Source of the DNA: Nereocystis luetkeana
Taxonomy: Eukaryota; Sar; Phaeophyceae; Laminariales; Laminariaceae
Length of the DNA stretch: 64,000 nucleotides
Assembly: GCA_031213475.1 (NCBI GenBank)
Contig: JARUPZ010000010.1
Location: 4,876,776-4,940,775 of the forward strand
Reading direction: 5' to 3'
The notes under the pieces were generated by a model. The model worked only from the letters and a program-made list of their open reading frames with translations. It was not told the DNA's origin and did no database searches. Made by a program: the position numbers and the translations under genes. Shown here one piece after another: positions 1 to 64,000 of the stretch; positions within the stretch are counted from its first letter, which is position 1; every line of letters starts with the position of its first letter.

Positions 1-2950
1 AGGATGCTCGTACGTATTCGCATTCGATGCAAATCAATTGGCGAGCGCTCCTCGGTTCCAGTGCGTCACACGCAACACAACAAAGGGGCCCGGAATGGTC
101 AGGGGGCAGAGGGAACGTACTTTATGACCCGGGGTCCGAAGAATCGAGTGCCGACCGCAACAAAGTGGTCGAAGGGACAACAACAAAAAACACCCCCTGG
201 TCGTTTCCACGCCATCTATAAACCACATCCATCCGTGTTGTTGTGCTGTTTCTACGGTACGTGGTGTCACGGTTTACCGAAGCCCTGCTAACTGTTACCG
301 GCCCTGCTCGTGGCGGGGATTGATCTAAAACCAGCGACAGGGATGGACAGGGGAGGTCCCCGAATCATGCGACGTACTACTGCCGCCCCCAGCTCTCCCC
401 CGTATAGCCCGTTCGTTTGCGAAATGTATAGTAGTAAAGGGGGAAGAAAAAGTGCACTTCGCAGGGCTCTCCACCGTACCAGGTACCAGGTACCGGGTGT
501 CAACACATTTATTTCTTGAACATCGACCGAGCTCTACACGTACCGAGGAGCGCTTGCGGTACGAGTAGTGCATGGATACTATGTTACATTTTGAGCTTTC
601 GTTGAGGACCATGTGATTTTTGACGACCGCACTTTTTGTATTTGACATCGACGATATTCTTTGAGAGGTCTTTGAGTACGTAGTATATCCAATACTGAGT
701 GGCGGCAGCAGGTAACAAACTGGAGAGTATCTCAGCATCTGGTGGTACATATTTCGTGGTAGTTGGTAAGGCTTGCTTGCTATGTATGACTGCTTGTTGT
801 GACGGTCAATCCATACTTACTTGGGACTTACTTGTGGTCGCTTGCAGAAGGGAGGGTTGGCGCTTTTCGCAGTTGTTAGTTGTTGTACAATCTGCAAGAC
901 CCCTCCGCGCAAACGCGTTGGGTAACGGCCGATCTGTGCCCTTGGCATCACGAATATATGTGCTCTCGAAGTCACAAGGGGCGCAGTGTATGTGGCGGCT
1001 TGTCACGTGTGACAACCGATCAATTCCTCTTGGCTAGAAGCTTGTGGCCACGTGCCCAAATGTATTCGAAAACACGCCACGACAAGCGGGGGTCGACACA
1101 CCTATTTCCTGTATGCACTCGCTTTTTCTGCTGCCACCCCCCAATACCGTTATTTGCGGTCTCTCTGCTGTCCCCCTCTCGCTTTATCTCCGGACCCGAA
1201 GCGTCTTCCACCACCGTCCTAAGGCTTTCGCTTCAAAACAAACTTACGCTACAAAACCTGTTGCCTGTCCTTCAAACACTCGTGCGGTAGGGGTGGCGTA
1301 GCGAGAAACATATCAAGAAATATCATGCCGCCGATAGCGTCGAGTCTATTTTTTTTGCAGTTGGAGGAGAAGGAAAAGGGGGAGGTAGAGGAAAAAGAGG
1401 AGTAGGACGAGTGGGATGAGTAGCAACATCAACTGTAGAATAGTAAAACCGGTAGTAGAATTAACCAAGTACGTGGTATGCTGCGACAGATATAGCGGCT
1501 ACAGCACATACTATCCCTCGAAGAGCTGTCACAAACGCGGCAATGAGGAGGGGATACGTTGTCACCGACGTAGTTGACACCATAGTCGAACAACAGCAAT
1601 ACATGAGCTCGATGCCTTAACATAACGCTCTAAATATATGCGGACTTGCTCCTGATTCGAGCATCGTAAACTCCGGCAGAATCCCTGCCTTCTAGCTCTG
1701 AATGAGGCATGCACAAGTGTCTGGATGCCTCCAGCAAGTAGTCGTTGTCTTCTCGACCACCGTGTCAAACCTTGCACAACAAACGCCCTCGAGGTCGCTG
1801 GGGCATCCAACATCCGGCTGGATGCTCCCACCGAGAGGCCACCCCCAGGTGCAGCTTCTCTCGGAGCCCATCTACCTCTCCAACAAAGCGGATGGGTAGC
1901 GCTGGAAATCAGCGATGGAAGCTCCTGCAGCCGCTGGAGTTTGTAGGCCGTGAGGGGTTCATAGTGCCACTATTTGGGCAGCCGTGTGGCTTACGGCCGT
2001 CTTTGGAAGTCATACACAGTACTGTGCCGCATTGTTCCCTAGTGAGGAAGGGGAACATTTAAGCATCTGCTCTAAGCGACAGGAAATAAATGCTGCCTTT
2101 TGACATATAACAGCGTGCCGGCATCGTCCACACTTTCCACACGCTATGCGCCTGCAACAATTGTCTAGCGCTTGCAGTTCTGCATCAAATGCGCATTTAC
2201 CCGCCTTGTCGCGCTATGACCGTTTCAAAGGTGACTTGTCGGAGTTTATTCGCTTGCTGTTCTCAGTCGTTTACTCATCGTTGGTCGACTCGGCTCGAAC
2301 TGTCTTCAACGCCCTTTAAAAGCAAAATAACTAGCGCGTGCGCCCTCGGTGTTGCTCGCAAGAAAAGGGTCCGTGTATTCCCCTAGGGGCTCGAACGATA
2401 GGGTCGCTCTATTTCCGTGTAAGGGTCTCAAGGATTCTACTTACACCGCCGGGTTGGCAGTGGACTGGTCGTGATCGGTAACGGGGCGGATGATGTTTCT
2501 GAGCGTTAATTATTACTCTTCAGGCAACCCCTCCCAAATTGAATTATCTAAGGTAATGCTCGTCGCAAAACCTATATACGTGCCGGTTCGAGTTCACCAC
2601 TATTATCGCAGCGAGCATGGCGCACATTTCCTAGGCACACATTTGTGAACGTCGAACATAATGACTCCTATAAACTGACCGAGAGCGGTCGAGGTGCTTG
2701 GGATGCTTTGGTTATGGACCAACATAATAAAAAAGAAATGAAGCAATCAACCGTGAAATCGAAATCAAATTTGCGAGTTTTGTGTGGACCAAACACATGT
2801 ACGAATTGTATGTTCAAGGCTCTGGTTCGGTTTCATGCGTACATTATTCTGCTCCGGATGCAATGAAACCGGGATCGGCGCATCAGCTGCGTGCCTAACA
2901 CAGTACCACGTAAGTTGGCCATCTTCGCCCCTGAACCCTTGAGATACACA
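1..2950. other. No supportable gene; intergenic or intronic sequence
   Basis: Only short overlapping open frames occur on both strands, none with recognisable domains or a consistent exon chain. Positions 478-500 carry overlapping ACCAGGTACC motifs belonging to the dispersed 9-mer described elsewhere. A purine-rich stretch lies near 1365-1420. The plus-strand frame at about 2150-2315 reads without stops for some 50 codons and could be a decayed exon or gag fragment, but nothing confirms it. Confidence 0.5.
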
Positions 2951-3021
2951 CATGTCATGGTATCCACACCTCCCCTTTATATCGTCACTAACGGCGGGAG
3001 CATCATCCATCCCTCACGCAG

Positions 3022-4933
<1,912 letters not shown>

Positions 4934-5599
4934 AACGATCCCACCATCACTTGTATGAACCATCCAGACGATTTAGAGTTCACTATCTGGATGTTGTCCG
5001 TTTTGGGGCTCAAAATAACCATGTGTCGTCATGGACCCGTCTTCCCTTATATGCAGTAGACAGGAACAACAGCATATGTATACTGCGTTGATACGCATAC
5101 CGTTTGTACTGCTATAGTTCGACAAGCATTGCCGCAATATTTCCCCTCCTTTGTCAGCCACGCGAAAACGTTATTCTTGGTAGTGTACTGTGGTGTGGCT
5201 ATATTCTCGATGACTTGGGCCGTTCTAGAATGCCGGCCCCCACTTTGCCGGGGGCGGTGCAACACCATCGCAGCGGCTGCAGCTGCCTTAGCAACAACAC
5301 CCGCAACAGCAGCAACAGCAAAAGCAGGAGGCGTTCAACATGCGATGCGTTCCCGCCATCTCTTCAAAATGGGACCTTTTCAAAGGCGGTGCAAGACGAT
5401 AACACGAGGAAGAATGCCAACGCACCAAACGTCCACAGCAAGAAGACCAAGCCTACGAAGAAGGAGGAACATCCAAGACCGAGTGGTGCACTTTATAACA
5501 CAACGTCCCACAACGACGCTGAATGCAATAAGGCTTGAGCAGCTGTGGAATCCTGACAAGGCTCACCAGCACAACATTCCCATGGAAAGTGTCGCAACG

Positions 5600-8500
5600 A
5601 CAACAGTGTGACTCGAGATGCATCAAGCGAAGAGATACCCAAGAACGACCTCGCCAGTGGCATGAAGCGCAATAGCGTGTCGCTTCAAGAGCTGGACTCA
5701 ACAACACCTCAAAGCAGCGGCAACCCTATGGCTTTCTCGTTTACAAACTCCAGCAACGAGCAAAGTGTATCAGCTTCTACACGCGAGACCATCAAAATGA
5801 CGGTGGTGGTCGACAGCGGAGCTTTGGACCATTACGTGGATGACAAGATTGTCAAAAGTATCAGACAGCTAATGTTTGACAATGAAGAGGTTAACACACC
5901 GTAGACCATCACTACAGTCAGCAGGGATGAATACACTACTCGGGACTGCCACAGGATCAGTACGGAGCAAGGTCACCGACAGCAACGGCCGGACGAGAAT
6001 AGAGACTCTACTCATCTCAAAAGCGCCTGGTATAGGACGTGATTTATTAGCATCTGGTACAGCTCAACACTAAGGTATTGCCGCAATCATTCCCGACACG
6101 CGCGACTTGAAAAGGGCAACACCATCGTTCCGCTGCGGCGGGATAGACAACTCTTCGCATTTGATCTGGAGATGTTGGGGGCGCAGACACCAACTTCAGC
6201 TCCATCAGCTCAAAAAGTAAAAACGACTCTGATACCTGGCATCGCCGCCTACGATACGATATCTGAACGAAAGCAGCTTGAAGACCGTACGAGACCAACC
6301 AGACACTGAGGTTTCACTTGACGGGAATATTTCGCCTTGCAAGATCTGCGCTCTACGACAACGTGCGCAAGGAAAGCACCTAAAACGTCAACAGTCTCCA
6401 CCACCGCACCCTTCGAGATGGTCTACACCGACCTTGCCGGGAGTTTCAAGGCAAACGCCAGGGACGATTCACAATAATACCTACCTGGTAAGCAAATTCG
6501 CCGATCCTCGTACGAGGTGGAAAGCAGTCTGTTCCGAAGATTAGGCAATTGAAACCCGCTTATACTTCATTCAAGACTACGCCATACCTCTAGGGATGAA
6601 GATACAACGGTTAAGATGCGTTAAAGGAGGAGAATAGACTGCAGGATAAAAACAGACCGGCAAAGAGCAAGAATTTGCTGCCACCAGTACTCTTCAGCAG
6701 AACAGGATGTCCGAACGCGATGGTGGAACCAGCATGAATATGGTCGCGTTGTGTTCTACTGTGATTGACATCGGCATGTATGTCCAAATTTCCATGGGGA
6801 GAAATCTGTGACACAACGGCCTACATTATCAATCGTTTTCCGCAACAAACGGGCGCTCGGAGCAAAATATCATTTCTCTAAGCTTCAGAGCAAATATCCA
6901 GACCATTCATCACAACTGCATACAGTTGTTGGTGATCACGCGTTAAGGCACAAATCAATATATGTACACAAGCTAGAACAGAAGGCTCGGGAGGGATTAA
7001 TGATTGGATACGAGAAGGACAGCCGTTCGTACCGCATCTAATACCCACAAACCCGGAGGATCTCTGAAAGTCATAACGTTACTTTCCTCGAGACATTACC
7101 CAAAGCACTACCAACCGCTGGACATGACAAAATCCTCGGGACAGTCGAAGAAGGTCTACACGAGGAAGATCACCACTGTGATATTCTTGGATACTTGCCG
7201 CTACTTGGTGCTCCAGACGAAGACCAAGATGCAAAGAAGACTTCGTCTGCAACGCCCACTTCATCTGGCGAAGAGGAACGCACAGCAAGCACAGGAACCG
7301 CACCAAGATCACTGGCACCTGATTCAGAGGGCGCATCCGGTTCAACGGGATTATCATCCGTCACACCCAGTAACGCCGAGACGCCAACTGGGGCATCACC
7401 TTTACGAACGGCATCAGCACAACCAACAGCTCCGCTGACAAGATCGCTACGATCCACAAGACCAGTACACGATCGTCACAGCGGAGGTTTCAACGCAAGA
7501 CCGTTGCGGGAAATGCAACGCTTAGATCCTTCCAACAAAACAACAACAAGCGATTGTACACAGGAACTGGATACGATTTACTCGTCGAATACGCATACAT
7601 CACGAAGACAGGAGTTCAACCCAAACCCGGATCCAGCAAACCATTGTTCCGGCTAACACGTTAGGGGAAGCTATTGCAGCTCACCACACCGATACATGAA
7701 AGTAAGCAATGGATCAATGATGGGAAGATTGAAGGAGAACTACGTCTACGACCTCATCTCAAGGACTGTCGTTCCTTTCAAGCACAAGACAATAGAAACC
7801 CGCTGGGTTCACAAAGTGGCATCGACTTTACGTACAAAGCAAGACGGGTAGTAGTGCAGAGATGGTCTCGAGGACCTGGCATTGACTGTGGAGCAACGTT
7901 TAGACGGGTTTGTCGAATCAACAAACAGAGTGTATCCACTCTTGGCTTTCAGCAGTCAACGCATCTGGGGCGTCCATATGCTAGATGTAAAGAGCGCTCT
8001 CCTCCAAAGCTAAATCGACGAGGACTTGTTCGTCAAACGTGCTCCAGGCCACGGGATACTGAAAGCTACGACTGGAATACTGATCACCATCAACTTCAAG
8101 CAAGCAGCCTACGGATTGACGACCGCCAGTCGCATTTGGTACCTTAACCTGGACGGAGCATTGAAGACCATCAGCTTCACCTCCGCAAGGAGTGACCCAT
8201 TCATACACATATATCTACAAAATGGGGGGGGGTGGTATACTCAGTTCACAATTTATGTTGATGACATACTGATCACGAGACTAGACAAAGTCATTCATGG
8301 ACATTTATTTCATGGAAAAGCGAATGAATGGCGTGTTTCTCGATGACGAATTAGGGAGAAGCTTCACCCATCTTGAGAATGAAAATTGCACACGACCGGA
8401 CCAAGCGGGCACTTCGCGTCAGCCGAACGGACTACACGCGTTCCATCCTGGGTGGCTTCAACATGACGAACTCAGTAAGCACACCTATTAATAACACAGG

Positions 8501-9170
8501 TGCTGAACTGCCACTGGATCAACCAACTGACACCCTGCTCGACAAATACGGAGTCAAGCTATACAGATCGACGGTAGGAAGCGGTCTATACCTTTCAAGG
8601 ACTACACGATGGGACACATCGTACACGGTACTACAAGCAACAAGGACAACAGGCAAACCCCTCAACAGCTCACCTAAAGTAGGCCAAGCACGTTTTGCGG
8701 TACCTCAAGCGACACCAGGAGCTCAACGTCGTCTACAGGCGTGGGCACTTCGAACTTCAGGCATTCGCAGATAGATGCGAGTTTCCCCAACGATCTAGAC
8801 AAACGGAGATCTACACACGGATAACTTATTCCCGGAGCACCCATCCCATGGGCACCATCGCTTCAAGAACTCGCGGCTTGGAGTAACGAGGAGAGCGAAC
8901 TCATTGCTATCACACTCTGTATGAAGGAACTTAGCCACGTTGAAGACCTCCCACGAGAGCTCAAGGTCAACGGAGTAGAAAAGATCGGACTAGAAAAGAT
9001 CGCGATCGGAAAGGATTCGACAGGAGCGCTCTCCGTCGTTTGTGCAAATGGGTACTCAGCACGGACAACGCATTTACAACTACGCAAATGGTTCTGCACT
9101 GAGCCATTCGAGAGCGGAAGGATCAACGTCCATCACCTACCGATTGCGGCGTCCGGGCCATCTTAGGCTA
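5600..9170 (+). mobile_element. Degenerate Ty1/copia LTR retrotransposon (pol remnant)
   Basis: A copia-type pol can be followed across shifting frames. The protease is at about 5795-6073, with VVDSGALDHYV matching the D-S-G active site and a later GRDLLASG block. The GAG-pre-integrase/integrase junction is at 6330-6460 (EMVYTDLAGSFK). The integrase C-terminal part is at 6808-7041 (ending KAREGLMIGYEKDSRSYRI). A long Ser/Thr/Pro linker covers 7195-7656. Reverse transcriptase is at about 7680-8500, with DVKSALLQ, KQAAYGLTTASRIWY and the catalytic YVDD in FTIYVDDILITR near 8250. The connection region is at 8500-8780 (KLYRSTVGSGLYLS, LRYLKRHQELNVVYRRG). RNase H is at 8860-9165, ending RTTHLQLRKWFCTEPFESG. 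Protease-integrase-RT-RNase H order is diagnostic of copia rather than gypsy. Many frameshifts and stops make it non-functional. I did not find matching LTRs or a target-site duplication. Confidence 0.88.
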
Positions 9171-11600
9171 TCCTAGCGGGTTTCCTAATTTTATTAAATG
9201 ATACGTAGGGATGCAGGCTAAGGATTCAGCTGGGATGCTGGAGTGTCATCACATACTAGTAGTACCACTCCGACGTTTGCTACCTGTGTGTGCTTCTGCG
9301 AGATGCCTATCTAGCCGGGTGCGCAGCGATGCTACCTACCCCCCGGGCTCCTGAGTTCAGGGGTAAAGTTGTAGATGTATGGGTGACCGTTTCCTTGCCT
9401 GCCTCACACGACGGGCATACTACCAGCAAACACATTTGCCGAGATAACTACAAAAAACAGTACACAGGACACTAGTGAAGCTCATGTTACTGCAAGTTTT
9501 TGCAAATTGAAGCTCCAAGCAAAAACATTGAGGTAGCATTTATTTGTTATTTTAATGACAATGGTTATGAGTGGATTGAAAATCATTAGAAATATGAAAA
9601 TCATGTATTTCTTTAATACACTCTGCGCGCTTGAGGATATGCAAATTCCTACCTACTAAGCGATTTTTTTTCCGTTCCCACCGGAAGTATCTCTCTGACG
9701 GATTACACCATAGCACGAGACTTTCTTTTCTCGATCACAGCACAAACAACCAACCATAGTTTTTCCGATGGATACTTTTTTCGTCGAAACAAGCGATGAC
9801 ACACAGAAAAATATTGTATAAGAGCATAGGAGCTACCCGTGCGTGGAGGAGCGGACACGTATTTTCTCGAGACTAAAAAAAGAGGGGCGGTACGGTAAAA
9901 AAAGGCAAATACTCTTGGCGTGTTTCAGTATGCAATCTATTTATGTAGTACATGTGTTTTATTCAGAATCAGGACCACTCTATGCATGTACTGATTGCTA
10001 TGACTGTACAATATTGGTACGTTTTGTTCTCTTGGTAAAACACCGTTCCCTTCGTCTGATATGATTTTTCGGTTCCCATTTCCTTTTACTGCTATCACGC
10101 ATACCCTAGGTATCCTTCCGAGGGCTTCGAGGCCAGGAGAATCTTCACAAGTAAACGTTGCATATCGAGCCTGGTGATTGATGAAATACTGTACTGCTCA
10201 TTGAGAGGGCGTATTGAGATTTGTATGACGAAAAACTCGTAGGTAATAATGTACGGCTGCTATAACTACTGCTGGACGACCCAAGTGTGCATGCATGTAT
10301 ATCATACCGTACAAGTTAACATTATCACAGTGCTGGTATCTAATATAATGCTGCATGTTTCGTCGAAGAGTGACTTTGTTTACAATAAAAAGTTTCGTAT
10401 TGTATATGAAAGCTCTACGTAGATCTCTGACGGGAATACGTATGTACGTAACTGGAGCTCAAATATTTAGCTAGGAATCTAGGAACGAATAACTAACTTT
10501 GTGAGTACAGTACGTCCAAGTATACGTAAGTTGCACTGGTCGTACCGAACCCGCGTACGTAGGAACGACCAGTTCAAGTTATACATACTTGATGTGTACG
10601 CGGTACGGACCAGTTTAATGGATGTACGCGCATGTTGCACGAGAAGGGATAGGATATTGGATGAAATGTACGTACCTGTCGCGTCCTTGGCAAGACCTCT
10701 GCAGATACCGGAGTACAAGTTGATTTAAGGCTCCAGGATTGTATTTGCCTTGACGATGAAATACCAACCCCACTTTGGTCACTCCTCATTTGCTTCGCTA
10801 GAATCTGTCTTAAAGTACCGGCAATCTGTGTATATTCTCCAAGGCATCTTCTCTCTTATTTAGGGTTCTACCAGTCTTCTTTCACAGAGTGATTGCCCAG
10901 CGCGTCGCGCAGGATCCATATACCTTTGTGTTGTGATATCTGAATCATGAGTTCTTGCTTGCTCGGGTACATTTTTTCTACATAGACAGCCCACGTCGTT
11001 GAGTAATCTGCTCTGTCCGATTGTTCTATCCTTTTAATTACGGTAAGATTGCACAAATCGTTGCTCTGCTTACATATCTTAGCATACACACTTCGACAAG
11101 ACGCTATTCCTAGAGTACACACCGTATCACAACAAATACATCAAGAGTTGAAGATCGACATCGTCAGGTTCTACAACTCGTAAAATTCCAACAAGGTGTC
11201 GCGTACAAGCAACCGTCCAAAACATGCCCTCCATGCAATTTTTTCTTCGAGTTTGTAATATGGCCCCATGCGTTGATGTGACCTCGCTGCCTACCTACTG
11301 TGGCCGAGTTCACTTTCTCTATGGCTAAGAACTACAAGGCAACAGCGGGAAGGGAACAAATCCACACAACCTCCTCAAGAACCACATTTCGACCTACTCG
11401 CTGCAGGCTAGTTTGTCGAGATTGAGCTGTTAGATTGTCGCGATTTGACCATGACAAGCTCAATGTTGATAAAATAGCTCTACTGCCGTCACACACCACA
11501 CACCCCTGACGACCGTAGTGTTGTTTCCGGATTTGCGCTTCCCAGACCAACTCGTCATGGCCGCACGTTGGCGGGTTCACGGTTGGGGATGTCTCGGGTC
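9171..11600. other. No gene seen; AT-richer spacer downstream of copia remnant
   Basis: Short open frames only. The first 200-300 bases could include a decayed 3' LTR, but no partner copy is visible upstream. The sequence at 9480-9800 and 10300-10480 is distinctly AT-rich compared with the exons elsewhere. Confidence 0.45.
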
Positions 11601-11608
11601 CCTGCCCC

Positions 11609-11705
11609 ATGGAGGTGGATGTGGACGTCAAGAGGAGGATGGAGGTGGATGTGGACGTCGAGAGGATGATGGAGGTGGATGTGGACGTCGAGAAGATGAT
11701 GGAAG
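11609..11705 (+). repeat. 30-bp tandem repeat, about 3 copies
   Basis: The unit starts ATGGAGGTGGATGTGGACGT and is followed by C(A/G)AGA(G/A)GA(G/T)G. It is repeated in frame three times and then partly. Read on the plus strand it gives an acidic decapeptide repeat of the type MEVDVDVERM. No surrounding gene model is supported, so coding status is open. Confidence 0.8.
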
Positions 11706-13315
11706 AGGAAACGATGGCCGAGGTAATACACTCTTATCACGGCTTTGGCCAATCGAATAGGAAGGTCGCATACAGCTACACCCCACATCGACCCGGCCCT
11801 GTCGCAGTTTGGAATCCCTGCAACCGTTCGACAAGGGGGGCATACCCATTCGTGGTTTAGGACTGTGGTGGAGTTGAATTTGATGCCGTGTCCTTGATTC
11901 ATATAATTTGATTATGACGCGAGCCGCCAAGTGCATCGCAAGTGTTACGCCGAGTGTTGCTACCAACCGAATTGTTCAGGTCAAACGCATTAACAGGTCG
12001 GCAAGGCCTAGGGTGCTCGTGGTTTTCGCGAGCATTTCGTGAGCCGCGTGCGGCACTCGTCTCACAGCCCGAGAGTCGTTGTCTACTGTAGCAACGGATA
12101 CACCTCAGAGTCACCCCACGGGAGGGGTTGCACGTTTCGGGCCTAAGGCTCCTGACTAATTGAGTTCCATAAGTGAGAAACTACCAGTAGTTAGGATGAA
12201 AAAGTTACGCGTATATTCATTTTAGGACTAGCGCATACAAGTATCGGTCGGGTGGCACGAAGAAATTTCTTCCAGGTATTGTATCGGGTGAGATGTTGAG
12301 CTCCTAACGTAAGGGGCTCAGGAACTTCTGGTGCACCCCTATTGTGGGATGGCTCCTCAACTCGCTTTCGATAGCCCCTTCCCACCTCCATTTATTTTGG
12401 TATTTTCCGCAACACACCGTAGGCGAACGGCGTATGGGCCTGGTTCATCGGTTGCCTCGACGGGCAGGTCGACAAGATGCCTCTCTTCAACGCCTGGCCC
12501 GAGTTCGAGGAGCGCCGGTAAGCCATGAACAGACATAAGTTCTGCCTATCATTGATGCATGCTGATGGTCCAGAATAGGCAGACGTGACTACCGTAGGCA
12601 GTGTCTTGGAGAGGCTACCGGCCCGCCGATCATCGAGGGGAGGCGTAACAATAGTGGGGCACTGCGCTTTTAATAATAGTGTTTCAACGAATGGCTGTCT
12701 TGCCTTTGGGTTTTGGGCTACATCGGTATAGCTACGATCGGGTTCGGTGGCTTTCCATTGCCCCCGCTGAAACTAATGAAGAAACCAAACCTCGTGCGCG
12801 GACCTTAAGTTGGATGGATACATTGCGGTTGCAATCAGTGAGATTGCGTGGACACGGAACAATACGTTTTAATTTCGCGAAGAAGTTGATAGGTTTGGAC
12901 GAGATGGGGCATCCACAATATTGTGCCAGGTAGCACTCTCGGCGCGAGGAATAGTACCTACCGTGCTGACGTAGTAGCTTAGTGGTTTAACAAATGCTTC
13001 GAATTGTATAACGAATATGCCGCATGGTGTAAGAACTTGCTGAAATAACGGTACCACACAGCTAATACAACAACGGTTGACTTCAATGTCTTGGGTCCTA
13101 CGTAATATGGAGTTAGGTGCGGTCGTCAAGTGTCCTTTTTAATCTGCATGACAACCCTACCAACAACGTCCCCTCATTTGTTGCGCGCCCTGCAATATTA
13201 CGCAAATGCGCCTCGTTGTAGGTTGGAGCCCGGCTATCTCGCTGGGTTCGTGACTCATCTGGAGGGGGTTTTTGGCAAGCCCATGCCAGGATACTGGGAC
13301 GACGACTACTGAGTT
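11706..13315. other. No confident gene; two plus-strand frames of uncertain status
   Basis: Plus-strand frames at 12679-12933 and 13130-13312 read like protein (for example WMDTLRLQSVRLRGHG and LEGVFGKPMPGYWDDDY), but no domain, splice chain or homologous family is recognised. They may be remnants of a mobile element or a lost gene. Confidence 0.35.
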
Positions 13316-14553
13316 TTCAACCCGGGGGGAATTTGGTGGCTTAGAGCTAGTCCGGGGGCCTGTCGTTTTGTATACGTGTTGTATGCTTTGAGTACGGCAA
13401 GTCGGAGAGGACCGGGCATTAACCTGTGAGTCCCACCGTCGATGTATATATATCCGATTGAGGCCACTGCTCAGCCGGTTTCGTTTTTTTGTGGCTTAGA
13501 GCAAGTCAAAGGCCCTGTGGTGTTGTATACTTGTATGCTTGGAGTACAGCAAGTCGAAGAGGATCAGGAGATGACCTGTGAGTCAAGTCAGGGGCCCTGT
13601 GGTGTTGAATACGTGTTGTATGCTTTGAGTACAGCAAGTCGGAGAGGACCGGGCATTAACCTGTGAGTCCCACCGTCGTTGTATATCCGATTGAGGCCAC
13701 TGCTCAGCCGGTTTTGTTTTTTTGTGACTTAGAGCAAGTCAGAGGACCTGTCGTGTTGTGTAACTGTAAGTTTGAGTACAACAGCAAGTCGGGGCGGCGC
13801 TTGCGGAGACCGGGAAATAGTCTGTGAGCCCCACCGTCGCTGCATATATATTCGATAGACAGAGAGCGGTACTCAACCAGTTTTGTTTTTGTTGGCTTGG
13901 AGCAAGTCAGGGAACCCGCCGTATTGTATACTTGTACGCTTGCTTGGAGTACAGCAAGTCGGAGAGGCGCGCGTGCGGAGACCAGAAAAAAACGTTTGAG
14001 CCCCACCGTCGCTGCAAGTGCAATAGAGAGTATTACTCCGTCAGTTTTGTTTTAAGTGGCTAAGAGCAAGTCAGCGGACCTGTCGTGCCGTATACTTGTA
14101 TGCTTGGAGTACAGCAAGTCGGAGAGGCGCGCGTGCGGAGACCGGGAAATAACCTGTGAATCCCACCGTCGCTGCATATCCGATAGAGACTATTGGTCAA
14201 CCGGTTTCGTTTTTTGGTGGCTTGGAGCACGTCAGGGGACCTGTTGTGTTGTATACTTGCATGCTTTGAGCACAGCAAGTCGGAGAGGCGCGCGTGCGGA
14301 GACCGGTAAATAACCTGTGAATCCCACCGTCGCTGCATATCCGATAGAGACTATTGGTCAACTGGTTTCGTTTTTCGGTGGCTTGGAGCAAGTCAGGGGA
14401 CCTGTTGTGTTGTATACTTACATGCTTTGAGTACAGCAAGTCGGAGAGGCGCGCGTGCGGAGACCGGGAAATAACCTGTGAGTCCCACCGTCGATGCATA
14501 TCCGATAGAAGAGACTATTGGTCAACCGGTTTCGTTTTTTGGTGGCTTGGAGC
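13316..14553. repeat. ~162-bp minisatellite array
   Basis: At least seven diverged head-to-tail units share the blocks GGTTT(C/T)GTTTTTTGGTGGCTTGGAG, CAAGTCAGGGGACCTGT, TGTTGTATACTTG, GAGTACAGCAAGTCGGAGAGG, CGCGCGTGCGGAGACCGGGA, AATAACCTGTGAGTCCCACCGTCG and TGCATATCCGATAGAG. The GGCTTGGAGCAAGTCAG block recurs near 13890, 14055, 14217, 14380 and 14542, giving a period of 162-165 bp. The left units (13316-13730) are shorter and more diverged. A last, more diverged unit follows the inserted transposon at 15944-16172. Short reading frames in it are by-products of repetition. Confidence 0.9.
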
Positions 14554-14875
14554 AAGTCAGGTAGAGCCTGGTATCAGTATAGGGCTACCCTATATATACC
14601 CCCTATACGATATGATATTTCCATAGTAGTACTTAGTCATGTTTTTTTTCGCCGGAACATGCGAAATGCATCGTATCGTATTACATGGCTATATATAGGG
14701 GCTTTCAGCACGATATGACTAAAACGTGATATGATATTTGGTATATATATGATATATACGCCCGCTATGAAGCGATATATTGGCCTATATAAGGTGATAT
14801 AAGATGATATATCGGTCTATATATTATGAGGTGAAATACGTGATCTAGCTATCCGATATGTGGCATAATATGGTC

Positions 14876-14990
14876 GCCCCGGTGGTTCAAGTGGTTAAAC
14901 TCGAATTCTACTTGTTTGAGTCCTGGGTTCGAGCCCCAGGTGGGTCGGACTTTGACTTTATTTGCAAAAATAAAAATAAAAAAAGGATTC
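14876..14990 (+). repeat. tRNA-derived SINE-like element inside the hAT-like transposon
   Basis: Positions 14876-14947 can fold as a degenerate tRNA. The D-stem is GGTT/AACT. The T-arm is CTGGG-TTCGAGC-CCCAG with a perfect 5-bp stem. The acceptor stem GCCCCGG/GTGGGTC is only partly paired. The pol III B-box reads GGTTCGAGCCC, and the A-box TGGTTCAAGTGG has one deviation. The anticodon loop lacks the usual T33. About 40 bases follow, ending in an A-rich tail (AAAAATAAAAATAAAAAAAGG). This is more like a short tRNA-headed SINE or tRNA pseudogene than a working tRNA gene. Confidence 0.6.
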
Positions 14991-15479
14991 AATTGTTGAG
15001 AGCGCCTTGCAGCGTGGGTAGGCACAATTCGATGCTAGTCGACGAGGGAAGAAAAGGCTGAAATAATCTTCTCGAGATAAAAATGAAGGCACGTACCGTA
15101 GCGGGAAGGGGGTAGGAGAGCCTCATATGTGACCCCGGATCTATCTGAGTTACGAGTTGGAAGGAGAGAGAGAAGAAGATGGGCGAATATAATAAATGGG
15201 ATGAGAAAAAAAGAAGAAAAAAATGTCGACTTTTGCTGTCTTGACGATATCTCTTGCATCTTTCGGGCGTACATTTTGGGCGGAATATACGTGCAGTATA
15301 TACCTGGTACATAGATACGAGTACGAGTACGAAGCGTGACACACACAAGGGAACGCACCAGGGGTCTGTCCCCGCTGTTGTCTTCCTGTGGAGCGGTTTT
15401 GATCCGAGATGAGCGAGTCGAACGCGCCATCGCCTGCGGCCACAAGCGAGCCACACCTACGGCAAGCAGTCGCCTTCGA

Positions 15480-15484
<5 letters not shown>

Positions 15485-15511
<27 letters not shown>
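15485..15511. repeat. (TA)n microsatellite
   Basis: About 13 TA dinucleotides lie within the hAT-like element, after CGACATCGA. Confidence 0.95.
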
Positions 15512-15943
15512 AATGTGCCTACCTTGTACCTGGTACAAATACTACCGGCAGAGAGTGTACACAATGTTGTGGTCATCGAAATACACAAACTAACTGTTGT
15601 CTGCATCACACCACACATCTCTATCTACAAGGCATATAACCTCGCGGAGAAGGGTTGTTATATCATAATTCATGCATTCTGTGTATCGGGTCGTACGTCG
15701 CGGGCACAATTCGCCAAGTACCGAGGAAGTGCTCTGCTGCTCTGCCATCAGCGTGGCACATGTCAGACCCCAATCATGAGCAAGTACCGATGTGAAACGG
15801 CGGTGACGCACATATATAGGCGGCAATAGCTCAAGAAAGCACGAGACTAAGAAATATCAACTTTTATGACTTAGTCATGTTTTCTGGGGGGGTATATATA
15901 GATATCATATACCCCCCCGAGTTATAGGTGATACCAGGCTCTA

Positions 15944-16172
15944 AAGTCAGGGGACCTGTCGTGTTATATATGTATGCGCGTTTAATACAGCAAGTATGCC
16001 AGCGTGGTTGGACGCAAACCCCCGCTCGCTGCATGTAACGACGAAGATGCTTGAAGGAGAGCGAACCTCTATGAGAGGCGCGAGCGCGGAGACCGGGAAA
16101 TGAAACTGTTAGTCCCACGGTTGCTGCATCCCGATGAAGATCAAAAACCTCTTCTCAGCCGGTTTGTCAAGG
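15944..16172. repeat. Terminal, diverged minisatellite unit beyond the hAT-like insertion
   Basis: It resumes exactly where the array was broken (AAGTCAGGGGACCTGTCGTGTT) and ends with GGAGACCGGGAAATGAAACTG, CCCACGGTTGCTGCAT and CAGCCGGTTTGTCAAG. About 65 bp not present in other units interrupt it near 15995-16070. Confidence 0.75.
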
Positions 16173-19100
16173 AACTGCGGCAGCAGACGTGTGGAGGGTC
16201 ATTTGGAGCAACCTCGTCGTCGACCGTGCTAACGTCAGATGAACCGGCTCACACAAACCTTTAGTGGATGGTGCTGGAGTCACGGCATGATGAGAGGGAG
16301 CGGAAGAAGAAAGGAAAGGGAGACCTTTTTGGCGAACGTGCACGTCTTGATCGACAGCAGCGAATGAATGTGGGATGGCGGGAGGTGACCATGGATCATG
16401 GAGGAAAGTACTGGGGATGGCACCGAAGGACAGGATAGAAGAAGCGAGGCAAGTACCCGCAGCAGCAGTAGTAGCAGCAACACTAGCAGCAGCAGAAGAT
16501 TAGAAGTAGCAGCAGAGGCAGCGGGAGGTCGTGAAGGGAACAACAGTAATGATACCTTCAGCTGTAATTTTGATTCCAGTCACTGTAATCACGGGGCGAG
16601 GGAAGGTGTCTGATACAATCACGTGGGCATTCGTGGAAATATATATTATTCATACGGTGGATACACCAAACCTGTCGCCGGTACCCGCCGATGGGCAAAG
16701 AAGTGGGTGTTGTCAGAAATCCTGAGCTTCGAAATGCCCCATAGGCTGACCAACCGATCCGGGATAACCACGGCGTGCAGAAGCAGGGCCGACATCACGC
16801 CCAGACGAGAAATGCGTCCCTACAACCCCCTGCGCCTCTTTTGGTATGGCCTGGCGCTGAATAATCCGGCCTGTGTACCCACCACGGTTACGAGTGTCTC
16901 CAACACCTCTCGACCGATGGACTGAAAGGAGACCCACTACCTACTCACAATGGGAACCTGTCCGTAGCCTGGATTCCCAGAAAAAGACAGCAAGGAGTTG
17001 ATGCGCCTCAGTCACGCCTGCTTCACGTTCCACTATCAAGAATAGGTACGTAGGACGAGCGTAGAGCAGATCGCTTACTATCAGCCGAGAACCACATGCA
17101 TGCTGAACATGTGGGTGATACCGCATCCAGAAATACTCGTGCAAATACTTGAGCAGGAGCAATTTTCCACGTTCCACGGTCCACTCTAATAACATCACTC
17201 CCAATCATGAGTTTTTTGCCGATCTAGCTGCGGCGACAAATTCGCACATATCATAGAGTAAAGACCCGACAACCCGTGCCATGTCACCAGTCAGTGTCAT
17301 TCGCGACAGCAACCGATAGAGCAAGTGGACGTATCGTGTTCTCCACCGTAATAATATATATGGTCTACTTCGCGTGTGGGATATGCCATAGTATACAGGC
17401 AATCCAACAAACCGTCATCGGAAAGCGATCAAATCGACCAATCAATATAGCCATCTTCACTCCATATTATATACTCGTACCTGAATGAAAATAAAATCCC
17501 CAACATTGTGTAGTCACGCACTTCATCAAGAACACAGCAAGGGGCTTTAGGAACGAACTGATATCATCCACCTGACCACCAAGAAACTTCGGGAGTTTCC
17601 TGCGCGAAGAAGAAATACCACGTTTCATGGCTGTTGCAATCTCTTCGGGGTCGAAAACAAAGTTTATGGTGTGGTTATGTTCCTGAAGAGGAACCAATTA
17701 TATCCATCCCCAAGACGTCTTGTTGAACCTTCACAACATCGAGCGGAGTCTCTATGCGTTTGACGACGTACACCCCCCGGCGAACCCGCAGCACCCTTGA
17801 CCATGAACCTGACCCGGCGATCGACCGACCGAACCTTTCCAACAGTCCATACCCTTTTGTCCTCCGATGATACCATGCGTATCCTCACATCTCACCGCCT
17901 TCTTCTGCTGCAATCACGAAGATACCCGCCTGTGAAAAATCCTTTGGCAAAAATATCACCCGTTCAAAGCCTGAAATTACACGGGTAGACAACCAATCTT
18001 GTACTCGTACTCCTAGCTCCACCAGATGACCCGCAAACGCCCACCTCGACCACCCGTTCACACCTGACCCGAAGGCGCATGAACCCGATGCCCGACCCGA
18101 AGAATACCTGAAGATATCGAGAGTATAGCTCCTATCTATGGTCAGCTCGAAAATGTCCTGTCGATAATTAATGTCGTATCTTTTCAACCCAGAATAATTG
18201 TTGAGAAATATTGCTGCTGTAAATTCTGGCATTTAATATTATTAATTGCTGTACGCGGAGTGCATTCACTCGCAGATAAAATAAAAAGGATGGTCCACTC
18301 CGAACGTGGGCAACACCAAGTTGCAACCTTGAGGGCCCCCATACTCAAAGAAACCAGAACCTGAACCGAATAACCAGATGAGACCCGAAGATGAGACTCG
18401 AAGGAGATACCCGAAGAAGACAATTAATTTCCGTGTGTGTGCCGACGCCCCCTCGACGGGACGTCTACAGGTTTATTAGGACGAGCCGGGTTCGTCACGT
18501 CCTACTCAGGGCCGGCGCTGCTGAAACGCCTGGGTAAGACATCCACACCCTTCCTTGTCGGCACGGACGGGCAGAGACGCGATTTGTTTTATTCTCATTA
18601 TTTCGTTTGCCCTCCGACAATGTGCATAATACCTTATATTCATTCAGAATAAAAATGCTGACCCATTTTACAGATTAGATACCTCCTATCTATTCCATCC
18701 AGTCAAGTATCCTTCCCTGCGTATACAAGTAGTCAATTATGTGCGCAATGCCACCCTCCACCCACCACGTGATTATTATTGCCTATATTAAAATAGCAGA
18801 CTGAGGAAATCGGACTATGTAACAACAGGGACCGACTGCAGTGAGTGGGCGATGTTCTCAGCAGCAAGCGGCAGCATCCCCAAGACCCCAATCCGCCAAG
18901 GCAAACCCGAAGATAGATGCACCCCCGGATGTCCCTTGACGGCCATACATCTCTCATTTGTGACTGTGTTGACGAGACGGGAAGGGGCATCCTTGGCCGT
19001 ACAGAACAGATTGACTGGTCTCAGAATGAGCGAGGGGGAGCATGGTCCTGATTAGTCATTCTACTACCACCACTACTATTGTTTCTCCAAGAAAATATAT

Positions 19101-19458
19101 ATGTTTTACGCATTCATTATGTAAGGAACTTCATTGATGGTTGCAATCTTGGTTGGGAATACGAAGAAGTAACTAATTCAAGGGTTCGATTAGTTCGCAA
19201 GCAAGTTGTGTTTGCATCTGTTTTCGCAACGAGACGTCATGGCTTGTGGATGGCCGGACGACTTCTTCTGTAGCTGGGAGGGCATACACTATTTTTTCGG
19301 CGCCAGGTGAATTCATGCGAAGAAAAAAATAGGTTACCTCACTTCACCGTTACGATCTGTGACTTTTTGACGGTAGTATTTACAGGGTATAAAGGGGGGG
19401 GGGGGGGGTTGTCCGGGGGACCTCGCGATCTCTGGTATCCTGTGTTTTATCTTCCGCA
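16173..19458. other. No confident gene
   Basis: Scattered frames exist on both strands. Examples are plus 16531-16725 with a hydrophobic stretch (AVILIPVTVITGRGKV), plus 16623-16925, and minus 17467-17697 and 17885-18232. None has a recognised domain or a consistent splice chain. The segment 17990-18420 is unusually rich in ACCCGA-type words. A poly-G run of about 13 occurs near 19388. Decayed transposon or gene remnants are possible. Confidence 0.4.
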
Positions 19459-19569
19459 CTATTACGGGGGACCATACTAAATAGGACCTACGTCACACAC
19501 AAAAACCTTTATGTTTATCTATTTTTGCTAACAGTACTTGGTCCTATTTACTATGGTCCCCCGTAATAG
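19459..19569. mobile_element. MITE family A, copy 1
   Basis: A 111-bp element whose ends are inverted copies: CTATTACGGGGGACCATA...AAATAGGACC and GGTCCTATTTACTATGGTCCCCCGTAATAG. TA at both borders fits a TA target-site duplication of the Tc1/mariner kind. It has no coding capacity. Four further copies lie at 19620, 29657, 30037 and 52737. Confidence 0.85.
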
Positions 19570-19619
19570 TTTCTACTCTTGAGTCCCGGTTATAGTCTCT
19601 TCTGTTATTACAATATTGT

Positions 19620-19730
19620 CTATTACGGGGGAACATAGTTAACAGGACCTATGGTATACATAAAAACCTATATGTTTAACCATTTTTACTAACAATATTT
19701 GGTCCTGTTAACTATGCCCCCCCGTAATAG
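19620..19730. mobile_element. MITE family A, copy 2
   Basis: Same length and inverted ends as the copy 50 bp upstream (CTATTACGGGGGAACATAGTTAACAGG...CCTGTTAACTATGCCCCCCCGTAATAG). Matching substitutions in both arms (AAC/GTT in place of AAA/TTT) suggest the arms were converted together or transposed as a distinct subfamily. Confidence 0.85.
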
Positions 19731-22700
19731 TGGGATTTTGGAAGAGGTGTTTGGTCGTTCGAATGGGCGTCCTCTTGTCATTTTCGTTGATATATATAGG
19801 GGATGACGTTGAGAGGGTGTTGATTTGAAGTCTTCTACAACGTGAAATTTTCCACGTGTCGGTTGGGGATACCGGCACGTTACGGGATTCGGCACAATAT
19901 ATATGGAGTATTTCGGTCTTGCCTTCTTGTGTTTGTGTACGATGGGGCGGTGGTCCGTGAAAGCAATCCCTTCACTATTACATTACGGCTTGAAACCAAT
20001 TCCCCCCGGGGTTTATCAACAGCCCAACGTGCAAGCGAAGTGCCTATACAGCAGATCAGACACCGTTGTTTCTCGAGCATGCTTGAGACCATAGTGCGTA
20101 TGCGGAGTTACGACGCCACGTAAGACAGATAGGTTGGGCCCCTGTGACCCTTGGCAGCCCAATTGGGTCTGCATATAGCAACACATCGATCTCCGTGCAG
20201 GTGGGCATTTCGAGGGCTGTATTCGAAGGAGATTGTTTCGAATTCCGGTTCCAGAAGTGTGCTCTACGCATCAGCAATCAGCAGTGGGGGGGGCGTCGTT
20301 CGGGAGGGAGGCCACTCGCACCTTTATCCTCACCAACACCCTGTGATATTCCGCCTCTTCTTTCACAGAGAAAATGGGACCTGCACGGCGAGAAGCCAAC
20401 TCTCCACCCGCGCACTGAACATTTTTCGAGCACCGAAAAGCCCACTTGCTCTGTGTCTTGTCAGCTACAGGAATAGCTACCCAGCGAGATGGAGCGTTAG
20501 CCAAAATTAACGAATCGAGCGAGGAACACACCCCAAACGAGCTGCAGGCCATGATCTACGATATGAACCAGGGAGTACGCCATCACACATATACCACGAA
20601 TCGCGAAACTTCGACACGGCGTCTCCTAACCAGGCCAAAAACCTAAGTGAAGATCACGCGGATTTGTACATGGTTGTGTGCATGTAATGTGGGGTTACTA
20701 TGGTGCCGTGCATCAAACATGTTGTCGGTCCTCCAAGCGCTATACTGCTGTAGGAACCCTGCCCATTTTGTCGTTGCTTGTGACAGCAAAGTAAGTAGCA
20801 TCTTGTCAAGAAGGTCCTACGACCAGCACAATATTCGGAGGCCTCGTACTTTGTTAAATCTATTTGTTCGCTCGTTTTCATAGAAAGTCTGACATGAGTG
20901 CAGAGTGCAGTACCGCGGAACACACCAGATAGCGCACCCCCTGTGGGACAAACTCTGAACCGAGTCTCTCCAAAGCAGGGGCGGCACACTCAATGGTGAC
21001 CTTGGGAATAACATCGACGAGATTTGTCTGTAGGCTCCTCGCTCGGCGTATTCAGTACGCCTTCCCCGTTGTCAAGAAAATCAGCTTCAAAGATCATTCA
21101 AGGGGATATTTTATCATGCGTGTTATGCGGCAGATGCATTCACATTCACACCCTCGACGATCATGCCGCTAAAAAGTGGCGAAGCCAACAACAAGGTTCA
21201 TCCTATACTGTCCTAAGGCGACGATTGCGCACGTTCGGGCGGGGGGGGTTACGCGGAGGGTACCTCCTGTAGTGCCCGCTGTTGAGGACTAATTGGTCAC
21301 CAGGTATTACGCAATCGTGCACAATAGAGCAGAGATGGACTCTTATGTCCAGGTGTTAGGCAATCGTCTACTGTATCTCCGTACGATTCGACGCAATTAC
21401 AAGTCGGGGAGGGACGTGGCGTTGGAGCCATCGCACGAGCCTAATTTGATAACTATGTTGTAGCTGGGATGGCATTCGTGCGTGCCCTTTCGGGAACAAG
21501 GGAGATGCACTAGGCAGAAAACCGCTCGCTGTCACAGCAGTACGAATTGAGGGGACTCGCGGCGAATTGGGCTTTACCGTAGAAACAGCAAGAAATCCTG
21601 CTGCTGTTTTCGTACGAGCTGCGGCGTACGGGTATGCCGGGGTGGCGCCGACGGGTTTCCCTACACATGATTATGATGGCGTGCGGTAGAATATGGCACT
21701 GTCATCGTCGTGTTCGCGCGAATCGCGGGACATCACAAAGAAACGAGGGAATGACAGAACGTGCTGCGGCGGCGAACCTACAACCAGGCTCAGCCATGGG
21801 TCATCACCCCAGCGCAATCTCGTTCAATAGCAGAGTTTTACTGTTTTGCCATACTCGTTTGCAAATACGGAAGGTGATAATACTAACCACGGGCTCTCCT
21901 GCAAGAACACGTTCGTTCGTGTCTGCGCCGCTGCTGCTGCCGCGGAGAAAAAGAGCGCGTGTCAAAAAGGAAAAACATCAAGAGCCCATATATACCTCCA
22001 CGCCGTACGATAAAGAAAGAAGAGAAAAATCACAAGCTCGTAGCTCCACCTCAAAAATAATATGCGAATTAGCCCCCGTCACCTATTTACACCGTTGACT
22101 TTACCCCACAACAAGCACTGATAAAATTTACATAATTAAGGCATGACAAACTCTCACTCTGCATGAACACGGGAACACATCGGACGGCAAGTCTCCCGGT
22201 CCATCGCAAACCAGAAGTACTAATCGACTGTTGGCACCCGAAAGGCAAAACGGGCGAGAATGGGTCGGAACGCACGCGACACAGGTCTAGCGGCAACCTC
22301 ATCTCGATTTCGACACAACAATATCAAACGGAGCTGGTTAACCAAGGGGGGCGGACCGGAGGCAAACGGGGGGGGGGGGGGGGGGGGGGGGGGATCCCTT
22401 GCACTAACATGACAATGCCAGATAAACCCATTAACACACGCCTGGTTTGCCAGCTCGAAGAGCGTGCAATCGAATTATCTCCCACAGTAGGCATTGCCGC
22501 ATTCCCCCTCATGGTATACACCAGCATGTTCCTGCGACACCGATGAGTCGCGGCGCCTTGGGGCACCAACCTAACGATGGCCTCGCATTCCCTGGGGAAC
22601 CGAAACCATATGGACCGCCAACAACGAAAACACCGGCGCCACAAAAACCCAGGATCAGCACAAACGCCACATAACACCAGTGCCGACTCTCAAACCACTA

Positions 22701-22742
22701 CCCCAGACCATTCCAGACAATAGTGTCTGAACAATCCAGACG
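19731..22742. other. No confident gene; contains a long poly-G tract
   Basis: No domain-bearing frame was found. A G run of about 24 lies near 22370-22393 and a C-rich mirror of it lies further right in gene X. Plus frames at 20144-20510 and 21634-22098 show no recognisable family. This is probably the region downstream of gene X. Confidence 0.4.
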
Positions 22743-25700
22743 TTATTGTCTAGACGGGGCTGTCGAGGTCAAAGCTTGCGCTGCTTCGCTTGGACCGGCG
22801 ACGGCAGAAAGCTGGACCACGTGCGCCGATAACTCGGTCCTTGTTTCCTTTCCGTTTTGTTGATAAAGGCCCCCCACCTGCTGCTTGAGGATCTGCGAGG
22901 TTGAACGCTCTACACAATGGGGAGCGAGGGGTTCGGCGAGCAGAGAGAGGACGAAAGGTTGGTAGATGAATCCCCTGCTGGAGGCAAGCGGTCATTCTGA
23001 TCGGAAAAGAGGTCACGGACTCCACCGCAGCACCCCACCCCCCCCCGCGTACATTCTCGGTCGAAAGCTATCCTCAACTCGAATACCGCCACATATGGGT
23101 GTGTCTTGGTTTACTTTCTGCGTTACTACGCGGCAGTTGCCATCTCAGCGAAGGACAAGAAACGAAGCGAAGATATTTTTTTTTTGGAAGCTGCAATAAC
23201 TGCACGCCAAGATCAAGCAGCAACAACGAAAAAAGCAAAGGTCGTCATCCCCTTCTCCCTGCCTTACCCCTTTCCCCCCCCCCCCGGCCATGCGCGATAA
23301 TGAGTACACCCCCCCCCCCCCCCCTGGTCATACGACTACGGCCATGCATGAGATTGAATGCATCTCTCCTATCGAGTACATCCCCCCCGCCCCCATGATG
23401 ATCAGGACGCCATACAATCCTACGGAAATCGTATGATCTTGTCCCCACTGCATCAATACTCTCATCACCAGAGCATACCTTGTCAAAAACCCTCGAAACT
23501 CGACGACCTCCGCTTCGCACCCTCCCTCCGCGACGCCTATCGCGTTTTCCACGGCAGAGGCGTCGAAAGTCCACCAATACTTCTCGCGAGCGCCTTGGAC
23601 GACGCCCGGCGCCGCTCGCATGCTTTCCAGCACTCTGTCGGCGCCGAGCTTGAATGCGCAGAGCTGGTACAGCTCGGCAAGAAGCTGGTCAAGAGAGAAA
23701 CCTCGCTGCTGCTGCTGCTGCTGCTGCTGCTGATGATAATGGTGATGGTGGTGGTCCTGTCCCACGATGTCAGTCTCCTGCTCATCCTGCAGACCCTTGA
23801 GTGCCGCCGCCACGAGCAGGGCCATTCCGCCGCGCACTTCCACGCTACGTCCTAGAGAAAGCCGTCGCGTTGCCTCTCGTTTTCGGCGCGACTCGTCTGC
23901 GGAACCCCGAAGACTCAGAAGATCCAAGAGAAACCGCGCAGCCTCGAAGCGAGGGGATAACGCGACGCTCGGGATAGAGTCTAACTCGACCGAGATACGC
24001 GCGTATTTGTTCCTCCCGCCGGCGCTCCGTTTCGGTCTTGACCTGGTAGCGCTCCACGGCACCCTCAGCCCCGATTTCTCGTCCGAGGCTTCGAAAGGGG
24101 CTGTACGTCGAGAGGTGACGGCGTGGTCCTCTAGGCCGCTGCTCCCATTCAAAGTCGATGCTGCTCGCGCGGATGCTGCAGGCTGTCCCTTCTTGTGCTC
24201 CGTCTTGCTCCTCCACTTCCCCCCCATCGCTGACTCGTGGAGTTGCGGTGCGCCCTTCGCGATACAGACGAAGGTTGCGTCCACGCCTACAGCTTTGAGG
24301 CTACCCCCCCGCCCCACAACGCGAAAGCCGGCGAGCTCTTCGAATCGACGAATCATAACCGGCTTGCTCCACACTTGCCTTCGCGCGCGCGATTCTGCTT
24401 CCAGCATGGACAAGGGGGGCGGCGATCCACCGCCTCGCAGGGCCGGCAGATTATCGATCCGCCCGTCCGCTGAAAGCGCGCCGATCCCTTCGGGCAAAGC
24501 CGCACTAGCCACCGTTCGTGACAACACCAAGTACGCACTCCCGGTGAAGCCAGCCTTGAATAACGCGACGGCAAAATCGACCTCGTCACGGTGCGCGAAA
24601 TACGCCTCGAGCTGCTGCAGACAAGGGTGCGCCCGCCCCAGCCTCTCATCCTGCTCCTCCTTCTCCTCTTCCTGCTGCGGGTGGTCCCCCTCCTGATCGA
24701 ATTCTCCTAAGCTATTGCGTGTTCGACTACCCAACCCAGCAAACCAGCCCGTAGGATCATCTAAATCAGCATCGAGTGCCTCGGCGACCACAGCAGGAGG
24801 CTGCCACACCAGCCGTCCGTCATCACGCACGCTCAGCCAAGGCACGCCGCGGAGAACAGAAGAAACCCCGTCCGGGTCGGAACCCCCGCTAGACGTCGAG
24901 AAAGGTTTGCCTAAAGCTACAATTTCACTCCGGAAAAGGGCATCTCCCACTCCTGTGGCCGCAACAAAATCGGCTTCGAGCCGCGACATATTCCCGAACA
25001 CCATACCCCCAACTACCTCCCCGTTGCCAGTCACGTCTTGCGCCGCGTCGGGCACTTCCTCGCACCCCGCGAGCACATTACGCCGGTGTACGCTCAAAAT
25101 TCCCATCACAACCGCCTGCACCGCCATTAGTGCCGCCATCGGCCGTCCGGCCCGGCGAAGAGCTTCGGACCACACCATGAGCGCCTTGCCGAGCTCGGGT
25201 CTCATTTGCATCGCAATACGAGGCCTCCCCGTCTCCCACGGCCCTGTTTCTACGTCGGCCATCGCCGCCGACCTCGTCCCCACTCCCTCGATATTTACAT
25301 CAGTCTGCTTCCCAGCCGCGACCGCAGCCGCCGCCGCCTCCGCCGCCTTACGGACTGCCCGAACAGCCTGTCGTACAGCGGCCGGTTCCCACTCCCCCCC
25401 TTTCCACAGTCCCGGGTCAGCTTTCAGACTTGCCAGTGGGGAGCCCCTATAATCCGAAGGGTCCTCGAAGCCGTGAAAGGCCGGGGCCACGGGCTCGAAA
25501 CTCCTAGTGTCATTCTGCTGTAGCACCTCCTCTTTACCACTGTCGCCGTCACGTGCTCTCGAGGAAGACGGAGGCGGCAATGTTGCTACTGCAGCTTTAA
25601 CACCGCTTTCGCTGCCGCTGCGGCGGCGGTCTTCACCTACCACGTTCCCCTCGGCATGTGACACGAAACCGTCGGCTTTATTTCGTCCGCCTTCGTCGTG

Positions 25701-28700
25701 TAGGTCATCTTCTTCGTTTCCATCTCTCCCTTTCCCCGGCGCGCCCTGCTGATCTATCTCTTCACGAAATATCTAAATTCAAGGAACATCAAGCGAGTGG
25801 AAGAGGGGGGGGGGGGGCAAGGTTTCGACATAAAAAAAAGTAGAGATTACATCGTATATATCATTGCTTCCATGCGGCCTATTCCTGCTTGGTCAGTGGG
25901 CGACAGAGGTTGCTGAAGCGCGTACGCACTAGAAGCTTTGCTGCGGCCACCACAAGAATATGTACGCCCACCTCGATCACCGCGCTGCTACCACCTCGCA
26001 CACCGACAACAACAGTCATGCATTCGTGCTGCTCGCCTCGGTTCGGTATAGATGCAGCAGAAAAAATGAGTCCATGATTCCGCGCAAGCTACAGCAAAAA
26101 CTAAAAACAGAACGTTTTCTGTCCTTTTCGACCAACCAAGCCCTTGCATGGCTTCCGAATAGCAGCACAGAGCTACTGGTACAACATACAACAACCGCGT
26201 TCAAGAATACACCCGACAGTCACCACGACACTTGTACAATATCTGACCCGCACCCCGAGTATAACTATGACTCAATGCTCTCCGCTGCCGCAGGAGGCGA
26301 CCCGACAAAAAGCCGCAAGCCAGCGGCTGCAATATACCTGGTACCTCACTTACCATGCGATGCCCGAACAGCGCAAGTTGGCCCATACAGTGTACGGCAG
26401 CCGCACGGATACAGCGGCGCTTTTCCGGCGCAAGACGGCCCGTCCCGTAAGGGGGCAATATCTCCAAAGGTTGGCAGTATACGCGTCACTGCCACCACCA
26501 GAAAAAAAAAATTAGGCATTCACAACAACAGAGGACGCACCGATCGAAGGCTGGCCCTGAAGTGGTCTGACTTATCACGGGTTTCATCTGACGAGGCCGT
26601 CCAGAACTCTTCTGCAAACGTCGTCGCGCTTGCAATCTGCGGGCGATGAAACGGCCGGAAACAGGGGGAGAGCAACCCAAGCAGAAAAACGAAAACAAAA
26701 ACGAAAACAAAAACGAAAACGATTACGATTACGAGGCCATCCACGACGGCGGCAGAACCCTACTACATGGCACCACAATCAGCGCTCCGACGACTTGCTC
26801 TCGAAATAAAAGCACCTGGTAACGCAAGAAGAGAACCAACGGTAATGATGGCTAATAATCATCGTGCTAGCGAAGGCGATAATAGCGGTTGAGTGTCTGC
26901 CTGCGCACATCTAGCGGTAGTGGTGTGTCTGCACGGCGATTATCGCGGCTTCTCCCCACTCTCGCGACCTCCACCCTTCCGCCGCCCAGCTCATCGCTTT
27001 CTACTCCCACAGTTCTCAGCGACGACCGCGACCACTGCACTATACCCCGTGCGAGCAGACGCGATTTCACAACTTCCAGTCACCACACCATCGCGACCAC
27101 CGTAACACAACGGCAACGCACAGCTACAGTAGGCACACCTCGAACGACCTATAGCAGGTCCTTTCTTTCGTCTACAACGCCAATCCACTCTACTACAAGA
27201 TACCAGCAGTGCGTGCCTAACATGCCACATGCCAGGCTTCCCGCTCTTGCCTGTCCACTCCTCAAGCCATGCCCCTGCGGCAAATCCTCGACAGGAGTTC
27301 CCGAGCACAGCAAAGCCCGGGAGAGCCAACTCTGCCCGGGGGGCAGCAGCGTCAGCCCCTCAGACACGGCGTTGGCGTGGGGCAAGTGCATTATGCTGCT
27401 GGCCACGGCATAGAGGTCTCGCTCTTGGCCCTGCGAGGTCAGCGGGGGGCAAGGTTTTCGGCGAACCAGGCAACGGTTGAGGTGGGGGGGTTCAACATGT
27501 AGCCGCATCGAGCCACGACGACCCCAGCAGCACAGGGCGGGGCAAACAAATCAGAGATACCCAAGGGCTTCAATTTCTGAGGGAAGAACGCGGACGCGAG
27601 AAGCGGATAAGAGGGGCCGGGGGGGGGGGTCGGGTACAACCTGGATCCGCACGTTTTCCGTGCCGGGTGCACGCGCGGAAGCTGAAACCCACAACCGCGG
27701 AGAACGGACCACGAACAATCAACAGCGCCCGCGCACAGAAAGAAAAAGGGTAGGTATGATAATGTAGCATGTCGACGCAAGAGCGGCTCGTCTGGTCTAC
27801 GATATTCGTAGGATGGTAGGCGAGACGCAACCGCAGCTGGCCGCAAGCCGCGTAGCCCACGACAACGCAGAGGAGGGCGGCACTGGGTCAAGGGAAAATA
27901 CACGCGCCGATGAGGCACATAAGGACAGAGGCTGGTGGCGTCAAGCATGAACGGCCAGGCGTTCAAAATATCTCAAATAAAGCAAACGTCGGCAAGAAAA
28001 AGCAGAAACATTGTCTTACGCAAGGCCTCCGTGTGCCGAGGTAAATCTTCCGATCAAAACCACGACCGCGAAAACAGCTACAACCCGACAACAGGAGACC
28101 AGATATTCAGATGTTCAGATGTTCAGATGCTGTGAAACCAATTCATGACACTGTTTTATGAATGCCGCAATAACGACTATGCATAAAACATTATGTACCG
28201 CCCCTTCGCTATGTCCCCGTGGGCTATCTCACGCTGCGCATACTCTTGTGAGACTTTCCGCAAGCGCGCTTCCGAGACATTTCCGTCTTGAGCACCAAAC
28301 TACTGGAGGCGAGGTGACTGCTGAGGGCGCTCATAGAATTGGTTTAAAACTCACGCTGGTGCAAAGAGCTATCGTTTGTGCGGGCTATTGTGAATTGTGC
28401 CCGCGAGCGCATCCAGTAGAAGAAACCCGCGAGCACCGCCGTTTTAATCGTGGCGCAGGGCCGTTCGCTGCTCCGTGCTCCAACAGGCAGCTCTCACGTT
28501 TTTTTTTCTGCCGGATGCACTTGCGGGTACGATATTCGATAGTCCGCGCGATGGATGAAAGCTCCCGGCAAAACGTGGAAGGAGCGAGCCACTTGTATGA
28601 GCACCTTGAGCGTCCGTAGAGCCTCCGTGCCTTCCGTCACTACGACGGCGATGTCGTGAAAGAACGCTTCCGAGCCGTCTATGTAACTCGCCCCGAAACG

Positions 28701-29151
28701 ATGAAAGGCGCGCAAAGCTCACCCACCCAACCACCCACCGCAACAAAACACATGTGGTGGTATCAATGAAACAAATAAGGCAAAGCATCCAAACACACAG
28801 TGCTTACACCCCCCCCAGACACACCTGATAAACTACAGAAGCCGCAACCGAGTAGGGAGGAGCAAAGACGTATCCCCGCTTCCGACCGGCGCTCGCGGAA
28901 GAGGACGATGACGACGACACGCCGCTGCCGTCACTCGTTCGACTCCTGCCGCCGCCGCCGCCGCGTCCGTCTACCGAGGTAGAGGGAGAAGTGGATGCCA
29001 TCTCCTGAGGCAGCCAGACGCTCTGCTTGAGCGAAAGGGCGACCTCTACCTTCTCCGTTCTCGTTATCGGATCGCTCCAAACCTTCAGCTTCCTAGTGTA
29101 GTGGCCCAGAGGTCGAAACGATGTGAGGTGAAGCGGGGATGTTACAAGCAT
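22743..29151 (-). CDS. Multi-exon gene of unknown family (gene X), about 1,030 residues
   Basis: Proposed exons, in transcript order: 29151-28808 (ATG; donor GGT|GTAAGC), 28686-28521 (phase-consistent; ends CAA|GTGCAT), 27430 to about 27270 (acceptor CTCGCAG; donor unresolved), 25745-23469 (2.3-kb main exon), 22892-22743 (acceptor CTCGCAG, stop TAA). Alternative donors exist in the main exon at 23479. I do not recognise the family. The first exon reads LKVWSDPITRTEKVEVALSL. The second reads YIDGSEAFFHDIAVVVTEG. The main exon is Ala/Gly/Ser-rich, with an acidic QQEEEKEEQDE patch, a short HHHHHHYHQQQQQQQQQ tract and a helical C-terminal part. No signal peptide or membrane span is visible. It sits about 1.1 kb downstream of the nuclease-helicase gene on the same strand, with two MITE-A copies in the gap. 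Confidence is high that the main exon is coding, moderate for the full chain. Confidence 0.65.
23281..23400 (-). repeat. Poly-C-ended dispersed repeat, partial copy, in last intron of gene X
   Basis: Carries CATACGACTACGGCCATGCA and CATCTCTCCTATCGAGTAC, the hallmark blocks of the repeat at 38305, 42412 and 48826, with C runs on both sides (near 23273-23285, 23310-23323 and 23382-23392). Confidence 0.7.
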
Positions 29152-29609
29152 TTGTCAAGAAATGTTGGCGTGCGGACATGTGCGCTTAGGTATATACGTG
29201 GATAGAAGCGATCACCGCCGAGATTTCTATGTCAGCGCTCCCTGAGCAGTCTACTACCAGCAGGCTATCCACTCTAATCAAACAAAAGCGCAAATGGGTG
29301 CCGCGTACCAGGCACGTACTTACGATGACGAGACGCTAATAATGCGACTGTGAACGAAAGTGTGAAACTTAGCCACCGGGACTACATCTCCGTGTACGAA
29401 CACACGAACTACCACGCCGCGATGGGGCCTCCTCCCTCCCACACCTTGGAGGGGTGCACCTGCGCCTAGAATGGAGACGAGCGCAGCTCGAGAAACGACT
29501 CCAATACGCACGATCTCTATTTTATCTCCCTGCGTCCATCTCGTTATACATGTATCCTCGCCCTCTCTTTCACGCACTCTCTCTCGCTCTGACCTATCCT
29601 TCGTAGACC

Positions 29610-29803
29610 TTTTGGGATCGCAGTCCCGTTCAGCGGACAAACCACTCAGATTCCAACTAGTATGGGAGACCATAGCAAATAGGACCAAATGTTGTTATTA
29701 ATAGTAAAAACAGGGAAATAAACAGGTTTTTGTGCTACTGTAGATCCTATTTACCATGGTCCCCCGTCATAGCTTGTCCCCAAAACGAGACCACAGTCTA
29801 AAA
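29610..29803. mobile_element. MITE family B copy split by a MITE-A insertion
   Basis: Left half 29610-29656 (TTTTGGGATCGCAGTCCCGT, then GCGGACAAACCACTCAGA) and right half 29773-29803 (TTGTCCCCAAAACGAGAC, then CACAGTCTAAAA) are the two arms of the element seen intact at 37776-37859. They are separated exactly by MITE-A copy 3. Confidence 0.75.
29657..29772. mobile_element. MITE family A, copy 3 (nested in MITE B)
   Basis: Begins CTAGTATGGGAGACCATAGC and ends TTTACCATGGTCCCCCGTCATAG, a diverged member of the family. It lies between the presumed end of the nuclease-helicase gene and the start codon of gene X. Confidence 0.8.
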
Positions 29804-30036
29804 CGGTCAAGAGGTTCTTCACTCGGAGAGCTCTACTGTTCACTTCACAACCGACGTCGAGACAAAGTTTTATCCTACAGTACCACCCGATACACAAGCC
29901 CATGGACTGTGGGCTATAGGTGTCTAACGATTCAAGGCTCGAAACAAAAAAAAGGGGGAAAATGGTCAAGAGGGGGTATACCCCCCGCATGTTTCAGCCG
30001 AACACGCCCCCACACTTTTCAGACAAACATGGGCGA

Positions 30037-30147
30037 CTATTACGGGGGACCGTAGTAAATAGGACCAAATGTAGTAAGTAACATTTGAGAAATATCTAGG
30101 TTTCTGTGTGTGCCGTAGGTCCTATTAACTATGGCCCCCCGTAATAG
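30037..30147. mobile_element. MITE family A, copy 4
   Basis: Begins CTATTACGGGGGACCGTAGT and ends CTATTAACTATGGCCCCCCGTAATAG; 111 bp, the same length as copies 1 and 2. It lies about 130 bp beyond the proposed stop codon of the nuclease-helicase gene. Confidence 0.85.
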
Positions 30148-30279
30148 GGTCAGCGCGTCCGCGGGAGGTGCCCGCGCGCGTCTCAACCTCCCTTGAATTC
30201 AATATTGACGCGCTGGCAAGACGTCCAGAGCCATGCAGAGCACGCGCATCAGCGTTTTCTTTTTCTTTTTTCGACCACC

Positions 30280-31008
30280 CTATTGGGGCTGACGGGCCCA
30301 GAGACGCAGGAGGTTCCTCCCCCTGTTGGCTAAAAGTTGGGGAATCATGTCCCCGTACCTCTTCTTCATGTATGCGTTGCCCCTCGACTCAATGCTTTCC
30401 CCGCTTCAGCTTCAGCCTAACAATATGCCCCTTCTTGATCGCTTTGGCTAGCTTCCATCCCTCGCCATGAATATGTTCAAGCGTGTTTTCCCTTACCCTC
30501 CCCCCCCCGCCCTGGCCCGTATGGCTTGCTCCGTCTCCAACGAGATGCGTGGGCAATGGTCAAATGCTCAAGGCAAGCCAAAAAAGGCAAGTACCCCCCA
30601 ACCTTCCCACCCGTATGGCCAAAATAGGCGGGGAGTGCATCCCCCTTGGGATATTTTCCCACATAAAGTGTACCGGTTACGTCGGACCCAAAACGCACCG
30701 GACAGCTTCCCCCAGATCAGGACCCCCCCGGCGAGAAAAGATTGGCAACAAAAGTGCAGCCGCTAGTTGCAGCTGCTAATTGCTACCCCTCATTGCAACC
30801 CTTACAACAGCTCTAGCTCCTTTCTTCCGTTGCAACCCTCTTACCGCTCTCGGTTAACGTTGGCCATAGCAGCCAGGAGGCGCGCTCCGAGAGGAATGTC
30901 CTCCACCAGGGACGAACACTCGCCTACGTGGTTGTCCCCCCTCGCGAACTTGATCACCTGGAGGATTCGCCGCAACATATACGAAGTGGTAGGAAATTGA
31001 TTTACCAC

Positions 31009-31039
<31 letters not shown>

Positions 31040-34000
31040 GTCAGTACCGTTCCCTTGCGCACTGGTACCGCGGTGCGACGGGACATTTTGTACACTTGGT
31101 TTTCTTGCGTCGAGACGCTTTTCTGTAGCCCATACTTTGACCACGGCCGAGATTTCAAGGAAGTGAGCTATGTTGTGTGAGAACTTCATCCTCATCAACA
31201 ACATCACGACGGACGGGGGTGGGGAAAAGAGCAGGGTGGTAGGAAATAGGTAACCCCACGACTGCATCATACGTCGAAAACGAGCACGAACGTACGGAGC
31301 CGGGAGAATAAGGGGAACAGAGTGGGGGCGATAATTGCCTTGAAAGCCGGATAAAGAGCCGTTCTTTGTCGACGAGTCGTGGCCGGGGAGATACACAAAT
31401 GTTCCTAGCGACGGCGTTCGAGGGCGTTTCTGCTCAACAGCAGCCGCGGCGGCGACGGCGGCAGCGGAAGCGGCAGCAAAAGCGCAACAATCAGCAGCAG
31501 AAACACCAACAGCAACGACATCATCGCGTGATTCGTGGAGTTTACCCTAATATGTACCAGGTATGCAGCTTCAAAAAACATTCGAGACACATTAGCAACA
31601 CAAGCACTATCGGTACGTGTATGACAAGCGCGAGGGAGAAGCGTATGGGCCACCTTGTACCAACAATCCCTATTGCTGTCGTTCTGTGTTCTCACATTAA
31701 CTCATCGCCGTAATCTATTCAGTGATCACAAGCCAGACAGGAATCAAATAGTTATTGAGTGGCATAAAAAAGCCGAAGTCGTCATAAAAAGAAATCGATA
31801 AACGACCTGATGGGAATCACTCTCAGCGAACGAACAAACCGAAACAAAAATCAACGCCCGCCGTCGGGTGTATCATATGCAAACGCTGTGCGAATTGAAG
31901 CAGGACATTAACTAAACAATAAAGTGTACCTGGCTGGGAGCACCGACGCGCCCGCCTTCGAACGGGATTTCTACTCCAAACACCTTTTTCAGCATTCCGT
32001 CCGGCGCCTCCCTGAAAAAGACACGGGAGGGAGAAAGGAAAACACAAACGATGACATGCACGAGCAAAAACAAAAAAACGCAGTAACGCAGCAACAACAA
32101 CAACAACAACAACAAACAAGCAAATAAGCAAAGCACGAGAACAAAACAAACAAAAGCGAAGACGAGGAGGCGATGAAGCCTGAGGTCTAATCACATCACA
32201 CATTGGGAAATGAATAAAATGCTAAAACCAAAACGCTTCGTGTCTCTTGTAAAGGCATTTTCCGTGCATCACAGTCCCTCGGAGTCGGTTTGGCGCCCAC
32301 CATGAAAGGGAGGCCGCAAAACTCCTAGGGGATCCCCCTCTTCGCCGTCGCTTTCGCGGCGCGTTAAAATATTCGCCCGATGCGCTTGCCGACCGCTCTA
32401 TCACTACTCTATCGGGACATATATAGCAATCAGAACCAAATAGGTGGTCAAAACACAGGGGGATACGCGGTTTCTGGCTTCATCTAGGCTAAACACAGGG
32501 GGATACACGGTTTCGGCTTCATCTAGGGGTTCTGAATACTATCAATACTACGAATGGCCCGCCGTGATAGCTGCAACACACATCGGTCCGTCGGTAACCC
32601 TAACTGATCCATCAAAAAGGGCGCGTCGTCATAGGTCAGGAAAGGTCGGACTTTTTGTTTCGGTCTACGCCGTTCAATAAGCGGTCTGTCCATGCCTCTC
32701 GAAGGCGTACCCGCCGCCTTCCGTTTCAAGCTCGGGCAAGGGCCGGAGCGGATACGTCGAGAACGGGAATCACGGGTTGTCCTCGGGCGCATCAAACGCC
32801 GCAACCGATGTCTGGTCTAAAGTGTATCGTTGGGGAAATGAATCTATCGATAGGCTTTACGGATGACAACAGATGTAGAAACGCGCCAATCGTTAGTATC
32901 TACCGACGATAATAGACTCGTCCATTGCGTCACAAAGTACGGCATTGCGACTACAGTGGCCAATGTCTATTGCCCAGGGTATGCATAGTACAAACCAAGT
33001 GTGAAAATAGTATAGAAACAATTGAATCACTGTTCATGAGCGTGAACCCCCCCCCAACGGTATACTAACAATTACATGCTTCCAACCTGTTCGTTCCCAG
33101 CACGGAGTGCCAGCTATCGGATGACTACGGGGATGGCGAAACGGGAGGGCGGAAGAGCGCTCGTCGGACTATGCGACAGGCCGGCATCGTTCGGAGAAAT
33201 AGCCATCTTGGCTTGGTTGACGACAACAGCAAAAAAAACGAGTTTCGTTTACTCAACATCACAGCAACCCTGCCCGATCACTCTCTAAACAAACGAAAAT
33301 GAACAAACCACGAGGGAACCATCAACGCGCCTCCAAACCGCCTCCTTCCCTGTTCCCCCGCCACGCCACACCCCATACTACATACCCGGCGGGAACGATT
33401 CTCGCCCCAACCATCGCATTCCCTGAAACAAAAAACAAAAAAACAGATCGCGCGGTTGGGCGACAAAGGTCTTCAACGGTCACTGTAACGGCCATACAAC
33501 CCACAAAAAGGGTACCCACGGGATCCTTAGAACGGGTCCGCCTTTTCCAAAAGCATCAATAAGTTGTCGGGTTTAGTTGATACCTGGTATGGCATTACAG
33601 GCATGTCGGTCCCCCTCCCTCCCGTGTGATTCCACTCTTACGAAAAGGGATATATATACCTGGTACCAGGTATATTGCAGTGCTCCACCCCCTAACGCGA
33701 ACCCTAATCCCGCCTCTACCCTCCCATATAACGTGATTGGTCCAGCGGAATTCCGGCGAAAACACACAAATCTGAAAATAGAAACGATCGACTACATAAA
33801 ACAAATCACACCAGAACACGAACTCGTGAAAAGTCCCCAGTTACCTATACTTTATCCCCTATGTCAAGTCACCAATACGGACGAGGTTGCACCTGGTGCA
33901 AGGTATTTGCTTGAACGGCCCCCGATCCCGGTTTCAACATTATCGCACCCACCTCTCCCCATACATCTCTAGCTGCACCATGGGCGCGTCCGTGACGGCG

Positions 34001-36309
34001 TAGGCTCCGTTAGTCCTGTCCGCCATGAACGTACGGAACTTCTTCAGGTTGGACGACGTGTGAGGAACGTCCAAGGTTAGAACATACCCCACGTCGTCGA
34101 CGTACTCCCGATGCACCTTTCATTATTTCGGTCGCCCCACGGATGGCGCAGGGAGGGCAGGGGAGAGGGGGGAGGGGGCTACAACATGAGTTTTGAGCAG
34201 AAGATTGGGCTTTTAGGATCGAAACATGAACAGCGAGTACACCGGCGTCTTCGGCCAAGCCATCTACCTTGAAGGGTCGTGCGAGACCTGTCTGAAACGT
34301 CAAACATAATACACAATTCAGATACGTTGGGATTGGGGTATGCGAAAAACGAAATGAATTACATCAGGATTCGAAAATAATCTACCCATACTCCACTCAA
34401 GTCGTGCTTAGCCGTACGCGTATGGTCATAGACCCTCGCATCCCTACAATGACGAGACGGAGCGCGTCGGGGTTTCACCCACCAGGCCGACATTTCTTGC
34501 ACCGAGCGCGAAGCGTCGTGAGGTGAAGAGGGGGGGGGGGGGGGGTTATTAGTCGACGTTTTCTACTATCTATGGGTTCCAGCTGCACCTGAGAATGCTG
34601 TGGAGATTGTTCTAAATAGCGCGCCGAAACCATGACACGCAAACATCTCCTATTCTTTCGGTTTCTCACCAATGTCTTCTTCCCATTGGTCGACTTGACT
34701 CCCCACTGTCGCAGGGACCTCTTGTGAAGGGTCGCGAACCTCTCCGACACTACGAGGCACAGCCGCCTCTCTCCGACCGCCAGCGTTTTCCTGGGAGAAC
34801 ACAAACAAAACGAGCGGCGAAAAACGGAAACTGAGACACCAACACAAACACGTGCGAGGGCACGCGCAACGGGGGGGGCGGGGGGGGGGGGGGGGGGGTT
34901 GCAGCACATGACTGCTGACTACAATCCGTCATTCGCGTGCGTGTTTTAGGTGCTGTCGGTATTTACCCTACGGCGCTATCGTGGTTCTGTCGTGATGATA
35001 TCACGGTGCTACCACGGAGTTATGGTGACAGGGGTCCTGTCGGTGACGTGAAGAAAAGACAGAACCCATCTAGACAGCGATCAAAATCACACATAGGAGT
35101 GCACATGATATAGTACAGTTCAACTATATGGGCACCCGCATACACCCATAAGGACAGTTCAAGTATATGGGCACCCGCATACACCCAAAAGACAACATCA
35201 TACATAGCACGGCACCGGCACCGCTACGCAATCTGATTTGGTACCAAACACTGGTCGAGCACCATGCGCACACGTGCGCCTCAACCTGCCTCCTATAATA
35301 TACCTGGTATAGCCTGAAGGAACCCCCTTTCCCTCCCCGTGCGAAAAGGAATCTAAAAGCTTTCTAGAGGACCACATTATCACGTGAGAGAAAAACAAAG
35401 TATGTCGCCTTTGCATCATGAGCCGGTCGGTTCCAAGTATGCCCCAAGGATGTCAGACCAGAAAACCGGGAAAAGTAGAGTTGTCGCCCGCCCGCAAGAA
35501 CCAGGCCGAGGAAATGGGTCGTCCCATGTATAACTTGGGGCTTCTTCTCTCATTGTAAATATGCTCAAGTACCGATGCATATAGATTTTGGGGCTAGGGA
35601 CGGGTTGTACTCATACTTGATTAGTTTCGCACTAGAGGGAAGCGATATGGCGGCACTGCGTTTAGTTCTCTATCCGAGGGTATATAGCCAGGTATCACAG
35701 CTTCACAGGGTGACATGAAATCGTCGTGGGAGGGGGGCCGGAATACTGGATGGTCGGTCTGCTCCTATTAGCAGAAGGAAATGCGAACATAGAAGCAACC
35801 GACACAGCATAAACATACACGCACGTACAAACGCTGCCAATATGGAACACGCAACACGGAATGGATACCCAAAGCTAAAAACACGCGCATAGCAGAACAC
35901 GCACAGTACACAATACGCACGACAGAGGCATTATATAACATACAAATACGCCAGTACATATATACATATACACAACATCAAAACCCACACGAAACACGTA
36001 CAACACACTATGCACGCATAAACGCAACATATACCTGGTAGTGCAGTAGAACACAAAAACCGTAAGTACCTCAAGGTAGCGGGGGGGGGGGGGGAAGCTC
36101 CGTTCGCTTGCGTAATTTACAAGAGCAGGGATCGTCACTACGAAAAAACGGGTGCTTGCCGAACAAATAAGAAAACTCATCTCAAAAGACAAAATGCTGC
36201 AGGGGGATGCCGTACGCATCCTGTCATCGTACCAGGTACGTCAAAAGGTGAAGAGGAGAATTTACAACTACAAAACAGCTCCAGTGGGAGAAAGACGGGA
36301 GCGGGGGAG

Positions 36310-36354
<45 letters not shown>

Positions 36355-38203
36355 GTTGCAATCGTTTCTGTGAGGGTCCCAATACATGCAGAAAACTGCG
36401 TACGGCACGGACCTAGTCGGCTCCGTGTTGCTCCCATCGTCGGGATCTTCTGTCGCGTCCCTTGTTCTCCGGTCTCCGTTGGTCTTCTTGGTCACCGAAT
36501 ACACGAGTCCCACGATTGGGTCAGAAGCAGCCGCCGCGTCCTTGTCGTAGTACCCCTCCGCCTCGGACAACTCCTCCGACGCCCGTATCGACTCAGACAT
36601 GAGATCCGCCGTGCCTTCCAACGAAGTAGCAGCGGCAGCAGGAGGAGAAACAGCAGCAGCCTCGGTAGCAGCAGCAGCTGCATCAACGACTGTAGCAGGA
36701 TTTCGAACAGCAGCAGCAGCAGCAGCATCAACAGCACAAGCACCAGGGGCGCCGGAAGAGGCAGCAGAGGCAGCAGAGGCAGAAGCAGCCGCAGAAGCCG
36801 AGGCGGCTCCTCTGGCAAAGGCCTTCTCGATAACCTCAGCTGCGACCTGTCCCAAGCCGCCTTCGGTGCCCTCCGCCTCCCCGACCCAGCCTCCCGCACC
36901 GCCACCTACCACGCTCCCGGCGTCGACACGACTTTTCGCGTTGCCACCCACCCTCCCTCTTCCGCGCTTCTTCCCCTCTTCATTTTTTCTTCCGCTACCG
37001 TACACATCACCCCCGCTCCCCGCTCCCGCTCCCGCTCCCGCCTCCACACCTTCCCCTCCTTGTCGTTCTTCTCCTTCGCGGTTTGCTGGGGGGTCGGGGA
37101 GGGGAAGCCTAAGGTCGTTCATAAGGTTCCAGAGCTGGCTGGTGATGGCGTTAGGGCCGAGCCCCGCGCGGCTCGGGGTCTGGTAGACGTACTTGTAGAA
37201 CGGCCTAGAGGGCTGCAGGCTGATCTCCTTCATCCCCGGGTAGACTGCAGAAGTTTTTTTAATCGAATCGCGTGTGTTTTGTTTGGGGGGAGGGGGGGGG
37301 GGAATCGCCCGGCAAAACAGCACAGCCGAAGCGAAGAACAAGGGAACGGAGACATTCACAAAGTTACAACGGTATAATATAAGAAAAGCAACACGAAAAA
37401 ATAGTGTACTTGTGCGATAACTAAATGTGAGACGTTTTAGGGGGGGGGGGAGAGCATGAAACAACCCCCATCCCCTGAAAAACGTTTTCAATACGTTCAT
37501 ATTGAAAACCATAGACGAAAAACGAATAAAAGAGAGGAGGGGGATTGCCAGCTTGGCTCGGTTGTAGCACGGAGACCGTATCGGCGGGGGTTTGCTGGTG
37601 GGGTGAAGGCAAAAAAACAGAGGGGCGCCGCCAGGGGTCAGGGGCATGACATTGGGCTCTTGTGGGACCTGCGGCGCCCGTGTGGAAAAGGCAAAAACGA
37701 ATACAACACAGTACTGTTCATGTTGTGCTAGAATTACCGAGCTCACAAAACATGGAACGTGTGTGCTTTCAACCATTTTAGGGCTGCAGTCCCGTTTAGG
37801 GGACAGACTACTTGAGAATTTGAGTGGTTTGTCCCCAAAACGGGACTGAAGTCCTAAAAAGGGGTCAATGGACGAGCACCGCTTCAACACCATTTCCGTG
37901 TATACTGCGCGCGCTTAGTGCGAGTTTTCGTGGAACTTCAGGTGCAACACAGAACAAAAACAAAAAACAAAAACAAGAGAAGTTACTCAAGCGCCATCAT
38001 TTGAAATACGAAACCGCAGGCCTTCCCCCCCGCCCGCCCAGACACCCCCATCTGAATGTTTTTTGAGTCCCACCGCGGGGAAGGAGATCGCTGAGCTGGC
38101 TGGACGTGACGGCGTGGCCCTGGAGCAAAACCTCCATTGCTTTGCTCATGTCGGCCTGTTCCACAACATTCTTGTTTCTTTTGTCCGTCTTCAGTTTGAT
38201 CAG
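30280..38203 (-). CDS. Exons 19-25: helicase C-terminal extension of unknown function
   Basis: 38203-38074 reads LIKLKTDKRNKNVVEQAD and continues the helicase. 37244-36496 starts VYPGMKEISLQPSRPFYKYV, then becomes a Gly/Glu/Ala-rich linker, ending at GLVYS just before GTGACC. A 24-bp microexon (34291-34268, TGLARPFK) and 34116-33953 (VHREYVDDVGYVLTLDVPH, ending LEMYGE) follow. Then come 32011-31930 (REAPDGMLKKVFGVEIPFEG), 30957-30845 (VIKFARGDNHVGECSSLVED) and 30382-30280 (RGNAYMKKRYGDMIPQLLAN, ending WARQPQ-stop). Phases agree at every junction. I do not recognise the fold. It could be a new accessory domain or a diverged OB-like tail. Confidence 0.65.
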
Positions 38204-39768
38204 CTGCGCGGGAAGACCACGCACGCGAGTCAACCAAATGGGAAGCAGGGAGGGCGAGAGCTAGTCGATTTCACGACAAACGGGGGGGGGGTGGGAGGGT
38301 AGGGGGGGGTGCTCGATAGGAGAGATGTACACGATCTCATGCATGGTCGTAGTCGTAAGACCATAGACCCTCGCATCCGTACAATGCCGGGACGGAGCAC
38401 GTCGAGTTTTCACCGACCAGGCAGACATTGCTTGCACCAAGCGCGAAGCGCAGTGAGGTGTCCGGCGAGTCGAAACGCGGGGGGGGGGGGGGGGGGGGGG
38501 GGGGGCGGGGGGTCGTCCGGGAGATATAGAACACGAATAAATGGTGGACTTGCGTGCGTGTCGGTTACGACACGATGAGGCTTTTTGGTGTCTTCGGTTA
38601 ATCCTCAAAAGATATACATCGAAATCGGCGACTCTGTAGCCTGCTATATGTATCAGCCTCGCACATTTGCGTGAGTTATTCAGATTCAGCGACTGACGGC
38701 CCAACACATGAAATATATACCAGGTATCAAACTCCATCACTCATACTCAGCATCAGAACGGGTTCGCTCTTGCTGCCAAGTGCCATGCTAAACATATGGT
38801 GTATCTCCAGGCAAATAAACTGTGTCCCCCTCTTCCCCCTACCGAGATAACAAACAAGCGAACGTTTTTCAAGCGTTTTATTTTTGTCCACATGTACGTG
38901 CGCGTCCAGCTCTAGATTTGGTATCAGAGCCGTATCACATCGGACAGGGTACACACCAAGAATCAAGAAAAGAAAGGTGGATACGTAGCTTCGGTCGATC
39001 CGTCCCCACAGAGGGAATACGCTCCTTATTCAACCTTCAACGGGAAATGAGGGTGAGCCACTCATAGATACACGTATTCGTTTCAAAACCGCGGATCTCC
39101 CTGGGAAGCGGGAACCACTCACGTTTCTGGGGAAAGTCCATGCCAGCAGTAGCCTCAGAAGGTTGGCGAGATCAGGGTCGAACGTGGGGTCGCGCGGCAC
39201 GGTCGGTACCGGTTCGCCCGTGAGGACGGTTACACGCCTGTTGGTTTTGTGTAGATCACGAGCCGGGAAGGTCTATATCAGTAGTTGATCGTTGAAGGTC
39301 GGTGCTTTTTATCGATGCATGTCCCATAATCTGCTTAGTGCCTGGTACCTGGTAGATGACTAATGGTCGCACGATGGACAATTAAATCGCAACGATCAGT
39401 TGATCGTCCAGGCGGTGGTCGGTTACCGTGGCTTGAAACGTTCTGTTTCGTGATAAACGCAGGTGAGGAGTCGAAAAGTGCCTCGCTTGGGAAGGAAATT
39501 ACGGTCACGGCACGTGTGCGCAGACGAAAGTGAAACACGACCGAAAATGTTCGTCAGGTGCGCATGGCATCCATAAAAACAGGACAGCCGGCACCAGAAG
39601 AGCAACGGACAAGAAGCACGCCTGCCAAGTCTAAGCAAACATCACCTGAAAGCAACAACAACAACAAGAGCGGCAACAATAACGACAACACCACCCATAG
39701 CAACAGCAACGACAACAGCGACAACACAAACAGCAACACCAAGACTACAACCAACACCACGAGCAGCG

Positions 39769-39840
<72 letters not shown>

Positions 39841-42800
39841 CCACAGGGCATGAACGACGACACCCCCCAGGAGGAGAGCAGTGAACGTGAGGCCGAGAGG
39901 CAAAGACAGACTCGCCTCCCGATAGCCGACGCGGACGCCGCAAGCTGCTCCATCCTAGGGTACGACAGCGAGAACACCCGGCAGAAGGCGCCCCTCGGGG
40001 TGCTGCCTATCTTCGTCCGAATCATGTACTCCCGCAGTACCCTAAGCGCAGCAAATGTGTCCGAGTACATCCCACGATCGAACACGGATTGCGCCATCTG
40101 TTAGCGAGGCCCGGTCGCCGTGGGGAGGAATGAGGGCGGAGGACGGGGGGAGGGGCCGGGCGGGCGAAAGCACAGACTTAGCATAGCGACAGCGGAAAGC
40201 AGGAAGGAAATATGACACGGGAAAAAAGACCAAGACGTGCCTCATGGTGATGCGCCGCAATACGGTAGAGAGCGGTACGGTAAAAAACACCGAGGCTGAT
40301 ACACAAGCAAGAGTAGGGTGGGACGCAACGACGAACGACGGCATGGTGGAGAATGGGTGGGGCGAGAAGGAAGGGGATGGAATCGAACGGGGTGAGTCAG
40401 AATAGGGTGGAGCAAATCGGGACGCGAGTGGAGAAGGTTGAAACGCACGGAACAGGAACGGGATCAGGGCAGGGTCGAGGCAAAACAGAGCACGCTGAGC
40501 CAGGGAGACACGGGGCGGGGGGTGCGGAGCAAAACTCCTGGGGCGCTACACGGGATTCAAGGGTCGTAAGGAGCAAATAGGAAGCGAAATGGCGATCACA
40601 CCATGTCGAACACTGTGCGCTGCTACTCCCGAAGGCGGCCACGCGGGAAACACTGGGTGCCGAGCGGGGCGTTTGAGGATCGGCCGTACGCGATGCGACG
40701 CAATCGATCTGCCGGTTGACCGAATCGGCCGAGTCGACCACAGACGAACCCACGAGCTAGGCCGCTCGGTCGATCAAAGGCACCCACAACGGGGCCACGA
40801 ACCACCGATGCCTGAACATTTCATCAGGGGTAAAACACGACCTTTATAGGGCAGCGCGACGAAACCGACGAAGGCGGCCAATGAATCCTCAAGTCAAAAC
40901 ACCTACACTGGTGTAATTACATGCCTGGTACTTGGTACCTGGCACAACGTTTCTCGCTCACATGACAAGCACACAATACGATAACTCACGAAGGACTGGC
41001 CCACGACGCGGTTGCACTCATCCGGGTCCCCGTGCACCAGGTGGCTCGCGCGATGGAACGGCGTGGAGGTGGCGGAGAGCACCGCGGCTATCGCTACAGC
41101 TTCGCTCACGATGCCCAGACGCGCGCCGAGCGCAACCTGAAGGCGATCCGCAGAAAACGAGACCACGAAAAAAATGGGAAAAAGAAGAAACAAAAAACAA
41201 AACAGCTCCGTACGTGGTACCAGTACGCGGGAAAAGGGAAACGAAACAGTTACCTGGCACCAATAAGGGGAAAAGGAAAAACAAGACAGCAGCGTGGCGA
41301 AAAAGGAAAACGAAACAGAAACAGCTACCTCGTACCTGGTACCAGTACGTAGTACCATCGATAGGAGAAAAAAGGTGAAACAGCCACGTACCACTCCGAA
41401 CGGCAATGTAAGGACCGTTCGCGTATAGATATGGATACCCAACGACCCTTACGTTTCCGTCCAGATGTGGTACGTACTACTCGACGCAAACAAATAATAG
41501 TAACAACAATTACGACAGCTGCAGTACGCTCGTGGCGACGAAATGTTGAAACAACAGAAAGCGCGTTATGACTAACTGCGCTCCATCACCACCCAAACAT
41601 GACTACTGTAGACCGAAAACATGAACCATGCCATCGGCAATCGAAATCATGGATACAGTGCAGTAACCGCGTACAGTCTCCTTGTTTGTGAGTGGCACGG
41701 ACGGCCTCATCGTCGAGTGGTCGTTTCCGGCGGAAACCCACCAGAGCTACTGAAACTCAAAAAACAAAAACGAGATGCCCTCTCAACAAAATGGCATCGT
41801 CTGAGAAAACGCTGTCGGACGAAAAGTTGATGCGACTAACGCATTGGGCACGAGCTCTGGAGTCTCGACCTCAACCCTTGCACTACTGCACTGTACAGAA
41901 ACAAATATCTGACTCTAATTCGTGCCCGGAGCGGGCGTGCGGTCCTAAACGAGCCAAGGTGTAGGCTCAACAGAGCTTTGTTTCCTTTTTAGTGCGGCTC
42001 GGTTCGGGGCGGCGTCCTTGACGTCAAAACAAACCAAACAATTTTGCAAGGCAGGCCCTCCATTTGAGCCCATCCGCGTAGGTTGGCCGCGGAGGGTGCC
42101 CCACACCGAAACTGGCGATTCCGAAAGGAACTCCGTAGGCAAGGTACCGGCAATAGCTACTACGGAGGGTGGTGGCTAGGTAACGGTTTTTTTTCAGTTT
42201 CTTCATTTTTTCCCACAAAAAGAACAAGAACAACAGCCAGAAACATACTTCGGACGTACACATTACCACTACATTGGTGTACGAGGATGAGGCCACAGTT
42301 TTAGTTCGACGCCCAGCGGTAGTCGAGTAATCAACGCATTACAACACCCCTCGCTCGAAAACCAAAGACAGCACGCAGTAGATTAACCGGTCATACACCA
42401 ACCCCCTGCTTAGTCGGTGAAAACCCGACATGCTCCGTCCCGGCATTGTAGGGATGCGAGGGTCTATGGTCATACGACTACGGCCATGCGTGAGATCGAG
42501 TACATCTCTCCTATCGAGTACCCCCCCCCCCCCCCCCCCCCCCCCCCCTTCTGTCCCGCTTCTCTCCACCGTTTCGTTTCCACCCGTCTGTCTCTCCGTT
42601 CCGTCAACGTACCATGCGGCCCAGCTCAAGGTCGACCCCTAGACCTGACGCGAAACGCCCCGTGTCTGTAAGAATCCCCTCGTCATCGGGCGTCGAGATG
42701 AACCCCATGGCGTGGAGAGACTCCAGGCTGCGCTGCACCGAATCCATGTCTGGCGGTTCCAAAGTGCTCTGCAGGTTTTGGAGATGAGAGATATGAGGAA

Positions 42801-45800
42801 GAGTGGGGGGTAGGGGAGGTGGCGGGGGGGGGGGGGGGGGGGCACTCATATCATGCATGGCCGTAGTCGTATAACCATAGACCCTCCCCCGCATCCCAAC
42901 AAACCCGGGACGCAGCTCGTCGGGTTTTCACAGACCAGACATTGGTGGAACCAAGCGCGAAGCGCCGTGAGGTGTCCGGCGAGGCTCATGAAAGGTGATT
43001 TGCATCCTACGAAGAACCGCTTGTGATGAGGGCTTTCTTGCAGGTGGATGACAGCGTCGTAAGTATTTGAGGGGTGGGGGCATGCACAACTGGTAGCGAG
43101 GGGGTGGTGGGGTGTTCACACGTCTCTGTGCGGCTGCTGCTTTGTGTTGGCGAAACAAAAGTGACTCGAAGCGGCTCGGCTGCGTCAGATAGTTCGCCGC
43201 AATCGAAACACGACACACCCCGGCCAAGTCGGGGAGAGAAAACAGCATCGCACCGGGCCAGACAGCCATCAGATCGAGCTTGAGGGAGTCATTGTGCTGC
43301 TCCTGCTGCTTGCGGTCGTTCAAAAACTGACGCAGCAAAACCAGCACAAGACACAGACCACCTTCATCTTCAACACGCGTACTGCCGCCCCGTCATCCTG
43401 TGACTTCGGCCATCGCCACCAACCAACATGGTACCACACCGCGCAGCACGACAACCGACTGGATCACCACGCACCTTTAGTACGGGCACAACGGGACTGT
43501 CCGGCATCATGCTCTTCAGGTCGAGCACCAGGGAGTCCAGGGGCAGTCGCTTTATCTCCGAGTCGGCGTGCTCGCTCATTAGTCTCTCCCCCATGACCCT
43601 CGAGTAGAGTTTGTACACGGTGCCGGGCCGGACCCGTCCCGTCCTGAAAAAAAAGAAAAAATAACGCAAGCCACAAGAATACGAAACAAAAGGCGGCGGC
43701 GGCGGCAGCAGCAGCAGCAGCGGCAGCGGCAGCAGCAGCATGCATGCATGAGCAATGCCTCCGGTAGGTAGGTCGCAAGAGAGGGGGCAGGAAAGTACAT
43801 GCTGGTGTGGTCGCGAATGCGAGCCTCCGCTGTGAATAATTCCCTCGGGCATTTCCAAGGCCTTCATGAGTGCGTTACGTACTGCTGGAACGTTCGTCAG
43901 ATGTGTCACAAGCACCTGGTTGTAAGAGTATATAGGGTGGATGGAGCTTCGAAGATACCGACCCAGTTCACTTCAAGCCAACGACAGAAAACACATGCAC
44001 TAACATCGACCAGGTACGAACAAAAGCAAAAGTTCAAGTACCGAAACGTGTGTAATAAAAGAAGAAAACAACACAATACTATGCAATGCGCGATACCATC
44101 GATACCACCATCCCGGTATGAAAAAAAAAACGAAGAGTCGATAACGAGCATGTTTGCACTCTGCTGACGAGTATATAAGCACTCTGCTGGGTAAAGAAGC
44201 TACCACACGTGCGGAAGTGTTTGTTGAGAAAACCCACCTGCCCGCCCGCTGCATCGCTGAAGCTCTCGATATCCACACAGGCGTTAGCGTGCGCCTCTGA
44301 GTGCGCTGGTCGAACATCATCTACAAAGCAAACCGGGGAGGTGACGGGTGCGTTCAGAAAGGAGAAAACATAAGACATCGTTAAATCGCGCGCCGTACGA
44401 TATATCGCTTCGAGCTGGCCAATGTCAGCAAAACTTCAAGTCACGGCCCCGCGCTCCCAGTAGTAACCCTGCCCCACCCAACCCTACCATGTTCTACCTT
44501 CATACCACACCACCACACCATACTATACCGTACCATACCATGCCATACCATACTATACTATACCATGCCATACCATACCATACCATACCATACCATACCA
44601 TACCATACCATACCATACCATACCATGCCATGCCATGCCATGCCATGCCATACCATGCCATACCATACCATACCATACCATACCATACCATACTGCACCA
44701 TACCATACCTTGCCCGCACCGTTCTCCGCGCCGGGCACCGCGAACGCAAGCTTCGCCGCCATGCCATATTAGGCGAACCGCAGCCATAGGGGTCGCGGTG
44801 AGCAGCGCCTCCCTTGGAAGAGGTGCAACGTACATCACAGCCCAAACAACTTCGAGCGAAAACAAAAAAACACAAACAGACACACAAACACACACGTGAC
44901 GCAAAACGTGACGCACATGCGAGAGAAAAAAAAACTGTCTCTCGGGAGAGAATTGATCACCACGAGCACGGTACCTGAAAATCAAAACAAACCATGAAAC
45001 ACAGACACCAAGGGAATACACGTGAGACACGCGCGAGAAAGAACAAATTTTGAAGGGGGGAGAGAGACTACCACGAGCACCTGCTTGCAAGATCCCAGAC
45101 AGATGACATTGTCGACGTCGGGCAGGGTGATGGAGCTCTCGGCGCTGTTGGTAGCCACGACCACCTTCACGACCCCTTTTCCCGCGGGCAAAAACGCCGA
45201 CATCATCTCCTCCTTGGGCAACTCCGAGTGAAAAGGCACCACCTGCTTGCGGAGGCATCGAAAGTGAAAAGGCACAGTGAACGGGAGGGGAGAGAGGCAG
45301 GGAGAGGAGCGTACGCGGATTGTGTTAGGAGCGTTGTGTCCTATCCAACGAAGAATGCGTCGAGGAAGCATGCGCGATGGAAAAAGGGGGCAGGAGACGA
45401 GGAGGCGGAAGTCGTACGAGAGACGGCGTGGGGGGGAGATTTTTCTCGAGACAAAATATTGGGCCCAGAACATGGTGAAGAGGCTGGGGGAGGTAGAGTT
45501 AAAGTAGAGTATGGTGAGTTGAGTATAGTATAGTATTAATAGGGTAGATTATAATACAGTATGGGAAGGGGGCGGGCAGTACAGCAGCACAGGACAGGCG
45601 TACAGTAGAGCACACTGCAGCAGGGTACAGCGCGACACAGCACCGCACAGTACAGCCCAGCCCAATGTACGAGGGGCTGCGATCCTCGCCTTACCTTGTA
45701 CGTGACGTCGGCGGACGAGATGAGCTCGAAGAGATCCATGATGGCGAGGATGGAAGCCATGCCCGGGACGAAAACCAGAACAGCCGACCCGGGCGATCCG

Positions 45801-47613
45801 ACAGCCCGCGCCACCTGCACCGCAAGGCTGTGCTGAACGGTCAAAACCTGAGGTCGGAAAAATGAACGGGGGGGGGGGGGGGCGTACTCATTTGATGCTT
45901 GCCTTAGTCAGTTGACCGTTGACCACGCATCCCTTTCGAGACGGAGCACCGTTTCTACTTCTAATAGAGACACTTTCACCACTTGGGCGCAATCTACGTT
46001 GTTTCCCATATTACGTACGTCGTGCACATAATTTGCTTTGTTAAATCTTATCCCCTTCCTATTTCGCCGCCTGTGGTCAGAAACAGATCATTATCGCAAT
46101 GCAAACGGGACGTTTGGAGGTGACACCAAGCAAGCTATTACCGGTGCACGACAAAGCCGGCGGCATGGTAGTCTAAGTGGTCAGCGACACCAGAGACAAA
46201 ATATTCGCCTCTAAAGAGTGTTGCTAACATTGAAAATGGGTTCAACATGTCGCCAGTTGGGGGAGAGGACGCAGAGGCGGCGATACTAAAGGCTGCAGAC
46301 AAGGCGCGGTTGCAGTGGAAAGTCCAACGAAATACGCTACACCCTTTGGCGCGTCGGCAAGCGGGAAACGGGCGGAGCAGGAGCGGGACACGAGGGCGAA
46401 ATAGGGGCAGATAAGCCAATCACCTTGCGGTGCGACAAGGTGCGACAAACTGCAAAGACTTCGTGTTTTTCTCCCGCAAGGTGGGACGTGATGCTTCCTT
46501 CGCCCGAACGCAAGGAGGGCGACGCTACAGCTGTCCTGTGTTTGAAAGAGTGTGGGCCCATGCGCGCTGCGGGGAGGGGGGGGGGGGGTCGGTTACCTGG
46601 GCATTCGGGGTGCTCTCGCCGCTACTGGTGGCTTGGACGAGGCTGCGGCAAGCTTTCCTCATGACCTGTCGGTAGCTCAGCTCGTCCGCCAGCTCGTCGA
46701 CGTACACTTCCCTGCAGATGGTGTGAAAAACACCACAAACCAATCAAATACGTAGGCACAAAAAAGTGAAAAAAGGGAACATGAGGATATTGTGCCATGT
46801 ACCCCGGTAGCGCAAAGCGGAAGCTCTCGCGCCAATCCAACTCTCAACGAACCATTTCTCGTAGAAGACCTACGTGACTCAAAAAAACATGTGGCCCTGT
46901 TTCGTCCTCGCCCGACCGCAGAATCGGAACGCCCCCCCCTCCCAGCACCGAGTACACCCCCCCCCCCCCTCCCAGCACCGTCTCCTCTCCCGGGGCCAAA
47001 TCTACAATACATTCGCATCGGTTCTCGAGCAGCAGAAGCAATGCTCCCTGCACCGAAGCATTTTACGTTATGCTCGCTTAACCCTTCAACGTCTAAATAC
47101 GGCAAAAGCTATCCCACTCTAATTACAAATGGTTTTCCCAGAAAAGCGTGCGTGCCGTCGTAAAAAAGGGGTTAATACAGCACTCCAAGGCCTGGGGGGG
47201 GGAATTACTTGGAATGAGAGAACGTGATTTCGGCAGTAGAGCCAAGAGTTGATCAAACCTCCCAAAAACAACATCGGAGTACCAGCACTTTAGTTCTCAA
47301 GAATCGTGCCGGCTTGGTTCTGTAGCGTGATGTTGCCCCCCCTCCCTCCACCTCCCCTGCCGTCTTACCTGATTGGAAAACGCTTCGAGCCGACGAAGAG
47401 AGGGAGCGTGCTCAGGCCGTAGTAGTTGCTCACCAGCCTCGCGGAGAGCGTTGCGCTCATGACGATCACGCGCAAGTCGGGGTGGGTGTCCATTAGCCTC
47501 TTGGCAAAGAAACAGAGAAGGTCCGTGTCCACGGAACGCTCGTGCACCTGCGTGGGGCCACATCGAGCAGGCGGGGAGCCAGGAAGATACAGTCAGTCAG
47601 ACAGTCAGTCAGT

Positions 47614-47659
<46 letters not shown>

Positions 47660-50411
47660 CACGGACGGACAGGCAGACAAGAGACACAAACGCGAGAAAC
47701 ATACAGGGACTGACAAACAAAGCCCGCGCGTGCAAATAAATTGAACCAACCATTGAACCAACGAACATAACGCCCAACCACACAACCACGCCTGCTTGCG
47801 TAACCCTCCCCCAAAGCCGCTGCCGCCGCGGCAGAATCCGCAGGAGCCCGCACACCCAAGTACCACCCACCCACCCACCCACCTCATCGATGATGAGATG
47901 CGTGTGAGAATCCAACAGCCCCGGGCTGTTCGCGATCAGCCTGACGATGTACCCCGTCGTGGCGAACGTCACCTCCGCCCCCCTAGGCCCCTCCCTCACG
48001 CCGTGCCCCAGCCGCATGGCCACGTTCCACTTGCCCCCGGATTCCTCCGCCTCCTCCCGTACACGCTGCGCGAGCGCGCGGGTCGCCGCGCGCCTCGGCT
48101 GGGAGACGAACATCTTCGCGCGACGCCCGCCCCGCGCCATGGCGTCCTCGACGAGCATGACCGGCAGCCGCGAGCTTTTCCCGCTCCCGGTCTCACCGTG
48201 GATGACCGTCACTCGATTGTTTCTGACATGCTCGAGGATCTTCTCTCGGTGAGCGTCGATCGGCAAGGTCAATGGCGGGCTCTGAGCACCCCCCCCCGGC
48301 CCCCCGCTGCTGTCGGCGACACCGTTCGCAGACCCCATCCCCGACCCCGCCCCCCCCTCCGCCTCCGCCCCCGCGACATCTTCCTCTAGTTCGCCGTCGC
48401 CCACCATCTCGGGCCTGGCGTTATCCGCTCGGTAATCGTTGAGGAGGGCGTGAAAGCTGGGCCCGTGAAAGTGATTGAGGGGCATCACGAGCGGCGGACG
48501 GGAAGGTCGGTCCGCGTTTTTCTCAGAAGAAACGCCATCGGGAGGGACCGGCGGGGAGACCGCCGCCGCCGCCGCCGCCGCATCTGAATCGTTGGCGGCG
48601 GCTGCAGCGGTGGCGGCGGCGGCGGAAGGGGTGGGAGGAGTGGAAGAGGAGGCGGAAGCAGCGGCGGCATCTTGGTCGAGGATACCCCGACTTCGGTACG
48701 CTTCCAAGAGGTTCTGCTGGTAGCGCATCGAGAGGAGGACATCTGCCCACTTAACCTGCAAGAAGGGGCGAGATTTTTACACAGTTCAAGCCAGCGAACG
48801 AGCGAGCGAGCGCGAAGAAGGGGGAGCGGGTGTACTCATGCCATGCATGGCCTCAGTCGTATTCCCATAGACCGTCGCATCCCCGCAATGCTGGGGGGAG
48901 GTAGGGGGGGGGGTACTCGATATCATGAATGGCCGTGGTTGTATGACCAAGACCCTCGCATCTCTACGATGCCGAGACGGAACACGTCGGGTTTTCACCG
49001 ACCAGGCAGACATTGCTTGCACCAAACACGAAGCGCCGTGAGGTGTTGAGCGAGTCGCATGGAGCTGCATCCTACTGAGACCGCTCGTGAGGCCGGCATG
49101 CAAAAAGATGACAGCGTCAACGAGTTTATTTATTTTCCGGTGTGGTCACTTCCAGATACAGAAATGGGGGTACTATGTAACTGCCTCGTGGAGGCCTTAC
49201 CATAACAAAACGTGACACGATAATCCCCTTGTGCGGATTAAAGGCTCTCCACCCCGCACAGACGATCTTCTGCAACTCGATAGCCAGCGTTGACCGGCCG
49301 GCAAAAACAACGATAAAAAAACGGCACCCCGGTTGACCAGCTCACGTAGAAGGCGGAATGAATTACAATGTCGTAGGCAACCGACGCCAACCCAACCTGT
49401 ATACATTAGGGGGGCGCCAAGCGACCAAAAACAACACTCTGCTTGCTAGCTTCGCCTGCCCACTTGCTGTGCCCTTCGGCAAAGAGGGTGCTGGTCGCCG
49501 ACTATCTGGCGGCCGAGAAAATCACGGCCGGCCCACAAAGAGCTAGCGCGTGCCAGGCGCCTACGGAATCCACACCAACAGCTGCGCGTGCACAATACGA
49601 GGCCAAAGCCGTTTAACGTTAAGCTTGTCCTTGTTCCCTCTCCCTCCCCCTCTCTTTACATCGGAGACAGCACCTCAGCCCCGGCCCCTTCCTTTCTCGC
49701 CCCTCACCCTCACGCCGTCGGGCAGCTCCATCCTCTTCCCGAGAGCGACGCCCCACAGCGCCGTCCGTCGCGCGCCGGCCTCGACGCGCTCGCCCTCTCG
49801 GCCGTCCTCCTCCCCCGCCCTCCACGCGCCGCTCCGACTCCAAACCCGCCCCCCTCCCCCCCCCGGGACGGCCTCCTCCTGGTCCACCGTCCGCTGCAGC
49901 GCCTCCAGGACGGCTTCCCCGAACGGCTTCGACAGCAGCTCCGACTGGAGCTCCGCCTCCACCACGTCCAACCTCGTGAGTGGCGGCGGCGCCGCCACTC
50001 TCGCCTGCTGCCCCCGTCGGACCCCTCTCCCGTGGTCACCGCCGAACCCACCCCCGCCGGCGAGCCCTTTGCGGGCGCCGCGCTTCTTCTTTAACCGCCT
50101 CGTGTGCCGGTTACCCCCGGCATCTCCTCCTCCTCCTCCTCCTCCTCTCCCTCCACTGGCGTCCTCCGCGCCCCGGCTCCGCAGCCCCGGGAGCCCTCCC
50201 CCAGCTTCCGCGGCGACGGCCTCGTCCTCCTCCTCCTCGGCCGGGTCGTCCGGGAATCCGTCCAGCGGCTCGAGCGCGTACAGCGCCCGGGAGAAGCTTA
50301 CCGCACGCTGGGCCGCCTCCAGCTCCTCGTGGCGCCGCGCCGCTTCCGTTTCCTCCTCTGCCCTTCCCTCCGCGGCTTCAGTCTCAACCGCCGCGAACGC
50401 GCCCTCCTCCA

Positions 50412-50444
<33 letters not shown>

Positions 50445-53400
50445 CTGCTGTCGCTGCTGCTGCCGCCCCCTCTCCCTCCCCCCCCCCGGCCCCCGCCGCC
50501 TCCACCCCCGCCCCTGCACCCCCGGCTACAGTCTTTCCTGCGCCGTTCACCTGTCCCGGCGTGTCCGCCCCCTCGCCAATCGGCAGCGTGAGCACTCCAT
50601 TCGAAGAAACCTTTGAATATCGTTCCGGCGAAGGGCCTTCCTTGCTATTCTCTTCTTCCGGGTACTCTTCCACTTCTGCGCCTTCTTCGGCTTCTTCGCT
50701 GTCATCGACGCTGCCACCGTTGCGGAACGGAGCAGGCCGTGGGGGAGGCCTGGCATCCACCCTGAAGCCGGGCCCCCGGGCCTGGATCCACTCGAGCGTC
50801 TGGGATGGGGGCGTACCACCAGGCCGTACATACAGGCGAAGGGGAGCGCGGAGGGTGGAGAGAGGAGTAAGGCGGAGACAGACGCGGTGGACACGGCTTA
50901 GCGGGAGGGGGGTAGGGGGTAACACCTGAGGGATGAAACATAAATCGGGAAGAAAGCGGCGACTACACGTAAACGCCGAGACCTCGCGAAATAACCCTCA
51001 GCACGCCGTTGAAGTTGTATCTCGTTCATTCCGTCCCGTTTGCCCCTCCGACCGCCCTCACTCCAACCACCCCCAACTCCCACCACATCGAACTCCCACC
51101 CCTCCAAACTTGCTTCTTGGCTCGCCTCAAAGGGGCAGACCGGTCTCACTCGCCAGAGGTCCCGCCGAAACACACACGCCTAAAACCCTCTTCGATAACG
51201 GCTCATCAATGGCTTTCAAATCAAGCAGCCAGGGGTATTAAAATCGCGTACTCTCGCAATACACCTCTTCTTGCGCCCCCCCCCCCCCCCCCCACCCTCT
51301 CGCCCCCCCGCTGCCCCCCCCCTCTCACTAGGCTCCCCTGCCCATCAACACCCCTACGCATTACTCTCCCATCTTAACTACCAGCGGTAATAACCTAACG
51401 AAATAAAAAACATGACCAGATATCTCCCCTCCCCATCCCCCGCCTGACCCCCAACCTCTCAAACTCCCCTCTCCCCTGTCCCCATCGTTCTTTTTCGCAA
51501 AAACGCCTCCACTTACCCTCTCAGGTCTTCCCTTGTTGCGCCCACTCACACCCAGGTGCCCAAACGACAAGTGACGCGTGTAATCGTTCCCCATGAATAT
51601 GGCCCATTCCACCACCTGGTCCTCGTCTATGCCGCAGAGCTCTGCCAGCCGCGGGCGAGTCCAGACGCGCGCCTCTACTCCGCCTCCTTCTTCCATCACC
51701 TGGCGGGCAAGGCGCGCGGGAAGTAGAAGAGAGGCATCGCGCATGGGGGGAGGGGCGGGGTGGGGGCATGCCCAAAATAAAAACCGAAAGCAAGGGTTTA
51801 GAAACGAAACACTAGAGAAACAAAATAACATATGTTGAAGTATGACATTTAGAGAGGGGAAAAACAACAACTACAGTAGCACGAGTCACGAGAGAAAAAA
51901 CGCTATGAGAGTGTTCGAACCCTAGTTGGCGGTGGCCTCAAGCTCGGCGTTTTTGTTGTTGTTACCTTCAGGCCACGGAAGTGGATGTAACGGCAGCGCT
52001 CGAAGATAAAGTAGTCGCTGTCGCCGCCCAAGGCGAACGTTCTCCCCGTCGGGTCTGCCGCGCTAGCTTTGGCAACCTCCTGGTCGGCCTCGCCAGTGCA
52101 CCTTCGCGGATTCGACGGGGTCGAGCAAAACGGGACGCCGTGATTGTTGCAACAACCGGCATCGACATCTCCCGGTTGCAGCCAGCACAGCAAGGCCGGG
52201 TGCTGCAAGACAGCACTGCATATCGAGAAAAAACGTCAACTAGTACGGGGGAGGAAAAAAGTAGATCAGAACAAAATATGTACGCTGTGCAAACATAGGG
52301 GATGCCTGGTACATGGTTTTGGGGTTCCTAAAAAGGGTGCTGGACACTATGGCCGACCCGTCATAGTAGTGGCTACGTACTGTAGTCGAGTGTTTCCGAA
52401 ACCAAAACAAACACTGTGATCAAACGCGCACCCCACTTCAGAGCAGGCGCCAGGTGCGTGATTCCTAACAGAAGCATATCACAGCAACATCAGTAGCACC
52501 ACAGACAACCTGCTAGATGGCAGGGCACAATACCCACGTGGGCCGAACAAAACTCGCAAAAGCAAAGCCCAAAACATCGTACGAAATCAAATCAAGTTGC
52601 AACGACGGAAAAGCTAGCTACCACATCAACACAAACCCCAAGAACCAAAAGCTCCAACGATCAAAAGCACGGAGTGTTGGAAAATCTTCTCGAGGCCCAC
52701 GTTGCCGACGCACAGTGGTGCTCCCGCTACTACGGGGAACCGTAGTAAATAGCACTAAATATCGTTAGTAAGAAAAGGGGAAAATACAGGATTTTGTGTG
52801 TACCGTAGGTCCTATTTACTATGGTCCCCCGCAGTAAGAGTCGGCATGCGCGCAACACACTGTTCACGAATTCTCCCATAAAACAACTACGATTTGATAC
52901 AACCGAACAGAACGGCAGAGCGAGTTTGATTTTTCAAGACGAGCGCTGATGCTTGCGTGCGTATCCCCGGTCGCCAAAAGTCGGGCAAACGGTTTCGAAC
53001 AACTCTACTGTCTGAGCACCGGGTATTCTACGAAAGGCATAAAATCTACCGCGGGTTTGATCCAATAATGCACAGCCATTTTATGCTTCCTACAACAGAA
53101 ACAAAAAAACTCAACTACAAGCAGTAACAAAAAACAGCGTCATGTCAGAGTGGGCAGTAGAGAGCAGCGTCCGTAACTCACTCGACCACCTTCACCCCTG
53201 AGGAGCGCAGCGACGCGTAGAACTGCGCGCCCGCCATCTTGGGAGCGGGGAAAGAGTTAACGCTGCGGTCGGGCCCCACCCCCGCGCCCACGAACGCGCC
53301 CCCGCCATCCAGAGTGTACCCGTACAGCCGAGCGAAACTCTCGGCGACGTTCTCCCTCCGATGCTCTCTCGTCACGGCCTTCATCTTGCGGCTGCGGCCG

Positions 53401-56400
53401 TCCTTGAATACTAAGAGGGAAAGCCCCGCCTGAGGCATTCCCATTTCAAGTAGGGGAGGGGTGGGGTTCAACGTGTTGAAGGGTTGATGCGTTAACGCGT
53501 TCACCCTCTTGGAACTTTAGGGGGGGGGGGGGACGGGGAGGGAGAGGAGGGGTTTCAATACGCTAACGCATTTACCCTCGGGGGGTTTTTGGTGAGGGGA
53601 GACGAGGGGTTTCAATGTGTTGGCGTGCTGATGCGGTGACGTGTTCACCATCGGGGGGCTCTAGGGGGGGGGGAAAGGGATAACAAGAAGGGGACGGCGG
53701 GGGCATCAGGCATCGCCCATACGAAGCAACTCGGGCTGCTCTGGGTAGGGCACTAAACGTTTTTTGTGTCCGCACCGTAGTGCAAGGACTTTGGATAGCG
53801 GTTGCGCGACAACGTTTTTTTGGTCCGCACCATGCTGCTGTTGCGCAACCACACTACAAATAATAATAATAATAATATACTACTATCAGACACTATCTGA
53901 GTCCCAAAAGCTTTACCAGTACAGTATAGAAACCGCCATCTCGTGTCGAGAACAATCTACCTGGAACTAATGGGTATATATCATGCCGCACGTATCCTTC
54001 GGGTGTTCCCAGGACCAAGAGAAGGAGACGGTAGATAGCTTACGGTTTCGCCTGCCAACTCGAGACAGCTCGCGTCACATACTTACGTTCTGTGAATGAA
54101 CACAGGTGAAATCACGCTACGACGAAAAAAGGGTAGGGTGGTTGCGAAACACAGGAAACATCATTATTTCCCCCTGATACCAAGAAACTGATACACCCCC
54201 CGCCCCCTCCCATTCTCTCACACTCGTAGCTTCTAGCTACTCACCTGGCGGAGTCGTGAGACCTCGCGCACGACTGCTTCATGGAGAAGGTCGTAGTCCC
54301 CGCCGTGGTCGACGCGTTGGCCTTCCAAGAGTTGGAACACCCACCCCGACCCGTCGATTGCTAGTGTATCGCCCTGACGATGAACAACAATCACAAAAAA
54401 AAACAGCAATGCCGAATCGTAAGGGACGTACGAGACATGCACCAAACATAAGTTCCAGAGCTGGACGTGCACTCCGCCACTAACAGGTTTACTCATGTCA
54501 TGGTTGGTTCGAATGGGGCTGTTGGGATTCGGCTTGCTCTGAATGGCTGTTGAGTTTCGACTTGCATTGATTGGCTGTTTGCTTGTCGGCCTTTGATTGA
54601 CCTTGTTTTTTTGGTCGTCGCCTTCTTGGCATTGATGTGTTTGGATCAATCAGCGTATGCCCTTTCAAGTCGGAGTTTGTCAGGTCGGCAGTTCCTTCCA
54701 TTGGATCATCCGGATTCGGGTCTATTCATCCCGTTTGCTGGCCTCTCTCCTCAGCACGATCCAGCTCGTTGAACCCTCACCACGTGCCCGAACACGTTGA
54801 TCGGTTGCGACGCTTAGCCTGTGGTGAGTTGGCTGACGCCACCGGTTCAATGAACCAACATCATCCGTCACGCCCGTACCGTCTACCACTTAAACCGTTT
54901 AGGACTGCACTCTCGTTTTGGGCACAACTTACTTGGGATTAGAGTTGGATAGGTGTGTCTGTGCACTGCGGCACTAAATAGGGTTAAAACAACACAAACC
55001 CTGGGATGGGGTGATTTTCAGAGCCACTGTTCTCCAGAACAAGAGGGTCAAACACGACGAAGATCGCGGGTATGGAGAGAACCTCGATCGTCGAGATTTT
55101 TCCATAGACGCGTCGCTCGGCATTTGCACGCTCATCGTTGTGGGGAAAACCAGCTTTGAAAATAGTCCGAGGGGGGGTGTGATATCTTGCGTGCTATACA
55201 TACGGTGCACAGCTGCGTCATGCAGACAGGAAAACAAAACCGGCAGGAAAAAATAGGCCAACTTGATTGATACAAGTACTTTTTTAAGTAGCTTGCCCCC
55301 AAAGACGCGCAATATGGAGGAGCACCTTGGGACGGCTGGGAAGGCTGACAACCGAACGGATCACGCCGTCCCTTTAAAGCGGTTGGAGAATTTACCAAGA
55401 AGGTCGAATAGCAATGCACGACTTTGTTTGCGCACGCACTGACAGCCTGTCTCCTCTCCATATACAGTAGCATACCAGGTACCAGTACATATACTACTAC
55501 TTTAAGTCCCAGGTACCTCAGGTCAAAGAGCAATGCACGACTCTGTCTGCGCGCGTACTGACATCCTATCTGCTCCCGATGTATCATATGGTACCAGGTA
55601 CCTACCAGGTACCTACCAGGTACCTACCAGGTACCTACCAGGTACCTACCAGGTACCTACCAGGTACCTACCAGGTACCTACCAGGTACCTACCAGGTAC
55701 CTACCAGGTACCTACCAGGTACCTACCAGGTACCTACCAGGTACCTACCAGGTACCTACCAGGTACCTACCAGGTACCTACCAGGTACCTACCAGGTACC
55801 TACCAGGTACCTACCAGGTACCTACCAGGTACCTACCAGGTACCTACCAGGTACCTACCAGGTACCTACCAGGTACCTACCAGGTACCTACCAGGTACCT
55901 ACCAGGAGTTCTGAAGCCTCGCTTCATACTTGGAACCAGGTATGTGCCTACGACTAAGAGCGTCGTCTCCGGTGTTGTGATACTGTTGTTGCAGTGCGGT
56001 ATAGCAGTGCTGGCATCCGCTCCCCACAGCCCACAAGCGGCTTCGTCTCTCTTCTACCGATACAGGTTCTATACCCATACCATGTACGTACTATATGCGA
56101 GTTTCATAAGCTCGTACTGTTCTGTACTATTAATAGGTTATATACGTATTACCGTATCAGACTAGGGTGATAAGATAACACACCCCCTAGGACGATTTTC
56201 AAGGCTGGGTTTCTCGACAACGGGGAGGGGCGTACTGAGTACGACAACCGATGCATCTATGCAACCTTCTCGACGAAATATTTCCAAAGCCACCATTTCC
56301 CTCTCTGCGTGCCCCTCATGTTTTGGAGGAAACCGGGCACGAAAATCGTCCCAGGGTGTGTTAGCTTGCGTGCTAATTAGCTAATTAGTACCAGGTACGT

Positions 56401-57008
56401 CCACGTTTACGAACCGCGAATGGATTATGCACCTCCAACTGCTTGCAGCATGACTTTTAGCGGTGCATGTGTGGTATCGACACATGCGTGTACATGATAC
56501 AGCAGCAGGTGGAGTCAGCCGCTCACAGACCATGTATATCATGACCGTGCAATACCATAACCAGGCACTGCTGCTCCTAATAAACGAGCTCCCGGTTCCT
56601 GGTACATGGACGGTACGTGCAATCCTGAGAGGTGATGGAACTTGTGCGTGCTGAATGCTCAAGGTTTGTTGCAGCTCGTCCATTCTGAGACGTCTGTATC
56701 TGCTGCAGCTATATCAACATGGAGTTGACTTTTGTTTGCAGGTGTTTGTAGAGCCTGGAGGTACAGGGCTTGGTATTCAACACGTATCCTCAACCTAGCC
56801 CATAGTTATGTATATGGCGTCCGCTTATCGACAGCCGCATCTCGGATGCATACGATAGGCGGGTTGGGTGATGTAGGGCATTCGCCACGCATTGTACTGC
56901 TGCTGTTGCCCGTTGCTGTACTCGTATTCGTACCTCTCGAAGATGCTCGATGGGTGCCGCCGCCCTCAAGTTCTGGTCCACATAACTCGTTAGCCCTTTC
57001 ACTCCCAT
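30280..57008 (-). CDS. XPG/asteroid-like PIN nuclease fused to a DEVH-box helicase (model of about 25 exons)
   Basis: Transcript-order exons: 57008-56934, 54373-54245, 53429-53182, 52101-51966, 51699-51517, 50925-49708, 49269-49201, 48755-47883, 47547-47369, 46711-46597, 45847-45695, 45242-45081, 44320-44238, 43643-43475, 42768-42613, 41136-40990, 40097 to about 39890, about 39251-39123, 38203-38074, 37244-36496, 34291-34268, 34116-33953, 32011-31930, 30957-30845, 30382-30280 (stop TAG). Every junction except the one between 39.9 and 39.25 kb has GT-AG ends and matching phase. The start is ATG in MGVKGLTSYVD, the standard XPG-family N-terminus. Residues 1-257 hold the nuclease domain, roughly 258-690 a low-complexity linker, 860-1450 the helicase core, and the rest an unassigned tail. 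Total about 1,900 residues. The weakest link between the two halves is the 69-bp exon at 49201-49269. If it is wrong, this is two genes: 49.67-57.0 kb and 30.28 to about 48.8 kb. Confidence 0.7.
31011..31040. repeat. Poly-C tract in an intron of the nuclease-helicase gene
   Basis: About 29 consecutive C residues starting at 31011, 50 bases upstream (in transcript sense) of the 30957-30845 exon. Similar runs of 10 or more occur near 22370, 34530, 34880, 36080, 38480, 42520, 42828, 45870, 51278 and 60843. Confidence 0.85.
32452..32526. repeat. Two-copy tandem repeat (~38 bp)
   Basis: AAACACAGGGGGATACGCGG then TTTCTGGCTTCATCTAGGCT is followed by AAACACAGGGGGATACACGG then TTTCGGCTTCATCTAGGGG. 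It is intronic in the nuclease-helicase model. Confidence 0.85.
34405..34546 (+). repeat. Poly-C/G-ended dispersed repeat, partial copy
   Basis: Contains GTATGGTCATAGACCCTCGC, GACGGAGCGCGTCGGGGTTT and GCGCGAAGCGTCGTGAGGTG, ending beside a G run at 34530-34543. Intronic. Confidence 0.75.
35116..35192. repeat. Two-copy tandem repeat (~46 bp)
   Basis: AGTTCAACTATATGGGCACC then CGCATACACCCATAAGGAC is followed by AGTTCAAGTATATGGGCACC then CGCATACACCCAAAAGACA. Intronic. Confidence 0.85.
36311..36354. repeat. (GCT)n microsatellite
   Basis: About 14 GCT/TGC triplets. It extends the minus-strand frame past the likely end of exon 20 at 36496 as poly-Ala, but the model places it in the following intron. 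Confidence 0.9.
37776..37859. mobile_element. MITE family B, intact copy
   Basis: 84 bp with inverted ends: TTTTAGGGCTGCAGTCCCGT then TTAGGGGACA, against TGTCCCCAAAACGGGACTGA then AGTCCTAAAA. It lies in the intron between exons at 38203-38074 and 37244-36496. A half-copy (GTTTAGGACTGCACTCTCGT then TTTGGGCACA) occurs at 54895-54935. Confidence 0.8.
38283..38513 (+). repeat. Poly-G/C-bounded dispersed repeat, near-complete copy
   Basis: G run, then GCTCGATAGGAGAGATGTAC, CATGCATGGTCGTAGTCGTA, AGACCATAGACCCTCGCATC, GACGGAGCACGTCGAGTTTT, CCAGGCAGACATTGCTTGCA, GCGCGAAGCGCAGTGAGGTG and a second G run of about 24. Intronic between helicase exons. Confidence 0.85.
39123..41136 (-). CDS. Exons 16-18: helicase HA2/ratchet region
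   Basis: 41136-40990 reads VALGARLGIVSEAVAIAAVL followed by TPFHRASHLVHG, the usual HA2 block after the winged helix. 40097 to about 39890 reads GMYSDTFAALRVLREYM and FCRVFSLSYPRMEQLAASA, the ratchet-like helices. 39251-39123 ends LLRLLLAWTFPRN, close to the conserved Leu-Leu...Phe-Pro segment that precedes the C-terminal domain in DEAH/HrpB-type helicases. The donor of the middle exon is unclear because the frame runs into a (GTT)n tract. A phase-2 junction would be needed to meet the ACAG|GCGT acceptor, or a small exon is missing. Confidence 0.7.
39774..39842. repeat. (AAC)n microsatellite
   Basis: About 23 AAC triplets preceded by an imperfect AAC/GAC-rich stretch from 39650. It abuts the unresolved end of the 40097 exon. 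Confidence 0.95.
41200..41355. repeat. Purine-rich tandem repeat with GGTACCAGTACG ends
   Basis: Two copies of CAGCT(C/A)C.GTAC.TGGTACCAGTACG (41204 and 41325) are separated by GGAAAAGGAAAACGAAACAG-type repeats. Intronic. Confidence 0.65.
42412..42548 (-). repeat. Poly-C-ended dispersed repeat, minus-oriented copy
   Basis: GTCGGTGAAAACCCGACATG, CGTCCCGGCATTGTAGGGAT, GAGGGTCTATGGTCATACGA, CTACGGCCATGCGTGAGATC, GAGTACATCTCTCCTATCGA, GTAC and then about 28 C. In this orientation the poly-C is a 3' tail. Intronic. Confidence 0.85.
42613..47547 (-). CDS. Exons 9-15: DEVH-box RNA/DNA helicase core (motifs II-VI, winged helix/HA2)
   Basis: 47547-47369 completes DEVH and gives motif III as MSATLSARL. 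46711-46597 continues FPIREVYVDELADELSY. 45847-45695 has VLVFVPGMASILAIMDLFEL (motif IV). 45242-45081 has PFHSELP and VVVATNSAESSITLPDV (motif V). 44320-44238 with 43643-43475 forms QRAGRTGRVRPG (intact motif VI) followed by VYKLYS. 42768-42613 is the winged-helix/HA2 start (LESLHAMGFIS, ILTDTGRFASGL). All ATPase and nucleic-acid motifs are intact, which places it in the DEAH/RHA group of 3'-5' helicases. Introns hold poly-G/C repeats, an (ACCAT)n array and a CAGA array. Residues needed for NTP hydrolysis are present, so the enzyme should be active. Confidence 0.92.
42824..43060 (+). repeat. Poly-G-started dispersed repeat, long copy
   Basis: G run then CACTCATATCATGCATGGCC, GTAGTCGTATAACCATAGAC and the shared body, continuing past GCGCCGTGAGGTG into TTGCATCCTACGAAGAACCG and GTGGATGACAGCGTC. 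The last two blocks are shared with the 48826-49125 copy. Intronic. Confidence 0.85.
44493..44707. repeat. (ACCAT)n pentanucleotide array
   Basis: About 40 pentamers, mostly TACCA/CCATA with ATGCC variants, in an intron of the helicase part. The tyrosine/tryptophan-rich frames it creates on the minus strand are artefacts of the repeat. Confidence 0.95.
45867..45965 (+). repeat. Poly-G-started dispersed repeat, diverged partial copy
   Basis: G run then CGTACTCATTTGATGCTTGC, CTTAGTCAGTTGACCGTTGA and TCGAGACGGAGCACC. It is recognisable only by order of blocks. It sits about 20 bp from the 45847 exon border. Confidence 0.55.
47618..47660. repeat. (CAGA)n microsatellite
   Basis: About ten CAGA units next to imperfect CAGT copies, intronic between helicase exons 8 and 9. 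Confidence 0.95.
47883..48755 (-). CDS. Exon 8: asteroid-like tail plus helicase motifs I-II
   Basis: The exon opens after CTTGCAG with VKWADVLLSMRYQQNLLEAY, then an Ala-rich spacer and MPLNHFHGPSFHALLNDYRA. The W-x-D...YQ and FH-x-x-FHALL pattern is, as I recall, typical of asteroid-protein C-termini rather than helicases. The RecA-1 domain follows: Walker A GETGSGKS (about residue 873), motif Ia SQPRRAATRALAQRV, TTGYIVRL (motif Ib region), and IIDE at the exon end, completed as DEVH by the next exon. It carries both nuclease-family and helicase-family signatures in one exon and so supports the fusion independently of exon 7. Confidence 0.85.
48826..49125 (+). repeat. Dispersed repeat, tandem double copy
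   Basis: A short first copy (GTACTCATGCCATGCATGGC, then CATAGACCGTCGCATCCCCG) is followed by a G-rich spacer and a long second copy from about 48914, running to GATGACAGCGTC at 49119. It fills the intron between exons 7 and 8. Confidence 0.85.
49201..49269 (-). CDS. Exon 7: 69-bp bridging exon between nuclease and helicase parts
   Basis: After CGAGTTGCAG it reads KIVCAGWRAFNPHKG then IIVSRFVM, with donor ATG|GTAAGG. Both ends are phase 0, matching exon 6 and exon 8. It has no start codon of its own, so it either joins the upstream exons or belongs to a longer 5' exon starting at another acceptor. This short exon decides whether the gene is a fusion. Confidence 0.5.
49708..50925 (-). CDS. Exon 6: asteroid C-terminal region and low-complexity linker
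   Basis: A 406-codon exon after CCTCAG. It begins with a Pro/Leu/Arg-rich stretch, then TLEWIQARGPGFRVDA, which fits the segment following the XPG-I domain in asteroid proteins. An acidic DDSEEAEEGAEVEEYPEEEN patch, Ala/Gly runs, and VSFSRALYALEPLDGFPDDP follow, then the helical ELQSELLSKPFGEAVLEALQ. The frame hits a TGA at about 49672. A good donor precedes it at GGCGTGAGG|GTGAGG (exon end 49708), in phase with the exon at 49269-49201. Using the TGA instead would end a stand-alone asteroid gene here. The long opposite-strand frame over the same stretch is a GC-skew shadow. Confidence 0.7.
51517..57008 (-). CDS. Exons 1-5: asteroid-type XPG/PIN nuclease domain
   Basis: Exon 1 (57008-56934) encodes MGVKGLTSYVD at the N-terminus. 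Exon 2 (54373-54245) has GDTLAIDGSGWVFQLL, where D32 is the first metal-binding Asp of the XPG-N region, and HGGDYDLLHEAV as in asteroid proteins. Exon 3 (53429-53182) ends just before exon 4's CTGEADQEVAK (E155, D157) and GGDSDYFIF (D178, D180), the XPG-I acidic cluster. Exon 5 (51699-51517) has FMGNDYTRHL (D235). These residues are those used by FEN1/XPG-type nucleases to bind metal, so catalytic competence is plausible. The short DNA-contacting helical insert of FEN1 is not evident, and the GNDYT form together with the HGGDY block points to the asteroid branch. That branch is poorly characterised biochemically. Introns of 0.3-2.6 kb separate the exons; intron 3 contains MITE-A copy 5 and intron 1 the large 11-bp array. 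Confidence 0.8.
52737..52838. mobile_element. MITE family A, copy 5
   Basis: Begins CTACTACGGGGAACCGTAGT and ends CCTATTTACTATGGTCCCCC then GCAGTAAG. It is the most diverged copy and lies in intron 3 of the nuclease-helicase gene. Confidence 0.8.
53440..53675. repeat. ~85-bp minisatellite, three diverged units
   Basis: Each unit has GGGGTT(C/T)CAA, then GCG(T)TAACGCGTTCACC or a variant, then CTC(G)GGGG..TTTAGGGGGGGGG. It is immediately upstream (transcript sense) of exon 3 at 53429, so it lies next to the acceptor. Confidence 0.75.
55402..55602. repeat. Tandem duplication leading into the 11-bp array
   Basis: AGCAATGCACGACTTTGTTT at 55410 and AGCAATGCACGACTCTGTCT at 55528, each followed by GCGC(A/G)CG.ACTGACA.CCT.TCT and then a TACCAGGTACC word. 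Only the second copy expanded into the long array. Confidence 0.8.
55590..55906. repeat. 11-bp tandem array (TACCAGGTACC)n, about 29 copies
   Basis: The unit TACCAGGTACC repeats almost perfectly to TACCAGGAGTT. Viewed otherwise it is the 8-bp palindrome AGGTACCT separated by ACC. Because 33 bp is 11 codons it is open in all plus frames (YQVPTRYLPGT), which is not evidence of a gene. It lies in intron 1 of the nuclease-helicase gene. Confidence 0.95.
56176..56363. mobile_element. Small TIR element (family C)
   Basis: 188 bp with inverted ends: TAACACACCCCCTAGGACGA then TTTTC, and the complement TAACACACCCTGGGACGATT then TTC. A related half (TTTGAAAATAGTCCGAGGGG then GGGTGTGATA) occurs at 55155-55186, and both are followed by CTTGCGTGCTA. 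No reading frame. It lies in intron 1. Confidence 0.7.
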
Positions 57009-58188
57009 CAGGTACTGCCCTCTTCGGTGTACCTCGCGATGTCGCCGCCGCAGCGACGGCCGCTGCAACACCGCCCGCTTCGCCGGCAAGGCCCCAAGCT
57101 TGGTTCTACGCACACCTCTACTGCCCACGACAGCACTGCCCTGAGAAAACGCAACTGAGCTGGAGTTTATCCTGGGAGCACCACGCACTTGGTCACTACT
57201 CTTACTTACTATGGCAGCTGCTGGCGCTGGCTGCCACCGGAATCCGAGATGTAGTAGCGCTAGACTCGAGCCGAGCCTTCGCTTCCACCCCATGTCGTTC
57301 TAAGTTCTAAGCCTACTCGCGATTAGGGGTCAACTGCAGCATGCCAGGCCGTCCTTCGCCTTCGATCATCGAATCAAAGGGTTTCCAACATGTACGAGTA
57401 GCGTTATTGTTGATGTCGGTTAATTCCGCCGCGGGTTGAAACGCCCACCACCCACCACAACATGCGCGGCGCGAAAAAAGCGCAGTTTCGACTTTTTTCG
57501 ACGAGGCAGTCGCAGGGAATAGGGTGCGGCCCAGGGTGCAGGTCGATGGCAATGAACAAACCTTGAGGTTACTACCCTTCGACATCTGATTAGCTCGGGG
57601 TACCAGTGCATGCGTTACAAGTCGCTGCCAGTTTTCGTGTGGTGCTCGATATACTCTGTCTGTGCAGGTGTGGTACTCTGTGGTCATCAGAGATAGCGGA
57701 TTGCCATGCACCCTGTCGACATAAAAAATCAACTACAAACTATACTGCATAGGCGTACGTAGGACACGAGAGGTTTTTCGACCGTTCGGCGGCAGATAAG
57801 CACAGCCAAAGAGGTATTACGATTGCTACTGATGCATGAAATCATGTTTCGTCTTCATGCCCCCTCGATTTTCCTGAAAACGTGGTAGCTTCTAACCTGG
57901 CGCACGGAGATGTACACCTACACAACTACCCCACGCGCGCCCCCCGAGGACTCGCAAAGTGTTATTTTCGCCGTTACTTTTTTTTGTTTGGCAGTGCCAA
58001 GTGCCAAAGAAGCGCCCAAACACGATTTTTATTTTTGGCATGACATCCATCGTATTCTGGTTGGCTGCTATAATAGATGGTGCGCTGCATGACCGTATGG
58101 GGGGGGTGTTATGAGGCTTAGATTGGATAGGCGATTGGTTAACCTTTTTACTTTAGCCCAACGGACTAAGACCCTCACAAATGACATC
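57009..58188. other. 5' flank of the nuclease-helicase gene; no other gene seen
   Basis: The sequence upstream of the MGVKGL start codon holds the promoter and 5' UTR, but no clear TATA or initiator could be assigned. A minus frame at 57313-57732 has no recognised domain. From about 58100, GGTGTTATGAGGCTTAGATTG and the following 80 bases repeat part of the palindrome core. Confidence 0.4.
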
Positions 58189-58652
58189 GACGGCAGGACA
58201 TGGGTAGTTGGTCGTGGGTTCGAATCTCACGTCCACCATGAAATCGCTTTTTAAAGAAAAGTGGCTTTCCTCATGTATGTCAACAATCTGAAAAATGCTT
58301 ATGGATCCCCAGAAATCGGAACCACGTGTGGTGGCGCGTCGACCCGTAAAATCCGGTCCGTTCCAGGGGGGAAGAGTGTCGTGAGGCTTAGATTCGTTGT
58401 GAGGGTCTTAGTCCGTTGGGCTAAAGGTGAAAGGTTAACCAATCGTCTACCCAGTCTAAGCCTCATAACACTCTCCCCCCCCTGGAACGGACCGGATTTT
58501 ACGGGTCGACGCGCCACCACACGCGGTTCCAATTTCTGGGGATCCAGAAGGATTTTTCAGATTGCTGACATGAGGAAACCCACTTTTCTTTAAAAAGCGA
58601 TTTCATGGTGGACGTGAGATTCGAACGCACGACCAACGACCCATATCCTGCC
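58189..58652. repeat. Large imperfect palindrome with tRNA-like arms
   Basis: Arms of about 200 bp. The left arm runs from CGACGGCAGGACATGGGTAG through GTCCACCATGAAATCGCTTT and GGATCCCCAGAAATCGGAAC to GAGTGTCGTGAGGCTTAGA. The right arm is its complement, ending CCATATCCTGCCG. The loop is about 58392-58456. Each arm carries a tRNA-like T-arm GTGGG-TTCGAAT-CTCAC (58214-58230, complement near 58607-58624) followed by GTCCACCA. The head block with TTTAGCCCAACGGACTAAGA occurs outside the left arm (58151) and again inverted in the loop (58410-58432). It looks like two tRNA-headed SINEs in inverted orientation. Confidence 0.75.
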
Positions 58653-60946
58653 GAAAACGCCAATTGTGATGTGGTGGTAAGGCAATGGTGCCAGATATGA
58701 TGATCCACAGAAGATAAAACAGGTTGATCTAGTGCTTAGTGTTATGATACTGCTTTGTATGAGGTTGAAAGCCCGGTAATTACCTGGGTTCTGGCACTGG
58801 GATCGTATTTGTAGTACTTGGAAGGCGTATCTTAGGTGGGAAACCAGGGGTTTTCCAGAGAGGCACGAGCGTGGTCCCAGTCTCTGCCGTGCACGAAAAT
58901 AATGAAGTGGCTCTTCTATCTCTAAGCGAACATCAACGTGAGTACCAATGAGTACCGGCTTAATAGGCAGACCTGCCCAGGGATACAAAGTGTCCCGCTG
59001 TCCATGATCTTAACAAGTGGCGTCGACGGCAGAACTCGAACCTACGCGTGAAATCACAATGGGTTTCCAATCGGTATCAGGACGCGTCCAATGAATATGT
59101 ATGTTCTCATATTAATTGCGGGGGAGCTTCAAGGGTCGAGCTGAGAGAGTGGGAAGGGAGGGGGGTGGGGAGAGGGTCATGCTCTCTAGCATGACCGGCT
59201 CCCCTGTACTGGCAAGTACAGGATATGCCACCTCAACTTCTCACTGTACTACCCCGCCTGTCATGACGTGTCCCAATTTCAATGAAGGTTTGTCTACCGT
59301 AGTACGCACTACGACTCAGGTCGAATCAGATCACAGGTGTTCTACTCCGCATACGGATACGACAATCCGTTAGAATAGAGACCCTACGTATACTGGAAGA
59401 CACGATATAATGTAACAATATCGTATCCAAATATAGATACGGTTGTTCTATAGCTCATAATCAGACGCTCCATCACAGGGGGGTAATTCGTGGGGGGGGG
59501 CTCTATACCGTCTGCCTTTTTTTCTTCATATACAGTAGTATTGTTGTTGTTCTCACATTAACTCTCTGACGAAGGAGTCCGTGGTCACACAAAGGTGCTG
59601 GAGCCCTAGAAAGATCCGAAAAACAAAAAATCGAAAATTCGGCTACCTCAAAAATACACGAGACGAAGAAAGCGCACACGAGCTAAAGCCAATGTGGAAA
59701 CTGAACTAACATGGCCGCGGGTATATCCTCTCAACTATAACATAGAGTACCCCCGTTCCCACCACTAACCAACTCGTGGCTGCTGACTACAGTGGATGCT
59801 GTCTGAAGTGCTGCCTGCACCGTACGAAACGCACGGTAGTCGTGAAAACGAAAGAGGAACACACCTGCCTGCTATCTGGAGTGCTGTCAGAGTGAAGACT
59901 CGCGGATATGCAGTGAAAAAAGGAGCAATCGAACCTTACTACCACACGAATATCAACGATCGCCATCTCTTCCTGGACTGTCTGACACAAAAAGGTGCAG
60001 CACAGATATGATACCACGTCCCTGATAATTGCGTAGGTTATTCCCCATGAAGGGTATACAACTCGTTAAACTACAAAGACCAGTGACGAGTACCGGTAGA
60101 TACTATTCTGCCTCGTGAAAAACAATACCAGGAAAAAACAAACTATGGCTGCTTCTCTCGTGATGATAGTGTGCGCGCAGATCATGGGTCCCCGTGCACC
60201 GTCTTCCTGCCGCTTTTCATGGCCGCCTCATCGCCTTGGCCCAGTCCACCCGCTCCTTTGCGCGTGCACTCGTTGCCATTCCCTTCCAGTCGATTCCCTT
60301 TCTCCGTCATCCTGAAAAACAAAATGCTCCTCGCACTTGCGGTTCTGATCTGAAAAATAAAAATTCTCGCGCAGGGGGAGGTCAATCCGTCTCTTCCCCG
60401 CACGTCGACGCTCAGTCTTCCTCATCCCTCGTCGTCGAACCCAGCCTCCTACCGGCGCAATAGACTGTGCCGTAGTGTGGCCTGTGGTGGCGCCTGCCTC
60501 CGCGCACTGACACCCCAATTGAGCATTGCTGCTCTGCCGCAGCTGCCTAAAAAAGACGCGCGAATCGTAGGTCTCCGTGCCTGACGCACCACGTACGACC
60601 CAACTCTACTGCCGCCTGAGCCTCGCGGCCACCGGCAGCAGCAAGAAGGTATCACTCCTTGAGGGTGAGTCCGGCCTTACACCCGCCAGAAAGACCTACC
60701 CCACTCGCTATTAGCCTGATAGGGCATGCCTCGCAGCATTCCTTGCCGAGGCAGCGAGGGGAACGGAAGTATTATGGAAGGGTTAGGGTTAGACTCCGTA
60801 CACTGCTTGTTAATGCGTAGAGAGAAGGGAGCGGTGTAAGGTACCCCCCCCCCCCCCCTCCCCCCCTCTGGTGGTCCAGATTGAACATTTCGACGTGAGG
60901 TGTCGGGGAAAAAGCATCCGTGCGCCTCTCGCGACGTGCTTCTGTT
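58653..60946. other. No gene seen
   Basis: Short frames only. It contains a hairpin-prone AT-rich patch near 59400-59450 and a poly-C run at about 60843-60857. Confidence 0.4.
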
Positions 60947-61315
60947 CTACCTGGTACAACAAGGACAGGTATTGCCCCTTTCGCATACACCGAGAACTGC
61001 CATCGAAAAAAATCAATACAGAATAAATACATATTCCTGGGTGAACAACCGTCGGAGGAACATGATACGCAGGCACTAAACTCGCTTCTACCAACCTACT
61101 ATACAAAGTGCACCGGCAGTTACGTTTGTGTTTCGACACCATACGTTATATTGGTATATCACGGCCTCTCGACCGATCGGGTACAACAATGACAGACATT
61201 GCTCCTTTCGCATACACAGAGAACTGTCATCGGAAGAGTTCACTATTCAATAGATAGATATGACTTGGCAAACAGCCGTCGAAAGGGACATGGTAAGCAA
61301 GCAGCCGAAAGATAA
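60947..61315. repeat. Two-copy tandem duplication (~235 bp apart)
   Basis: Copy 1 from 60953 (GGTACAACAAGGACAGGTAT, CCTTTCGCATACACCGAGAA) and copy 2 from 61178 (GGGTACAACAATGACAGACA, CCTTTCGCATACACAGAGAA) keep order through ACAACCGTCGGAGGAACATG / AACAGCCGTCGAAAGGGACA. They are about 75-80 percent similar by eye. Confidence 0.75.
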
Positions 61316-63340
61316 ATCTACTGGTAGCTGCTCTCGGGACGCCGGCAACAAAACGATTTGGCCAGTGTTGTCGACGTTTCGGAGAAGCGCCTTCGTCGAC
61401 CCACTGACTGTAAACTGGGGGGGGATAATTTAATAAGAATTCCAACGCTCTGGTGGTTGATGTGGTTGTCATCGAACCTTCTCGTTTGCAGTTTTTCTGC
61501 TACACGTATGCGTCTTGAAAAACAAACTCTTGCCGACCATGTCTAGATTGCACCAGACATCGGACCGTGCTTGTTGAGTCTGTGCCGCCTTCTCGAGTTG
61601 TACACAGTAGTAGTCTGCAGTTCTTCACGTGCCCACCTAACCGAAAAAAGTCATCGTTTTGCTATAAACACCGTTCATTCGTTTCGGTCGCAACACAGGT
61701 TTGTTTTTGCAAGACGCCTCGCACCACCGTGGCGCACGACCTACAGTAACGCGAGATGCATGGAGCGCCCGGAAATTTTCCCTGTCCAGATTTTTGCATA
61801 ATTTTACGGTGTGACGGTTAGCGTCTCTCTGGTAGGTGACTTGTTCCTACAAGTATTTTTTGTATTGTGTTGCTCCCGCGCGATCGCTAATGTCTGCCAC
61901 GGACAACGTTTCCCGACAGTTCGTCACACAAGCACGGCCACGGCTACCCCTCCTCCAGGTGCTCGAAAGAACGCACTTTATTTTGTGCGTGGCTCCGCGA
62001 ACGACGACCCTTGTCATGTTGCGCCCAAGCTCAACTTCCCCTCTAGCTCGTTGTCCCTTGAGGTTGCGGCCGTCACCTTGGGCATATGAATCCTCCACTG
62101 GTTAGACATACCTCTCATGAATTGAGCAGATGATGCTGCCGTCATCCCCAGTTCTGCGGCGCTGCCGGAGGCTTCACGGTTAGTACTCCCGTGAGGTTAG
62201 CTGGTCTACGTGGTTCACTCGCCAACGGAGGCAAACCCTAACGTTCTTGGAGCAGGCAAGGAGATACGTCGTCGCAGCGACGACTACGGGCATGGTTTGG
62301 AATGGAAAACGATCCTAAGCTATCAAAATGTGAGGTTTGTTTAGTCCACGAATAAGTCTATGACGCCCTACGGTGCGACAACGCTAGATATCTGACGAGT
62401 GAGTACGCGGTGCAACGCCGACCGCTGCAAATTGCTCTACCTCATCATGCCCATATCTTTCAGATTTTGATGACTAAACTCTGCCTGAATGACGATGTTA
62501 CTTACAACCTAATCCCGTCGTCCTTCACACCTCTGATCTCATCGTATTTACTCGCTTTGAACCCCCCCCCCCTTCATTCTCTCTCTCCTGATACCGGTTA
62601 CCGGTCTACACCTCCTCTGCGTTAGAGCCCCGAGCGGATTGTTTTCAGTTTCCGATTGGGCATGCACGTGCTTCCTGCTTGTAGTAGAGCGGACGACGAA
62701 CAGACCTGCAGCGGGCGGGCCAATGGGACGCACGCAGGGAGCGGCGGGGATAGTGGGGGTGGCCATAGGAGAAGGTCAAAGTCCACTCGTAACTCTTCAC
62801 GCCGTCTTCGTTGTGAGTATATTGGATGCTTGCGCACGCTCCTCCTGTAAACTGGATACAGCAGGGTTATACATCGCAGATAGGTGAGAAGATATCCACG
62901 TGACATAGCTCAAACCTGTCCTTTGTACTACTCAAGGTGATCCACTTCGTAGTTCACCTGCTTGTACGCGCTCCGGCTAGTTCCCTGTAGCCCCGTGCGC
63001 GATGGCCGGGTTCTCGATTTTGTTGCAAAATAGTCTCACTCGTCCGCCTTTCCTGACTGTTGAAACATCCGAGCAACTAGTCTCAGCTTGGGTACGAGCG
63101 CAGTTTCTTGGCCAACCCTACGGCATCCCTGTTTCGTAAGCTTTCAGCATCTCGCTTTTCCGCTTACATCATCGCCGTCCCCCTCCTTTGAAAATCTCTC
63201 GGACCGTGCGCTAGTCACAACGACGCTCACATCTCTCCACGACACCTACCAACTGATGAGCTACCGCCCGTATCAGTGCATAGCAGTGTCACACGCCGGA
63301 ACTGCACCGGTACCTATCTGATACCCACGCGGGTATTATT
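61316..63340. other. No gene seen
   Basis: Several short frames on both strands without recognised domains. C-rich runs occur near 62561. Confidence 0.4.
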
Positions 63341-63350
63341 GGGGCGATAG

Positions 63351-63998
63351 ATGGGTATGAACCAAGGGTCATTGCAGAGGATATTTCGATATCGTTTCAG
63401 CGGATTCCTTAGCATGGCTTTGGGTTTGTTGCTCGGATGCGTTCAGAATTTTGCTTCGGGCGAGAAGCAAGTCAGAATATTCAGAATTGCTAAACTACCC
63501 CCACATAAATTCGAAACACAGAGCTCCGAAATGGCACACCACAAGCTCCTTCTACGGATCATTGGTTTCCAGCGCCGACAAGCCAGCGACCCCCTTATGT
63601 CGAATGCCAAGGCCCTTAAAAAGGCACAACGCGAGAGCGTTAGGACGACCATCCGCAAACGACGCATTCTCTTTGCGGGGGTCGTTCTATGGACGGGCGA
63701 TGAGCGGCTAACCCGTCGGGTGATGTTTGGAACGATGACAGGTAGGGAGAACCCGGGACCAGGCTGACCAGAAAATAACTGGGGCCAATGTCTAGCAGAC
63801 GACCTCAGGGTATTTCAAGCCATCGAGCGGTCCACGGAAAACTCCCCTTTGCTGTTCGGAGTAGAGACGGTGTTATGGCCGAGGGCGGCTACGAAGAGCG
63901 GGAAGCGGTACGGGGGGGATCGTCGAAGCGGCGGACTGTTTCATGATGACGTGGTACAGAGGCAAGGCGCAGAGACGCCGGCGGTGCCACGCCGCTGA
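63351..63998 (+). mobile_element. 3' remnant of a non-LTR (LINE-type) retrotransposon
   Basis: The frame 63351-63767 ends in a block typical of the region after the reverse transcriptase in LINE ORF2 proteins: KLLLRIIGFQRRQ, TTIRKRRILFAGVVLW, DERLTRRVMFG, then GRENPGPG. After a stop, the same protein continues as NNWGQCLADDLRVFQAIE and LFGVETVLWPRAATKSGK to near the window end, so it is a broken copy. The catalytic reverse transcriptase domain is not present upstream in this window, consistent with 5' truncation. The element may continue past the right edge. Confidence 0.65.
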
Positions 63999-64000
63999 GG

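Follow-up and report, generated by a model that had tools for sequence, protein, structure and literature searches.

Exons of an asteroid-type XPG/PIN nuclease and an RHA-type DEVH helicase that appear to encode one polypeptide in Nereocystis luetkeana

Do the nuclease signatures and the helicase signatures that follow one another along the minus strand of this locus belong to a single polypeptide, or to two neighbouring genes? In the window, by which we mean the whole 64,000-nucleotide stretch analysed here (N count 0), 24 minus-strand exons between 57,008 and 30,280 can be spliced to give 1,951 codons in one open frame. Judged from its sequence, the locus is likely to be one gene, predicted to encode an enzyme of about 1,950 residues with several domains: first an asteroid-type XPG/PIN nuclease, then a low-complexity linker, an RHA/DHX29-36-type DEVH helicase and an added tail.

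The gene model and its surroundings

Counting its stop, the spliced chain has 5,856 bases; it opens with an ATG at 57,008, closes with a TAG at 30282-30280 and has 0 internal stops. Its exons (Table 1) were assembled by eye, guided by protein signatures and splice signals, with stop-to-stop frames also inspected, in a reading of the minus strand from 57,600 to 28,400, and then checked by script. The junctions are in phase at 23 of 23 positions; since exon edges were picked for fitting phases, this agreement is a consistency check, neither independent evidence nor proof. The 3' end of H13 was placed by frame (one base shorter breaks the tail frame) and is uncertain.

Table 1. Exons of the model, the disputed intron and the rival signals within it, with positions in the window and the basis of each
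Feature	Position	Strand	Basis
E1, nuclease start MGVKGL	56934..57008	-	XPG_N matches residues 1-96
E2, LAIDGSGW and GGDYD	54245..54373	-	exon chain, motifs
E3, VFKDG; weak acceptor (51.5th percentile)	53182..53429	-	exon chain, splice score
E4, GEAD and GDSD	51966..52215	-	exon chain, motifs
E5, GNDYT	51517..51699	-	exon chain, motifs
E6, mostly low-complexity, ending in ALGKRMELPDGVR	49708..50799	-	coding score (bits per codon) +0.33 in frame 0, against +0.11 and -0.06 in the remaining frames
Intron 6, site of the disputed join, with dispersed repeat	48756..49707	-	coding score below zero in the six frames
H1, possible remnant of an asteroid C-terminus, linker, helicase motifs I, Ia, Ib and start of II	47883..48755	-	one open frame; acceptor at 99.5th percentile
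H2, remainder of DEVH box, SAT	47369..47547	-	exon chain, motifs
H3	46597..46711	-	exon chain
H4, LVFVPG (motif IV)	45695..45847	-	exon chain, motifs
H5, ATNSAESSIT (motif V)	45081..45242	-	exon chain, motifs
H6, start of motif VI	44238..44320	-	exon chain, motifs
H7, end of motif VI	43475..43643	-	exon chain, motifs
H8, winged-helix/HA2 region	42613..42768	-	HA2_N 12.5 bits, cut-off 21, E 0.17
H9, HA2 ratchet region	40990..41136	-	HA2_C 19.4 bits, cut-off 21.3
H10, GC donor	39916..40097	-	exon chain, splice score
H11	39123..39237	-	exon chain
H12	38074..38203	-	exon chain
H13, long Ala/Ser-rich stretch, uncertain end	36413..37244	-	frame used: +0.09 bits per codon overall
T1, tail	34670..34790	-	exon chain, coding score
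T2, tail, poor acceptor	33953..34116	-	exon chain, splice and coding score
T3, tail	31930..32011	-	exon chain, coding score
T4, tail	30845..30957	-	exon chain, coding score
T5, tail, stop codon; poor acceptor, weak coding score	30280..30382	-	exon chain, splice and coding score
Rival start: ATG (49203-49201) abutting a donor, first base 49200	49200..49203	-	separate-helicase reading, M/VKWADV
Rival: possible extra exon, strong acceptor (99.0th percentile) to the 49200 donor	49201..49505	-	splice signals

Splice-site percentiles were computed with the site in question left out of training, unless noted. On this scale the acceptors of E3 (51.5), H6 (63.7), H10 (75.8), H13 (72.3) and, in the tail, T1 (78.7), T2 (39.6) and T5 (41.1) fall below the 80th percentile, and the donors of H5 (84.6) and T3 (81.0) below the 85th. 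The H10 donor is apparently GC (GAG/GCGAGT, 39910-39918, minus strand). Codon usage was scored with a model for which 16 other exons served as the training set, E6 and H1 being left outside; taken whole, these two score +0.33 and +0.31 bits per codon, and codon-position GC is uneven in both. Could so long a reading have arisen by chance, with the nuclease or the helicase half a decayed pseudogene? The long, repeat-rich introns and some weak splice sites would fit, but 1,951 codons free of internal stops, intact motifs and a retained codon-position bias make this very improbable indeed.

The preliminary description had the protein end at a stop after a new tail. In the model the chain ends at the TAG given above; the tail leading to it is tentative, with the T2 and T5 acceptors as low as just listed. 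Coding scores are +0.23 to +0.37 bits per codon for T1-T4 and +0.05 for T5. Neither Pfam (best row DUF7125, E 0.01, 15.4 bits, cut-off 29.1) nor the PDB (best E 0.85) offers a convincing match to the tail, and a T2-T5 query (E up to 10) found 4 places in the alga's own genome, all of them its own exons, with no second copy. A possible 37-bp tail exon near 33.4 kb, looked at by eye, was left out since it breaks the phase. Downstream of the gene lie two coding-like segments on the minus strand (28542-28697 and 28912-29109), either a separate gene or further exons, without a Pfam match.

The introns and flanks hold features of their own. Intron 1 contains a perfect 11-bp tandem array of TACCAGGTACC at 55592-55906 (28.6 copies), and a dispersed repeat of about 120-150 bp occurs in four introns (34402-34525; 38275-38424; 42406-42555, inverted; 48922-49045, in intron 6), its copies adjoining poly-C/G runs as judged by eye. 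Elsewhere in the window there are fragmented plus-strand frames with DSGA-like and YVDD motifs at about 4700-9200, resembling by eye a decayed copia-type retrotransposon; an array of CAG-type triplets, about 142 copies long (3547-3974); and a minus-strand reading frame that stays open for 814 codons and scores as coding-like (23331-25772), one 150-residue stretch of which had no Pfam match above cut-off. ARAGORN places a tRNA-Val gene at 14875-14948 on the plus strand; Rfam, run over the whole window at the gathering score, gave 0 matches, for this tRNA-Val as for the rest.

The two enzymatic halves

XPG-family signatures had been described in six exons joining in phase; those located, in the in-phase exons E1-E5, are MGVKGL (57008-56991), LAIDGSGW (54364-54341), GGDYD (54304-54290), VFKDG (53411-53397), TGEADQ (52097-52080), LGGDSDYFIF (52031-52002) and MGNDYT (51594-51577). 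The expected acidic residues (D, D, an E/D pair, D-x-D, D) occur in order in LAIDG, FKDG, GEAD, GDSD and GNDYT, at what we take to be the catalytic positions of the XPG family. Pfam XPG_N (PF00752) matches residues 1-96 with 31.8 bits (cut-off 22, E 2e-7). XPG_I and XPG_I_2 are absent from the Pfam search (E up to 10), in which HMMER filters may drop weak matches; the lack of a match to an XPG internal domain model suggests that the nuclease has diverged. Its solved relatives in the PDB are Rad2 and XPG, weakly (best E 0.007), and the NCBIfam models for FEN1 (E 0.008) and Rad2 (E 0.05) both match far below their cut-offs.

For the asteroid family, the comparison sequence was a hand-typed human ASTE1 (679 residues), used as a one-sequence BLASTP database with composition correction and masking off. 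Residues 1-96 match it at E 3e-4, and GGDYD, presumably a mark of the asteroid family, is common to both; the pieces around EAD/DSD (E 4.4) and GND (E 2.5) are weaker. The name asteroid-type is thereby supported by the N-terminus and this motif, rather than by a dedicated family model. Searches of the alga's own genome covered 465 Mb in 1,987 contigs, exon by exon, with only the best candidates scored. Queried with residues 1-323 of the nuclease (E up to 10), the genome gave 7 places, namely the nuclease's own 6 exons and one weak match at E 0.65; a second asteroid-like gene, or a processed copy showing splicing, was not detected in this exon-by-exon search.

The later exons carry, in order, HGETGSGKS, SQPRRAA, TTGYI, DEVHERS, MSATL, LVFVPG, ATNSAESSIT and MQRAGRTGR, bearing out the full DEAH/RHA motif set of the preliminary description. 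The Pfam models DEAD (PF00270; 41 bits, cut-off 26) and Helicase_C (PF00271; 47.8 bits, cut-off 23.5) both score above threshold. In the PDB, 70 distinct sequences match (E up to 0.001); of the 60 listed, the best solved relative is DHX29 (E 9e-68), then MLE and DHX36. The helicase box is DEVH, the same as in the aligned DHX29. The HrpA and HrpB models match at E 1e-60, yet far below their equivalog cut-offs. Both HA2 models stay under their Pfam cut-offs (Table 1), and the region aligns to DHX29 throughout; an OB-fold, for which Pfam listed nothing with E up to 10 over model residues 1-1533 plus the tail, may be diverged. An H1 query of the own genome (E up to 0.001) returned two other matches, which look like different DEAH-type helicases (loops GETGSGKST and GETGCGKST). 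Single-sequence structure prediction of H1 alone reached a mean pLDDT of 39.4 and was not used.

The join between nuclease and helicase

In the preliminary description the two halves met through a separate 69-bp exon. Our guess is that this was 48755-48687; it is probably instead the start of an 873-bp open exon, H1 (48,755-47,883), extending into the first helicase domain, and because the frame is already open at 48,776, no intron is needed behind the supposed exon. Within H1 the coding score of 48755-48270 is +0.21 bits per codon overall, made up unevenly: +0.06 at 48755-48684, +0.06 at 48683-48495 (a stretch rich in alanine, serine and proline) and +0.39 at 48494-48399. There may be an optional intron in the first part of 48755-48270.

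Is H1 spliced to E6? It lacks a start codon at its beginning, opening at TCTCGCCCCTTCTTGCAG/GT, and its acceptor (48755), left out of training, is among the strongest in the region, so strong that H1 is probably an internal exon; that it begins at such an acceptor and not at a start codon favours one transcript. The first in-frame ATG of H1 is at 48,728, so that a start within H1 is also possible. The 952 bp of intron 6 upstream have coding scores between -0.20 and -0.28 bits per codon across the six frames, and their codon-position GC is flat (0.55-0.57). The E6 donor and the H1 acceptor are both phase 0, an agreement expected by chance one time in three. A model trained on E1-H12, and therefore on both sites, ranks the E6 donor (49707) first among donors in 50,799-48,756 and the H1 acceptor first among acceptors in 49,707-48,200; the E6 donor stands at the 99.3rd percentile when included in training and at the 93.7th when left out.

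The same 952 bp hold the signals of a different arrangement, two neighbouring genes on the same strand: a nuclease ending at the TGA at 49,677-49,675 or in some other exon of intron 6, and a helicase whose first exon, somewhere in 49.6-48.8 kb, is spliced to 48,755. The nuclease frame meets that TGA just 10 codons beyond the E6 donor, which would give a protein of about 670 residues, close to the typed ASTE1. The donor at 49,200 follows directly on an ATG, and the two joined to H1 would read MVKWADVLLSM, in phase; never trained on, this donor is at the 97.2nd percentile of GT sites, in a model slightly different from the left-out one used for E6. The acceptors at 49505 (99.0th percentile) and 49581 (96.2nd) are strong enough that other splicing is possible, an exon at 49,505-49,201 spliced after E6 would stop the nuclease frame, the same interval might instead contain a 5' exon belonging to a helicase gene, and there is an AATAAA at 49,134. 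On the other hand, the first exon of the helicase would code for a single ATG codon in a stretch that is negative in six frames, and the phase shared by the E6 donor and H1 would be a one-in-three coincidence. The dispersed repeat, shared with later introns, fits intron 6 as an intron and also an intergenic spacer. All in all we consider two genes unlikely, though by some distance short of negligible.

The two sets of splice signals might also serve one gene that makes the fused protein together with separate nuclease or helicase products, through alternative ends or starts. Both sets are present, as predicted signals, and we hold this to be rather improbable; it overlaps with the single-gene explanation and its share is counted there. 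Of the single polypeptide first proposed, then, both halves and the phase-matched junction are borne out, the strong H1 acceptor favours one transcript, and the claim is qualified by the possible separate start exon of the helicase at the ATG and 49,200 donor.

Two further lines contribute little to the choice. A join that rebuilt the C-terminal half of an asteroid protein was considered and set aside as evidence, the similarity not being significant: the 52 residues across the join align best at residues 530-559 of the typed ASTE1, and 676 of 2,000 shuffles score as high, while three other junction queries aligned elsewhere (shuffles as high: H1 start, 552/2,000; FHG segment, 891/2,000; both together, 479/2,000). 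No relatives of H1, the nuclease or the helicase core were found in viral contigs, nor of the nuclease or the helicase core in prokaryotic genome contigs, by a method able to detect close relatives only. Given these collections and this method, missing homologues say little.

A putative motor-nuclease and its known relatives

Assuming the single-gene explanation, how might the enzyme act? The chain E1-T5 would be transcribed as a single transcript. Helicases of the DHX29/36 type move 3' to 5' and open structure, and the helicase part would presumably do likewise on RNA or DNA, exposing a single strand at a structured site; the tethered nuclease could then cut the exposed single strand or overhang. 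Such cutting would serve repair or RNA processing, with DNA or RNA as substrate. That one polypeptide would both unwind and cut we infer from the families of its two halves. We put at about an even chance a fuller proposal: an enzyme encoded by a single copy, whose DHX29/36-like helicase is covalently linked to the sole asteroid-type XPG nuclease found in the genome, the motor thus feeding its own structure-specific nuclease.

If the fusion is true, it would suggest a general partnership between ASTE1-class nucleases and RHA-type helicases. A natural fusion to a named type of helicase is a "Rosetta stone" clue, and this one would predict that stand-alone proteins of the ASTE1/FAM120/Mkt1 group work with an RHA-type helicase. 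Among the open PMC papers listed in the literature searches, a scope outside of which subscription papers lie, no title or abstract opening mentions an asteroid-DEAH fusion.

Each half has recognizable relatives. The likeness to ASTE1/asteroid lies in the MG(V/I)(K/R)GL start, IDG and GGDYD; to our knowledge, ASTE1 has no helicase domain. With DHX29, DHX36 and MLE, both RecA domains and the region that follows align, and DEVH occurs in DHX29 as well. The tail of the present gene, which lacks a convincing match, sets it apart from these helicases, none of which we know to carry an XPG nuclease. ASTE1 reportedly cleaves 3' single-stranded overhangs and is recruited by shieldin (PMC12599495), and ASTE1/ast is tabulated among nucleases (PMC11574390). 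Mkt1 and its proposed ASTE1/FAM120 relatives are presented as a group of XPG relatives about which little is understood; in contrast to the protein predicted here, no helicase domain is mentioned for Mkt1 or the FAM120 proteins in the passages cited (PMC12345631).

Helicase-nuclease fusions, with motor and nuclease in one polypeptide, include Hef, Dicer, DNA2, Cas3 and PhoH2, which differ from the present case in drawing on other nuclease and helicase families. If the fusion is true, it would join the helicase-nuclease fusions as a new pairing rather than as a system of a new kind.
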